Positions 1 to 56,272 of a stretch of DNA of 56,272 bases are shown here, one piece after another. Each line of letters starts with the position of its first letter. Position 1 is the stretch's first letter. Location of the stretch: NCBI RefSeq assembly GCF_014836425.1, contig NZ_JACSQW010000011.1, positions 1-56,272 on the forward strand, written 5' to 3'. The notes below the pieces were generated by a model, which made no database searches, had not been told where the DNA came from, and worked only from the letters and a program-made list of their open reading frames with translations. The stretch is from Limosilactobacillus avistercoris (GTDB lineage: Bacteria; Bacillota; Bacilli; Lactobacillales; Lactobacillaceae). A program made the translations under genes and the position numbers.

Positions 1-219
1 ACTCCGGTTTATTTTGCCCATGCTTATTCACCACATGAACGCGGTAGTAATGAGAACCGTAACCGAGTTTTGCGACGGTTTATTCCCAAGGGACAAGCCA
101 TTGAAGAACTAAGTGATTACCAACTGGTTCAAATCAATTGGTATCTGAATTCCCGGCCACTTAAATGTCTTAATTGGCATACACCAATCGAGTTCTTCTT
201 GCTTAATCTACATTACTAA
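1..219 (+). CDS. IS30-family transposase, C-terminal fragment (cut by window edge)
   Basis: Frame 1 is open from the first base to a TAA at 217-219 and gives the last 72 residues of an IS30-type DDE transposase. The SPHERGSNENRNRVLRRF segment carries the catalytic Glu region typical of the family, followed by an RPLKCLNWHTPIEFF-like ending. The 5' part lies outside the window, so intactness cannot be judged. AT-rich sequence up to about position 250 (ending caatctgcc) probably holds the element's right terminal repeat. It is a different IS30 lineage from the copy at 6424-7518, because the C-terminal residues differ at many positions. Confidence 0.9.
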   Translation, partial: TPVYFAHAYSPHERGSNENRNRVLRRFIPKGQAIEELSDYQLVQINWYLNSRPLKCLNWHTPIEFFLLNLHY

Positions 220-256
220 ATTCGTTCAAGTTATTTCTTGCAATCTGCCTTTCATA

Positions 257-292
257 AAAAAATACCCCTACATTTTCGTAGGAAGTATTTTT
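257..292. terminator. Hairpin terminator beside the IS30 end
   Basis: AAAAAATAC (257-265) pairs with GTATTTTT (285-292), with an inner CCTAC/GTAGG stem. A and T runs on both sides let it act in either direction. Confidence 0.6.
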
Positions 293-333
293 AGTCAACC
301 ATACCAGTTGACAGATACCCGGTTATTTTTTAT

Positions 334-380
334 AAAAAAGCTCCCAAGATAAATCGGAATTCTCACCTACCTTGAGAGCA
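334..380 (-). terminator. pyrG terminator
   Basis: On the minus strand, just after the pyrG stop, GCTCTCAAG pairs with CTTGGGAGC and is followed by TTTTTT. This is a standard intrinsic terminator for the DUF1934-rpoE-pyrG region. Confidence 0.8.
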
Positions 381-388
381 CTTAAAAA

Positions 389-2118
<1,730 letters not shown>

Positions 2119-2125
2119 AAGAAAG

Positions 2126-2154
2126 ATAATACAGGCTCGCCACTAGATAGTCAA
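2126..2154 (-). promoter_or_regulatory. pyrG promoter
   Basis: Minus-strand -35 TTGACT (2154-2149) and -10 TATTAT (2131-2126) are separated by exactly 17 bp. The predicted start, 8 nt past the -10, is the first G of GGGC. Confidence 0.85.
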
Positions 2155-2171
2155 GAACAAAATATTAAAAA

Positions 2172-2717
2172 TTATTCTTCATCATCGTCGTCATCGTCAT
2201 GTAGTTCAGATAATTGACCTTCGATGCCGTCATCAAGACCGTCATCACTGTAATCATCATCGTCGTCATCATCATAATCTGTGTTGTCGTCATCATCTTG
2301 ATCGTCGAGATCCTCATCTTCAGGGTCATCATTATCGTAATCAATCACGTCATCATCAGAATTAGAATCAGCTAAGAAAGCATTAACCTTACGACGCTTC
2401 GTCTTTGGACGATCGTCCTCTTCTTCGTCTTCATTTTCACCAACGGTTGCTTCGTCGATTGATTCATATGGGTACCATGCACGTAGACCCCAAGTGTTAT
2501 CACCGAGGGAGATAAAACTGCCGTCGATGTTCAAATCAGTGTAAAACTGTGAAAGTCGTTCACGAATCTCTTCATCACTCTTACCAAGGTATTGTTGAAC
2601 TTCGTTAGTTAAATCAACAAATGCCATTGCCTCGCCGTGGTGTGCGAGAATAGCGTGGGCAACTTCGATCATTGAAAGTTCTGATTTGTCTTGGCCGTCA
2701 AAAATCTTTAAATCCAA
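2172..2717 (-). CDS. rpoE: DNA-directed RNA polymerase delta subunit
   Basis: RpoE binds core RNA polymerase in Firmicutes, raising transcription specificity and recycling. The product has the conserved N-terminal HARE-HTH domain (about residues 1-90, DKSELSMIEVAHAIL, then a WGLRAWYPY-type end). A long disordered, almost wholly Asp/Glu tail follows, which mimics nucleic acid. The frame can start at ATG 2729, but the only ribosome site (GAAGGG) touches that ATG with no spacing. TTG at 2717 lies 11 nt after it and yields the family-like N-terminus (LDLKIFDGQDKSEL), so TTG is preferred; ATG 2729 is the alternative. It sits between the DUF1934 gene and pyrG and has its own promoter. Confidence 0.93.
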   Translation of the reverse strand: MDLKIFDGQDKSELSMIEVAHAILAHHGEAMAFVDLTNEVQQYLGKSDEEIRERLSQFYTDLNIDGSFISLGDNTWGLRAWYPYESIDEATVGENEDEEEDDRPKTKRRKVNAFLADSNSDDDVIDYDNDDPEDEDLDDQDDDDNTDYDDDDDDDYSDDGLDDGIEGQLSELHDDDDDDEE

Positions 2718-2750
2718 ATTGGTGCACATCCCTTCAAAAGTCTAAATTAC

Positions 2751-2779
2751 AGTATACAATGCTAAGCAGCAAATTGCAA
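2751..2779 (-). promoter_or_regulatory. rpoE promoter
   Basis: TTGCAA (2779-2774) and TATACT (2756-2751) are spaced by 17 bp on the minus strand. They overlap the 3' end of the DUF1934 gene and sit about 35 nt before the rpoE start. Confidence 0.75.
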
Positions 2780-3184
2780 TTGAACTTGGTAAGTTCCGAT
2801 TAATTGATCGTTTGCAGTTAGTTGATATTCCAAATCAATTGATCCATTAACATTTTGGGGATCAAATTCTACTTCTAGACGGTTTGTTGTGACCATCATT
2901 CCAATAATTCCGTATTCTGTCCGGTAACGAGCTTTGGTTGGCTCGGCTAATTGAAATTCAAAATCAGTTTCACGAACCCCGCTTCGTCTTAGGTGAAGTT
3001 GGTCCGTATCTAAACGGAATTGAACAGGGGTGACGGTTCCATCTTGGTGTTCTTGGTAACGGAGGTAATATTTCCCGTTTAATTCAACGAATTGCCCTTC
3101 TTCATCAAACCGATATTGATCCCGTTGACCATCCTGCTCCATCGTGGTCGTTAACCGAACATGAACTGGTACTGAACGTTTGAT
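2762..3184 (-). CDS. DUF1934 (YwiB-like) beta-barrel protein, apparent ATC start
   Basis: Small cytosolic protein of the DUF1934 family (B. subtilis YwiB), a lipocalin-like barrel of unknown function often next to rpoE or argS. The first ATG (3142, MEQDGQRDQYRF) would remove the first beta strand (VPVHVRLTTT), which is encoded in frame just upstream. No ATG, GTG or TTG exists in that stretch. A strong AAGGAGG (3199-3193) lies 8 nt before an ATC at 3184-3182, so this ATC looks like the initiation codon, giving 140 residues. If ATC is not used, translation would start at ATG 3142 without a ribosome site. Confidence 0.8.
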   Translation of the reverse strand: MKRSVPVHVRLTTTMEQDGQRDQYRFDEEGQFVELNGKYYLRYQEHQDGTVTPVQFRLDTDQLHLRRSGVRETDFEFQLAEPTKARYRTEYGIIGMMVTTNRLEVEFDPQNVNGSIDLEYQLTANDQLIGTYQVQLQFAA

Positions 3185-3240
3185 ATTTAGGACCTCCTTA
3201 TAGCTTCTTGTCCTGATTATAACTGTTTTTCGTCTCCGAA

Positions 3241-3269
3241 TGTTATTATTCTGCCTAGTTTAGTATAAT
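3241..3269 (+). promoter_or_regulatory. lipL operon promoter
   Basis: A perfect -10 TATAAT (3264-3269) has a weak -35 (TGTTAT, 3241-3246) 17 bp upstream. The -10 overlaps the first in-frame ATG at 3268, showing that this ATG is not the start of translation. Confidence 0.65.
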
Positions 3270-3315
3270 GAAAATGTTAAATAATGCCAGTATTTATAGA
3301 AAAGAAGAATTAGCT

Positions 3316-4140
3316 ATGATTAATATCTCAAACCAACACGTCGAAACATTTTCTCAACCACTTAATCCGGAAAATAACCTTGCTTCGTTCGCGTATACAA
3401 ACGCCTTATTGCGGGCAAGTGAACAGCTATCATCCCCAGTTCTCCACTCATGGACTCTAGAGGATACCGTGATTCTAGGATTGAAGGACCAGCGACTTCC
3501 TTACCTCCAGAAAGCTCTGAACTATCTTGATGGTAAAGGTCTCCATTATTTTATCCGTAACTCTGGAGGCCTCGCCGTTGCCAGTGATTCAGGGATCCTT
3601 AATTTTTCCATTTTTATTCCCTGGCACGTTAACGGTAGTGAATTAGAAATTGACGGAGCCTACCAAGTAATGACTGATGTCGTTAGTGCTGCTTTCCCTG
3701 AAATCACAATTAAGACTGGTGAAATCACACATTCATATTGCCCGGGAACTTTCGATCTCAGCGTCAATGGTCAAAAGATTGGCGGAATGTCCCAACGGCG
3801 GAATCGGTCAGGAGTAGTCGTTATGCTGTACCTAAGCATTAACGGTCCCCAAATGCTTCGTGGTGAAACCATTCGTGACTTCTATACCCGTGGGCTTCAA
3901 AATGTCGAAAACAAGTGGCATTTCCCTGACATCTGGCCAACCGCGATGACAACAATTGAAGAATTGCTTGGTAAACCACTTAGCCTAACAGAAGCTAATC
4001 AACGTCTACTGAATGTCTTTTCCGATCGGGGAAGCCAACAACTGCAACAGGTAATGTGGTCAAACAAATTTATCCAGTATCTTCAGCAAGAATCGACCAC
4101 AATCAATCGACTTCAAGAACGCCTTCATAAGGAGGAATAA
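3316..4140 (+). CDS. lipL: LipL-like octanoyltransferase / lipoate-protein ligase family protein
   Basis: Member of the BPL/LplA/LipB fold family that moves octanoyl or lipoyl groups onto lipoyl domains. In the 274-residue product, RNSGGLAV (about 81-88) is the substrate-binding loop and NGQKIGGMSQRR holds the family Lys. THSYCPG places a Cys at residue 142, as in the active-site Cys of B. subtilis LipL, which transfers octanoyl from GcvH; the Cys favours transferase over ligase. The frame opens at 3268, but that ATG lies inside the -10 box, so the start is 3316 (MINISNQH). It leads an operon with the HD protein 5 nt downstream; in B. subtilis ywfL and ywfO are likewise near each other. Confidence 0.85.
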   Translation: MINISNQHVETFSQPLNPENNLASFAYTNALLRASEQLSSPVLHSWTLEDTVILGLKDQRLPYLQKALNYLDGKGLHYFIRNSGGLAVASDSGILNFSIFIPWHVNGSELEIDGAYQVMTDVVSAAFPEITIKTGEITHSYCPGTFDLSVNGQKIGGMSQRRNRSGVVVMLYLSINGPQMLRGETIRDFYTRGLQNVENKWHFPDIWPTAMTTIEELLGKPLSLTEANQRLLNVFSDRGSQQLQQVMWSNKFIQYLQQESTTINRLQERLHKEE

Positions 4141-4145
4141 GCAAA

Positions 4146-5519
4146 ATGTCCTTTCAGGATGAACAATTAGCTAAGGAAAAGGTCTTTCGGGATCCAATTC
4201 ACGGCCAGATTATCGTTGATAACCAGATCCTGCTTGACCTAATTAACACCCCTGAATTTCAACGGTTACGCCGGATCAAACAATTAGGAACGTCATCTTT
4301 AACCTTCCATGGTGCTGAACATTCACGGTTTGGTCATTGCCTTGGTGTATATGAAATCACCCGCCGGATGTGCAACAGGTTTCAGCGTAATTACCCAACG
4401 AGAGAACCAAATGATGGACTTTGGGACGATCGTGAACGTCCCGTTGCTCTTTGTGCTGCCCTTCTACACGATCTCGGGCATGGACCGTATTCACACACTT
4501 TTGAACATATCTTTCACACAAATCACGAAGCAATTACCAGGGAAATTATTACTAGTCCATCAACTAACGTAAACCGGATTCTTCGTCGGGTTTCACCGAC
4601 TTTCCCCGAAGATGTTGCCAGTGTCATCGACCACACCTACCATAATCCGCAAGTCGTTCAAATGATTTCTAGTCAAGTCGATGCCGACCGAATGGACTAT
4701 TTGCAACGCGATTCCTACTACACCGGGACGAACTACGGAAAGTTTGATCTTGACCGGGTGCTCCTAATGATGCGTCCAATTAAAAGTGGGATTGCATTTG
4801 ATATTTCAGGAATGCACGCGGTTGAGGACTACATCATCAGTCGTCTACAAATGTACCTCCAGATTTACTTCCACCCGGTTTCCCGTTCAATGGAAGTAAT
4901 TCTCGACCACCTATTGAAGCGGGCAAACTATATCTACCAGCACCCGAGCGAGTTCGAGCCAGAATTCACACCATATATGCTGATGCCGTTTTTCAATAAT
5001 CACTTTACCTTGGACGACTACCTTGCTCTTGATGACGGGGTCCTCACAACCTACTTTAACCACTGGACCCAGTCACGGGATGACATCTTAAATGACCTTG
5101 CAAGAAGGTTCCTTAATCGGCGGCCACTTAAATCCGCCCTTTATGACAAAAAATCAAAACCGCTTTTACCAAAGCTGCGAAAGCTTATTCAGACGGCTGG
5201 ATTTAATAGCGATTACTACACCGCCGTCAATGATAGCTTTAAGCTTCCCTACGATACCTACAATCCGCAAGATTCAAATCCGCAAACCCAAATTGAATTG
5301 ATCCAACCTAATGGCAAACTTATTGAACTATCGCAAGTTAGTACCCTAGTTGCGAGTGTTTCTGGTAAGGAAGCTGGGGATCAACGGTTCTTCTTCCCGA
5401 AAGAAATGCTTAACGAACACCAGGATATTGAAATTTTCGAACCAATTTACGAAGAATTTCAAAGCTATATTCAAAATAACCACGTCGTTAATCCAAAGGA
5501 GAATAATAATGGCAATTAA
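4146..5519 (+). CDS. HD-domain phosphohydrolase (YwfO/dGTPase-like)
   Basis: A 457-residue cytosolic protein. The N-terminal half is an HD domain: EHSRFGHCLGV supplies the first metal-binding His, ALLHDLGHGPYSHTFEH the HD pair, and SSQVDADRMDY the distal Asp. This arrangement is seen in dGTP triphosphohydrolase-like enzymes such as YwfO; the substrate here is not shown by sequence. The C-terminal 200 residues form the family's own helical region. The ribosome site is the AAGGAGG at the end of lipL, and the last 11 nt overlap the start of the Cof phosphatase, so the three genes are translationally coupled. Confidence 0.88.
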   Translation: MSFQDEQLAKEKVFRDPIHGQIIVDNQILLDLINTPEFQRLRRIKQLGTSSLTFHGAEHSRFGHCLGVYEITRRMCNRFQRNYPTREPNDGLWDDRERPVALCAALLHDLGHGPYSHTFEHIFHTNHEAITREIITSPSTNVNRILRRVSPTFPEDVASVIDHTYHNPQVVQMISSQVDADRMDYLQRDSYYTGTNYGKFDLDRVLLMMRPIKSGIAFDISGMHAVEDYIISRLQMYLQIYFHPVSRSMEVILDHLLKRANYIYQHPSEFEPEFTPYMLMPFFNNHFTLDDYLALDDGVLTTYFNHWTQSRDDILNDLARRFLNRRPLKSALYDKKSKPLLPKLRKLIQTAGFNSDYYTAVNDSFKLPYDTYNPQDSNPQTQIELIQPNGKLIELSQVSTLVASVSGKEAGDQRFFFPKEMLNEHQDIEIFEPIYEEFQSYIQNNHVVNPKENNNGN

Positions 5520-6330
5520 ATTAATCGCAATTGATATTGACGCAACGTTGATTAACGATCAACGTCAAATTACCCCTCGAACAAAGGAAGCCCTTGAGGC
5601 AGCTAAACAACAAGGTGTTAAAGTAGTCCTATGTACAGGTCGTCCGATGACGGGAGTGGACGCCTATCTTACTGAATTAAGGCTAAACCACCAGGATGAT
5701 CAATATGTGGTTAGTTTTAACGGTGCCCTTGCACAGTCAACGAACGAAAAAGTAATTGTTAACTATACCCTATCTTTTAATGATTATGTTGATTGGCAAG
5801 CATTTTGCACCAAGAATAACGTTAAGTCACAATTTGAATCACGCGACTATATTTACACAACCAACCGCGATCTCAGTCCGTGGACAATCCACGAATCTGA
5901 TTTGGTAAGCATGCCGGTTCGGGTACGGTCACTTGATGAAATGGCCCACTCGCAGGATCAATACGTTCTGGCTAAGGGAATGATGCTCGGCGATAAGGAA
6001 GAGTTAGATAAGATTCAGCAAAAGTTCAGTAAAGAGTTTGCTGGACGCTTTACAATTATTCGGAGCGAAGACTTTTACCTCGAAATCGTCAACCACCGAG
6101 CAAGCAAGGGAAGTACCCTTGAGGCTCTGGCTAAGGAGCTCGGTATTAAGCAAAGCGAAGTCATGGCTCTCGGTAACGCCCAAAATGATAACTCAATGAT
6201 CGAATACGCTGGCATCGGCGTTGCAATGGGTAATTCAGTCCCAGAAACTAAGGCCGTTGCTGATGTAATCACCGATACCAATAATAATGATGGTGTTGGT
6301 AAGGCCGTTGAAAAATATGTATTACGTTAA
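5509..6330 (+). CDS. Cof-type HAD-IIB sugar-phosphate phosphatase
   Basis: A 273-residue HAD superfamily hydrolase. Motif I is AIDIDATLI (residues 7-15), motif II is CTGRP, a type IIB cap occupies the middle, and the C-terminal ALGNAQNDNSMI is motif IV, with Asn where many homologues have Asp (GDxxND). Motif I reads DIDAT instead of the common DLDGT; both catalytic Asp are kept. Such proteins hydrolyse sugar phosphates or similar small substrates; specificity is not predictable. The frame is open far upstream, but the AAAGGAG site fixes ATG 5509, inside the end of the HD gene. The stop is followed at once by the IS1182 relic. Confidence 0.9.
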   Translation: MAIKLIAIDIDATLINDQRQITPRTKEALEAAKQQGVKVVLCTGRPMTGVDAYLTELRLNHQDDQYVVSFNGALAQSTNEKVIVNYTLSFNDYVDWQAFCTKNNVKSQFESRDYIYTTNRDLSPWTIHESDLVSMPVRVRSLDEMAHSQDQYVLAKGMMLGDKEELDKIQQKFSKEFAGRFTIIRSEDFYLEIVNHRASKGSTLEALAKELGIKQSEVMALGNAQNDNSMIEYAGIGVAMGNSVPETKAVADVITDTNNNDGVGKAVEKYVLR

Positions 6331-6370
6331 AGAAAACCGAAGAGGCTGGGAAAAAACTCCCGATCAAATT

Positions 6371-6417
6371 AAAAAGCCGAATAATGAATCTAAAATTGAT
6401 TCATTATTCGGCTTTTT
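6371..6417. terminator. Left subterminal hairpin of the IS1182-like relic
   Basis: A perfect 20-bp stem (AAAAAGCCGAATAATGAATC, 6371-6390, with its complement at 6398-6417) and a 7-nt loop. The flanking A/T runs make it a bidirectional terminator that would shield the transposase from transcription entering from the Cof gene. Confidence 0.85.
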
Positions 6418-6423
6418 GTATAC

Positions 6424-7518
6424 GGCGAATTAACAATTGAAATGCAACACAAAGTAAAAAAATAAACCCATACCGGGTAGAATATGTTTAACGACCAAAT
6501 CAAACAATTCGAGGTATCCGGTATGAGCTATAACCATCTTACTATAAAAGAACGTGAAATGCTTATGTTTTTACAAGCTAAGGGGTTATCTATCCGGGCT
6601 GTTGCGTTACGGCTAGGGCGAAATCCAAGCACTATTTCACGAGAATTAAAACGTTGTGCAGGTCATTATTCCCCAAGTAAAGCAGAAAATGACTATCATC
6701 AAAAGCGAAAGAATTGTCACAAGAAGCGGCTATTAGACAGCCATCCACAACTACGCCGTCAAATTGTTCATTACATCTTAGATCTGCACTGGTCACCAGA
6801 GCAGATTACCGCTCGCTTTAATAAGGAACATCAATGGTGTGTTAGCTACAACACAATCTACCGTCATACCTATCAACACAATTTAGGTAAGAAGTACTCC
6901 TCACATGGCGATACCGGTATTCAGCGCCATCTCAGACATAAACATCGGACGCGGCATTCAAAGAATACTAGACGACATCGAGAAGTACAGACGGACTACA
7001 TCTCAATTCATGAGCGCCCTGGTTTTATCAACCAGCGTCAACGTATTGGTGACTGGGAAATCGATACTGTGATTGGGCGAACGGGTCATTCCATCCTTTT
7101 AACGGTTGTCGATCGGCTTAGTCGGCTTACTCCTATCAAAAAGGTTGCGCGAAAGGCCTCGCAGGAGATAAATAAAGGCTTAGTTGAACTGTTAGGGGCC
7201 ATTCCTAAAGAATTTGTTCATTCTATTACACCAGATCATGGGACCGAATTTCTTCATCTTGATGAAATCAGCGAAAGATTAGGCGTTACTGTCTATTGGC
7301 CCAATCCATATTCCCCTGAACAGCGTGGAACAAATGAGAATACAAATGGATTAATCCGGGAATATTTTCCCAAGCGAACAGATATTGATAATTATACAGA
7401 ACAGGACGTTGAACACTACCAAAAGCAGTTAAATCAACGTCCGCGCAAAGTGTTAAATTATGAAACCCCATATGAAGTATTTTTTGATAAACCGTTGCAC
7501 TTAGTTTGACAATTCGCC
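6424..7518 (+). mobile_element. Intact IS30-family insertion sequence
   Basis: The terminal inverted repeats start GGCGAATT (6424-6431) and end AATTCGCC (7511-7518), with further imperfect matches including a shared TGCAAC about 20 bp in. The single transposase gene fills the interior and is uninterrupted. A 2-bp direct repeat (ac) may flank it, consistent with the short duplications of IS30, but is too short to prove. It lies inside the older IS1182-like relic. Confidence 0.85.
6523..7509 (+). CDS. IS30-family transposase
   Basis: A complete 328-residue DDE transposase. The N-terminal helix-turn-helix region (LSIRAVALRLGRNPSTISRE, about residues 25-45) binds the ends. The catalytic triad is visible as GDWEIDTVIG (first Asp), ITPDHGTEF (second Asp) and NENTNGLIREYFPK (Glu). 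ATG 6523 follows GAGG at 8 nt spacing and begins MSYNHLTIKEREML as is usual for the family; the longer ATG at 6484 has no ribosome site. No stop codon or frameshift interrupts it, so the copy looks competent to transpose. Confidence 0.93.
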   Translation: MSYNHLTIKEREMLMFLQAKGLSIRAVALRLGRNPSTISRELKRCAGHYSPSKAENDYHQKRKNCHKKRLLDSHPQLRRQIVHYILDLHWSPEQITARFNKEHQWCVSYNTIYRHTYQHNLGKKYSSHGDTGIQRHLRHKHRTRHSKNTRRHREVQTDYISIHERPGFINQRQRIGDWEIDTVIGRTGHSILLTVVDRLSRLTPIKKVARKASQEINKGLVELLGAIPKEFVHSITPDHGTEFLHLDEISERLGVTVYWPNPYSPEQRGTNENTNGLIREYFPKRTDIDNYTEQDVEHYQKQLNQRPRKVLNYETPYEVFFDKPLHLV

Positions 7519-7583
7519 ACACAGAAAATCGTTCCTGATATGATGTAATTACCCCTAAAAACAAATATAAAGGAATGATTTAC

Positions 7584-8671
7584 ATGTATCAAAATTATAT
7601 CACAGGGCAAACTGAATTCGCACTAAGTTATGAGTTTAAAGTTCCCAAAGATCATATTACACGTTTAATTGATGATTTTGTTGATTCAATTCCTCAAGAA
7701 GTTTTACTAGAAGCAGATGTGGCGACTACTGGTCGCCCGCTTTCCCATCCAGCTATTATGCTGAAAATCTTACTTTTTGCTTATTCTCGTCAGACCTACA
7801 GTTATCATACTATTAATAACTTCCGCGGTAGTAATTATGCGGCGAGATTAATTAAACGTTCTTTCGTTTATTTCACTATGGCATTAGCTGACCATGGTTT
7901 GATTAAACATGATGCCTTTTTCATTGATGGTACTAAAGTAAAAGCTGATGCCAATAAATACTCCTTTACCTGGCGACGAGCAGTTGAAAAATATCATGTT
8001 AAGCTCCAAGCAAACGTTGCTGAACTTTATGATGAGTTAGTTGAAAAGAAAGTTGTTCAGGCAATGAAACCGGAAACACTTAAGTCTTCAACTGGTATGG
8101 AAGAGATTACCGAACAGCTCGAAAATGAGATCGATCAATTAAACGAAGAAATTAAACAAGAACCTAAAGTGATTAAAGGTTGTTCCGTTAAGAAACAACG
8201 TCGTCGTTTCTTAAAAAAGATCCAACTCGGCCACAAAACTGGCAATATAACGCCAAAGATGATTATTTCATTGATTATCAGGGCGTGCGTTTTAGCTTCT
8301 ATCGCTATAGTCGACGGACAGATAAGTATGGTTTTAAACGTGACTTTAAACTTTATCGTGCCGATAAGCATCAACTAACCGTCAGGTTAGATCAATTGGC
8401 GAAAACACCAAGTGGTCGCCAACGTCAAATGAACGTTAACCCCACTTGGAATTACTTCAAATCTAAAATTAAGGATACCCTCTCTTCTGAAGAAGGCAAA
8501 GCAATCTATCGTCGTCGAAAATTTGACGTAGAACCAGTCTTTGGCAGAATGAAGAGGGATTTTGGCGTACGCCGAACCCATCTTCGTGGACAACAAGGTG
8601 TGGAAAATGATATTGGCTTGGTCTTAATGACCATGAATTTAACTAAATTAGGGAAATTAATGGCTCATTAG
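7584..8671 (+). pseudogene. IS1182-family transposase, internally deleted and frameshifted
   Basis: The N-terminal part (MYQNYITGQTEFAL, HPAIMLKILLFAYSRQ, DAFFIDGTKVKADANKYSF) keeps the first catalytic Asp. It runs in one frame to about 8220 and then in another frame to 8671 (YFIDYQGVRFSFYRYSRRTD, VEPVFGRMKRDFG), which keeps the catalytic Glu. Family members are about 480-550 residues; here only about 340 codons remain. The central block with the second catalytic Asp is missing at the frame change near 8220-8250. A second, smaller deletion seems to join RQTYS directly to YHTINNF near 7797, where family members have about 30 more residues. It cannot be active. Confidence 0.88.
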
Positions 8672-8694
8672 GGAGTCAAATTGATTGAAAAAAG

Positions 8695-8747
8695 AAAAAA
8701 TCCGAACTGTAATTTCATAAAACTGAAAATTATAGTTCAGATTTTCT
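8695..8747. terminator. Right subterminal hairpin of the IS1182-like relic
   Basis: tccgaactgtaatttc (8701-8716) pairs imperfectly with gaaaattatagttcaga (8725-8741), flanked by A and T runs. It mirrors the hairpin at the left end. Confidence 0.65.
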
Positions 8748-8797
8748 TATTGGAAGCCAGCAAACTATTAGTTTTTTCCCAACCTCTTCGGTTTTTA

Positions 8798-9685
8798 CTA
8801 TTCAAAACGCTGAATTTCCTTCTGGTCCGCGTTTATCTTAACGTTATAGCTAGTTATCTCACCCGTAATCTGATTCTGAAAACGGTACTCCCCGCTTTGC
8901 TGGTTAATGATTGCTTGATAATGGGTATAGTTATGCAGGTGGTGTTCATTTTTGGGAACCGTCACTGATTGAAGAAATGAAGATAGCTCCTTAGTTGTTG
9001 AAATTTTATTTTGCCACCGTGCCTGGGCTGCAAGGATAAAGCGATCACTAGAATTACGACCAGTAACCGACTTTTTCATTGTTAATAATGAAGTCTTTGT
9101 CTGTGAAGTAAACTTGGGATCTTCTCCATTACCAAAGAAATCATTGAGTTTTTTTACTTGTTCTGGATAAGCAGGAGTATTTGTATACGCACCAATCGAA
9201 TTTTTGAAAACTACTAATTGACCATTCAAAGGTTCAATTCCGTATGTCCCGGTCGAGTCCATCAGCAACCAGTGGAATGGATATTGCTGATTATCAAACC
9301 ATTTTTCCTTAATCACGCTTACATTTTGCAAATCATTAACCACATCCTGAACAGTCGCGTGTTTTGCCAGGATCCAATGAATAAGGTCTTGCGGAGTTAA
9401 TGTTAATTTACCCTGTTGGCGTGAACCATAATCAGCAGCAACAGGGAAAAATAGCTCAGCACAGATAAGCCCACGCGCATTAATTCCATCACCGATCAGA
9501 TAGTGATCACCAACGAGACGCATTCCTCCCAGAATTGCGTATTGATCCTGAATTTGTAATGTCTGACCCACAGGTGACCACTTATGACCAGCAGGAAGAA
9601 ATGTCAATCGCCATGGAGTCCGCGGTGGAAAATCCATCGTCCGCCCGAATAATTTTCCCTGATCTAACGTTAATACTGTACACAT
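8798..9685 (-). CDS. Choloylglycine hydrolase family protein (bile salt hydrolase / penicillin V acylase-like)
   Basis: A 295-residue N-terminal nucleophile hydrolase that cleaves linear amide C-N bonds. After removal of Met1, Cys2 would be the nucleophile (MCTVLTLDQG). Arg15 and Asp18 in GRTMDF, the Asn in AYTNTPAYP and the Arg in SSDRFILAAQ correspond to the conserved catalytic residues of bile salt hydrolases. It has no signal peptide, so it is cytosolic. At 295 residues it is shorter than typical bile salt hydrolases (about 316-338), so the substrate may be bile salts, penicillin V, N-acyl homoserine lactones or another amide. It has a good ribosome site (AGAAGGTGG) and an upstream terminator separating it from the lipoprotein gene. 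Confidence 0.88.
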   Translation of the reverse strand: MCTVLTLDQGKLFGRTMDFPPRTPWRLTFLPAGHKWSPVGQTLQIQDQYAILGGMRLVGDHYLIGDGINARGLICAELFFPVAADYGSRQQGKLTLTPQDLIHWILAKHATVQDVVNDLQNVSVIKEKWFDNQQYPFHWLLMDSTGTYGIEPLNGQLVVFKNSIGAYTNTPAYPEQVKKLNDFFGNGEDPKFTSQTKTSLLTMKKSVTGRNSSDRFILAAQARWQNKISTTKELSSFLQSVTVPKNEHHLHNYTHYQAIINQQSGEYRFQNQITGEITSYNVKINADQKEIQRFE

Positions 9686-9706
9686 TAGCTTTTCCCCACC
9701 TTCTAA

Positions 9707-9735
9707 AGAAAAAGGCAGGGGTTTCGCCCTACCTT
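9707..9735 (-). terminator. Terminator after the lipoprotein gene
   Basis: On the minus strand GGTAGGG pairs with CCCCTGCC around a CGAAA loop, followed by TTTTTCTTT. It lies between the lipoprotein stop and the hydrolase start. Confidence 0.8.
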
Positions 9736-9745
9736 GAAATTAAAA

Positions 9746-10420
9746 TTATTGCAATTTAGTAACGGCGCCAGTTTGACTATTGTACTGGTAAATTCCGATT
9801 AAGTTAGCAACCGTATTATCACTATTATTTTGCCGTACTTCTAACTTATATACGTTGCCGTTAGCAGAAGTTGGCGTGATTGAGTAGCCTTTTTCTCCTG
9901 TGAAGCCCATCTTGTTAGCAAATGATTCAATAACACTATCGCTTGTCTTATCAGATGCCTGTTGGTTAGCTACTTGTTGACTGGATGAGGAGTTCTTTAC
10001 CTTAACGTTTTGTTTCTTGTTAATCTTTGACCGTAAGCTCGTATATGCATCACGCATTGCGGTACTAGTAGATTTCAACGGCTTTAAACTATTCGCTGCA
10101 GTTTGGTAATTGCCATTATCATATGCCTGCTTTGCAGTTAGGTAGTTTTGTAAATCGCCCTTTAAGTTATTAGCCTCAGTCGAACGGTTCTCAGTATTAT
10201 TCAACTTATCGTAAGCAGCTTGAAAATCATTATTATGAATTGAACGATTTGCTGAACGAACTGCCTTTGTTGAATCACTTTCAGACGATTGAGCACTACT
10301 AGTAGATGAGCTCTTCGTTGAACTAGTTGATTGACTATTACCACAAGCAGCCAGTGTCAAAGCTAACGTTACCGCCGCAGCCCCTACCGAAATATTCTTG
10401 AAGAACTTATTTACTGTCAT
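9746..10420 (-). CDS. Putative lipoprotein with Ser/Thr-rich linker
   Basis: A 224-residue secreted lipoprotein of unknown function. ATG 10420 follows AAAGGAGGAG; the seven codons before it in the same frame overlap that ribosome site and are rejected. The signal peptide (MTVNKFFKNISVG, hydrophobic core AAAVTLALTL) ends in a lipobox with AAC, predicting lipidation of the Cys and anchoring to the outer face of the membrane. A low-complexity S/T/Q linker follows. Then comes a helical Asn/Asp/Ala-rich segment with tetratricopeptide-like spacing, and a small C-terminal domain (about 60 residues, VYKLEVRQNN and IGIYQYN) resembling domains of other lactobacillar lipoproteins. No clear pathway link to its neighbours. 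Confidence 0.85.
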   Translation of the reverse strand: MTVNKFFKNISVGAAAVTLALTLAACGNSQSTSSTKSSSTSSAQSSESDSTKAVRSANRSIHNNDFQAAYDKLNNTENRSTEANNLKGDLQNYLTAKQAYDNGNYQTAANSLKPLKSTSTAMRDAYTSLRSKINKKQNVKVKNSSSSQQVANQQASDKTSDSVIESFANKMGFTGEKGYSITPTSANGNVYKLEVRQNNSDNTVANLIGIYQYNSQTGAVTKLQ

Positions 10421-10501
10421 AATTACTCCTCCTTTTTCCATCCCTAATTATACCATTCCCACTTTCTACCAACCTTCCTGAGAGAAAGGCTTAAGAAAAA
10501 A

Positions 10502-10674
10502 TTAGAGTGTGAGCCCGTTAAAGCCTTCCGGTGGCTAACGATTTCTCCACCGAACGGCGTCTTGCCGTCGGAGGTGGAGGTCGTTAGCTCGAGGAAGGCT
10601 AGGGCGAACACATTTTTACTGTGTTGCCTAGAAGAAAATCTAGGAAACTCAGATGAAGCGCAGTAACTGAGTGG
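10502..10674 (+). repeat. Structured repeat, copy A
   Basis: Begins TTAGAGTGTGAGCCC. Nested stems: GCCC (10513-10516) with GGGC (10602-10605); GCCTTCC (10523-10529) with GGAAGGC (10593-10599); GCTAACGA (10534-10541) with TCGTTAGC (10581-10588); CTCCACC (10545-10551) with GGTGGAG (10573-10579); ACGGC with GCCGT at the tip. A tail hairpin (AACACA/TGTGTT) and a TGAAGCGCAGTA box (10654-10665, shared with copy D) follow. It is read on the plus strand, antisense to both neighbours, in a 435-nt gap without genes. Further hairpins to about 10756 (ATCAAC/GTTGAT, GAAATTGAT/ATCAATTTC) may belong to it. Confidence 0.85.
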
Positions 10675-10803
10675 CTTTTGTCATCAACAAGTTGATAGCC
10701 AAAAACCTACTCATCCTTGCGTGGGGTTCACAGACGAAATTGATAAATCAATTTCTAGTTTACTCCAACATTTTGACCATATTGCAATGAAACAACAGAA
10801 AAT

Positions 10804-10842
10804 AAAAAAGTGATTGCCGATTCAACAGCAACCACTTTTTTT
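10804..10842 (-). terminator. prs terminator
   Basis: On the minus strand AAAGTGGTTGC pairs with GCAATCACTTTTTT, directly after the prs stop codon. Confidence 0.85.
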
Positions 10843-10855
10843 CATTTTCAATATA

Positions 10856-11839
10856 TTAAAGTTCAGCACTCTTAAATACTTGCTTGAACAAAGGACTAAC
10901 AGGACGGTTTTCGTTAATCCGCTTAATTGCAGAACCAATAAGTGGGGCAACGGAAACTTGCTTAATCTTATCAATCTGCTTTTCCTTTGGTAATTGAATT
11001 GAGTCAGTCACAACAACTTCCTTAATTGGTGACTTAGATAACCGTTCAATTGCTGGGCCAGAAAGGACCGCATGAGTACATGAAGCATAAACTTCTTTGG
11101 CACCAGCATCAATTAATGCTTGAGCACCAAGGGTAATCGTTCCGGCGGTATCAATCATATCATCAATCATGATACACTTCTTCCCCTTAACATCCCCAAT
11201 AATGTTCATAATTTGGGCAACGTTTGCTCGTGGACGACGCTTATCAATAATCGCAATTGGTGACTTCAAGAATTCAGCCAATGCCCGTGCCCGAGTAACA
11301 CCACCGTGATCAGGTGAAATAACAACGGCATCTTGAGCAACGCCTTCTTTGATAAAGTATTCAGCTAATAATGGTGCTCCCATCAAGTGATCAACAGGGA
11401 TATCAAAGAACCCTTGAATTTGAGCAGCATGTAAGTCCAAAGCGATTACCCGGTCAACGCCAGAGTTTTGTAGCATGTTAGCAACTAACTTAGCAGTGAT
11501 TGGTTCACGACTACGCGCTTTCCGGTCTTGGCGTGCGTAACCATAGTAAGGAATTACCACATTAATGGTATTGGCACTTGCACGACGCAAAGCATCAACC
11601 ATGATCAGCAATTCCATCAAATTATCATTGACCGGTGCTGACGTGGATTGAATAACATAAACATTATCACCACGAACACTTTCTTCAATGTTAATTTGGA
11701 TTTCACCGTCACTAAAACGGTCAACAGACAATTTACCCAATTCAACACCAACATGCTTAGCGATACTTTCGGCAAGCGGCCGGTTTGAATTTAAAGCAAA
11801 AATCTTCAACTTAGGGTCAAAATAATGATTAGTAGTCAT
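10856..11839 (-). CDS. prs: Ribose-phosphate pyrophosphokinase
   Basis: Makes PRPP from ribose 5-phosphate and ATP, the precursor of purines, pyrimidines, NAD, His and Trp. At 327 residues it is of normal length. The flexible loop [16 protein letters not shown], the [11 protein letters not shown] segment and the PRPP loop [12 protein letters not shown] are present. ATG 11839 is preceded by GTGGAGGA at the right spacing and starts MTTNHYF; the longer in-frame start at 11851 is rejected. It follows glmU, as in Bacillus, where glmU and prs are adjacent. Confidence 0.97.
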
Positions 11840-11989
11840 TGCATCCTCCACTGGATTAATTCAAAACTGGGAAGCTGTGACATCAATGCCTACAGCTTCG
11901 GATTAAATAATATTACGTGTGCGGTAAACATTATCATATCAACACTTCAATAATATAAATTTGCCGCATAAAAAGCAAGAGCAGAAATC

Positions 11990-13354
11990 TTACCAAGGCA
12001 ACTTCTTGGCGTAATCTTCCTTGTTAACCTGACGTGCACGCGCAATTGCCATGTCGTATTCTTCAACGTTATTCGTAATTGTTGAGCCAGCTGCAACAAA
12101 GGCATTCGCAGCAAGGTTAACTGGAGCAACCAGGTTACTATTACTACCGATGAAGGCGTGATCACCAACGTTTGTGTGGTGCTTGTTCTTACCGTCATAA
12201 TTAACAAAGACAACTCCACAACCAACGTTAATGTTCTTACCAAGGGTGGCATTACCAATATAAGTTAAGTGACCAACCTTAGTCCCTTCGCCAATAAAGG
12301 CCTTCTTAACCTCACAGAAATTACCAATATGAACATTCTTGCCAATTTCTGCAGCTGGACGAAGGTGACTATTAGGGCCAATATCACTACCGTCATGCAT
12401 TTCGGCTTCTTGAAGCGTAGATGAAGTGATTGTTACCCCATCATGAATTGTTGAATCTTCAATTCGTGAATGAGCACTAATGTAACAGTCACTACCGATC
12501 GTGGTGTTCCCCTTAATCACAACGCCACCCTCAATAACAGTATCTTGACCAATCTTAACGCCATCATCAATGTATGTCGTTTCTGGATCAATCATTGTAA
12601 CACCAGATTTCATTAACTTGGTATTAATCCGCTTACGCATGATCTTATTAGCACGGGCTAGGGCAACGCGATCGTTGACCCCCATTGATTCATCAAAGTC
12701 GGCCATCTTATAAGCAGTAACGATCTCTTGTTCCTTCTTCAAGATTTCAATTACATCAGTAAGGTAGTATTCACCCTGTGCATTATCATTATTAACTTTC
12801 TTTAATGCAGCAAAAAGCTTCTCATTATCAAAGCAATAAACACCGGTGTTAATTTCATGAATTGCCTGTTCCTCAGGAGTGGCATCTTTTTGTTCAACAA
12901 TCCGTTCAACGATCCCAACTTCATTCCGAACAATCCGGCCATAACCCGTTGGATCAGGGGCGACAGAAGTTAAAATCGTTGCAGCAGCATGACGTTGTTC
13001 ATGATATTCAAATAACTTCTTAAAAGTATCAGCGGTAAATAATGGTGTATCACCACTAACCACAACGGTCTCACCATCTTCATTTCCTAAAAGGTCTTTA
13101 GCTTGCATCACCGCATGGCCGGTTCCTAACTGTTCATTTTGCAAAGCAAACTTAGTCCGGTTGCCGATAACTTCCTCAACCCTTTCAGCACCAAAGCCAA
13201 CGATAGTCACAATATTATTAATATCAGCCTTTTCGAGTTGACCAACCACGTGCTCTACCATTGTCTTGCCACATACCTTGTGTAAAACCTTGTATAACTT
13301 TGACCGCATCCGGGTTCCCTTACCGGCTGCCAAAATAATCGCGTTCCGCTTCAT
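11990..13354 (-). CDS. glmU: Bifunctional UDP-GlcNAc pyrophosphorylase / GlcN-1-P acetyltransferase
   Basis: Produces UDP-GlcNAc for peptidoglycan and teichoic acid synthesis. The N-terminal uridyltransferase domain (about 1-230) opens [21 protein letters not shown]. The C-terminal half is a left-handed beta helix of hexapeptide repeats ([42 protein letters not shown]), which carries the acetyltransferase site. The 454-residue length is standard. It is 9 nt downstream of purR in the conserved block. Confidence 0.97.
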
Positions 13355-13363
13355 TTTGCTACC

Positions 13364-14197
13364 TTACTCCTTCTCAAAAACATCTTTAATAAAGCTTCCT
13401 GATCTAGCCTGGATCGTTTTCTTCTCATCGTCTACCGCATTTACCTTAATCAGTGAAGTGCAGTTATCAACCAGTCGCTTACCGGAAACTTCTCCCTCGG
13501 CTAAAACAGTCATTCCAACTAAGTTCGCGTCAAATTCCTTAATCAATGACTTCATCCCGTTAAGGGTTCCGCCACCCTTCATAAAGTCATCAACCACGAC
13601 CACGTTTGCTCCAGCTGAAAGGGTCCGCCGTGATAATTCCATCTTCTTGATTCGTTTTACAGAACCCGAAACGTAATTAACACTAACTGTTGGCCCTTCT
13701 GTAATGTGAGAACTATTCCGCACAATTACAAATGGCTTATTCAGATACATCGCAGCACTTTGGGCAATCGGAATTCCCTTAGTTTCTACTGTCATAATCA
13801 CATCGACATCTTTATCAACGTATTGGGTAGCAATTAACCGACCAACACGACGTAAGATATCAGGCCGACCAATCAAATCTGAAAGGTAAACATAATCCCC
13901 AGGTAATAGCCGGGTATCATCACTTACCGCATCAACAAGATCAGCAATGGCCTTTTCCGCATTTTCCTTTGAATAAAACGGTGTTAATACGGCACCACCG
14001 CTTGCACCAGGAATTGTTTCCAATCGTCCCATTCCCCATGAATGGAAAGTATGACGAATAATACTAAGGTCTTCACTAATTGAAGACTTAGCAGAATCGT
14101 ACCGTTCCCCGAAGAATTTGAGGGAAACAAGGGAACGAGGGTGTTCCATTAAATATCTTGTCATATCGACAAGGCGGTTACTACGTCTAACCTTCAT
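13364..14197 (-). CDS. purR: Purine operon repressor PurR
   Basis: Firmicutes-type PurR, a DNA-binding repressor of purine genes whose effector is PRPP, which relieves DNA binding. The N-terminal winged helix (about residues 1-75, MKVRRSNRLVDMTRYL) is joined to a phosphoribosyltransferase-like domain with PRPP loop VVVVDDFMKGGGT (about 200-212). ATG 14197 lies after GGAGG at 7 nt; the 14 residues upstream in the frame are rejected. It is placed between ispE and glmU, as in Bacillus (ispE-purR-...-glmU-prs), and regulates the pathway that consumes the product of prs nearby. Confidence 0.96.
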   Translation of the reverse strand: MKVRRSNRLVDMTRYLMEHPRSLVSLKFFGERYDSAKSSISEDLSIIRHTFHSWGMGRLETIPGASGGAVLTPFYSKENAEKAIADLVDAVSDDTRLLPGDYVYLSDLIGRPDILRRVGRLIATQYVDKDVDVIMTVETKGIPIAQSAAMYLNKPFVIVRNSSHITEGPTVSVNYVSGSVKRIKKMELSRRTLSAGANVVVVDDFMKGGGTLNGMKSLIKEFDANLVGMTVLAEGEVSGKRLVDNCTSLIKVNAVDDEKKTIQARSGSFIKDVFEKE

Positions 14198-14269
14198 ATC
14201 TAATCCTCCAAAAGTATTAATCGCCTTTGATTTTAACATAAATGTTCGGCTTTTACTTAATATTTATCA

Positions 14270-14308
14270 AAATAACTGGACTTTTCTTCAGCATTAGAAA
14301 AGTCCAGT
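14270..14308 (-). terminator. Hairpin after ispE
   Basis: ACTGGACTTTTC (14275-14286) pairs perfectly with GAAAAGTCCAGT (14297-14308). The U tract beyond is weak (TTATTTT), so termination may be partial. Confidence 0.6.
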
Positions 14309-14316
14309 CAGTGAAA

Positions 14317-15168
14317 TTATAAAAGAGTAACGATATTGACGTTTCTGCAAAAGCCACGGATCCCATTTTGAACTCGCCGTGCTCGTGATTCTGTATGGCA
14401 GATTGCAAAAACCGAAGGACCCGTCCCACTCATCTGGGCAACATCCGCTCCCAACGACAACATCTTATCTTTTAACCGTTTAATTTCTGGATAGTAACGC
14501 ATTGTCAGAGGCTCTAATACATTTCCCATATACTTAGTTGCCTCCTGCCAATCACCATTTTGTAAATTTTGGATTAATTTTTCGTTCTCCAGGTGATTAA
14601 TCTGCGTATAGTCAATCTGCCGAAGCATCTGTGGTGTCGATACACTTATTTGTTGCTTAGCAATAACCACCCAGTAATGAGGTTGCTGGGGCAATAGTTC
14701 GATCTTTTCGCCATGCTCAGTCACGTGTGCTAACTTTCCATAAACACAATATGGAACGTCTGAATCAATCGATAATGATAAACGCGCCAATTCTTCTAGT
14801 GAAAGGCCAAGTTTCCATGCCGAATTAAGGATCCTCAATACTGCAGCGGCGTCCGATGAGCCACCACCTAACCCAGCCGCAACCGGAATCTTTTTCTTAA
14901 TATTGATCGTTAATGCTTCTCGTCTGTGGAATCGATTTCGTAAAATATTAGCTGCTTGAAACGCGAGGTTTCGTTGATCATTTGGAAGAAAGCTACTGTC
15001 TGTATAAACCTTTATATTTCCTGGTTGATCGGAGATTTCGATTGAAACGTAGTCTGCCAAATCAACCGAAACCATTACCATATCCCACTTGGGCATCCCA
15101 TCAAGGTACCGCATTGGTGAATCCAAGCTTAAATTAAGTTTCGCTGGCGCTTTTTCAGTGATCAGCAT
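14317..15168 (-). CDS. ispE: 4-diphosphocytidyl-2-C-methyl-D-erythritol kinase family protein
   Basis: GHMP kinase of 283 residues. The ATP loop PVAAGLGGGSSDAAA and the C-terminal GTGPSVFAI motif are clear. IspE acts in the non-mevalonate isoprenoid pathway, yet this window also encodes HMG-CoA reductase of the mevalonate pathway (22962-24230). Lactobacilli commonly keep an ispE gene beside purR and veg without the rest of that pathway, so the true substrate here is uncertain. ATG 15168 is chosen because GGGAGG lies 8 nt upstream; a GTG at 15177 overlaps that site. Confidence 0.9.
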   Translation of the reverse strand: MLITEKAPAKLNLSLDSPMRYLDGMPKWDMVMVSVDLADYVSIEISDQPGNIKVYTDSSFLPNDQRNLAFQAANILRNRFHRREALTINIKKKIPVAAGLGGGSSDAAAVLRILNSAWKLGLSLEELARLSLSIDSDVPYCVYGKLAHVTEHGEKIELLPQQPHYWVVIAKQQISVSTPQMLRQIDYTQINHLENEKLIQNLQNGDWQEATKYMGNVLEPLTMRYYPEIKRLKDKMLSLGADVAQMSGTGPSVFAICHTESRARRVQNGIRGFCRNVNIVTLL

Positions 15169-15257
15169 CCAAAACACCTCCCAGTTTAATCAAATAGTTA
15201 TCTTGATTATAGCAGAGGAGGCCTTAGTAAAGAAGTTATGTAGAATGTCTTCTAAAA

Positions 15258-15300
15258 ATAAAAAGGATTATGAAAAAAATGAATATTTTTCATAATCCTC
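15258..15300 (-). terminator. veg terminator
   Basis: On the minus strand GAGGATTATGAAAAA pairs with TTTTTTCATAATCC, followed by TTTTTATTTTT, straight after the veg stop. Confidence 0.85.
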
Positions 15301-15308
15301 TTACTATA

Positions 15309-15560
15309 TTACGCTTGTGCTTCTTCATCTTCGAAATCGATCGCGATATTTTGTGTTAAGAGATCAGTATAACTGTAAGTGATCCGATTAATCTCTCCTT
15401 GTCCTTCATTAACATGAACAACAAAGATTGCTGGATACGTCTTACTAAGTACTCCGCGGTGCTTAGCAACCCGTTTACGGCCTGCTTGAGCAGTTACTAA
15501 AACTCGTTGACCAACACGCCCTTCGAGTTCTTGCTTAATCTCTAAAATACTTTTAGCCAC
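15309..15560 (-). CDS. veg: Veg family protein
   Basis: Small (83 residues) conserved Firmicutes protein. In B. subtilis Veg is linked to biofilm gene control, but its molecular action is not settled. Recognised by VAKSILEIKQELEGRVGQRVLVTAQAGRKR and by its place between rsmA and ispE. The start is GTG 15560, 5 nt after GAGGTGA; an upstream in-frame GTG at 15569 overlaps the ribosome site. Confidence 0.93.
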   Translation of the reverse strand: MAKSILEIKQELEGRVGQRVLVTAQAGRKRVAKHRGVLSKTYPAIFVVHVNEGQGEINRITYSYTDLLTQNIAIDFEDEEAQA

Positions 15561-15647
15561 ACATCTCACCTCACAGGCTGAACTATACGCTCATTTAGCT
15601 TAAAAGTCAAAATTTTATCACAACTATATTAATAATTCAATCGTATT

Positions 15648-16541
15648 TTAAATTAAATTTTCTTGATGAAGTGCATTTAATAGTTCAATAAATTGGCTTA
15701 AAGTTAGCTTTTCTGGCCTAATTTGTGGTGAGAGCTCAAGTTGTTCTAAAACTTTTGTCATTTTTTCTTTTGTTTCGGCATCTTTACCAATTACACTTTG
15801 TAAGTTATTCCACAGACTCTTCCGCCGGTGAGCAAAGCATCCCCGGATAAAGCCCATCAATTTTTGCTTATCAAATGGTTTTACCGTTAGTGGTTGTTGA
15901 CGTTGCTTAAGAACCACAATCGCAGAATCAACATTCGGTGCTGGAATAAACGAATGTCGCGAAACATTAAAGGCAATTTCTGCATCCATTTGGTATTCAA
16001 TTGCTAATGTTAATGCTCCATACTGTTTTGTCCCCGACTTGGCGGTTAATCGCTGGGCTACTTCCTTTTGCATCATTACTGTAATTGATGTCCATTCAAC
16101 GGGACTAGCTAGGAGCCCCATTAAAATTGGGCTAGTAATGTAATACGGCAAGTTAGCAACCACCTTAATCGGCTTAGTCGGATCAGTAAATTGTTGTTGA
16201 ATCAATTCAGGTAAGTTTGCCTTCAAAATATCTTGATTGATCACCGTTACGTTATCATGATCAGCTAACGTCTTTTCCAAGACCGGAATTAAATCCTGAT
16301 CAATTTCTACCGCAACAACCTGACTAGCAGCATTAGCCAGTTGTTCGGTTAAGGCACCAATTCCGGGACCAATCTCAATTACGTTATCTTCCCTTGTTAC
16401 TTCTGCAGCATCAACAATTCGGTGAAGGATCTCTGGGTCGGTCAAGAAATTCTGACCAAACCCCTTCTTAGCGTGAATCCCATACTCATTCAAAATTGAA
16501 CAGGTCGCTTTGCGGTTACCAATTTGTGTTGACTCACTCAT
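15648..16541 (-). CDS. rsmA: 16S rRNA dimethyladenosine transferase
   Basis: Dimethylates two adjacent adenines (A1518/A1519 in E. coli numbering) in 16S rRNA helix 45 during 30S maturation; its loss gives kasugamycin resistance. The SAM motif [14 protein letters not shown] (about 51-64) and catalytic [13 protein letters not shown] are present; 297 residues is usual. It overlaps the rnmV stop by 4 nt and has a GGAGG ribosome site. Confidence 0.97.
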
Positions 16542-17098
16542 TTTGTTTCCTCCTGGTCTAATTGTTGAACTGCATTTTCAAAGTCATCTCGACGAATTTG
16601 AAACATATTTAACCGTTTCAAAAGTTGCTTTCCGTTTCCATAGCCAATTCCAAGAAGCTGCCCGAGACGTTCTCGGCGGTAACGTGAATTTGTTCTTCCG
16701 GTTAATCCGGCCGCCTTTAAATCAGCACTGGTTATTTCCGCGTTTTCTGTTGTTCCTTGGGTATAAAGCTTTTCTAAGGCGTTCCGAATCACTTCTGGCG
16801 TTGCGTGCTCAACACCAAGGCTACCTTTAAATTCCGGAACCCCCTGATCACGACGAATGAACGCGTGCTTAACTCCTGGAATAGCATTACTAATCATTTT
16901 GCGGATCCGTTCCCCATTAAAATCGGGGTCAGTAAACACAATCAGCCCCCGAGTTGCTTGAAGCTTTTTTAATCGGGCAATATCTACTTCTGATAATGCC
17001 GAACCATTCGTCTCATAAGTATCAGCATTAACTGCCTTTAAGATTTGTTTGGTATCGTCTTTTCCTTCAACGACGATTACTTCTTTAATCTTTTTCAT
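16538..17098 (-). CDS. rnmV: Ribonuclease M5
   Basis: Toprim nuclease that matures both ends of 5S rRNA precursors in Firmicutes. The Toprim acid motif VVEGKDD (about 9-15) and the later [12 protein letters not shown] hold the metal-binding residues. At 186 residues the length is normal. The first 14 nt overlap the end of tatD and the last 4 overlap rsmA, so translation is probably coupled. Confidence 0.96.
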
Positions 17099-17903
17099 TT
17101 AGCTCTCTCTTTGTTAAAAATAGTTGTTCTGCGTTATGGAAGGTCTTATATGCTACCAATTCAGCATCAACGTTCTTTAATTTGGCAATTGCATCCACCA
17201 CAAACTTAGTGAAGCCCGGTTCATTTTCTTTCCCCCGATACGGGATTGGCGTTAAGTAAGGTGCATCTGTTTCAACCATCATCCGTTCTAGTGGAACAGC
17301 TAATGCTGCTTTATGAACGTCTTCTGCAGTTTTAAAACTAACCACACCACTAAAAGAAATTGCCATCCCTAAATCCATAAACTTTTCAGCCATTTCGGGC
17401 GAACCGTTAAAACTATGCATTACTCCACCAAATTCGTCAATATGAGAATCACGCAGGATTGCATAAGCATCATCGAGGGCATCACGAACGTGAATTGAAA
17501 CTGGTAAGTGCAATTGTCGAGCAATTTCCAGTTGTTGGGCAAAAATTTCCTGTTGTCGGTCGTGCGGTGACTCCTGATCATTAAAATAATCTAGCCCAAT
17601 TTCACCAATGCCAACGACTTGGGGATCGCTTAATTGACTAAGCAGTTTCTTTTCAGCTTCCTCATTGTAAGAACGAATATCTTCCGGATGCCAACCAATG
17701 ATCGCATGCAGGTTTTCATATTCATGAGCTAGCTTTAATGCTCGTTCATTTAAAACCGTGTTCGAACCAACAATATTCATCTGGGTGACCCCATAGTGAG
17801 CTGCACGTGCTTCGAATGCTGGAACATCATCATAAAAGGCGTCATCGTTTAGATGCGTATGCGAATCGTAAACCTGACGCCAGTTTTTATGTTGTTTACT
17901 CAT
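17085..17903 (-). CDS. tatD: TatD family metal-dependent hydrolase
   Basis: 272-residue TIM-barrel hydrolase with DNase activity in characterised TatD proteins. Metal ligands are visible in VYDSHTHLNDD (HxH), GEIGLDYF (Glu), SIHVRDA and MHSFNG (His), and MMVETDAPYLTP (Asp). The ribosome site before ATG 17903 is weak; the gene begins 12 nt after metG stops and is presumably translated from the same message. Confidence 0.95.
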   Translation of the reverse strand: MSKQHKNWRQVYDSHTHLNDDAFYDDVPAFEARAAHYGVTQMNIVGSNTVLNERALKLAHEYENLHAIIGWHPEDIRSYNEEAEKKLLSQLSDPQVVGIGEIGLDYFNDQESPHDRQQEIFAQQLEIARQLHLPVSIHVRDALDDAYAILRDSHIDEFGGVMHSFNGSPEMAEKFMDLGMAISFSGVVSFKTAEDVHKAALAVPLERMMVETDAPYLTPIPYRGKENEPGFTKFVVDAIAKLKNVDAELVAYKTFHNAEQLFLTKRELNEKD

Positions 17904-17915
17904 TAGTAAGTCCGA

Positions 17916-19979
<2,064 letters not shown>

Positions 19980-20019
19980 TTAACCTTTAGTATAGCATTA
20001 TCCACAACCTACTCCAACC

Positions 20020-20868
20020 TTAAAAGAGATCAAGTTGTTGGGGATCACGTGGAGCAAGTCCAGTAAACTTAACCCCCATTATTTTTTGTAGTTGGAGGGC
20101 GTTGGGTGCTGCATCCCCGCCAGAATTATTATTGAAGATTACGCAGAGTTCCTGTGGTTGTGGTTTAACCTGATTAATCTTCTTTGCAAGGTCACCTAAT
20201 TCTTCGTGGTTATAACGGTAGAGTGTCCGGGTCTTTCGCCATTCTTTTCCCGCATTATCCCAGCCTTTCCGGTTCCGCCCATGTAAACGGATCATCGCTA
20301 GTTTAGGGTTAGTAGTTGCAAGGTAAAACGGCACAGAGGTTACCGTATCATGAGGTTCATCCGCCGCTACCAACGTAAACTTCAGGTCTTGGCAATACGA
20401 AACCAGTGAATCAATCACTCCTGGACGGTACCATGAATTATTCCGCAACTCAACCGCGATTGGTAAGTCACCCATCCAATCACGAATTAGCTTTAAATAT
20501 TCAATATCTTTTACTTCAGAATCAAAGTATGGTGGAAATTGAAAGAGGATTGTTTTCAACTGTCCTGCAGCAATCAGTGGTGCAATTGTCCGCCGGTATT
20601 GTTGAAATAATAATGCTAATTCACCCTTTTCTTGGTTTCGCTGGTGAAGAGTCATCCCCTGATGTGCTTTAATGATAAATTGAAACTCGCTGGGGACTTG
20701 GGACAGCCACTTTTGAATTGTCGCCATCTGAGGTAAAGCATAGAAAAAAGTATCAACTTCAACCGTTGGCATATGCTGTGCGTATTCATTTAGCGTTACG
20801 GGACGTTGCTGCTCATTAATTAACGCTGGGTGTTCAGTCCAGGTTGTTAGTCCCATCGTAATTTTCAT
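20020..20868 (-). CDS. DUF72 (YecE-like) TIM-barrel protein
   Basis: A 282-residue soluble protein of the DUF72 family, of unknown biochemical function. Typical elements are MGLTTWTEHPAL at the N-terminus, the VEVDTFFYALP strand, PSEFQFIIKAHQGMT and the late NNNSGGDAAPNALQLQ. It sits downstream of the intergenic region shared with the peptide gene and is read toward metG, but a 70-nt gap separates them. Confidence 0.88.
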   Translation of the reverse strand: MKITMGLTTWTEHPALINEQQRPVTLNEYAQHMPTVEVDTFFYALPQMATIQKWLSQVPSEFQFIIKAHQGMTLHQRNQEKGELALLFQQYRRTIAPLIAAGQLKTILFQFPPYFDSEVKDIEYLKLIRDWMGDLPIAVELRNNSWYRPGVIDSLVSYCQDLKFTLVAADEPHDTVTSVPFYLATTNPKLAMIRLHGRNRKGWDNAGKEWRKTRTLYRYNHEELGDLAKKINQVKPQPQELCVIFNNNSGGDAAPNALQLQKIMGVKFTGLAPRDPQQLDLF

Positions 20869-21118
20869 TTACTTTTTTCCTCCATCCATTCTCAGTAATT
20901 TCTTATTTTTCCTAAAATAAATTTATACTCATTTATTCTTTACCTTTAGTGCTGATTTGATAACTTTTATGCACATTTCCCTTATTTCAGCGCAAAATAT
21001 ACAAAAACTGCCATTTCTCAAGATGAAACGGTCTCTTAGAGTTGTTCCATTCTGGAATTATCCATGATATCTTGAATATGGAAACAATAAGTGTCCAAAT
21101 ATGAAAGGAGCGATCAAA

Positions 21119-21190
21119 ATGTCATTAACTACAAAGACTATTCGGGATGTATTTTCACTAAAGAAGCGTGGTAACGAAAAACGTCATCTA
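21119..21190 (+). CDS. Small peptide (23 aa), possibly a frameshifted 38-aa protein
   Basis: ATG 21119 has a strong AAAGGAG ribosome site and encodes MSLTTKTIRDVFSLKKRG before a TAG at 21188. Adding one A to the AAAA run at 21177-21180 would continue as KRHLGVPFKVAGKVIHFD to a TAA at 21232-21234, giving a 38-residue basic protein that ends just before a terminator. Upstream TTGTTC and TGATAT, 17 bp apart, could be a promoter. I do not recognise the peptide. It could be a short real peptide, a decayed gene or an error in the A run. Confidence 0.5.
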
Positions 21191-21250
21191 GGGGTGCCAT
21201 TTAAGGTCGCTGGCAAAGTGATCCATTTCGATTAATTATTTATTCTAATT

Positions 21251-21311
21251 AAAAAAGAAGCTGCTTGGTTGCGTTTAGTCCTATTGATTTGCGTCCGGCA
21301 GCTTCTTTTTT
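21251..21311. terminator. Bidirectional terminator, peptide gene / sirtuin
   Basis: AAAAAAGAAGCTGC (21251-21264) pairs with GCAGCTTCTTTTTT (21298-21311). It ends both the plus-strand peptide transcript and the minus-strand sirtuin gene, whose stop it touches. Confidence 0.85.
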
Positions 21312-22011
21312 ATTTAACTTTTAGTTCGTCAAAGAACTTTGTCGCGTCCGTTTGGATCATTTCGAACTCACACGGTAACTGAAGGGCTTCTTGGTTTACC
21401 GCCAAGACTTTTGCGGCAGGATTTCGGTATTCCAATAGTCCTGCAAACGGGTAGACCTTCATTGAAGTACCAACAATTACTACCAGATCGGCTGCTTGCA
21501 TTGCCCGAACAGAGTTAATAATGTCCTCTTGCCTTATTCCTTCATCATAAAGGACAATATCAGGCCGCAAAGCACCACCATCTTTTTGGTGAAGACGACT
21601 CTTCAAATACCCCTCCACTGGTACCGTCTCGTGACACTTCTCACAGTACACATTGAAGAGGTTCCCATGAAAATCAATCAGGTGTTTTGTACCAGCTTCT
21701 TCATAAAGGTTATCGATGTTTTGGGTTATTACTGTGGCCCGATCCTGCTGGGTCAATGCCGCTTGCTTTTGGTGAATAACATTTGGCTTAGCATCCGGAA
21801 AGTATAAATTTTCCTTGCAAAATTTATAAAATCCTTCTGGGTCACTTTCAAAGTAACGGTGACTTAAGTAATACTCCGCATTTCGGTCTTTTGTGTATAA
21901 ACCATTTGCGGACCGAAAATCGGGGATCCCAGAAGCGGTTGATACACCAGCACCCGTTAAGAAAACAATTCGTTGTGCATCATCAAATAATTGTTGTACT
22001 TTTTGTTCCAT
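21310..22011 (-). CDS. Sir2-family NAD-dependent protein deacylase with a partial zinc site
   Basis: A 233-residue sirtuin. NAD-binding GAGVSTASGIPDFRS, the TQNIDNLYE motif and catalytic His in IDFHGN are intact. The zinc module is odd: the first CxxC is present (YCEKCHE), but where the second CxxC normally stands before GGALRPDIVLYDE there is only SRLHQKD, without cysteine. NAD chemistry may remain, yet fold stability or substrate choice may differ. ATG 22011 follows AAGGAAG. It is 4 nt from the end of the HExxH gene, in an apparent four-gene unit with mvaA and the Ppx/GppA gene. Confidence 0.9.
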   Translation of the reverse strand: MEQKVQQLFDDAQRIVFLTGAGVSTASGIPDFRSANGLYTKDRNAEYYLSHRYFESDPEGFYKFCKENLYFPDAKPNVIHQKQAALTQQDRATVITQNIDNLYEEAGTKHLIDFHGNLFNVYCEKCHETVPVEGYLKSRLHQKDGGALRPDIVLYDEGIRQEDIINSVRAMQAADLVVIVGTSMKVYPFAGLLEYRNPAAKVLAVNQEALQLPCEFEMIQTDATKFFDELKVK

Positions 22012-22015
22012 CAAA

Positions 22016-22969
22016 TTACTTCCTTATGATATATGGAATATGGTTTTGTTCTAAGAATTCCTTTACTGGTTGATCATAAATCTTCTTAAATTCTTCAGGT
22101 GAATGTTTGGCAGTCGTGAAGGAGTTTTGGTCAATATTCCGCCGAAGGCCAACATAAGCTGGTTTTCCTGTCTTACGATCCTTCATCCCAGAATTAAAAA
22201 TTTCAAAGACTTGACGAACTTCAAGACGTAGTTGCCGTTCACTTAGCACTGGGGAAAGGGTTGTAAACTTATTATTGTTTAATGCAGGCAATCCCCACTC
22301 TTCCATTTGCTGATCATACAAGGAGTAGATCTTGACAATTAACCGCCACATATCAAAGGCATTCTTGATCTGCTTCTTGGTAATTTCAGCATAGATCTTT
22401 TTGGCAGCTGCCAAAGCTTGCGGATAATTAGTTTCTAACGTTTCCTCATACTTAGCAAGGTGATCCCCAAAGAAAACAAGAGCATCTAACAGGGTTAGTA
22501 ACCGTAATGCTCGTTCATCGTCATCCTCACTTTCGGGAGTTAAGGTGTGTTTGATCCCCTTTAGGTATTCTTCTTCAACCTGGTCGTTAATGAAACCGTG
22601 CTTCCGCTGTTCAGCAACTACTACCCGGTGCATCGCAACATTATAGAGATCAGTCGACATAATCATCATCTGTTCATCTAATTCTCGATCTCCAAGAGAA
22701 AGTTGGAAGAAGATTTGTGGGAAGCCCCGAAGAAGCATTAGCAAATGAAGAAGTTCGTGAGAAGCGGTGTAATTTGGCTCAGTTAAGTCGGTTACCAAGA
22801 TTATTAATGCTCCAGGAATTGTTTGTTGGGTTGCTTGATCGTGACGAACGTAACCGGATTTTTCACCCTTAAATTGAACGAAAACCGAACCTTCTGGATA
22901 TAATTCATTTACCTGATCGAGGAGGGCCTTGTTCGCCTCATTTAATTTAATTTCTTGCTCTTCACTCAT
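22016..22969 (-). CDS. Uncharacterised HExxH protein
   Basis: 317 residues, no signal peptide or membrane segment. HELLH at residues 71-75 (ASHELLHLL) matches the zinc-peptidase signature HExxH, with acidic GDRELDEQ about 20 residues later. An acidic loop (ESEDDDER) lies mid-protein. I cannot assign a substrate; similar proteins in lactobacilli have, I believe, been labelled IpaB/EvcA family, a weak name. ATG 22969 follows AAAGGAG and overlaps the mvaA stop by 8 nt, so it is translated with HMG-CoA reductase. Confidence 0.8.
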   Translation of the reverse strand: MSEEQEIKLNEANKALLDQVNELYPEGSVFVQFKGEKSGYVRHDQATQQTIPGALIILVTDLTEPNYTASHELLHLLMLLRGFPQIFFQLSLGDRELDEQMMIMSTDLYNVAMHRVVVAEQRKHGFINDQVEEEYLKGIKHTLTPESEDDDERALRLLTLLDALVFFGDHLAKYEETLETNYPQALAAAKKIYAEITKKQIKNAFDMWRLIVKIYSLYDQQMEEWGLPALNNNKFTTLSPVLSERQLRLEVRQVFEIFNSGMKDRKTGKPAYVGLRRNIDQNSFTTAKHSPEEFKKIYDQPVKEFLEQNHIPYIIRK

Positions 22970-24230
22970 TGGAAGACTCCTTTCGTATGGTTGCCAAAAG
23001 CTGCTTGGCAACTTCTTGATCAACATGTGACTGCTGACTAAGTTTTGTTACTAGTTGTTCAACTTCTGTTTGCTTAGCACCGACGCTAATTGCAAGAGAA
23101 CGATACTGAAGTTTCATGTGTCCTGCTTGAATCCCGGTAGTTGCTAGGGCACGAATTGCTGCAAGATTTTGTGCTAACCCCAAACTAGTAATTACGGCAG
23201 CTAATTCCTGAGCAGTCTTGATTCCAGTTAAATGGTAATTCAGTTTAGTTAGCGAATTCAAGCCAATTGAACCACCGACTACACCAACCGGCATCGGAAG
23301 GGTCATCCTTCCTTCAAGATGATCATCAACAACTTTCCAGGTACTCAGGCTACGGTACTGGCCATCGTGGCTTGCATAAGCATGAGCTCCACTCTCGATT
23401 GCCCGCCAATCATTACCACTGGCAATCAGAGCAGCGTCAATCCCATTCATAATTCCCTTATTGTGAGTTGCGGCACGGTATGGATCCACCTGAGCTAATT
23501 CACTTAGATCGGCAATTCGTTTAGCAACTTCAGTACCACCCATTTGCTTAGTAGCAAGATCTGGGTAGGCAACCTGACAAGTAACTGTCTGTAAACTATC
23601 TGTGGCATAGTTACTGAGAATCGCAGTAACTACATTATTCCCGTTTTCGCTTAAATAATGGGCAACTGCTTCTGCCATCGTATTAACCGTATTGGCTCCC
23701 ATTGCCTGACAAACATCAATTAACAGGTCGACACTTATAAAACGTCCTACTTGCCGAATGCGGACCTTCTTAGCACCGCCACCGCGCTTTTGCATTGATG
23801 GATGAGCGGCGTTGGCAATCTCAAGAAAAGTTGTTTCATGATTCTTCAACCAAGCAATTTTCTTTACCGGATCATTAACTTGATCAATTACCACTTGGCC
23901 AACTAATGCACGGGAAGAAGTTTCAGTATGAAACCCCCCCGACTTTGCAATCCGCCGAGCACCATTATTTGCTGCTGCAATTACTGACGGCTCTTCAACA
24001 ACTAAGGGTAAAGTATAGCTGTTACTGTTAACCACTAAACCAGTAACAACACCCTCAGGTAAGGAATAATCAGTAATGTAGTTTTCAACTAGATCATTAC
24101 CTAACTCACTTGCATGCTCAACTAACAATGACTGTTCGGCTGAAGAAAAGTGGTATTGATCGGCTAAAATTTGTCGCCGTTGTTCTGGAGTTAGCTTGTA
24201 AAAGCCGTGTGACCATTGTGTCTTACTCAT
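22962..24230 (-). CDS. mvaA: Hydroxymethylglutaryl-CoA reductase (class II)
   Basis: Reduces HMG-CoA to mevalonate, the committed step of the mevalonate route to isoprenoids such as undecaprenyl phosphate. The 422-residue length fits bacterial class II enzymes. Visible signatures are ENYITDYSLPEGV (Glu), HNKGIMNGIDA (Lys), DWRAIESGAHAYA and GVVGGSIGLN. ATG 24230 follows AAGGAAG. The start overlaps the end of the Ppx/GppA gene by 8 nt and the end overlaps the HExxH gene by 8 nt, showing tight coupling. Confidence 0.96.
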   Translation of the reverse strand: MSKTQWSHGFYKLTPEQRRQILADQYHFSSAEQSLLVEHASELGNDLVENYITDYSLPEGVVTGLVVNSNSYTLPLVVEEPSVIAAANNGARRIAKSGGFHTETSSRALVGQVVIDQVNDPVKKIAWLKNHETTFLEIANAAHPSMQKRGGGAKKVRIRQVGRFISVDLLIDVCQAMGANTVNTMAEAVAHYLSENGNNVVTAILSNYATDSLQTVTCQVAYPDLATKQMGGTEVAKRIADLSELAQVDPYRAATHNKGIMNGIDAALIASGNDWRAIESGAHAYASHDGQYRSLSTWKVVDDHLEGRMTLPMPVGVVGGSIGLNSLTKLNYHLTGIKTAQELAAVITSLGLAQNLAAIRALATTGIQAGHMKLQYRSLAISVGAKQTEVEQLVTKLSQQSHVDQEVAKQLLATIRKESSNE

Positions 24231-25173
24231 GATTTTTCTTCCTTTGGTTAACGTACTCCGTAATAATTCCTTCACGGACACCACTTTCAGAAAAGATCAC
24301 TCGACCATCACTATTCCGTTGAAGAAGTGATACTAGCGGTAACATTCCTCCAATGATAATGTCGGCCCGTTCTGGTTCCAAACCTGGCATCCGTCGTCGC
24401 TGGGCGAGATTTCTATTTAATAATTCTCGATAAGTTGCAAAAACAACCCGTGAAGATAATTGGTATCCATGAATTGATCCAGAAATATGTCGTCGACCAC
24501 GATGGTGGTACGCCCGTGTCATTCGTGCCAATGTCCGGTTAGCTCCACCCAAGAGAACGATTGGAACTCTTGTTGCGTAACGAAGCCATGGGATCTTTGT
24601 CAGACGGTTATTCATTGAAACCTGTGCCCGGAAAAGATCAGCGGAACGAACATATCCCCCTAAATGAAATTGCTCAGAGAGGTTAACAGCACCCACAGGA
24701 AGCGAAATCAAGTCCCGCGCCCGTCGTTGCTGAACCAAGATCAATTCACAACTCGCACCGCCAACATCTAAAATTAAACAGTGGTTGAGCTTAAGTGTCC
24801 GAATGACACCCAAATAATCGTAATATGCCTCTTTCTTCCCGGAAAGGATCTGCAGATGAATACCAACTTCATTTTCAACCCGGTTCAAAAATTCTTGGCG
24901 ATTTTTGGCTTGGCGAACTGCCGCAGTTGAAATTGCCCGCACCTTAATATTAGGGATTGTAGAATAAATCTTTTTGAACTTTTTTAGTGCAGCAATCGTT
25001 CGATCCATTGCATTTTTCTGAAGCATTTTCTCTCGGCCCATCCCTTCAGAAAGACGGGTATTCTCCTTTACCCGTTTAATTTCACGGAAACGACCATCAG
25101 GAGAAATTTTAGTAATTGCCATTCTTGTCGAATTAGAGCCGAGATCAACAATCGCGAGGTTTTCTTCCACCAT
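24223..25173 (-). CDS. Ppx/GppA-type phosphatase
   Basis: A 316-residue ASKHA-fold phosphatase. AIVDLGSNSTRMAI is the first phosphate loop, LDVGGASCELI the second, and LLGGANRT the third. It matches the two-domain short form, lacking the C-terminal domain of E. coli Ppx, and could act on polyphosphate or (p)ppGpp. A polyphosphate kinase of the PPK2 type lies elsewhere in the window (52097-52963). ATG 25173 follows GGAGG; the GTG at 25179 lies inside that site. It is the first gene of the mvaA unit. Confidence 0.9.
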   Translation of the reverse strand: MVEENLAIVDLGSNSTRMAITKISPDGRFREIKRVKENTRLSEGMGREKMLQKNAMDRTIAALKKFKKIYSTIPNIKVRAISTAAVRQAKNRQEFLNRVENEVGIHLQILSGKKEAYYDYLGVIRTLKLNHCLILDVGGASCELILVQQRRARDLISLPVGAVNLSEQFHLGGYVRSADLFRAQVSMNNRLTKIPWLRYATRVPIVLLGGANRTLARMTRAYHHRGRRHISGSIHGYQLSSRVVFATYRELLNRNLAQRRRMPGLEPERADIIIGGMLPLVSLLQRNSDGRVIFSESGVREGIITEYVNQRKKNHE

Positions 25174-25297
25174 TTTCACCTCCGATAATTTGTATTTTGT
25201 TTAGAAAAAAAGCGAAATTCAATATCCCTTTAATGATACCATGTTCTTCAACCAAGTGGGAGCTGTTAACAATTGGAAGAATGCGGAATTTTACGAT

Positions 25298-25348
25298 TTA
25301 ACAAAAATGACCTCCCGTTTATTCAAAACAAGAGGTCATTTTTGTTAA
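25298..25348. terminator. Perfect bidirectional hairpin downstream of trpS and repeat B
   Basis: TTAACAAAAATGACCTC (25298-25314) and its exact complement at 25332-25348 form a 17-bp stem. Read on the minus strand it ends in TTTTTGTT, terminating trpS after repeat copy B. Confidence 0.85.
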
Positions 25349-25361
25349 GTTAGAGTTTTCG

Positions 25362-25543
25362 TTCGTAGGTAACTGAGTCGAGATCTGCTCACCAGGGGCT
25401 TGCTAGAGCTAGCGGTTCTAGGCAACTGAGTAGAAATGTGCTCAGCCGATCCTTCCTCGAGCTAACGACCTCCACCTCCGACGACGAAACGTCGTTCGGT
25501 GGAGAAATCGTTAGCCACCGGAAGGTTTTTGCGGCTTCGCACT

Positions 25544-25546
<3 letters not shown>
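25362..25546 (-). repeat. Structured repeat, copy B (composite), in the trpS 3' UTR
   Basis: On the minus strand the copy begins with the TAG of trpS (TTAGAGTGCGAAGCCG). Stems: AGCCG/CGGCT, CCTTCC/GGAAGG, GCTAACGA/TCGTTAGC, CTCCACC/GGTGGAG and a perfect ACGACG/CGTCGT tip. A CTGAG/CTCAG tail hairpin follows. It is then joined to what looks like the 3' arm and tail of a second unit (CGCTAGCTCTAGCAAG, then GAGCAGATCTCGACTCAG), which matches copy C rather than the rest of copy B. Nothing else is coded in 25174-25543 apart from the terminator. Confidence 0.85.
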
Positions 25547-26581
<1,035 letters not shown>

Positions 26582-26589
26582 TTAAATCA

Positions 26590-26760
26590 AAAGCGTCCTA
26601 CTAGTCATTTAAACTAATAGGACGCATCATTTGCGCGGTACCACCTAAATTGCAGCGCATTGCTGCCACTCAAAGATTATTTTTAATTGTAACCAATTCG
26701 TGCTTTGGGGATCTTTTCACCAACCATCCCTCGCTTCACTCGCACTACTTATTTACCAAT
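26590..26760 (-). promoter_or_regulatory. Trp T-box riboswitch of trpS
   Basis: The conserved T-box AGGTGGTACCGCG is at 26646-26634. The terminator stem is GCGTCCTATTAGT/ACTAGTAGGACGC (26625-26593) with TTTTGATTT. The specifier loop reads GAATTGGTT, with the UGG codon at 26695-26693, one nt after GAA. Uncharged tRNA-Trp would pair with both sites and allow read-through into trpS. Confidence 0.93.
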
Positions 26761-26761
26761 T

Positions 26762-26791
26762 ATTTTAAGCCATTCTCTGATGAAAAATCAA
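26762..26791 (-). promoter_or_regulatory. trpS leader promoter
   Basis: TTGATT (26791-26786) and TAAAAT (26767-26762) are separated by 18 bp on the minus strand, upstream of the T-box. A -10-like TATAAT for the divergent methyltransferase gene lies only 20 bp away (26812-26817). Confidence 0.6.
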
Positions 26792-26854
26792 GATTAGGGC
26801 AGCGAATCTTGTATAATGGAAGTATGATTTAGCATTGATACGGGAGGCAACATT

Positions 26855-27814
26855 GTGAAATCCAAGCGCAACAAAACGATTGACTTTAGTTTAGCTGATG
26901 CACCAGCAGACTTAATAGCAAAGATTATTCAGTTCAAAAAAGAAAAGAATCTCTCTCTTGCCCAAGCTACTGATAAGGTAATTAACGGGGATTCCTTTCA
27001 AATCATGGACCACTTACCTGCTAATTCAATCGATCTTGCCCTTGTCGATCCACCGTACAACCTTAATAAGAAGTATGATGGGATGACATTCAAACAAATG
27101 AAGCCTGCCGAATACCAAAAATATACCGAAAAGTGGATTAAGAAATTGAAGCCACTCTTAAAGACTACCGCTAGCATTTATGTTTTTGCGGATTGGGAAA
27201 CCAGTATCGTACTTGCTCCAGTCCTTGAGAAATACTTTACGATCAAGAACCGTATTACTTGGCAACGTGAAAAGGGACGGGGCGCCCTCACTAACTGGAA
27301 AAATAGTTCCGAAGATATTTGGTTCCTAACTGTTGATCCTCATAACTATGCCTTCAATGTTGACCAGGTTAAACAACGTCGTCCGGTAATTGCCCCCTAC
27401 AAAGAAGATGGCCATGCTAAGGACTGGCAAGTGACTAAGGCTGGTAAATTTCGTGATACCATGCCCAGCAACTTATGGGATGATATTTCAATTCCGTATT
27501 GGTCAATGCCCGAGAACACTAACCACCCTACCCAAAAGCCAGAAAAGCTAATGGCAAAGGTAATCCTTGCCAGTTCTAACCCTGAAGATTTAATTCTCGA
27601 TCCATTTGCCGGCGCAGGATCCAGCTTAGTCACTGCTAAAAAGCTTGACCGTCACTTTATCGGGATTGAACAAAGTCTCCTTTATTGTGCTTGGGGACAA
27701 TATCGTCTTGATAAAGCTAGTGATGATTCCCATATTCAAGGTTACGCCGATGGAGTTTTCTGGCCACGAAACAGTCTGGCACTCCAAAAGAAGTATTTGA
27801 AAGAGAAAGATTAA
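26855..27814 (+). CDS. Orphan site-specific DNA methyltransferase
   Basis: A 319-residue amino-methyltransferase (N6-adenine or N4-cytosine). The catalytic motif LVDPPYNLNKKY lies at about 64-75, and the SAM motif LDPFAGAGSS comes late (about 248-257), the order of beta-type enzymes. Late NHPTQKPEKL is typical of the group. No restriction endonuclease or specificity subunit is next to it, so it may be a solitary epigenetic methylase or a remnant of a restriction system. It starts with GTG at 26855 after GGGAGG, downstream of TATAAT, and is divergent from trpS. The recognition sequence cannot be read from the protein. Confidence 0.9.
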   Translation: MKSKRNKTIDFSLADAPADLIAKIIQFKKEKNLSLAQATDKVINGDSFQIMDHLPANSIDLALVDPPYNLNKKYDGMTFKQMKPAEYQKYTEKWIKKLKPLLKTTASIYVFADWETSIVLAPVLEKYFTIKNRITWQREKGRGALTNWKNSSEDIWFLTVDPHNYAFNVDQVKQRRPVIAPYKEDGHAKDWQVTKAGKFRDTMPSNLWDDISIPYWSMPENTNHPTQKPEKLMAKVILASSNPEDLILDPFAGAGSSLVTAKKLDRHFIGIEQSLLYCAWGQYRLDKASDDSHIQGYADGVFWPRNSLALQKKYLKEKD

Positions 27815-27822
27815 TTAAGTTG

Positions 27823-27870
27823 AAGAAAGGCTACGGACATTACAATCCAAATATGTCTGTAGCCTTTCTT
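27823..27870. terminator. Convergent terminator, methyltransferase / HicB
   Basis: AAGAAAGGCTACGGACAT (27823-27840) pairs with ATGTCTGTAGCCTTTCTT (27853-27870). It serves both converging genes and reaches the HicB stop codon. Confidence 0.88.
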
Positions 27871-28220
27871 TACTGTTCATCTTTTTTATCGATAAAATCT
27901 TTAAGTGCTTCTTCTACACTAGCATTTAAAGACTGGTGATTAGCTGCCGAATAAATTGCAACCTTTTCATGCAACTTTGAAGGAATCCTTACATTAAAGG
28001 TTCCACTATAACTAACTTCTGGTCTTTTGCCATGTTTCTCACACATCTCAAGATAATCATCAAGCGATTCGCGAAAGTCTGTTTCTAATTCATCAATTGT
28101 CTTTCCTTCATATGAAATCAGACTCCTAATGCCAATAACTTTACCATAAAGTACCTTGTCCTCTAACGAATATTCAACTGTTCCTTGATACCCCTTATAT
28201 TTTAATAGCTTATTAGTCAT
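27870..28220 (-). CDS. HicB-like antitoxin/repressor without a HicA partner
   Basis: 116 residues. The N-terminal part (YKGYQGTVEYSLEDKVLYGKVIGI, ELETDFRESLDDYLEMCEKHGK) is the partly degraded RNase H-like HicB domain. The C-terminal part (FNVRIPSKLHEKVAIYSAANHQSLNASVEEALKDFI) is a ribbon-helix-helix DNA-binding domain. HicB normally neutralises the HicA mRNA interferase and represses its own operon. No HicA-like frame is seen upstream (28221-28336) or downstream. A perfect palindrome at 28337-28363 is the likely operator. The ribosome site is AGGGAGGG. Confidence 0.88.
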   Translation of the reverse strand: MTNKLLKYKGYQGTVEYSLEDKVLYGKVIGIRSLISYEGKTIDELETDFRESLDDYLEMCEKHGKRPEVSYSGTFNVRIPSKLHEKVAIYSAANHQSLNASVEEALKDFIDKKDEQ

Positions 28221-28336
28221 AGCAGTCCCTCCCTCTTAAGATGATTAACAATATCTTTTACTTGATAACTTCTCTTTTTTGCTCATTAAGCTATTCCTTA
28301 AATGATCTTACTCTAAGGATATTTTATTCACACTAG

Positions 28337-28363
28337 TTTTGCAACTATATTATAGTTGCAAAA
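28337..28363. promoter_or_regulatory. 27-bp perfect palindrome, likely HicB operator
   Basis: TTTTGCAACTATA, a central T, then TATAGTTGCAAAA. On the minus strand it contains a TATAAT, and TTGCAA at its edge lies 17 bp before TATCCT, so it overlaps any promoter for the hicB-like gene. Ribbon-helix-helix HicB proteins bind such inverted repeats. Confidence 0.75.
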
Positions 28364-28373
28364 AAGGACAATT

Positions 28374-28407
28374 AAAAAACACGCTGCAACCACTGCAACG
28401 TGTTTTT
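28374..28407 (-). terminator. Alpha-galactosidase terminator
   Basis: On the minus strand AAAAACACG pairs with CGTGTTTTTT around an interrupted TGCA/TGCA inner stem, just downstream of the galactosidase stop. Confidence 0.75.
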
Positions 28408-28432
28408 CAATTCACTGAATATTTATTAGTTA

Positions 28433-30655
28433 TTATGCTTTCTTTGCGATAAATAGCCGACTGCTGAAATCAGAAGGATCCTTCTCCGGCTTAGTCCGAT
28501 CCATAATCCGGGAAACAAAGTAACCAGCGTTCATTAATTCAGCACCGGAGAAACGTTCCTTACCGTCATTAACGGTGTAAGTTGCTTCTGGATCGAGTCT
28601 TTCAAAGTAAACCCGAATATAAGCTGGGTTAGCACCGTTAAGAATTTGGAAGCGAGCTAAGATGGCTTCACTCTTGTCTTTATTAACGACTTCCCAGTCA
28701 TAAACATTATCGTTATTGGTATCTGGGTTATCGAGACGGTAGAACTTACCAAACTGGAAGAGGTGCCGATATTGTTTGTAGAAGGCTACTTGCTTCTTAA
28801 TCGTGGCTAATTCATCAGCCGACATCTTAGTAATGTCTAATTCATATCCAAAGTCACCAAAGTAGGCAACTGCTGCACGGGTATCTAGTGAAGTTAGACG
28901 ACCAACTTGATCATTTGGTACTGCTGAAACATGAGCACCCCACATATTTTGGGTGTATCCATAAGAAGTTCCGTCTTGAATCTTGATACGTTCAATAGCA
29001 TCAGTATCATCACTGCACCAAGCTTGTGGAGCGTAATACATCATTCCAAGGTCAAACCGGCCACCACCTGAAGCACATGATTCAAAGAGGACCTTTGGAA
29101 ATGCTTCGGTTAGACGAGCATACAGTTGGTAAACTCCTAGGATGTAACGGTGTGGGAACTCAAGTTGTTGATCTGCAGCCAACTTAGCGCCATACATTTC
29201 GGTAATATTCCGGTTCATATCCCACTTAATGTAGTCAAGCTTTGTCTGCTTAATAATTGCACTAATATGGTCGTATAGGTAGTCAACGACTTCTTGGCGC
29301 GTCATATCAAGAACATATTGGTTTCGTGCCGGTGTCCCGTGACGTCCTGGCGTAGCAATCATCCAATCTGGGTGCTTTTCATAAAGTTTACTATCAATTG
29401 AAATCATTTCTGGTTCAAACCAGAGGCCAAACTTCATTCCCTTTTCGTGAACCTTGTTTGCAAAGCCACTGATTCCGTTACTAAACTTCTTTTGGTCAAC
29501 GAACCAGTCACCTAGACTTGATTTGTCGTCATCCCGGTGACCAAACCAACCATCATCAAGGACAAACATTTCAATTCCAAGTTCATCAGCCTTATCAACA
29601 ATCTTCATCAACTTAGCTTCATTAAAGTCCATGAAGGTCGCTTCCCAATTGTTAATCAAAATTGGGCGATCCTGGTGGGCAAAGTTCTGGTTAATGAGGT
29701 GATCTTGGTAAAATGCCCCTAATTGTTGACTCATTTGGTTCAAGCCATCACTTGTGTAAGTCATTACCGCTTCCGGAGTCTGGAAACTCTCACCATTAGT
29801 TAGCTTCCAGCTAAAGTCATCTGGATTAATTCCTACCAATACACGGGTAGTATCAAATTGATCCACTTCTACAGAGTCAAGGAAATTACCGGAGTAAATA
29901 AAGTTAAACCCAAAAGCTGGTCCTTGGTTATTATCAGTATGAGGACGGGCTAAAGCAAAGAATGGATTTTGTTGGTGGCTTGAAGCAACCCGTAAACTTC
30001 CGATACTTTGAATTCCTGAACGAAGTGATGTCCGGATTAAGTGACGTTCACGCGCCCAGCTTCCTGAGAACTGAAGCATATCATAATCATGATCTGGTAA
30101 GTCTAATTGCAGACTTAGAGCACGATCAAGAATAACGGATTCTTGACCATGGTTAATGAAGGTCGCACTCCGAACAATTACATCTTCTTTTTCAAAAACG
30201 GTGTAATGGAGCTGGAGAATAAGGTTAGCTAATTCATCCTTAAAGGTTACCGTAAGAGTTTGTGAATCGTCTCCCTGATCATCAAATGATGATGGCATAT
30301 TAGCAAGTCGTTCCTTACCATCCTTAATTTCATAGCCAGTGTATTCAAATTCAGAAGTCCGTGAGCCATTAGGATATGTAACTTGGTAAGCTGGGTAACG
30401 ATAATCACCCTTACCTAAACCTGCATATTCCTGCTTAATCAATTCTAGTTGGAAGTCACTTTGTTCAACCGTTAGGGTATTGGTACAATCGTGTTCTTCC
30501 CGACTGGCTAGGTTAGCATAGTCAGCCTTTACCGGAATCCGTGGCCCATAATATAGCTGACCAGCATTACCGTTTTCTAAGATTTTAAAAATATAGCTAG
30601 TCTTCTTTGTTTGAAGATGGAATAATTTATGTTCTTCATTAACATGGATGCCCAT
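28433..30655 (-). CDS. Alpha-galactosidase (GH36)
   Basis: Cleaves terminal alpha-1,6-galactose from melibiose, raffinose and stachyose. At 740 residues without a signal peptide it is a cytosolic, tetramer-type enzyme. An N-terminal beta-sandwich precedes a TIM barrel. The nucleophile is the Asp in YIKWDMNR and the acid/base is in WCSDDTDA; ESCASGGGRFDLG is the family's sugar-binding motif. ATG 30655 follows GAGG at 9 nt; the 10 upstream residues overlap regulatory DNA. It is divergent from an AraC regulator, and two cre-like sites suggest catabolite repression. No sugar transporter lies beside it. Confidence 0.96.
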   Translation of the reverse strand: MGIHVNEEHKLFHLQTKKTSYIFKILENGNAGQLYYGPRIPVKADYANLASREEHDCTNTLTVEQSDFQLELIKQEYAGLGKGDYRYPAYQVTYPNGSRTSEFEYTGYEIKDGKERLANMPSSFDDQGDDSQTLTVTFKDELANLILQLHYTVFEKEDVIVRSATFINHGQESVILDRALSLQLDLPDHDYDMLQFSGSWARERHLIRTSLRSGIQSIGSLRVASSHQQNPFFALARPHTDNNQGPAFGFNFIYSGNFLDSVEVDQFDTTRVLVGINPDDFSWKLTNGESFQTPEAVMTYTSDGLNQMSQQLGAFYQDHLINQNFAHQDRPILINNWEATFMDFNEAKLMKIVDKADELGIEMFVLDDGWFGHRDDDKSSLGDWFVDQKKFSNGISGFANKVHEKGMKFGLWFEPEMISIDSKLYEKHPDWMIATPGRHGTPARNQYVLDMTRQEVVDYLYDHISAIIKQTKLDYIKWDMNRNITEMYGAKLAADQQLEFPHRYILGVYQLYARLTEAFPKVLFESCASGGGRFDLGMMYYAPQAWCSDDTDAIERIKIQDGTSYGYTQNMWGAHVSAVPNDQVGRLTSLDTRAAVAYFGDFGYELDITKMSADELATIKKQVAFYKQYRHLFQFGKFYRLDNPDTNNDNVYDWEVVNKDKSEAILARFQILNGANPAYIRVYFERLDPEATYTVNDGKERFSGAELMNAGYFVSRIMDRTKPEKDPSDFSSRLFIAKKA

Positions 30656-30676
30656 TTTTAATAACCTCTTTATTTC

Positions 30677-30690
30677 TGTAAGCATTTACA
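30677..30690 (-). promoter_or_regulatory. cre-like site in the galactosidase leader
   Basis: TGTAAATGCTTACA on the minus strand differs from the CcpA-binding consensus TGWAANCGNTNWCA at one position. It is just downstream of the -10 (TATAAT, 30701-30696), where bound CcpA would block elongation. The promoter's -35 is poor, in line with need for an activator. Confidence 0.7.
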
Positions 30691-30750
30691 TTTCAATTAT
30701 AGTCTTAATTAAACCGGATCACTAGTTAATTTCTTAGTGTTTTTCGTTAT

Positions 30751-30764
30751 TGTAGCCGCTTACA
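30751..30764. promoter_or_regulatory. Second cre-like site between galactosidase and regulator
   Basis: TGTAGCCGCTTACA (minus strand TGTAAGCGGCTACA) has one mismatch to the cre consensus. It lies upstream of the galactosidase promoter and about 180 bp before the AraC gene. Confidence 0.6.
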
Positions 30765-30945
30765 TATTCTAAATATATTGTATTGAATTTTACTTAACCA
30801 TTCCATGGCGATTTTATCGTAAAAAATGGCATACATTATTAAGGACAAATTGACATGTTATCTTTATTAATCGTAATATAATAACCAGTATTTAGATAAT
30901 TACTATTAACAAATAGCCATATTCAAAGGTAAAGGAGCTTTTCTA

Positions 30946-31779
30946 ATGGACGATCAGTACAAGAGTCTCACCGGAAAAAGTTTTGAAAATAATATCCTGT
31001 TTATTGGTCAGTATGCCTGTCCCCCTAATTATTTTTATCGTGGTAATAACGTCCGGGATAATTACGTCATTCACTATATTTTGGATGGTGAGGGCACCTT
31101 TTCGTCCGCTAATCATCCTGCGGTCACCCTCAAGAAGGGTGATCTCTTCATCTTGCCAAAGGGTGTTCCCTGTTTTTACCAAGCCGATGGTCAAAATCCC
31201 TGGAAATATTTTTGGATTGGTCTTTCTGGGACCAAGATTAAAACAATGCTTAATGGTTCTGTACTGGGTAAACAACGATACTTACGGCAAGTTCAAAATA
31301 GTCAATTTTTCGCTAGTCTTCACCAATTATTCACTACTCTACAAAAGCCAAGCTCCCTTGCTAACGATATTCTTGTCGAAGCACTTAACTATCAGATGTT
31401 TTATCACCTGGTTACAGAATATCCGTCTAAGAGTTCGCGCGCTACTACTAAAGCACAGCAATCACTTCAACTTGCCAATTACCACTTAAAAGAAAACTAT
31501 CAAGATAGCAATTGTACCATCAAGGAGCTTTGCCACCACCTTAACATCTCACGAAGCTACCTCTACTCCCTTTTCAAAACGCAGATGAATATTTCACCAC
31601 AAAAGTATTTAACGCACTTACGGATGACAGATGCACAACAGCAATTGAGGAACACTGATGATCCGATTCAGATCATTTCTCGCCGTGTCGGCTATAAGGA
31701 CGAATTTACCTTTTCTAAGGCCTTCAAACGCTATAGTGGCTTTAGTCCAAAAATGTATCGTCAAAACCGACCATACTAA
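30946..31779 (+). CDS. AraC-family transcriptional regulator (MsmR/RafR-like)
   Basis: 277 residues. An N-terminal cupin sensor domain (about 15-110, HYILDGEGTF, GDLFILPKGVPCFYQ) precedes a C-terminal double helix-turn-helix (CTIKELCHHLNISRSYLYSLFK and IISRRVGYKDEFTFSKAFKRYSGFSP). Divergent from the alpha-galactosidase, it is probably that gene's activator with an alpha-galactoside inducer, as MsmR/RafR are in streptococci. The ribosome site is AAAGGAG. Confidence 0.92.
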   Translation: MDDQYKSLTGKSFENNILFIGQYACPPNYFYRGNNVRDNYVIHYILDGEGTFSSANHPAVTLKKGDLFILPKGVPCFYQADGQNPWKYFWIGLSGTKIKTMLNGSVLGKQRYLRQVQNSQFFASLHQLFTTLQKPSSLANDILVEALNYQMFYHLVTEYPSKSSRATTKAQQSLQLANYHLKENYQDSNCTIKELCHHLNISRSYLYSLFKTQMNISPQKYLTHLRMTDAQQQLRNTDDPIQIISRRVGYKDEFTFSKAFKRYSGFSPKMYRQNRPY

Positions 31780-31782
31780 TCA

Positions 31783-31827
31783 GAAAGCTGGAAATTAGCC
31801 TTCTCAAAAGAGTTAATTTCCAGCTTC
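31783..31827. terminator. Convergent terminator, AraC gene / VOC gene
   Basis: GAAAGCTGGAAATTA (31783-31797) pairs with TTAATTTCCAGCTTC (31813-31827), with a T run beyond. Confidence 0.85.
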
Positions 31828-31840
31828 TTAATTTTAAATT

Positions 31841-32617
31841 CTATTTCTCTTTTTCTAGATCTAACCGAATCTGACCTAATCTTAATTGTTGAGATTCCTT
31901 TGCACCATGGTAGATCAACTTAAATAAGCGGTTCTCATCACCATGTTCAAACTTTAATTCCTTGTCACCCAGCGTAACAATAAAGTCTTTTCCTTCACGA
32001 GTAACTTCACTTTGTAAAATCGCTGACCATTGCTTAGCTGCTTCTTGCGGATCAGTAACGTAGAAAATGGCCCGCTTTACAAATAATTCACCGGCTGGGT
32101 GGAACTTAATAATTCCTTGACTCTTGAGGTTTTCGCGTCGTGAATCATCGTCTCGTCCCCATTGAATGAAGAATGGTGCTGGTAGGTAATGGGCGAGCTC
32201 ACCATTAATGCAAAACATTTGCCACTGAATAAGGTTACCAGTTGGTGTTAACCGTTCACCATTGATGATTTCACCAACCTCTAATCCTAATTCTTGGAGT
32301 CGCTGAAGAGTAGCAGCAATATCATTTGTCCAAATGGCAATCGTGGTAAATCTCTGTAGGCCATTAAAATAATCTTCAACCGCAGTAAAAATACTTGAAT
32401 TATTCTCATACGTGAACGAGTGTGCCCTTTCCGGGTTAGCTACAGTAATCAATTCTAAATAGTTTAACCCAAAATAGTCACGGGCATCTTCAGTTCCCCA
32501 CGCTTCGTATTTTCCACCAGCGATAAATCTTAAACCCTTACTGTTGAAATAATCAATTGCAGCTGGCAAATCCGTTACATCAGCCACAGTATGATCCCAA
32601 TTTAATGTCTCTGTCAT
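31841..32617 (-). CDS. VOC superfamily (glyoxalase-like) protein
   Basis: 258 residues. The start (LNWDHTVADVTDLPAAIDYF) and the middle (FTTIAIWTNDIAATLQRLQELGL) look like the beta-alpha-beta modules of the vicinal oxygen chelate fold, with a third related stretch near the C-terminus (VKRAIFYVTDPQEAAKQW). The His in the first module could be a metal ligand. Substrate unknown. A GTG at 32620, immediately before the ATG and 9 nt after AAAGGAG, could also be the start. Confidence 0.8.
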   Translation of the reverse strand: MTETLNWDHTVADVTDLPAAIDYFNSKGLRFIAGGKYEAWGTEDARDYFGLNYLELITVANPERAHSFTYENNSSIFTAVEDYFNGLQRFTTIAIWTNDIAATLQRLQELGLEVGEIINGERLTPTGNLIQWQMFCINGELAHYLPAPFFIQWGRDDDSRRENLKSQGIIKFHPAGELFVKRAIFYVTDPQEAAKQWSAILQSEVTREGKDFIVTLGDKELKFEHGDENRLFKLIYHGAKESQQLRLGQIRLDLEKEK

Positions 32618-32763
32618 CACTAATCACCGCTCCTTTACTCAATTCCTTTATTTTAGTTAGAAAGATCCGAGGATCTGACTCGGTTCCTAGTCTAATTAAT
32701 TTCATCCTAATCCATTTGAGTGAAAGACACTAACAATAAGTTTTACTTTATAAATTAAAAAAT

Positions 32764-32807
32764 AAAAAAGATGAAGAATGACTCCATTCGAATCATTTTT
32801 CATCTTT
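32764..32807 (-). terminator. ndk terminator
   Basis: On the minus strand AAAGATGAAAAATGA pairs with TCATTCTTCATCTTTTTT, just after the ndk stop. Confidence 0.8.
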
Positions 32808-32830
32808 AATTAATTCGCTATTTTTTTGGA

Positions 32831-33271
32831 TTAGCCTTGTTCAAATTCAAATTCTGGGAACCAAATCTTAATTTCCTTAGTAGCGGATGCTGGTTCATCA
32901 GAAGTGTGGACAATATTACGAAGGTTACCATCTGGCCATTCACGACCATAGTCACCACGAATAGTTCCCCATTCGGCTTCAACAGGGTTAGTTGCACCAG
33001 CCATGTTGTGGATTGCCTTAATAACGTTAGTTCCTGAAACAACAATCCCAACAATTGGTCCTTCAGTCATGTATTCCAGCAATTCTGGGAAGAATGGCTT
33101 ATCAACCTTATCGGCATAGTGTTGGCGAAGTAATTCTTCTGTTGGTTGAATCATCTTTAGTGCTTCGATCTTGTAGCCCTTGCGTTCGATCCGGGTAATA
33201 ATTTCCCCGATATGACGGGTTTTAACACCATCGGGCTTTACTAAAACTAATGTGTATTCGTCTTTAACCAT
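32831..33271 (-). CDS. ndk: Nucleoside diphosphate kinase
   Basis: Equalises nucleoside triphosphate pools by ping-pong phosphotransfer. The active His is in NLRNIVHTSDEPASA (near residue 120). The N-terminal TLVLVKPDGV and GDYGREWPDG segments fit the family, though the latter is a few residues longer than the common GDF...GRN loop. Length 146. The ribosome site is GAGGAG. A cre-like palindrome (TGAAAGCGCTTTTTCA, around 33335-33350) overlaps the probable promoter. Confidence 0.95.
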   Translation of the reverse strand: MVKDEYTLVLVKPDGVKTRHIGEIITRIERKGYKIEALKMIQPTEELLRQHYADKVDKPFFPELLEYMTEGPIVGIVVSGTNVIKAIHNMAGATNPVEAEWGTIRGDYGREWPDGNLRNIVHTSDEPASATKEIKIWFPEFEFEQG

Positions 33272-33366
33272 GGCGAAAACATCTCCTCACATATCAATCT
33301 AACATATACAGACTAACATAACTTTATACGTAATGAAAGCGCTTTTTCACGAATTTTACTACTATT

Positions 33367-35679
33367 TTACCTGGTTAACTCATGTTCAATTGTGAGCTGC
33401 TGACTAGCTTTTTCATTAATTGCCGGGCTTACTTTTCCGTTACTAATCATCGTGAGAGCATGCATTGCCCGAGTAGCCATTGTATAAATCATCCCCACTT
33501 CATCGGTTCCCTGAAGGTTCGTTTGGGATACATCATAGGCAATTACGGAATCAAATTCGAGTCCCTTCGCTAAGTAAACCGGCAGAACTAAAATTCCGTC
33601 CGGTAACGCTGTATCATTCATATCTAATAAGTGGACCTTGGTAAATTGTCGCCGTAACTGACGATAAACTTTTTGGGCCTGTTCCTGATTCTTAGTGAGG
33701 GCAGCTACCGTTTCGTATTGTTCATGATACTTTCCGACCCTCATTTGGAGAGCCTGATCAACAGACTCATCGGAATAACGAACCAAGAGCGCCGGTCGTT
33801 CCCCATGGCGGGTAAATGACATTATTTGGTCCCCATCCGGTAGCAGAGATTTAGCAAAGTCGGTAATCTCCTTTGTTGAACGATAGCTTCGCCGTAACGA
33901 GATTAAATTAGGGTGTTTGGCAGCCAGGGTATTACTTAACCGCTCCAGCATCTTTTCGGGTAACTCAAGTGGCTTAAATAGGGCTTGTTCACTATCGCCC
34001 AGAACGGTAAACTTTGCTCCCGGAAAGGCATGGCGAAGATACATCATCATTGCTACAGAATAATCTTGCATCTCATCAATAAAGACATACTTAAAGGAAT
34101 GGTTTTGCCCCGTCCCTATCAATAGGTCACGTAAGTACATTAATGGAGCTGCATGCATCATTTCTAAACGGTGTAATTCCAATTCATCATCATAATTAGC
34201 GATCATCTTATCCCATTCAACTCGTTGAATGTCATCAGGAAGCGGCAACTGACGAAGCCAGCTAGCGTACTGACTATAAATATCAATAAAGTAGTCATTA
34301 TAGATGGCATCAGCAACAATCCGGAGACGCCGCTTAGTCCAACGATAGGCTAAGTAAGCATATTGTTCATTCTCATCTTTGAAATCGTCAACCGACTTTT
34401 TACCATACAGGTTATGAAGTTGTTGGGTGTCAAGGCTATCAAGTTCCTTAGCAACCCAATCTTTTTTTGCCTCCACCTTCACCCGACGCTGTAATTCCCG
34501 GATTAATTGATTCTTTAACTGCACCATGCGATTAGCAGCCTTCATGGCATTAGGTTGGCTTCGGTACAGTGATTGTATATGTTCAGCGGTAAAGAAGACC
34601 CGTCCCTCAAATGTAATATTGCTAAATTGTAGCTGTTCATCAAGTAGGTGGGTTGCGTACCGGTGGACATCATACATTGCTGTTTTGCTTTCTAAGAAAT
34701 CCGCAATTCGTCGATCCTGTTTTGATGCTCGTTGACGTTTCTCATACCGCTCGAAAATATTTTCTACCTGTAAGCCTTCAAAGCGCCGACGAACGAAACC
34801 TGACATTGTTACTTGACGCATGTTTCGTTCACCAAGGCTAGGAAGAACTTGCGAAATATAGTGGCTAAACAGGCGGTTAGGACTAAATAACACAATCTGA
34901 TCAGCATTTAACGCGGTCCGACTATGGTACAACAAATAAGCGATCCGCTGTAATATTGCCGAAGTCTTCCCGGAACCGGCAACCCCTTGGACTAACAGGA
35001 GATCACTATGGGTATCGCGGATAATATCGTTTTGTTCCTGTTGAATTGTGGCCACAATATTATGCATGTATTGATCATTTTGCTCACCGAGGGCAGCCTG
35101 AAGAAGCTCATCCCCCACCGTTTCATTCGTATCAAACATGTTAATAATTCGACCATCCTTAATCGTAAATTGCCGTTTCTTAACAAGGATGGTTTCCCGA
35201 TTACCATTTGGCGTTTCGTACCGGACCTCACCAAGAGTTCCATTATAGTAAACACCAGAGATCGGTGCCCGCCAGTCATATATCAAGAACGCAGTCTTAT
35301 CATCGTTCATTAACGACGCAGTCCCAATATACAACGTTTCTGGCTTATCTTTTCCCGGATCCTGAATATCAATCCGACCAAAGTAGGGGGTTCGCTTAAG
35401 GTTTTGTAACGTCTTTAATTGCCGGCGGAGGATCGTTTCACTTTCAACTGCCCGCGAAACCAACTGCCGCTGCTGTTCAATCATGGCCCGTGATTCGGCA
35501 ATATCATCAATTTCATACCGGTTAATTGAGGCGTTTTCGCTGTAGTTCTTTTCAACTGCCCGTGTTTCCTGATGGGCGTCAGCAAGGGCCTTCTTGGTTT
35601 CAGTGATCTGCTTATCAATCTGCTTCATCACTAAATCAACCCGTTGCTGTTCTAATTGTCGCTCTTGGTCTTCATTCAC
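33367..35679 (-). CDS. helD: HelD-type RNA polymerase recycling helicase
   Basis: 770-residue UvrD/Rep-like superfamily 1 ATPase that removes stalled RNA polymerase from nucleic acid in Gram-positives. The N-terminal coiled coil (about 1-90, Gln/Glu-rich) enters the polymerase secondary channel. Walker A is QGVAGSGKTS, Walker B is VFIDEMQDYS, and LRRSYRSTKEI and the late VYLAKGLEFDSVI are further helicase motifs. It starts with GTG 35679 after AGGAGG. The RNA polymerase delta subunit, with which HelD cooperates in B. subtilis, is also in this window (rpoE). Confidence 0.92.
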   Translation of the reverse strand: MNEDQERQLEQQRVDLVMKQIDKQITETKKALADAHQETRAVEKNYSENASINRYEIDDIAESRAMIEQQRQLVSRAVESETILRRQLKTLQNLKRTPYFGRIDIQDPGKDKPETLYIGTASLMNDDKTAFLIYDWRAPISGVYYNGTLGEVRYETPNGNRETILVKKRQFTIKDGRIINMFDTNETVGDELLQAALGEQNDQYMHNIVATIQQEQNDIIRDTHSDLLLVQGVAGSGKTSAILQRIAYLLYHSRTALNADQIVLFSPNRLFSHYISQVLPSLGERNMRQVTMSGFVRRRFEGLQVENIFERYEKRQRASKQDRRIADFLESKTAMYDVHRYATHLLDEQLQFSNITFEGRVFFTAEHIQSLYRSQPNAMKAANRMVQLKNQLIRELQRRVKVEAKKDWVAKELDSLDTQQLHNLYGKKSVDDFKDENEQYAYLAYRWTKRRLRIVADAIYNDYFIDIYSQYASWLRQLPLPDDIQRVEWDKMIANYDDELELHRLEMMHAAPLMYLRDLLIGTGQNHSFKYVFIDEMQDYSVAMMMYLRHAFPGAKFTVLGDSEQALFKPLELPEKMLERLSNTLAAKHPNLISLRRSYRSTKEITDFAKSLLPDGDQIMSFTRHGERPALLVRYSDESVDQALQMRVGKYHEQYETVAALTKNQEQAQKVYRQLRRQFTKVHLLDMNDTALPDGILVLPVYLAKGLEFDSVIAYDVSQTNLQGTDEVGMIYTMATRAMHALTMISNGKVSPAINEKASQQLTIEHELTR

Positions 35680-35721
35680 TTCAAACCCCTCCTTAAACTA
35701 GTCTTACTATTGTAGCACTCT

Positions 35722-37266
35722 TTAATCTGGCAAATGAAGCGATCCGATTTCATCCTGGAGATTAGCAATTTTCGAATAAGCAGGGGTAAGAAGCTCTTCA
35801 ACCTGACGAAATACTGGTAAAAGCCTTCGATAAATCGTCACCTGTTCTGGAGCCGGTTGATACTTACTCTCCCGGCCAATGTAATTAGTCACGCCCTGGT
35901 AGCCCTTTACCATCCCCAAGCTCTGCATCAATAAGTTAACTGCACCTAGGCATCCTGATTCAAACGCGTCGGGAACATTAACCTGATAGTCAAGAACATC
36001 GGCTAACATTTGCCGCCATACCACCGAACGAGCAAAGCCACCTGTTGCTGTCACGATCGCTGGCTTACCAACTAGGCTCGTTACCGTTTCAAAAACAAGG
36101 GCAATATTCAAATTAATTCCTTCAAGAACTGCTCGTAACATATCGGCTCGGGTATGTAAGACAGTTAGGCCAAAGAAATCCCCCCTGGCGTTGGCATTCC
36201 AAATTGGAGCGCGTTCGCCGCCAAGGTATGGATGAAATAGGAGCCCATGTGCTCCAGCTGGCGTATCCTTAATTATGCGGTTAGCTAAGGTATATCGATC
36301 AAACTTTTCTTTTTCTAAGACTTCTTGATCGACTAATTGATGAGTTGCCCATTGAAAAATATCCCCACCATTATTTAGCGGGCCACCAACGAGCCAGTGT
36401 TTCCGATCTACTGCATAGCAAAACAGTCGTTCTTTGGGATCAATCACCGGGTGATCAGTCATTACCCGCACTGCCGCCGAAGTCCCAATTGTTATGGCAA
36501 CCTGGTTAGCCGTAGTTGCCCCCACACCAATATTAGACAAGGCTCCATCGAAGGCTCCATATACAAATGGTGTCTCGGGTGGAATTCCCATCTTCCGCCG
36601 TTCTTCCTCTACCATGGTCGTTTCCTGAGCAGTCGGTTCAACAATCTCCGGTAGCTGGTCTTCACTAATCCCAGCTACCTTTAGAGCTTCCTTATCCCAC
36701 TTTCCGAAATGAATATCCATCAATCCCGTACAACTTGCAACAGAAATATCCACTTTAAATTTTTTGAATAGTCGCCAGAAAATATATGATTTAATATCCG
36801 CAACATAAGTCATTTTGTGGAAAAGTTCCGGGTGTTCTTTTTGTAACCAAATCAATTTAGTCAGTGGCGACATCGGGTGGATTGGTGTCCCCGTTGTTTG
36901 GTAAATGCTCTTTCCCACCGAAGAGCCCTTCAATTGTGAAGCAACATGACAAGCACGAGTATCGGCCCACGTAATTATCCGGGTTAAGGGATGAAAATAC
37001 TTATCCAATAGAAGGAGGCTTTGGTTAGCAGTCGAAAAAGATACTCCTAGTAGTTGGCCTTTTTCTAAATCTGCCTGGGATACCGCTTCTCGAATTACCG
37101 TTTCAACCGCTGCTAAAATCTCCTCGGGATCCTGTTCTGCCATCCCTTGTGGATCACGGTAAAGCGGGTAGCCCTTAGAAAAGTGACCGATAATTGTGGC
37201 ATTTTCATCATACAAGACTGCCTTAGTCGTGGTCGTGCCCACGTCAACTCCTAATAAATACTTCAT
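35722..37266 (-). CDS. gntK: Gluconokinase (FGGY family)
   Basis: Phosphorylates a sugar or sugar acid, most likely gluconate to 6-phosphogluconate, which feeds the phosphoketolase pathway of heterofermenters. GVDVGTTTTKAVLYDE is the first phosphate loop. The C-terminal ATGGFARSVVWRQMLADVL is the second FGGY signature. 514 residues. No gluconate permease is adjacent, and specificity within FGGY kinases is hard to read from sequence, so xylulokinase-like activity is possible. Confidence 0.85.
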   Translation of the reverse strand: MKYLLGVDVGTTTTKAVLYDENATIIGHFSKGYPLYRDPQGMAEQDPEEILAAVETVIREAVSQADLEKGQLLGVSFSTANQSLLLLDKYFHPLTRIITWADTRACHVASQLKGSSVGKSIYQTTGTPIHPMSPLTKLIWLQKEHPELFHKMTYVADIKSYIFWRLFKKFKVDISVASCTGLMDIHFGKWDKEALKVAGISEDQLPEIVEPTAQETTMVEEERRKMGIPPETPFVYGAFDGALSNIGVGATTANQVAITIGTSAAVRVMTDHPVIDPKERLFCYAVDRKHWLVGGPLNNGGDIFQWATHQLVDQEVLEKEKFDRYTLANRIIKDTPAGAHGLLFHPYLGGERAPIWNANARGDFFGLTVLHTRADMLRAVLEGINLNIALVFETVTSLVGKPAIVTATGGFARSVVWRQMLADVLDYQVNVPDAFESGCLGAVNLLMQSLGMVKGYQGVTNYIGRESKYQPAPEQVTIYRRLLPVFRQVEELLTPAYSKIANLQDEIGSLHLPD

Positions 37267-37326
37267 CTATTTTCCCTCTCTAATTAAAAAAGAGCCGTTT
37301 TTTCAGCCCTTAAATGATATAAGATT

Positions 37327-38490
37327 TTATGCGGTAATTTCTCTTGCCTTAACCAATGAATGTTTCAAAATAAATGGTGCTAATACAGTAGCCACAATGA
37401 TTACTGTGATTACATCAGAGTAATACATTGGGGACAACAAGTGGGCTTGGTAACCAATTTGTGCAGTAATCAGTGCCATTTCACCCCGGGCAATCATCCC
37501 GCTACCAACAACATACGAACTATTGAAATCAAACCCAGAAATATAGGCACCAGCACCACAACCAACAAGCTTAGTTAAGCAAGCTAAAATAGTCATCACA
37601 ATTACAAAGATTATTGATTCACTCAAACGATCAACACGCATGTTTAACCCAACACTAACAAAGAATAGTGGAATAAACATTGCATAACCAATTGGAATAA
37701 AGCTGCGGTTGATCGTTTCTTTTCGGTGAGTACTTCCAACTGCAATTCCGGCAAAGAAGGAACCAACAGCACCGCTCAAGCCAACATAGTCAGCAATTGC
37801 TGCCATCCCTAAACAAATAATCATCGCCATTACTGATGGGGATGCTACTGTTAATAGTCGTTCACTAAGATGCATCAAGTATGGTGCTAACCACTTAACA
37901 ACAAGGTAAGTTCCTCCAAAGAACAGTACCTGTAAAAGGAGGATCATCCAAAGCGGCTGTCCACCGGTTTTTCCTTCAGCTTGGTTAACCACACTAATCA
38001 TAATACTCAGAAGGATTACCCCGATAATATCATCGGCAACTGCCGCTCCCAAAATCGTTGCTCCTTCACGACTATCTAATCGTTTGAACTCACGAAGGAC
38101 CGCCACCGAAATACTAACCGAAGTTGCGGAAAAGATAACCCCAATGAACATTGACTCAAGTGGTGTAAAGCCAAAGAAATAACTTGCAGGAGCCATTACA
38201 ATAACCGGAACAATAACACCAATAATTGCAACAATTACTGCTGGTTTAAGATACTTTTTTAATAGTGAAAGATCACTTTCCAGCCCAGCAATAAACATCA
38301 GGATAATTACCCCAATTTCTTGGAATTCATTCATCATTGAATTAAGGTGTACCCAGTTTAATAGCGCTGGCCCCGCAACAATCCCTACTAGGATTTGTCC
38401 TATCACCTCAGGGATTTCAACCCGTCGACATAAGTGGGCAACTAGCTGTGTTGCCAAAAGCAACCCAGCTAGCGTTGCGATAAACTCCAT
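37327..38490 (-). CDS. Cation:proton antiporter (CPA2 / NapA-type)
   Basis: 387-residue integral membrane protein with about 12-13 predicted helices, from MEFIATLAGLLLATQLVAHL onward. Family marks are IPEVIGQILVGIVAGP, the SATSVSISVAVL region, AAVADDIIGVILLSI (the paired Asp of the ion site) and GMIARGEMALI. It probably exchanges Na+ or K+ for H+ in pH or salt homeostasis. The ribosome site is AAGGAGG. Confidence 0.92.
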   Translation of the reverse strand: MEFIATLAGLLLATQLVAHLCRRVEIPEVIGQILVGIVAGPALLNWVHLNSMMNEFQEIGVIILMFIAGLESDLSLLKKYLKPAVIVAIIGVIVPVIVMAPASYFFGFTPLESMFIGVIFSATSVSISVAVLREFKRLDSREGATILGAAVADDIIGVILLSIMISVVNQAEGKTGGQPLWMILLLQVLFFGGTYLVVKWLAPYLMHLSERLLTVASPSVMAMIICLGMAAIADYVGLSGAVGSFFAGIAVGSTHRKETINRSFIPIGYAMFIPLFFVSVGLNMRVDRLSESIIFVIVMTILACLTKLVGCGAGAYISGFDFNSSYVVGSGMIARGEMALITAQIGYQAHLLSPMYYSDVITVIIVATVLAPFILKHSLVKAREITA

Positions 38491-38618
38491 CTAACTACCT
38501 CCTTAACACGGAATTACGAACTGTTTCTATCATAATTTCAAGTTTACCATAGCCCAACATCTCAATTCCAGTCGAGCTGAGTGTTATAATTAGGCTAATA
38601 TTTAGGGGGAGCATTATT

Positions 38619-39935
38619 ATGAATACTACAATACAGTCAATTAAACGATCCCGTGATATTTTAAATAGCCTTATGTCATTAAGCTTCGTTTCTTTGATTA
38701 TAAGAGGGATTTTTGTTGGCTTAATTACTGGTTTGATCGTTAGTGCCTTTCGGTGGATTATCGATCAAACATTTTCCTTCCTTGCCTTTATCTACCCACT
38801 AATGGCGAACCACCTCTGGTCACTAGTCCCTTATATCTTAGTCACCTTATTAATCGTTTTTCTCCTCAGTAAAATCTTAAAGCCATGTCTCCTTGACCTA
38901 GTTGGTTCTGGTGTACCGCAAATTGAAGCAGTCCTTTTAAATGAGCACCACATGAATGCTGGAAGCGTCCTTTGGCGAAAATTCGTCGGTGGCTTACTGG
39001 CAATTTGTCCTGGGTTATTTATTGGAAGAGAAGGACCATGTATTCAAATGGGTGCTTGTGTTGGGCAATTATTTGGCGAACATTCTAAGATTAGTTCCCA
39101 GGAAAAACGGTTCTTGCTAGAATGTGGCGTTGCCGCGGGACTTTAGGCTGCCTTTAGCTCCCCACTTGCTAGCACCATCTTTTTAATGGAAGAAATTACG
39201 TTTAATTTTCAACCTCAGACATGTATTACTGCGCTAGCTTCGGCAATTTCAGCGGATCTTGTTACGATTCTCTTTTTTTGGCGTTCGTCCTTGTTTATAC
39301 TTGCCACTTCACCAAAACCTCCCAGAAGGAAATTATCTTTGGCTAATCGTCCTAGGTGTCATTCTTGGTATCTTAGCCTATGTTTACCAATATGCCCTCC
39401 TAAACCTTCGTTGGTGGTACAGCAAAGTAAAGTTTCCGAATATCTACCACAGTGTTATCCAATTGGGTTATGGAACACTAAAATCCTTGGCGGAAGTCAT
39501 AAGTTCATTGCTTATATTGGTAGTCTTAACACTTCCGGAAATATATTAAAATTATTACCCATCCTTGTATTATTTTTAGTTATTCGGTTCTATTTTTCAA
39601 TGATTAGTTATGGTGCTTCAGTACCAGGCGGGATTTTCATGCCGATTCTTGTCCTTGGTGCCCTGTTAGGAGCAATCGCCGCTGTCATCTTGATTCACCA
39701 GGGAATCATCACTCCAAGTTGTTTTCTTAACATCGTTGTCATTTCAATGGCTGCTTATTTTGGTGCAATTGAAGAAGCAGCCTTCACCGCGATTACCTTG
39801 TTAACCGAAATGGTTGGCTCCGTTGATCAAGTCTTTCCAATGACAATCTTAACGTTCATTGCTTACATCATTAGCAATTTACTTGGTGGTCAACCAATCT
39901 ATGCTTCATTGCGGAAGGAAATATTCAAGAAATAA
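38619..39935 (+). pseudogene. ClC-type chloride channel/transporter, disrupted
   Basis: The conceptual product is a ClC protein: GSGVPQIEAVL, FIGREGPCIQMGACVGQ and YGASVPGGIFMPILVLGALLG are its ion-path motifs. It is broken three times. An in-frame TAG at 39144-39146 falls within CGVAAGL-AAFSSPLA. An extra T in the T7 run (39273-39279) shifts the frame after ILFF. A missing A near 39480-39483 restores it at ILGGSHKFI. The rest is well preserved, suggesting recent loss. The ribosome site (GGGGGAG) is intact, so the first 175 residues may still be made. Confidence 0.9.
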
Positions 39936-39951
39936 AATTTATATAATACGT

Positions 39952-39999
39952 AAAAGGCCTTTAGAGCTTGGCAAAGTCTGAACTCTAAAGGTCATTATT
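39952..39999. terminator. Convergent terminator, ClC pseudogene / metC-like gene
   Basis: GGCCTTTAGAG pairs with CTCTAAAGGTC, followed by ATTATTTTT on the plus strand and CTTTT on the minus strand. Confidence 0.8.
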
Positions 40000-40003
40000 T
40001 TTA

Positions 40004-41122
40004 TCAAGAATTCAATGCTTGTTTTAAATCTTCTATTAAATCATCAGCTGCTTCAAGTCCTACCGACAACCGAAGCAACTTTGGGGTAATTCCTAACCGT
40101 TGCCGTTGCTCAATTTCAACATCGGCATGTGTCTGGTAGTACGGGATTGTAATTAGACTTTCAACTCCACCAAGGCTCTCGGCAAAAGTAATAATTTTTA
40201 CATTATCAAGGAGTTTTGTTACATCCGCTTCATCCTTTACATAGAAACTAATCATGCCACCTTGCCCCGGATAAAGGACCTTTTCAATCCGGGGTTCATC
40301 CTTTAAGTATTTAACAATTGCCTGGGCATTTTTCGTGTGCTGCTTAACTCGGATTATTAGAGTTTTCAGACTTCGCAATAACAACCATGAATCAAAAGAA
40401 TCAAGCGTATCACCAGTCGTAATATAGTACTCAAAATATTCTTTTGCCAACTTCCGGTCCTTACAAACCAGAATCCCGCCCAAAAGATCATTATGTCCAG
40501 AAAGGTACTTAGTTGCCGAGTGAACAACCACATCCGCCCCTTCAGTTAGTGGTCGCTGATAAACCGGTGTATAGAAAGTGTTATCAACGATCACCAAAAT
40601 TTGCGCATTTTTACGGTGAACCGCTGCCGTAATTTTGGTAATGTTCAGTTTTTTCATTGTCGGATTAGACGGCGTTTCTAACCAAATTATCTTTGTTCGT
40701 GGAGTAATTTTCTGCAGTAAATCACTAATTCGTTGACCATCCCACTGCTCAAAATCAACCCCAACATGTTTATGAAGATAACGAAAATAACGAAAGTCTC
40801 CACCATACAAGTCATCCAAAGAAATTAATTGATCACCTGTCTTCAAAATACTGAGAGCTAGTTGAATAGCAGCCATCCCTGAACTAAGAGCAAATCCAGC
40901 AGTGCCACCTTCAAGTTTTGCCATTGTTTGCTCAAGGACAGAACGGTTAGGCGTAGCAACTCGTGAATAAGTGTAGCCTTGATGAGGATCAAAACTTTTC
41001 GCCTCCGCTAGTGATTCATGACGATAATTTGAGGAAAAATACAACGGTAAAGCAACCGCCTTATTTCCATCTAAGTGACTTCCTGCTTGGGCAGTAATTG
41101 TTTCAATTGATTGTTTACACAT
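40004..41122 (-). CDS. Cystathionine beta/gamma-lyase-type PLP enzyme
   Basis: 372-residue Cys/Met-metabolism PLP enzyme. The PLP Lys is in VVHSATKYLSGHNDLLGG, and the tyrosine of YTYSRVATPN contacts the phosphate from the partner subunit. The family includes cystathionine beta-lyase (metC), gamma-lyase and gamma-synthase; active-site residues seen here do not decide. It is the second gene of a pair, 12 nt after its paralogue, behind a Met T-box, so a role in methionine/cysteine interconversion is likely. Confidence 0.88.
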   Translation of the reverse strand: MCKQSIETITAQAGSHLDGNKAVALPLYFSSNYRHESLAEAKSFDPHQGYTYSRVATPNRSVLEQTMAKLEGGTAGFALSSGMAAIQLALSILKTGDQLISLDDLYGGDFRYFRYLHKHVGVDFEQWDGQRISDLLQKITPRTKIIWLETPSNPTMKKLNITKITAAVHRKNAQILVIVDNTFYTPVYQRPLTEGADVVVHSATKYLSGHNDLLGGILVCKDRKLAKEYFEYYITTGDTLDSFDSWLLLRSLKTLIIRVKQHTKNAQAIVKYLKDEPRIEKVLYPGQGGMISFYVKDEADVTKLLDNVKIITFAESLGGVESLITIPYYQTHADVEIEQRQRLGITPKLLRLSVGLEAADDLIEDLKQALNS

Positions 41123-41134
41123 AAAGATTTCCTC

Positions 41135-42283
41135 CTAATTATGGGCCTTTTCAAGTGCCTGTTGAATATCAATAATTTGGTCACGGTAATCTTCAATTCC
41201 GACAGACATCCGAATTAATCCCGGCTTAATCCCAGCAGCAAGTTGTTCTTCAAGGGTTAACTCAGCATGACTCATCTTACTTGGAAGCTCCACTAGACTT
41301 TCTACGGCACCTAAACTAACTGCTAACTTAAATAGTTGAAGGTGGTTAACGAACTCACTCGGGTTAACCTGTTCAGTAAGCTCAAATGAAAATACTCCTC
41401 CAGCTCCCCGGGCCTCTTTTCGTAATTCTTGGTATCCCGGAAGATCGGCTAGCCCAGGATAGTAAATTTTTTGAACCGCATTTGATTCTTGAAGGTAATG
41501 AATAATCCTTTTTACATTCTCCATTTGACGTTCAAGACGTATTCCCAGTGTTTTGATTCCCCGTGCTAGCTCATTGCTGTCTTCAGGAGAAAGAACTGCA
41601 CCCAGAGCATTTTGAATAAAGTAAACCCGTTCTGCCAAAGATTGGTCTCTAACTACCACTGCTCCTGCGGAAATATCGGAATGCCCCGAAAGATACTTTG
41701 TTGCACTATGAATGACGATGTCTGCGCCAAGATTAAGTGGCCGCAACAGATAAGGACTTAAGAAGGTATTATCAACAATTGTTAATAAATTATATTGATG
41801 CGCTAACTGGGAAACCCGACTGATTGAACTTACCTGAAGTAACGGATTAGTAACTGGTTCGAAATAGATTGCCTTGGTATTTGGCTGAATTGCCTTTTCG
41901 ATCGCACTTAAGTCCCGAGTATCGACAGCGGTAATCGTTAACCCCCACCGCTTAAAAAATTCATGAAGTAGCCGAAATGTCCCGCCATAAATCTGGTCAC
42001 CAACGATCAGGTGATCACCTTTTTTAAAGATTGCCAGTGCGGCATGGATCGCTGCCATTCCCGATGAAAAACAAAAGCCGTAATTTCCCTCCTCTAAAGT
42101 AGCTAATTGCTCTTCAACCGCTCGTCGTGTCGGGTTGCCTGAACGTGAATAATCGTCTTTGACCTGTGCACCCACCGCAGGATATTTAAAGGTCGTAGCC
42201 TTATAAATTGGAACGGTAACGGCACCGGTATTATTATCATGTTGCACCGGTTGATGGACTAATTTGGTATTAAATTCAGTCAT
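41135..42283 (-). CDS. Cystathionine gamma-synthase/lyase-type PLP enzyme
   Basis: 382-residue paralogue of the next gene. The PLP Lys is in VIHSATKYLSGHSDISAG, and YSRSGNPTRRAVE is the phosphate/tyrosine segment. Pairs like this often combine a gamma-synthase (metB) with a beta-lyase (metC), turning an activated homoserine ester and cysteine into homocysteine. Which member does which step is inferred only from order. It has a strong ribosome site (AAGGGGGG) and lies directly behind a T-box with a Met codon. Confidence 0.88.
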   Translation of the reverse strand: MTEFNTKLVHQPVQHDNNTGAVTVPIYKATTFKYPAVGAQVKDDYSRSGNPTRRAVEEQLATLEEGNYGFCFSSGMAAIHAALAIFKKGDHLIVGDQIYGGTFRLLHEFFKRWGLTITAVDTRDLSAIEKAIQPNTKAIYFEPVTNPLLQVSSISRVSQLAHQYNLLTIVDNTFLSPYLLRPLNLGADIVIHSATKYLSGHSDISAGAVVVRDQSLAERVYFIQNALGAVLSPEDSNELARGIKTLGIRLERQMENVKRIIHYLQESNAVQKIYYPGLADLPGYQELRKEARGAGGVFSFELTEQVNPSEFVNHLQLFKLAVSLGAVESLVELPSKMSHAELTLEEQLAAGIKPGLIRMSVGIEDYRDQIIDIQQALEKAHN

Positions 42284-42302
42284 TGTTATTTCCCCCCTTA
42301 AC

Positions 42303-42560
42303 TAAAAAAAGCCCTAGGCAAGAAATCTCACCTAGGGACGTCAATAACGTGGTACCACCCAAATTCACTGATATTACTATCAGCCTCAACAGTACTTAAG
42401 AAAGTATTCTTAAATACCAGGGATGGTAACGGATCCTTCCGGAATCATAGCCAGTCGTTCTGACCATTCATCATTGCTCCGAGCTCATCTTCACGGTAAC
42501 CAACTACCTACCTTCTCACTATTAGTAGTCACTGTTAGAAGTTAGTTACCCTTACTCTTC
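42303..42560 (-). promoter_or_regulatory. T-box riboswitch with Met (AUG) specifier
   Basis: The T-box GGGTGGTACCACG is at 42360-42348. The terminator is CCCTAGGTGAG/CTTGCCTAGGG with TTTTTTT at its end. The specifier loop reads GTGAAGATGAGCTC, with AUG at 42488-42486 one nt after GAA, the same spacing as the UGG codon in the trpS T-box in this window. Expression of the two PLP enzymes would rise when tRNA-Met is uncharged. Confidence 0.88.
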
Positions 42561-42742
42561 TCATCAACACATTATTATAAAATAATTAGAATTTTCTAAT
42601 AATATAGGACCTAATTATACAAATGTCAAGTAAAAATCAACTCAAAATATATTAGATCCTCTTATTTGTATGGTGACCTTTTTGTTGCAACACGTTTTTA
42701 GAATATTCTGCTTTTTCTGTGAGAAAATTGTGTCAAATAAAA

Positions 42743-42815
42743 AGCCGTCTGGCGGAGTTGAACCGCCGTGTCACCCTTACCATGGATGTGCTCTACCTAT
42801 CTGAGCTAAGACGGC
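42743..42815 (-). tRNA. tRNA-Thr (GGT)
   Basis: Full cloverleaf of 73 nt: acceptor GCCGTCT/AGACGGC, D arm GCTC...GAGC, anticodon stem CATCC/GGGTG with loop ATGGTAA (anticodon GGU, reading ACC and ACU), and T arm GGCGG-TTCAACT-CCGCC. The CCA end is not encoded; the gene is followed by a T run that can terminate transcription. Confidence 0.95.
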
Positions 42816-42856
42816 GATTAAAGTATAACCGAAATTGTTAATCACTTGCAAGTAAG

Positions 42857-44238
42857 CTAGTCTTTAACGCTCCGGTAATAACTCACCCAAACAATTAAAC
42901 TAAGGACTGTCAGAACAATAAATGCGTGCTGCGTTCCGATTGCTGTTGAAAGTGAACGACTAACCTTTAACTGTGACTGGCTGCTAGCAACAATCATTGC
43001 GGAAATTGACGTTCCCATGGCACCAGCGAATTGTTGAAGGGTATTTAAGATGGCATTCCCCTGAGTCGTTTTTGTGGAACCAACACTCTGAAGAGCACTC
43101 GTCATTACGCATCCCATACACATCCCCATTCCGGCCATGTAAAAAATATAGATAAGTGCAATCGCCGTATTACTCATCTGTCGACTAATTACAGCAAAAC
43201 TAAGAAGAGAAAGGAAACAAAGTGTCATTCCAAAAAGGATTGGCCGTCTAGCACCAAATCGGTCAAAAATCTTTCCGCCAAGTGGTGCAAAGATTGCTCC
43301 GGCAAAGCCCGCTGGAAGAACCACCAAACCCGCAACCATTGATGTATTACCATTAACTAACTGGATATAGTTTGGCAAGAGAAATGCAAAGCCAAGTGAC
43401 ATAATCTGGGTTAAGAAGAATCCAATAACATGTCCCGTAAAACGATAATTTGTAAACAAACGAAGATCCAGCGTTGGCGTAGTGATCGTTAAAGAACGCC
43501 AGGTTAAGCTAACCGGCCCAATTATTCCTAAGATAAAGGCACCGAGGACATTCCAACTCACTAGGGGCATACTTCCAACATTACTAAAGCCGTCAACCAG
43601 CCCAGTAAACATAAAGATAATCATCAAAAGGCTGAGAAAATCAAGCCATTGTTTCCTGATTGCAGATTTTGTTGGATCCCCCAACGACCAAGAAGAAACG
43701 AAATAATTAATAATGGAATCAGAATATAAAAAAACCACCGCCAATTCAATTTACTAGCGACGCTCCCACCAAAAGTCGGTCCAATCGCTGGAGCAATTCC
43801 CGTAATGAGGTTTCCGATTCCCATCATGAAACCAATCTTACTCTGGGGGACCTGTTCCATAATGATATTAAACATCAAGGGTAACGCAATTCCGGTTCCG
43901 ATCCCCTGAACCGCTCGACCAAAAAGTAGCAGGACAAAATTTAGCGCAAAGGCATCAACTAATAGACCGCTAAAGAAAAATAGATTAGCAACCGTAAAGA
44001 GAGTTTTCGTCCTGTACGAACTCTTGAGAACTGCCGATAACGGTACAATAATGGCAACAACCAGCAGGTAAATAGACGTCATCCACTGCACCATATTAGT
44101 CGTTACATTAAACTCCCACATCAAGATCGGAAACGTTACATTCATCGCGGTTTCAACGATTACCTCACAAAAGGACATCAATCCCGTTGCAACAATTGCG
44201 GCAATTACCTTTACTGGAATTTGATCGTCTTTTTTCAC
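42857..44238 (-). pseudogene. DHA2-type MFS multidrug exporter, one frameshift
   Basis: Two overlapping frames form one 14-helix MFS exporter of about 460 residues. The N-terminal frame (44238 down to about 43655) holds GRAVQGIGTGIALP (motif C-like region) and GNLITGIAPAIGPTFGG. The C-terminal frame (to 42857) continues with QWLDFLSLLMIIFMF. Restoring one A in the GGAAAC run (minus strand, 43655-43653) fuses them exactly (SGK-QWLDF). It may be a pseudogene or a sequencing slip. Substrate unknown. It is separated from the epimerase gene by a strong terminator. Confidence 0.85.
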
Positions 44239-44258
44239 TTTCTTCTCATCCCCAAAAT

Positions 44259-44314
44259 AATAATCCCTTATAATTTTTGTCAGTTATCTAACAAAATAAT
44301 TATAAGGGATTATT
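44259..44314 (-). terminator. Terminator after the epimerase gene
   Basis: A 17-bp perfect stem: AATAATCCCTTATAATT (44259-44275) with AATTATAAGGGATTATT (44298-44314). A and T runs make it work both ways. Confidence 0.85.
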
Positions 44315-44340
44315 TTTAGTTATAAAGAATTTATTCGTTT

Positions 44341-45687
44341 CTACCAGCCTAGTTCTTCAGCATTTTCTGGGAGGGAAAGCTTTCCAGCAGCTTCCTCAGC
44401 AAATGCCTGATCAAGCATTGCAAAAGCTTGATCCAGCTCTTCTTCAGTAATTACTAGCGGTGGTTGGAAACGAAGAATATTCCCACGCAGACTAATAATA
44501 ATGGCACCAAGCTCAAAGACACGGTACATGATCCGCGTTGTTGCTTCAGTATCACCTTTACCTGTCTGCGGATCTACAATATCAATTCCACCGTCCAGGC
44601 CGTACATTCGCACATCACCGATAAAATCGTACTTTGCTTGCTCGCCTTCAAAGAATTGCTGAGCTTTTTTACCAAGTTTTGTTGATCGTTCAAGGAGGTG
44701 TTCCTCTTGAATTACATCTAGGGTGGCATTAGCCGCAGCAGTTGTCACTGGATTACCCGCAGTGGTGTAAACATTGGCCGGTGCACCAAGAGATTCCATA
44801 ATTTCTTTTCGTCCAATAATGGCACTAAGCGGCATCCCTGAAGCCAGAGACTTCCCGACTGACATCAGATCTGGTTCAATTCCGAAATGCTGGATTGACC
44901 ACCACTTACCAGTCCGTCCCATTCCTTGATTAACCTCATCAATTGCGAAAAGAATCCCGTTATCCTTAGCGAATTGGTAAATCTTCTTCATGAATTCCGG
45001 TGGTGTTTTAACAATCCCACCATCACCTTGAATCGGTTCAATTAGGATTGCAGCAACTTCATCAACTGGAAGATAAGTTTCAAAAGGTAATTTAAACATC
45101 TTGAAATAACGATCAACAAATTGTTCGTCGGTTTCATCAGGAAGTTTATCCCATGGATCAGGGAACGGCACCTTAACAACTCCTGGAAGCAACGGCCCCA
45201 TCTTCCGTGCCATGTTAAGCGAAACACTGGAAAGTGTCATTGAACCATACGTGGATCCATGATACGCCCCGGTAAAGGAAACAATATATTGGCGTCCGGT
45301 ATAAGCTCGTGCAAACTTGATAATCGCATCATTTGCATCCGATCCAGAATTTCCCCATGCCACTTCAACTGGACCTGACATTGGTGCTAACTTTGCTAAG
45401 CGTGGTGCCAAACGAGCTGCCTGACTATTAGCAAAATATGCCGGTGTATATTGAATGATCTTTTGAGCCTGCTCTTGAATAGCTTTAACAACTTTCGGAT
45501 GACAATGACCGGTATTAGTGGAACTAGCACTTGCTAATAAGTCAATGTACTGGTTACCGTCAACATCGGTTAAAATCGCGCCTCGTCCACTATCAATAAC
45601 GATATCGTAATATTTAACCCGTGCTGCAGTTGCAAATGCTTCATTTTCTTTCGCTAAGATTTGATGGTTATTTTCCATTGAACTCAT
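44341..45687 (-). CDS. Isoleucine 2-epimerase-like PLP enzyme (class III aminotransferase fold)
   Basis: 448 residues, closely resembling the branched-chain amino acid racemase/isoleucine 2-epimerase described from Lactobacillus buchneri, which interconverts L-isoleucine and D-allo-isoleucine. Shared segments include YIDLLASASS, the NSGSDANDAIIKFARAYTGRQ phosphate region, FAIDEVNQGMGRTGKWW and the PLP lysine in LMSVGKSLASGMPLSA; the ending (LGW) also fits. Database labels could instead read aspartate or GABA aminotransferase. ATG 45687 follows GGGGAGG. It lies downstream of an amino acid permease, with repeat copy C between them. Confidence 0.85.
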   Translation of the reverse strand: MSSMENNHQILAKENEAFATAARVKYYDIVIDSGRGAILTDVDGNQYIDLLASASSTNTGHCHPKVVKAIQEQAQKIIQYTPAYFANSQAARLAPRLAKLAPMSGPVEVAWGNSGSDANDAIIKFARAYTGRQYIVSFTGAYHGSTYGSMTLSSVSLNMARKMGPLLPGVVKVPFPDPWDKLPDETDEQFVDRYFKMFKLPFETYLPVDEVAAILIEPIQGDGGIVKTPPEFMKKIYQFAKDNGILFAIDEVNQGMGRTGKWWSIQHFGIEPDLMSVGKSLASGMPLSAIIGRKEIMESLGAPANVYTTAGNPVTTAAANATLDVIQEEHLLERSTKLGKKAQQFFEGEQAKYDFIGDVRMYGLDGGIDIVDPQTGKGDTEATTRIMYRVFELGAIIISLRGNILRFQPPLVITEEELDQAFAMLDQAFAEEAAGKLSLPENAEELGW

Positions 45688-45729
45688 TAGCAATCCCTCC
45701 CCTACTTATGCTTTTGATTAAAATACTGA

Positions 45730-45869
45730 TGACAGCGATCTCAGGCAGCATTGTCGAGATCTGCTCGCCAGGAACTTGCTAGAGCTAGCGACCTCCTTCC
45801 TAGGCGCAAGACGCCTCCGTCAGGAGAAATCGCTAGCTTTCCGCAAGTTCTCTGCTGGCTCGCACTCTA
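45730..45869 (-). repeat. Structured repeat, copy C, between permease and epimerase
   Basis: On the minus strand it opens with the permease TAG (TAGAGTGCGAGCCAG). Its stems pair although their sequences differ from the other copies: GCCAG/CTGGC, GAACTTGC/GCAAGTTC, GCTAGCGA/TCGCTAGC, CTCCT/AGGAG and AGGCG/CGCCT around a TCTTG-type loop. The tail GAGCAGATCTCGAC is shared with copies B and D. It fills most of the 180-nt gap between two genes that look functionally linked. Confidence 0.85.
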
Positions 45870-47291
45870 TTTTTTGTTCAAGTATGAATGCTTCATGCCA
45901 TAGGCAAAATAGATGATTAAACCAAGGACGAACCAACCACCGGCGTAGATTTTTGCTTGATAATCCAGTCCAAGGAAGACCAGCAATGATGCAAGAAAAC
46001 CAAGAGCTGGAAGAACAGGATAAAGTGGCACTTTGAATGCTGGGTTATTGATGTCCTTACCTTCACGACGACGCAGTGGGTAAATCCCGATTGATACGAA
46101 CATGAATGCGATCAAAGTCCCAGCTGAAATCAATTGTGAAAGGAAAGCAAATGGGAAGAATGCCCCAATCAAAATTCCACCAATGGTCAAAGTCCACAAT
46201 GCCCGGTTTGGTCGGTTGCTTTCATCTAGCTTACCAAGCCACTTCGGTAACATCCCGTCACGACCAAATGAGTAGATCAACCGTGAACCAGCCATGCTCA
46301 TCCCAATTAATGCGGTAAACATACCAACAACAGCAATAGTCTGAACCACCGTTGCAACACCAGCATGGCCAGCAGCACGAAGCGCAAGCCCAACTGGTTC
46401 AGCACTGTTAGCGTACTTTCCGTATGGGAGCATCCCAACAAGGACCAAACTAACTGCCACAAACAAGATTACGGCAATCGCAAGTGAACCGAGGATTCCT
46501 CGTGGCATCGTCTTTTGTGGGTTAATTGCTTCCGCAGAGTTAGCCGCGATTGAATCAAAACCAATATACGATAGGAAGATCATTGAAACACCAGCGTAGA
46601 TTCCTTGCCAACCACCGAAAGGACCATTTGCCGTTTCGTGATATTTAGGAATAAACGGTACATAATTGGTAGCATGAAGAGCAGTCAAACCAACTACAAT
46701 AAACAGGAGAACGGCGAAAACCTTCAGGACAACCAAAACATTTTCAACCCGTGCTGCCCGAGAAACCCCACGGGAAATCAGAGCAGCAACCAAGGCGATC
46801 ACAACAACTGAAACTAAGTCGACGATTCCGCCATCAGTTCCAAACGCGTTTGACAGTGATGCCGGGAGCTTCAACCCCATTGGTGCAATCAGTGCCCGGA
46901 AGTTGGCCGAAAGTCCAGACCCAACAAAGGCTAGCGCGATAAAATATTCTGCAAGAAGCGCCCAACCAGAGATCCAACCGAAGAATTCACCAAAAACAAC
47001 GTTAATCCACGAATATGCTGAACCTGCAAACGGCATCGCTGCAGACATTTCCGCATAGGCAAATGCAACTAACCCGGCAACCACCGCCGCAAGTAAAAAT
47101 GAAATTGCAACCGATGGTCCGGTGTGCATTGCCGCTACTTCACCAGGAAGAGTGAAAATAGAGGCGGAGACAATTGTACCGACCCCAAGTGCTAAAAAGT
47201 CTCGCACCTTCAATGAACGAACCAAATGGCCGTCTTTATTAGCATAGACACGCGGGTCTTCTTTTCGGGTAATTGTTTTCCAAAAACTCAT
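45867..47291 (-). CDS. APC-family amino acid permease
   Basis: 474 residues with about 12 membrane segments. The first segment (FLALGVGTIVSASIFTLPGEVA) carries the glycine-rich substrate-contact motif of the APC superfamily, and YAEMSAAMPFAGSAYSW is another family signature. It is related to YfnA/CAT-type transporters; substrate unproven, but the downstream epimerase suggests branched-chain or other neutral amino acids. ATG 47291 follows AAGGAGG. It ends in TAG, the first triplet of repeat copy C. It has its own promoter (47348-47376). Confidence 0.92.
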   Translation of the reverse strand: MSFWKTITRKEDPRVYANKDGHLVRSLKVRDFLALGVGTIVSASIFTLPGEVAAMHTGPSVAISFLLAAVVAGLVAFAYAEMSAAMPFAGSAYSWINVVFGEFFGWISGWALLAEYFIALAFVGSGLSANFRALIAPMGLKLPASLSNAFGTDGGIVDLVSVVVIALVAALISRGVSRAARVENVLVVLKVFAVLLFIVVGLTALHATNYVPFIPKYHETANGPFGGWQGIYAGVSMIFLSYIGFDSIAANSAEAINPQKTMPRGILGSLAIAVILFVAVSLVLVGMLPYGKYANSAEPVGLALRAAGHAGVATVVQTIAVVGMFTALIGMSMAGSRLIYSFGRDGMLPKWLGKLDESNRPNRALWTLTIGGILIGAFFPFAFLSQLISAGTLIAFMFVSIGIYPLRRREGKDINNPAFKVPLYPVLPALGFLASLLVFLGLDYQAKIYAGGWFVLGLIIYFAYGMKHSYLNKK

Positions 47292-47347
47292 AACCATTCC
47301 TCCTTCTCTATTAAATTTAGATTAGAATAATAAGAAAACATTAACTT

Positions 47348-47376
47348 ATTCTAACAACCGATTGCACATTGGTCAA
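47348..47376 (-). promoter_or_regulatory. Permease promoter
   Basis: TTGACC (47376-47371) and TAGAAT (47353-47348) are spaced by 17 bp on the minus strand, about 57 nt before the permease ATG and downstream of the small RNA terminator. Confidence 0.75.
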
Positions 47377-47466
47377 TTGTAATTTAAATAAATGTTCTAT
47401 TTTTATTTAATTGAGTAATTATGAAAAAATTCTAATTATCAATTTAATTAAAAAATAATTATTTAA

Positions 47467-47686
47467 ACAAAAAAGCCTTCCAGAAATGGGGGATTCTGGA
47501 AAGCCTTTGTATAGAGATTAATCTAGCAGGTCTCATTGAGCATGTCTAAGCATCACTAATTTAATTAGGCTGGTTGAAGGCCACTTATAACTCAGGTTTA
47601 TTTAGGGGGTAAGCGTTTAGATAGTGTGTACCCAAGTCATAGCAACAACCACTTAATGTTTATGAAACCATAGTCATGGGGAGGCG
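47467..47686 (-). ncRNA. Candidate standalone small RNA (~220 nt)
   Basis: A minus-strand unit with its own promoter (TTGGTA 47721-47716, 17 bp, TAGAAT 47698-47693) and a strong terminator (GGCTTTCCAGAA/TTCTGGAAGGC, TTTTTT, ending near 47467) but no coding frame. It can fold: GGTTTCAT in the 5' part pairs with ATGAGACC in the 3' part, with smaller hairpins such as GGGTA/TACCC between. The permease downstream has a separate promoter, so this need not be a riboswitch. No known class (T-box, lysine, SAM, tmRNA) was recognised; a 6S-like RNA is one possibility. Confidence 0.6.
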
Positions 47687-47746
47687 ACGATGATTCTAGT
47701 TGAGGATAAAGTATTTACCAATTAAATTAAATTCAGTTTAAACATG

Positions 47747-47846
47747 ATAACTAGAAGTCATTTGCCAATATTACAATATTTTAGTGAAACCACTAAAGCG
47801 CTAGATCTTCTAGTTATAACCAAGCAATAATAATATTTATTGCTTG
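47747..47846. other. Structured non-coding region upstream of nth
   Basis: ATAACTAGAAG (47747-47757) pairs with CTTCTAGTTAT (47807-47817) and encloses TTAGTG/CACTAA. A second hairpin, CAAGCAATAA/TTATTGCTTG (47821-47846), follows at once. No gene is seen in 47292-48036; the remainder is AT-rich apart from the small RNA unit and promoters. Confidence 0.55.
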
Positions 47847-48036
47847 TTCACTATTAGTTATGCATTCTTATGGGATAGATGTCAAATGAAAGCGCAACAT
47901 TTTTTGAAATATTTATTGTTAAAATGCTGCAATCCCGCGCCGCTGCATATATATCAATCGATAGATTAATATAACTAATCATTCTAAAAAGTAATTATTT
48001 GTTTTATAATAAGACAAATTATAAGGAGATGTCTCT

Positions 48037-48678
48037 ATGCTTACAAATAAGGAAATTGTGGATGCAATTCACCAAATGCGTGCCATGTATCCTGAAGCCG
48101 GAACAACATTAAAAGCTGATACAACCTTCCATTTTTTATTAGCAACCATCTTAAGTGCGCAATCAACGGATAAATCAGTGAATATGATTACTCCAGCACT
48201 TTTTGCTCGTTTCCCAACTCCCAAGTCACTTGCTAAGGCTCAACCAGAAGATGTTGAACCTTACATTCAATCACTTGGTCTTTACCACAATAAGGCTAAA
48301 TACCTTGTTAATGCTGCACGAGGAATTGTCACCAATTTTAACGGTCAGGTTCCTCATACCATGAAAGAATTAATAAGTCTTCCAGGAGTAGGCCGAAAGG
48401 TTGCTAACGTTGTCCTCGCTGAATGTTTCCACATTCCCGCCTTCCCAGTTGATACCCACGTTAGCCGTGTAGCACGACGCTTAGGAATGGTTAAGCCAAA
48501 CGCAACTGTTCTTCAGATTGAGAAGCGACTAAAGGAAGCTGTCCCGAAAGACGAATGGCTTGACGCCCACCACGCAATGATCTTTTTTGGTCGTTACCAA
48601 TGTACAGCGAGAAATCCAAAATGTAATAAATGTCCTCTTTTACCAATCTGTAAATATGGTCAAGATAATGTCTTTTAG
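48037..48678 (+). CDS. nth: Endonuclease III
   Basis: Base-excision repair glycosylase/AP lyase removing oxidised pyrimidines. The helix-hairpin-helix LISLPGVGRKVANVVL carries the catalytic Lys, and the catalytic Asp is in FPVDTHVSRVARRLG. The C-terminal CTARNPKCNKCPLLPIC has the four Cys of the [4Fe-4S] cluster (C-x6-C-x2-C-x5-C). 213 residues. The ribosome site is ATAAGGAG, and a TATAAT lies at 48005-48010. Confidence 0.96.
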   Translation: MLTNKEIVDAIHQMRAMYPEAGTTLKADTTFHFLLATILSAQSTDKSVNMITPALFARFPTPKSLAKAQPEDVEPYIQSLGLYHNKAKYLVNAARGIVTNFNGQVPHTMKELISLPGVGRKVANVVLAECFHIPAFPVDTHVSRVARRLGMVKPNATVLQIEKRLKEAVPKDEWLDAHHAMIFFGRYQCTARNPKCNKCPLLPICKYGQDNVF

Positions 48679-48681
48679 GAT

Positions 48682-49539
48682 TTAACCCCACCATAATTTA
48701 ACTAATGCTTGGGTTCCATCATTACCATAACCAGCATTAACTAGCTTCTCGTATAACCGAGTTGCTTCCCTTGTCATCGGTCCCTTGATTCCCATCTTTT
48801 GTGCTTCTTCGAGTGCAATTCGTAAGTCTTTGAGAAAGTGTTTAGCAAAGAAGCCTGGAGTGTAATCATCCTTTAAAATTCGTGGACCATAAGTGCCGAG
48901 GCTAAAGTTCTCGGCTGCACCCGATTGAAGTGTTTTCATTACCTCATGAAGATCAAGTTGAGCAGCCTTCGCATAAACCAACGCCTCACTCATCCCTAAC
49001 ATTGTTCCCGCAATCATAATTTGATTAGCCATCTTAGCATTTTGGCCGCTTCCTGCATCACCAAAATACTGGACAGAGGAAGAGAATTGCTCGAATAATG
49101 GTTGTAATGTGTTAAGATCATTTTTTTGACCACCAACCATTACCGTAAGTGTCCCCTTCTTCGCACCAATATCACCACCGGAAACTGGTGTATCTAAGAC
49201 ATGGACTCCTTGTTTAGTCCCTTCTTTGGCAATTTGCTTTGCTAATGAAGGTTTACTAGTTGTCATATCAACAAGGTACTGGCCTGCATGAGCATTAGCT
49301 AAAATCCCGTTCTCGCCAAAATATAATTCTTCAACGTCTGTTGGGAAGCCAACCATTGTAAAAACAACATCTGATTGCCTTGTTAGCTCAGCTGGCGTAT
49401 CACACCACTTTGCACCATTTTCCATCACCGCTGCTGCATGAGCTTTTGTTCGGTTATATACTGTTACTTCCTGGTGTTTAAGAAGGTTATTAATAATTCC
49501 GGTCCCCATTACACCAGTACCAATAAAACCAATTTTCAT
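48682..49539 (-). CDS. NAD(P)-dependent beta-hydroxyacid dehydrogenase
   Basis: 285 residues. The Rossmann motif is GFIGTGVMGTGI (4-15), the substrate signature DTPVSGGDIGAKKGTLTVMVGG is at about 120-141, and the catalytic Lys is in GSGQNAKMANQI. This matches the 3-hydroxyisobutyrate / tartronate semialdehyde / glyoxylate reductase family; the exact substrate is open. The ribosome site is AAGGAG. It is convergent with nth (3 bp between stops) and downstream of an organophosphate transporter gene, from which a hairpin separates it. Confidence 0.9.
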   Translation of the reverse strand: MKIGFIGTGVMGTGIINNLLKHQEVTVYNRTKAHAAAVMENGAKWCDTPAELTRQSDVVFTMVGFPTDVEELYFGENGILANAHAGQYLVDMTTSKPSLAKQIAKEGTKQGVHVLDTPVSGGDIGAKKGTLTVMVGGQKNDLNTLQPLFEQFSSSVQYFGDAGSGQNAKMANQIMIAGTMLGMSEALVYAKAAQLDLHEVMKTLQSGAAENFSLGTYGPRILKDDYTPGFFAKHFLKDLRIALEEAQKMGIKGPMTREATRLYEKLVNAGYGNDGTQALVKLWWG

Positions 49540-49626
49540 CGTATCACTCCTTAAAATATTACTTATCTAATATTATACAAATAAGTTCTCAACGTTTGTA
49601 ATTCAAATATTGAGGACTTATTTTAT

Positions 49627-50952
49627 TTATTTGGATGTAATATGTCGTTCTTTTAACGAGAAGATATGTAATGCAATAGCACATCCTAGGCAAAGAACCG
49701 TTGCAACAATCAAAAGAACTAAACCAGCATTCCAGCCATAATGATCTACTGCAACCCCAAGAAGACTGGTTCCAAGCGTTGAGCCAAGGACATAACTCAT
49801 AAATCCGCGAAGCCCAACGGTTGAACCAACAGCAAATGGCGGAACAACTTCCATCGTTTGAACAGAATCAAGAAATTGAGGAATATAAACTAGGCATCCG
49901 GCCAACGCTGCATAAATAGTAACCGCCGTTACCGACTTACTATTCCAGTAGCCAAAAATACAAAAGACAATTAAAACGAGGGCAATCATTGCTGGTGGCA
50001 TCCGGTAACTCTTAAACAACTTATCAGAAATAATTCCTGCTAGTAATGTTGACGGAATTGCAGCCCATTCGAAGAAGGCAAAAGCAACCATCATTTGACC
50101 ATGGGTGAACCCTTTTGCTTGAATCAAGAAGATTGGTAACCAGGTTAAAATTCCAAAACGAATCATATAAACAAATGTATCCATAAATGAAACAAGCCAA
50201 GCACCAGGATTATTAAAGACATACTTTGTTAAAATTTGCCAAGAACTTAAATCATGATAATCTATATTCCCTTGCTCTTTTTTAGTTTCGTCTAGCGGTG
50301 GCAATCCCTCTTCTTCTGGACGACCCTTAACAAAAACCAGTACGATTAATGCAACTGCAATAGCAACTAATGCCGGGAAAATATAGATTGCAAATCGCCA
50401 ATGACTAGCACCAACAATCCCCAACATGAAACCAGCAAGTGGTGAAACTAATCCCCCACCAAAGTTATGTGAAGTATTCCAAATCGATGTTACAAATCCC
50501 CGTTGTTTTTTACTAAACCAGGTTGAAAGAATAATAAAGGATGGCCCAACTCCCATCCCCTGGAATAGCCCCAATAAAATTAAAATAATAGCTAATGACC
50601 ACAGACTAAAGCCAAAAAATGCTAAACACATACTCAACAGGGCACAGATAATTAATCCAGTAGCCATAAAACGTTTTGGGTTAGCCTTATCCGACCATGC
50701 ACTCATAACACCTTTACCCAAACCATAAGCAATCAGCAAGCAACTAGATAACATCCCAATTTGTCCTTTAGAAAGATCTAGGGATGCCTTTAGCTGTGGC
50801 GTTGATAATGTAAAATTATTCCGCACAATATAAAAAGCAGCATAGCCAATAAAAACTCCAAATAGCGACATCCACTTATACCTCTCAAATAAGGTGTGAG
50901 CTTTCTTAGGAGGCACTTGTGCTTTTTGCCGCGGTTTTAAAAAACTTAACAT
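49627..50952 (-). CDS. MFS organophosphate:phosphate antiporter-type transporter
   Basis: 441 residues, about 12 membrane helices in two halves. The start (KYMSLFGVFIGYAAFYIVRNNF-like) and GLGKGVMSAWSDKANPKRFMA resemble the OPA subfamily (GlpT, UhpT, PgtP), whose members swap a sugar or glycerol phosphate for inorganic phosphate. ATG 50952 lies 9 nt after AGGAG. The TATAAT of its promoter (51020-51015) is followed by a cre-like TGTAAGCGCTGTA (51009-50997), suggesting CcpA control. Confidence 0.87.
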   Translation of the reverse strand: MLSFLKPRQKAQVPPKKAHTLFERYKWMSLFGVFIGYAAFYIVRNNFTLSTPQLKASLDLSKGQIGMLSSCLLIAYGLGKGVMSAWSDKANPKRFMATGLIICALLSMCLAFFGFSLWSLAIILILLGLFQGMGVGPSFIILSTWFSKKQRGFVTSIWNTSHNFGGGLVSPLAGFMLGIVGASHWRFAIYIFPALVAIAVALIVLVFVKGRPEEEGLPPLDETKKEQGNIDYHDLSSWQILTKYVFNNPGAWLVSFMDTFVYMIRFGILTWLPIFLIQAKGFTHGQMMVAFAFFEWAAIPSTLLAGIISDKLFKSYRMPPAMIALVLIVFCIFGYWNSKSVTAVTIYAALAGCLVYIPQFLDSVQTMEVVPPFAVGSTVGLRGFMSYVLGSTLGTSLLGVAVDHYGWNAGLVLLIVATVLCLGCAIALHIFSLKERHITSK

Positions 50953-51035
50953 AATTACCATCTCCTACATTTTTCGTAAACTTTCTCCCCATCAATACAG
51001 CGCTTACATAGCGAATTATACACTAAAATGACATT

Positions 51036-51089
51036 AAAAAAACGATAACTTGACTAAAACTAATAATTTTAATCACGTTACCGTTTTTT
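51036..51089. terminator. Long bidirectional terminator
   Basis: An A-rich arm at 51036-51059 pairs, with a few mismatches, with 51067-51089; the outer part is AAAAAACG/CGTTTTTT. It lies at the end of the zinc-ribbon gene and before the transporter promoter. Confidence 0.75.
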
Positions 51090-51104
51090 AGATATTACTC
51101 GTAC

Positions 51105-52013
51105 TTATTCGTGAGCAATCCCAACTTTTTGAGCCATTTGTTGAACATTCTTTGCTTGCTTATGACTATTCAAGTATTTAATCAAATCTTGCTGTGAGAC
51201 AGTCTCAACTGGATTATAGATATCTCCTGTATGTGGTGCATTTGGCGTACCAAATTCGTAAATATTTACACTACCATCCTGGTTGATCGTATAGGCTGAA
51301 TAAACAACCTCCTTATTACTATCCTTACTGTTAAAGGCAACATAAACCGTGCCACTTCCCTTTGCGGATAAGTAATTTACAATGTTTGGTTCTGTAGTTT
51401 CCTTAATCAGGATACCATTATTCGAATTATCAACAACATTCTTCCATTTTGAAACATTCTTTTGAGCAGCATAACTAGCAACTGCAGCCGCAAATTCATT
51501 TGGCTTCATGTTGGCCTTTAATTCTTCTCCACTACTCTTCTTTGTAGCATTTGCTTTACTCTTTTTAGTTGCTTTTGAAGATAAGGATTTAGCTGCCTGC
51601 TTCTTTATACTCTTCTTGGATTGGGAAGATTTAGTCGAACTCTTCTTACTCTCAACCTTCTTTGATTGTGAAGAAGACTTCTTTGATTCTGATGCAGAAC
51701 TCTCACTCGAATTATTTGCAGCCGCATCACTACTTGTCGAAGATTCAGCAATGGTTTTTGTAGTCTGTTGAATATTTTGTTGGGCCTCAGTTTGTTCCTG
51801 GTGGTTATTAAAAATATAGCTTCCACCAGCAATAATTGCCAAAGCAGCAACAATCACCATTTCATTTTTATGGCGAATCTTACTCTTAGCCTGCTTTTGT
51901 TGCCGTTGATCATAGAAAGAACTCATTTCGCCGCGACTAAAATCATATCCACAAGAAGGACAAATTCGATCCTCTTGTGGGACATTTTTCCTACACCATG
52001 GGCACTTTTTCAT
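51105..52013 (-). CDS. Zinc-ribbon, single-pass membrane protein
   Basis: 302 residues of unknown function. The N-terminus (MKKCPWCRKNVP, then ICPSCGYDF) is a four-Cys zinc ribbon. A hydrophobic helix follows (MVIVAALAIIAGGSYIF, about 51-67). Next is a Ser/Lys-rich low-complexity linker of about 100 residues, likely to span the cell wall, and then a C-terminal domain (about 175-302, FAAAVASYAAQKN, VYVAFNSKDSNKEVVYSAYTI). The layout suggests a cytosolic ribbon and an external domain. A weak kinship with lactobacillar DUF4767-like surface proteins is possible. Confidence 0.82.
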   Translation of the reverse strand: MKKCPWCRKNVPQEDRICPSCGYDFSRGEMSSFYDQRQQKQAKSKIRHKNEMVIVAALAIIAGGSYIFNNHQEQTEAQQNIQQTTKTIAESSTSSDAAANNSSESSASESKKSSSQSKKVESKKSSTKSSQSKKSIKKQAAKSLSSKATKKSKANATKKSSGEELKANMKPNEFAAAVASYAAQKNVSKWKNVVDNSNNGILIKETTEPNIVNYLSAKGSGTVYVAFNSKDSNKEVVYSAYTINQDGSVNIYEFGTPNAPHTGDIYNPVETVSQQDLIKYLNSHKQAKNVQQMAQKVGIAHE

Positions 52014-52096
52014 TCAATATCCCCCAATCATAAGTTACTTCATGAATCACATTATAACCCCAAATGCAAAGAAAATGAATTTTTTTGTAACTAAAA

Positions 52097-52963
52097 TCAC
52101 TTCTCGTTCAATAATTCTTCTTTTGCTGAATCTAATTTAGCCGCTTCTTCTGGAGATAATTTTGGATAAGCTAACGGTAACTTTTCAATTTCCTTGGTTA
52201 GAATATCTGAAACAATTAATCGTGAATACCACTTATCATCTGCAGGAACAACGTACCACGGGTTCTTCTTGGTTGCGGTCGCATTAATTGCCTTTTCATA
52301 TGCCTTTTGGTACTGATCCCAGTATTGACGTTCACGAATATCAGATGAAGAGAACTTCCAGTGCTTTTTGGGAAGGTTAATTCGCCGCAAAAAGCGCTTT
52401 TTTTGCTCTCCCTTTGAAATATGAAGGAAAAACTTAAAGATCACAAAGCCGTTTCGTGAAAGGTACCTTTCGTAATCACGGATATCCTGGTAACGTTCCT
52501 TAAAGAAATGACTGTCAACATCACTCAAAGAATCAATTCCTGGCAAATTGGCATTTAAAATAATTTCTGGATGAACACGAGAAACGAGGACGTCCTCATA
52601 GTATGACCGATTAAAGACACCGATTTCTCCCCTGGACGGCAATTCCTTATTAATCCGCCAAAGGTAATCATGACGGAGCTCTGTCGATGTCGGTTGCTTG
52701 AAATTAGCAACCTTAAAGCCAATTGGATCGACACCGGAGAAAATATGGGCGATCATACTATCTTTACCAGCCGCATCCAATGCTTGAAAGACAACTAAGA
52801 TCCCATATTTATGCCGCGCGTACATCATCTTTTGTGCATGGCGAATATGATAAAGATTTTCATCAATCTGTTTCTTAATTTTCTCTAATTCATCAGCGCT
52901 GTCTTTAACTTTAGTTGGCGCCTTTTTAATATCAAAATCATCACCTGTGAACTTATAATCCAT
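52097..52963 (-). CDS. Polyphosphate kinase 2 family protein
   Basis: 288 residues. The P-loop is FQALDAAGKDSMI, the Walker B/lid motif is VFNRSYYEDVLVSRVHPE, and the lid basic stretch is KKRFLRRINLP. PPK2 enzymes use polyphosphate to phosphorylate nucleoside mono- or diphosphates, or run in reverse. ATG 52963 follows TGGAGG; the seven upstream residues overlap this site. A Ppx/GppA protein in the same window could act on the same polymer. Confidence 0.9.
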   Translation of the reverse strand: MDYKFTGDDFDIKKAPTKVKDSADELEKIKKQIDENLYHIRHAQKMMYARHKYGILVVFQALDAAGKDSMIAHIFSGVDPIGFKVANFKQPTSTELRHDYLWRINKELPSRGEIGVFNRSYYEDVLVSRVHPEIILNANLPGIDSLSDVDSHFFKERYQDIRDYERYLSRNGFVIFKFFLHISKGEQKKRFLRRINLPKKHWKFSSSDIRERQYWDQYQKAYEKAINATATKKNPWYVVPADDKWYSRLIVSDILTKEIEKLPLAYPKLSPEEAAKLDSAKEELLNEK

Positions 52964-53054
52964 TCTTTTGGCCTCCAGATTCAATTATTACCTTCATTCT
53001 AGCACTGTTATTACAATCATTACTGACATTTAACTACATATGCCAGCCTATACA

Positions 53055-53099
53055 AATAGGACTCCAAAGCTCGATAAAACCGAACTCTGAAGTCCTATT
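53055..53099 (-). terminator. Terminator after the SemiSWEET gene
   Basis: AATAGGACT (53055-53063) pairs with AGTCCTATT (53091-53099), with an additional GAACTC/GAGCTT-type inner match. It lacks a long U run on the minus strand. Confidence 0.55.
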
Positions 53100-53168
53100 A
53101 CTTGTGGGGACGTGAAAGTAAAATCACGTTCCCTTGTCGAATTAATATGTGAAGTTATTTGACCTATT

Positions 53169-53435
53169 TTACCAAGGGAAACAAGTCAAGAATGTTGCAA
53201 AACTAAAGAAGATTCCTGGGAAATTGGCCCAGAACACTGGCCAGTCACGGTTCTCCTTAAAGAATGCATAGATACTCCAAAGAGTACAGTTGATACCCGC
53301 AACAAACGGTTGAAGCGGTGCACCATAATTTCCATGCAAGTTATTGTAAATCTGTGCAATGTAAGATACATACATTAAAATGGCAATTATACTGGCAATC
53401 CGTCCTAACCAGTTGATAAACTTCGATTCTTTCAT
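53169..53435 (-). CDS. SemiSWEET-type sugar transporter
   Basis: 88 residues with three membrane helices (about 10-28, 42-60 and 68-86), the size of one SWEET/PQ-loop half. SYIAQIYNNLHGNYGAPLQPFVAGIN corresponds to the family's helix 1 end and helix 2. SemiSWEETs work as dimers and move sugars down gradients. The ribosome site is weak (GAGG 12 nt upstream). Neighbouring sugar genes are not in the same operon. Confidence 0.8.
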   Translation of the reverse strand: MKESKFINWLGRIASIIAILMYVSYIAQIYNNLHGNYGAPLQPFVAGINCTLWSIYAFFKENRDWPVFWANFPGIFFSFATFLTCFPW

Positions 53436-53592
53436 TCTCTCTCGTTCCTCTTTTTATAAAATAAATTTTCTATATCTAATCAATGAAAGCTCAAATTTGG
53501 AAAGACATGCTTGTCCACGCCAAATGGTGAAAAAGCCTCGGAAAAAGATTTGAAATAAGATGTAGAAAATACGCTTACCCTAACAACATAAC

Positions 53593-54612
53593 TTAGGCAT
53601 CTTCGCCGGCAACCTTAACAATTGCCTTTGAAATATTACCTAACTTACCACTAACAAAATCTTCAACGTGAGCGAAGTCCAAAACATTAGAAATTAATGG
53701 TAATGGATCAACGTCACCGGATTGAAGTAAGGCAATTGAGTCTTCGAAAGTGTAAGGGTTGATGAAGGTTCCTTGAATCGTTAATTGCTTTTGGTAAACC
53801 TTGTAAGTATTTACCTTAAATTCTGAATCAGGGTTACCAACACCAAACATTAATACTTGACCACCACGGCGAGCAGCTTCAACGGCTTGTTCCTGGGTCT
53901 TTGGTAAACCAACAGCTTCAACAACAATGTCGTATGAATCCTGCTTTACTTCTTCTGGGTGAGTCATGTTATTAATGGTCTTAAAACCGAAGTGCTTCCG
54001 GTTGTTTTCAAGCTTTTCGTCAACGGTTCCGGCAAGAGTAACTTCACGAACACCGCGAGCCTTCAAGATTTGAGCAATTAGTTGACCTTCAAAGCCATCA
54101 CCAATAATCAATGCGTTTTGGTATGGGTGAGTAGTCAGCAAGTCAACAGCGTGCATTGCACATGAAATTGGTTCAATTACGGCTGCAGCTTCAAGTGAAA
54201 CATTGTCAGGAACATGATAAACAACTTCTTCTGGAGCAGTGAAGTATTCTTCAAAGCCACCGTCACGGGTAACACCAACAGCATCAAGGTGTTCACAAAG
54301 TTCTGGACGGGATGTTCGGCAATAGAAACACTTATGACAATAGATGTTTGGATCGACGCTAACCCGATCACCAACTTTAAAGTCTTCAACTTCACTACCA
54401 ACAGCAGCAACTACACCAGAGTTTTCGTGTCCTAATACAATTGGTGGAACAGCATCAGCTGAACCAGGAAGGCCATTATACAAAGCCTTATCGGTTCCAC
54501 AAATACCAGCCCAGGCAGTATGAACTAAAACTTCATTAGGCTTAACTTCTGGCTTCTTGTAGTTGTCATCAATTTCTAACTTTTTCTTACCAGTCATTAC
54601 TAAAGCTTTCAT
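53593..54612 (-). CDS. Zinc-dependent medium-chain alcohol/polyol dehydrogenase
   Basis: 339 residues. The catalytic zinc site is GICGTD (Cys) and GHENSG (His-Glu); four Cys in CHKCFYCRTSRPELC bind structural zinc. The Rossmann motif is GDGFEGQL, giving GxGxxG. It resembles sorbitol, threonine or butanediol dehydrogenases; substrate not decided. Together with the VOC protein and ROK kinase it may form one transcription unit, though repeat copy D intervenes after the kinase. Confidence 0.9.
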   Translation of the reverse strand: MKALVMTGKKKLEIDDNYKKPEVKPNEVLVHTAWAGICGTDKALYNGLPGSADAVPPIVLGHENSGVVAAVGSEVEDFKVGDRVSVDPNIYCHKCFYCRTSRPELCEHLDAVGVTRDGGFEEYFTAPEEVVYHVPDNVSLEAAAVIEPISCAMHAVDLLTTHPYQNALIIGDGFEGQLIAQILKARGVREVTLAGTVDEKLENNRKHFGFKTINNMTHPEEVKQDSYDIVVEAVGLPKTQEQAVEAARRGGQVLMFGVGNPDSEFKVNTYKVYQKQLTIQGTFINPYTFEDSIALLQSGDVDPLPLISNVLDFAHVEDFVSGKLGNISKAIVKVAGEDA

Positions 54613-54683
54613 CAGATATTCCTCCTACACTAACAAAGTGATTAGGGTCGATCTGAACTAAGGGATAAGACCTTTAGTGGGGA

Positions 54684-55094
54684 TTAATCCTTAACAACTT
54701 CACAAAATTCAATGGTTTCATCGTTTGGGCCAACAATGTTAAAGAACTTAATTCCATGCTTCCAGAAATCAAGGTGTTGAACTTCGTCTTCCTTAACATC
54801 GAATCCTTCTTCTTTAGCAGCCTTAAATGCACCATCTGCGTCTTCAACGTTTAATGAGATATGGTTAATTGCGCCAGTCTTGTGAACAGCACCATCACTG
54901 TCCCAAATTTCCAACATCAAGTGACCAACCTTCATGAATACCACTTGGTGTCCTTGGTCATCAGTATCAAATTGACCTTGCTTCTTGAAACCTAACTTTT
55001 CCCAGAAAGCAATTGTCTTCTTCAAGTCATCAGTTGGGATCCCAACGTGGGCCAAATCGTCATAGTAACCTGCTAAGCTCTTGTTAAATGCCAT
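54684..55094 (-). CDS. VOC family (lactoylglutathione lyase-like) protein
   Basis: 136 residues with two VOC modules: LAHVGIPTDDLKKTIAFWEKLGF and INHISLNVEDADGAFKAAKEEGF. His, Glu (LMLEIWD), His and Glu (ETIEFCE) sit where the family's four metal ligands stand. It may be an epimerase, isomerase or glyoxalase. ATG 55094 follows a near-perfect AAAGGAGGTGA. Confidence 0.87.
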   Translation of the reverse strand: MAFNKSLAGYYDDLAHVGIPTDDLKKTIAFWEKLGFKKQGQFDTDDQGHQVVFMKVGHLMLEIWDSDGAVHKTGAINHISLNVEDADGAFKAAKEEGFDVKEDEVQHLDFWKHGIKFFNIVGPNDETIEFCEVVKD

Positions 55095-55150
55095 AAGTCT
55101 CACCTCCTTTAAATGATTATTTTTTAGTTTATTTAGTTTAGTAAGTTATT

Positions 55151-55307
55151 CGCTACTGCGCTTCACCAGAATTTCCTACTGCAACTGAGTCAAGATCTGT
55201 TCGCCCTAACTTTCCTCAAGCTAACGACCTCCACCTCCGACGACAAGACGCCGTTCGGTGGAGAAATCGTTAGCCACCGGAAAGTTTTAACGGGCTCACA
55301 CTTTCTA
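55151..55307 (-). repeat. Structured repeat, copy D, in the ROK kinase 3' UTR
   Basis: The minus-strand copy begins with the kinase TAG (TTAGAAAGTGTGAGCCC). Stems: GCCC/GGGC (55295-55292 with 55206-55203), AACTTTCC/GGAAAGTT, GCTAACGA/TCGTTAGC, CTCCACC/GGTGGAG and CGGCG/CGTCG, the last with one G-U pair. The tail holds AACAGATCTTGACTCAG and the TGAAGCGCAGTA box seen in copy A. Confidence 0.88.
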
Positions 55308-56183
55308 ATTTGTTGCTGCCTTTAATGCAAGGGCAAAGTCACCGATGGTAGCGGAACCGTTGTGTTGAGCTAATGGCATGGTAATGTACTTATCAAGGTC
55401 ACCAACTTCAACGTAATCATTAAGAAGCTTCTTGAATTCACGGCGAACCTTCTTCAAGAATTCTTCACTAACAACACCACCACCAAAGACAATTTGTCCT
55501 GGGCGGAACATCAGGGTTGCGTCAACAGCAGCTTGGGCAACATAGTAAGCCATGATGTCCCAAACGTGATTAGTCAACGGGACGTCTTTACCCTTCTTGC
55601 CTAGGCGGGCTTCAAATGTTGGACCACTAACTAGTCCTTCAAGACAGTCGCCATGGAATGGGCAAATTCCCTTAAAGTCAAGGTCGTCAGGGTGACGTTT
55701 TAACCGGATATGTCCCATTTCGGGGTGGCCTAATTCACCAACAAATTTACCGTCAATTACAGCACCAGCACCAACACCAGTCCCGATAGTGTAGTAAACA
55801 AGTGAATTAATCTGCTTATTAAACAAAGTTGAGAGGACATATTCACCGTATGCTGATCCATTAACATCCGTTGTCCAAGCAATCGGAACATTGAAATGCT
55901 TTTTAAATGGGCCAACAAAATCAGTATCTTGCCACCCCTTCTTCGGGGTATTAGTAATGTAACCATACTTTGGTGAACTCTTCCGGATCTCGATTGGCCC
56001 GAATGAGGCGATAGCAATGGCACTTAAATCATCTTTGTATTGATCGAACCATTCGATACACTTTTGGATCGTTTCTTCAGGAGTCGTTGTTGGAATATGA
56101 ATCGAATTTTGAACTTGGTAGTTGATATTACCAACGGCACAAACAAATTTTGTCCCACCGGCTTCAATGCTTCCTAATAACAT
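55305..56183 (-). CDS. scrK: ROK-family fructokinase
   Basis: 292-residue sugar kinase. LGSIEAGGTKFVCAVG is the ATP phosphate loop. IGTGVGAGAVIDGKF, ELGHPEMGHIRL (His ligand) and CPFHGDCLEGLVSGP (zinc Cys/His) mark the ROK fold. These match fructokinases that feed free fructose into glycolysis or the phosphoketolase route. It has an AAGGAGG ribosome site 12 nt after the upstream gene. It ends at a TAG that begins repeat copy D. Confidence 0.92.
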   Translation of the reverse strand: MLLGSIEAGGTKFVCAVGNINYQVQNSIHIPTTTPEETIQKCIEWFDQYKDDLSAIAIASFGPIEIRKSSPKYGYITNTPKKGWQDTDFVGPFKKHFNVPIAWTTDVNGSAYGEYVLSTLFNKQINSLVYYTIGTGVGAGAVIDGKFVGELGHPEMGHIRLKRHPDDLDFKGICPFHGDCLEGLVSGPTFEARLGKKGKDVPLTNHVWDIMAYYVAQAAVDATLMFRPGQIVFGGGVVSEEFLKKVRREFKKLLNDYVEVGDLDKYITMPLAQHNGSATIGDFALALKAATN

Positions 56184-56195
56184 AACAATTCCTCC

Positions 56196-56272
56196 TTACT
56201 TATTCTCATCCATTTCAGCCCGCAACTTCTTGCCGACTTCTTCGTATCCTGGCTTGCCAAGAAGGCCAAACA
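56196..56272 (-). CDS. C-terminus of an unidentified gene (cut by window edge)
   Basis: The last 24 codons of a minus-strand gene, ending EEVGKKLRAEMDENK and TAA, 12 nt before the ROK kinase start, so both are in one operon. A sugar-related role is plausible from context, but the fragment is too short to identify. Confidence 0.7.
   Translation of the reverse strand, partial: FGLLGKPGYEEVGKKLRAEMDENK

What the first reader, a model, noticed from the sequence alone, without database searches (positions are those of the whole stretch)
10502..55307. Four-copy family of structured repeats with covarying stems
Copies A (10502-10674), B (25362-25546), C (45730-45869) and D (55151-55307) share an opening TAGAGTGYGAGCC-like box, a four-tier hairpin and an AGATCTYGACTCAG-type tail. 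Stems differ in sequence but stay paired. The outer stem is GCCC/GGGC (A, D), AGCCG/CGGCT (B) or GCCAG/CTGGC (C). The second is GCCTTCC/GGAAGGC, CCTTCC/GGAAGG, GAACTTGC/GCAAGTTC or AACTTTCC/GGAAAGTT. The third is GCTAACGA/TCGTTAGC, or GCTAGCGA/TCGCTAGC in C. The tip is ACGACG/CGTCGT (B) versus AGGCG/CGCCT (C). Such double changes indicate selection on the fold, as RNA or cruciform. I do not recognise it as a named family.
Basis: partly seen in the sequence, partly recalled or inferred. Interest (0 to 1): 0.82.

Follow-up and report, generated by a model that had tools for sequence, protein, structure and literature searches.

The report
Hairpin repeats abutting gene stop codons
The four repeats belong to a large, apparently undescribed family of about 130-base hairpin elements in lactobacilli that mostly sit, in the sense direction, right at gene stop codons, often supplying the last two bases of the stop codon, and whose fold is conserved while its letters change.

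Summary
The four copies are real. They belong to a dispersed family: 46 covariance-model matches in this 1.8 Mb Limosilactobacillus genome, matches in 10 of 50 genus genomes, and 5-39 matches in each of 13 searched genomes from seven other Lactobacillaceae genera. Rfam has no match; of 246 genomes of the order (a limited search) only two matched, both Lactobacillaceae. The fold is strongly supported: 96% of cells paired and 21 of 30 pairs changed on both sides within the genus, 29 of 30 across genera (0 of 500 shuffles for either). Isolated G·U mismatches outnumber A·C 73 to 10 outside the genus (8 to 5 inside), pointing to the sense single strand (RNA or ssDNA) rather than a duplex cruciform.

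In 11 the element's first bases 'AG' complete the stop (T|AG); background 0.19%. Relatives show empty sites with the stop at the same codon and different hairpin bodies at one site, so elements are mobile or replaceable. Closest analogues are REP and BOX repeats. No Y1 transposase or reverse transcriptase was found in this genome. Most likely a 3'-UTR/intercistronic RNA hairpin met by terminating ribosomes; effect and mover are unproven.

The parts
10504..10613 (+). Copy A, full hairpin (type 1 body); not at a same-strand stop codon; 5' end faces the start of the divergent gene 9746-10441
   Evidence: (CM match 10504-10638)
10614..10632 (+). Copy A tail (TTTTACTGTGTTGCCTAGA), boundary approximate
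   Evidence: tail consensus
10655..10770 (+). Downstream array of copy A with another small hairpin module (GGTTCACAGACGAAAT..), boundaries approximate, by eye
   Evidence: same module in L005, L021, L023
25433..25545 (-). Copy B, full hairpin (type 1 body)
25417..25432 (-). Copy B tail, boundary approximate
25367..25416 (-). 5'-truncated half-unit (3' arm plus tail of a type 2 body) behind copy B
   Evidence: repeat D1
25544..25546 (-). Stop codon TAG of trpS (25544-26569), whose AG is the first two bases of copy B
   Evidence: name
45757..45868 (-). Copy C, full hairpin (type 2 body)
45734..45756 (-). Copy C tail, boundary approximate
45867..45869 (-). Stop codon TAG of an amino-acid-permease-like gene (45867-47297), completed by copy C
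55193..55304 (-). Copy D, full hairpin (type 1 body)
55170..55192 (-). Copy D tail, boundary approximate
55305..55307 (-). Stop codon TAG of the fructokinase gene 55305-56183, immediately before copy D

Best explanation
The copies are members of a dispersed family of small non-coding elements of Lactobacillaceae. Each has a 5' box AGAGTGYGA, a ~110-nt asymmetric hairpin whose arms vary freely as long as they pair, and a tail RCACGTTTYRRCTATGTNGCA. Shown: location at stop codons in sense orientation, fold conservation, empty and filled orthologous sites, and different bodies at the same site in different species. Inferred: the element is transcribed as the first part of the 3' UTR (or intercistronic RNA in operons), where a terminating ribosome at the UAG must meet or melt the basal helix, so that it modulates termination/recycling and the decay of the upstream mRNA, much as REP elements placed within 15 nt of a stop codon are reported to do. 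Also inferred: it spreads as a non-autonomous element through a single-stranded sense-strand intermediate. Insertions, or repeated replacement that erodes the upstream spacer, survive where the element's own AG can complete a stop (T|AG), which would give the single-nucleotide peak at the stop codon.
For: Own genome: of 28 covariance-model matches examined (those listed, the best-scoring of 46), 11 have the stop codon completed by the element (+1), 13 lie at -12..0, and 4 do not fit. Collected Limosilactobacillus copies: 41 of 110 at +1; among copies with a stop in range, by independent upstream gene, 24 of 47 gene clusters include +1, and 21 of 52 in other genera. Background: 714 of 375,862 non-coding positions (0.19%), or 2.1% of T^A sites (Limosilactobacillus loci). 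Orientation: 169 of 197 downstream of a gene in sense, 1 antisense with a stop at its 3' end, 27 other. Empty sites: trpS stop at the same codon without the element in 24 of 30 loci, with it in 6; second gene 4 of 30. At each site different bodies sit in different species; gene ending at 32831: GGC-TAA in G000, GGC-T|AGAGTG in G064. Fold. G-U over A-C mismatches 73:10 outside the genus. No hairpin is followed by a T-run (0 of 108), and a terminator-like site (38) or a same-strand gene start (16) follows in 54 of 69 stop-adjacent sites; controls without the element 155 and 208 of 443. REP within 15 nt of stop codons: passages of PMC12306157.
Against: No transcript, ribosome or expression data were available. 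The mover is unknown: no Y1 transposase and no reverse transcriptase in this genome, though other carriers have one or the other. Of 197 copies 27, copy A among them, are not downstream of a same-strand gene; 17 of the 27 have an opposite-strand reading frame ending within 150 nt of their 5' end. Chimeric copies with mismatched arms persist (L064, L075), so pairing is not essential at every locus. The G-U excess is not significant inside the genus (8:5) and related copies are not independent. G-T is tolerated in ssDNA hairpins too (general knowledge). The element sits ahead of a terminator more often than control stops (38 of 69 against 155 of 443) but less often ahead of a gene start (16 of 69 against 208 of 443), so the transcription argument is indirect.
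Confidence: 0.5

Rival explanations
1. Purely parasitic DNA element with no function for the host, moved as single-stranded DNA by a hairpin-recognising transposase in trans (IS200/IS605 or REP/RAYT style). It is found next to stop codons only because insertions elsewhere, or orientations facing promoters, are removed by selection.
For: Dispersed copies, empty and filled sites, nested and tandem copies. Sense-strand hairpin with G-T tolerance outside the genus. At Limosilactobacillus sites away from stops 21 of 31 copies have T before AGAGTG in an A-rich flank. Y1_Tnp is present in the carriers G042 (8 matches), G004 (1) and G014 (2). Some copies face the start of divergent genes.
Against: Y1_Tnp is absent from G000, G003, G021 and G064, all with many copies, and present in many genus genomes without copies. 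Random tolerated insertions should spread through intergenic DNA, whereas 11 of 28 sit at one exact base against 2.1% of T^A sites.
Confidence: 0.33
2. Host-encoded cis-regulatory RNA (for example a 3'-UTR stability element or sensor) kept by selection at particular genes.
For: Six upstream gene families (trpS among them) shared between Limosilactobacillus and other genera, about 1.4 expected if 1,700 genes (my assumption) were equally likely; three of the six are only 46-51% identical and may be paralogs. Strong covariation.
Against: At trpS only 6 of 30 genus loci carry it and at a second gene 4 of 30. The host genes named are functionally mixed: tryptophan--tRNA ligase, fructokinase, an amino-acid-permease-like gene, nucleoside-diphosphate kinase in G064. 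Bodies differ at one site.
Confidence: 0.1
3. Duplex-DNA cruciform or protein-binding palindrome (nucleoid or replication related).
For: Long palindromes; strand-neutral pairing is high (4,119 and 3,924 Watson-Crick pairs in 101 and 89 elements). Inside the genus G-U and A-C mismatches are about equal (8:5).
Against: The G-U:A-C asymmetry 73:10 outside the genus and the orientation to genes are not expected if both strands matter equally.
Confidence: 0.05

Closest known systems
REP / REP-RAYT elements (PMC12306157 and PMC3733652, passages read)
   Same: Dispersed extragenic palindromes; a share lies within 15 nt of stop codons and is reported to stall ribosomes there.
   Different: REPs are 20-40 bp and tagged GTAG or CGTC; these are ~130 nt with ends AGAGTGYGA and RCACGTTT. 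No Y1/RAYT-type transposase in this genome. Of E. coli REPs 446 of 4,072 (or, in the earlier study that paper cites, 260 of 496) are counted as stop-proximal; here 24 of 28 examined, 11 of them sharing two bases with the stop codon.
BOX, RUP and SPRITE repeats of streptococci (PMC3049150, passages read)
   Same: Structured, dispersed, apparently non-autonomous elements; BOX is modular with tandem sub-units; judged probably parasitic by that paper.
   Different: BOX is boxA-boxB(n)-boxC and these repeats are over-represented between convergent genes; this family has one complete hairpin nearest the gene, then 3' half-units, with contact to the stop codon. No direct sequence comparison was made.
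Rickettsia palindromic elements (recalled; named in a passage of PMC3733652)
   Same: Palindromic elements placed so that host reading frames survive (recalled).
   Different: RPEs lie inside open reading frames (recalled); these end the frame.
Integron attC sites (recalled)
   Same: Single-strand hairpins with variable arms placed right behind stop codons.
   Different: Conserved ends do not match the attC core boxes as recalled; the hosts looked at are ordinary chromosomal genes, not cassettes.

Membership tests
REP/RAYT | 20-40 bp palindrome tagged GTAG or CGTC at one end | tested here: not met
   Elements are ~130 nt; consensus ends AGAGTGYGA / RCACGTTTYRRC. GTAG occurs only in part of the Limosilactobacillus tails.
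REP/RAYT | Associated Y1 (IS200/IS605-type) transposase | tested here: not met
   PF01797 gives no match in G000, G003, G021, G064, which carry 46, 62, 13 and 48 copies; it does match in the carriers G042, G004 and G014. Whether any of those is flanked by elements was not examined.
REP/RAYT | Extragenic, near the 3' ends of genes, some within 15 nt of the stop | tested here: met
   24 of 28 own-genome matches examined.
MITE of a classical IS | Terminal inverted repeats plus target-site duplication shared with an IS of the host | tested here: inconclusive
   No duplication was evident at filled/empty pairs, but the 3' flank is too diverged to align; no survey of the host's IS ends was made.
BOX elements | boxA-boxB(n)-boxC modules | not tested
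   No BOX sequence was compared; architecture judged only from the passages read.
Integron attC | Core boxes RYYYAAC / GTTRRRY (recalled) | tested here: not met
   By eye, conserved ends in A3 and the tail consensus do not show the boxes.
Integron attC | Integron integrase in the genome | not tested
   Not searched.
Intrinsic terminator | G+C-rich hairpin followed directly by a T-run | tested here: not met
   0 of 108 elements have 5 T's in a row within 12 nt after the hairpin.
Any Rfam 15 family | Match at the gathering score | tested here: not met
   Only a tRNA in the window; four sub-threshold matches at copy C.
Retroelement (group II intron, retron) | Reverse transcriptase in the genome | tested here: not met
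   PF00078 absent in G000, G003, G042 and G004; present in the carriers G021 and G064.

The most novel reading that the evidence does not exclude
A mobile element whose insertion is coupled to translation termination. The element (or its RNA) is joined at stop codons of translated mRNAs, for example at ends produced in the ribosomal A site, then fixed in DNA, with its leading AG restoring the stop codon. It would be, to my knowledge, the first bacterial mobile element that reads the genetic code to choose its site.
Probability: 0.08. Interest if true: 0.93.

Novelty: new variant of a known kind. Interest (0 to 1): 0.68.

Why it matters
Small dispersed palindromes are common in bacteria, but I know of none (from recall and the listed paper searches) tied to the stop codon at single-base resolution across many genes and several genera while its own sequence turns over. 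If the hairpin acts on termination or mRNA decay, it is a ready natural series for testing how RNA structure directly behind a stop codon affects ribosomes in Gram-positive bacteria. If the position comes from the way it moves, it would be an unknown transposition route. It also gives a name to many intergenic spacers of lactobacilli.

Tried and rejected
Known element: Rfam (window at gathering, copy C at E<=10), blastn to plasmids and phages, viral contigs by pattern: nothing. An L217 element matched four Lactobacillaceae plasmids over 29% of its length. I opened two: the match lies 14 nt from the start of a divergent transporter gene, but model R1 finds no element there at E<=1, so these are at best distant or broken relatives and are not counted. 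IS200/IS605 or reverse-transcriptase mover in trans: not supported in this genome. Terminator: rejected.

IS607 near L239/L300: I misread the offset in L239, so that call's '+1' for L239 is an artefact; the element lies at 298, the IS607 (named) is a neighbour, and L239 was dropped from later counts. L218 duplicates L299 and was dropped from the counts.

A family-wide second covariance model was not built because A4 is only a fit to R1. A clean 3' boundary and target duplication could not be set, because the downstream flanks are too diverged. A T^A target explains part of the Limosilactobacillus junctions but not the stop-codon peak. Papers: ten searches ran; in their listings I saw no description of such a family. 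Passages of four papers were read (PMC2267715, PMC12306157, PMC3049150, PMC3733652). PMC2267715 tabulates stem-loop clusters in Lactobacillus johnsonii; whether they are this family was not checked. Most subscription papers are not held, so 'undescribed' means not found by these searches.
Full report
CHECK. Copy A is on the + strand, B, C and D on the -. In a common orientation they align from AGAGTG to the tail, and each 112-113 nt hairpin folds at -56 to -64 kcal/mol, with 0 of 200 shuffles as good. The 5' box alone is weak (3 matches with up to one mismatch; 3 of 100 shuffles reach that).

FAMILY SIZE. Blastn with copy B gives 29 places in the window's genome (1.80 Mb, 56 contigs). A covariance model R1 from 58 copies gives 46 there, 62 in G003, 48 in G064, 24 in G042, 13 each in G021 and G041, 11 in G004, 9 in G014 and 1 each in G005 and G057: 10 of 50 genus genomes. 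In 301 genomes of the family, 26 match, 22 of them outside the genus (11 candidates scored per genome, so a lower bound). A closer search of 13 of these 22 gave 5-39 matches each at E<=0.05, in seven other genera. In 246 genomes of the order, family members included and 13 candidates scored per genome, only two match, both Lactobacillaceae; absence elsewhere is therefore only at this sensitivity.

ANATOMY. 5' box AGAGTGYGA; basal helix GTGY/RCAC; often a GA/GA internal loop; a bulge on the 5' side; further helices ending in an apical loop; then the tail RCACGTTTYRRCTATGTNGCA. Several bodies exist: type 1 (copies A, B, D), type 2 (copy C), a type with the arm CTTCGCCC, and a long type beginning GCCGTGACGG. 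Outside the genus the arms are quite different in sequence yet pair almost throughout. Behind the first, complete copy come 5'-truncated half-units and sometimes nested or tandem copies.

FOLD. On A3, 96.3% of 1,739 cells pair and 21 of 30 pairs have two-sided changes; shuffles give 81.9% and 13.7, none of 500 as high, and sliding the partners gives 28-47%. On A4 (67 matches from eight genera, fitted to R1) 95.0% pair and 29 of 30 pairs have two-sided changes, slides 24-45%. A strand-neutral pairing counts isolated mismatches between paired neighbours: outside the genus 73 G·T against 10 A·C in 89 elements; inside 8 against 5 in 101. Because the complement of G·T is A·C, the first figure points to the sense strand as a single strand; the second does not decide. 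Related copies are not independent, so the p-value (6e-13) is too small, and RNA and ssDNA are not told apart.

POSITION. The offset is the end of the nearest in-frame stop codon relative to the G of GAGTG; +1 means that the stop is T plus the element's AG. Own genome: of the 28 matches listed (the best-scoring), 11 are +1, 13 lie at -12..0, 1 is a 61-codon chance frame at +36, 2 lie further away (one is a second tandem copy) and 1, copy A, has none. The other 18 of the 46 were not listed and are not in this count. Among regex-collected Limosilactobacillus copies 41 of 110 are +1, 37 more lie at -7..+8, 16 elsewhere and 16 have no stop in range (two of the 110 are double starts, dropped later, and orthologous sites recur). 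Outside the genus 24 of 89 copies are +1 and 33 more have a stop in -12..+40. Among copies with a stop in range, by independent upstream gene, 24 of 47 and 21 of 52 clusters include +1. Background in the window and 103 genus loci: 714 of 375,862 non-coding positions at +1, and 637 of 29,990 T^A positions. Orientation over 197 copies: 134 at a sense stop, 35 further downstream in sense, 1 with an antisense stop at its 3' end, 27 other. Of the 27, 17 have an opposite-strand reading frame ending within 150 nt of their 5' end, copy A among them; a loose regex marks six outside the genus as next to a ribosome-binding-site-like motif.

MOBILITY. trpS (named): 30 loci fetched, of 49 genomes with a match. 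Six carry the element at or within 6 nt of the stop codon; 24 have the stop at the same codon and no element. The six hold type 1 (G000, G042), the long type (G003) and type 2 (G004, G064 and, shrunken, G021). The fructokinase gene before copy D: 30 loci fetched, of 45 genomes with a match; 4 carry the element, with four different bodies; a fifth flagged by my script (L190) is only a look-alike and not counted. In the syntenic stretch, site C is empty in G004 and G021 and collapsed to remnants in G042 and G064; site A is empty in G064 and G004, while G003 holds a chimera whose 3' arm equals that of A and whose 5' part is another type; the nucleoside-diphosphate kinase gene ending at 32831 reads GGC-TAA in the window and GGC-T|AGAGTG in G064. 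So elements come, are replaced and decay at fixed sites. Six upstream gene families recur between Limosilactobacillus and other genera, about 1.4 expected if 1,700 genes (assumed) were equally likely; three of the six are only 46-51% identical. Whether this is old inheritance or preference is open.

WHAT IT DOES. The hairpin is no terminator (0 of 108 with a T-run). In 69 stop-adjacent sites a terminator-like site comes first in 38, a same-strand gene start in 16, neither in 15; for 443 stops without the element the figures are 155, 208 and 80. It should therefore usually be transcribed as 3' UTR or intercistronic RNA; this is inferred. The basal helix begins about two bases behind the stop, so a terminating ribosome must meet it (inference from general knowledge of the ribosome's footprint). 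Passages in PMC12306157 report that REP elements within 15 nt of a stop stall ribosomes and lower translation. I therefore take an effect on termination and on the life of the upstream message as the most likely action, at about even odds, with plain parasitism next.

HOW IT MOVES. Unknown. Y1_Tnp and RVT_1 are absent from this genome; Y1_Tnp occurs in the carriers G042, G004 and G014, RVT_1 in G021 and G064. The single-base peak can come from insertion targeted to stops, or from repeated replacement that erodes the spacer until the element's AG is needed to close the reading frame; the one-sided spread (+1, then 0 to about -6) and the few frames that read into the element (+8, +22 to +36) fit the second somewhat better.

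KNOWN OR NEW. By function it may be REP-like, by modular habit BOX-like; it fails the tested defining features of REP (size, tag, transposase in this genome), terminators, attC boxes (by eye, recalled) and Rfam families. The paper searches listed no description, with the open question of the Lactobacillus johnsonii stem-loop clusters tabulated in PMC2267715. I call it a new variant of the dispersed structured repeats.

Noticed in passing
window about 10655-10770; L005, L021, L023 (tails); L028, L034, L040, L106 (inside hairpin loops): A second small hairpin module (GGTTCACAGACGAAATTGATGAATCAATTTCTGGTTCACTCC and its relatives) is nested in tails or in apical loops of these elements in either orientation; it looks like another mobile repeat family.
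   Followed up: no
L190 (G007), behind the stop codon of the ortholog of window gene 55305-56183: A distant look-alike: TAG followed by GGAGTGCGAC, a short hairpin and GTCGCAC, in a genome where R1 finds no copy; perhaps a further branch of the family.
   Followed up: no
L266-L269 (G106), L287 (G346): In some genomes the 5' end of the element lies a few bases from a ribosome-binding-site-like motif of a divergent gene, as if stopped at the border of the coding unit.
   Followed up: partly
L322, L323 (plasmids of Lactiplantibacillus plantarum and Lentilactobacillus parabuchneri), from about 1509: GTGAGCGGAGTAAAGCGGTTAGAAGCTGGAGCCTAAG-like hairpin arm (a second, diverged one in L322), upstream of a divergent transporter gene; R1 does not match, so perhaps a distant branch or remnants.
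   Followed up: partly
L300:864-2658 (G317 C189): An IS607 transposase gene and a TnpB gene lie between two members of the family; taken as coincidence.
   Followed up: partly
L064:2400-2535 and L075:4258-4393: Chimeric copies with 5' and 3' arms from different body types, so that part of the stem no longer pairs; evidence of recombination between copies.
   Followed up: partly
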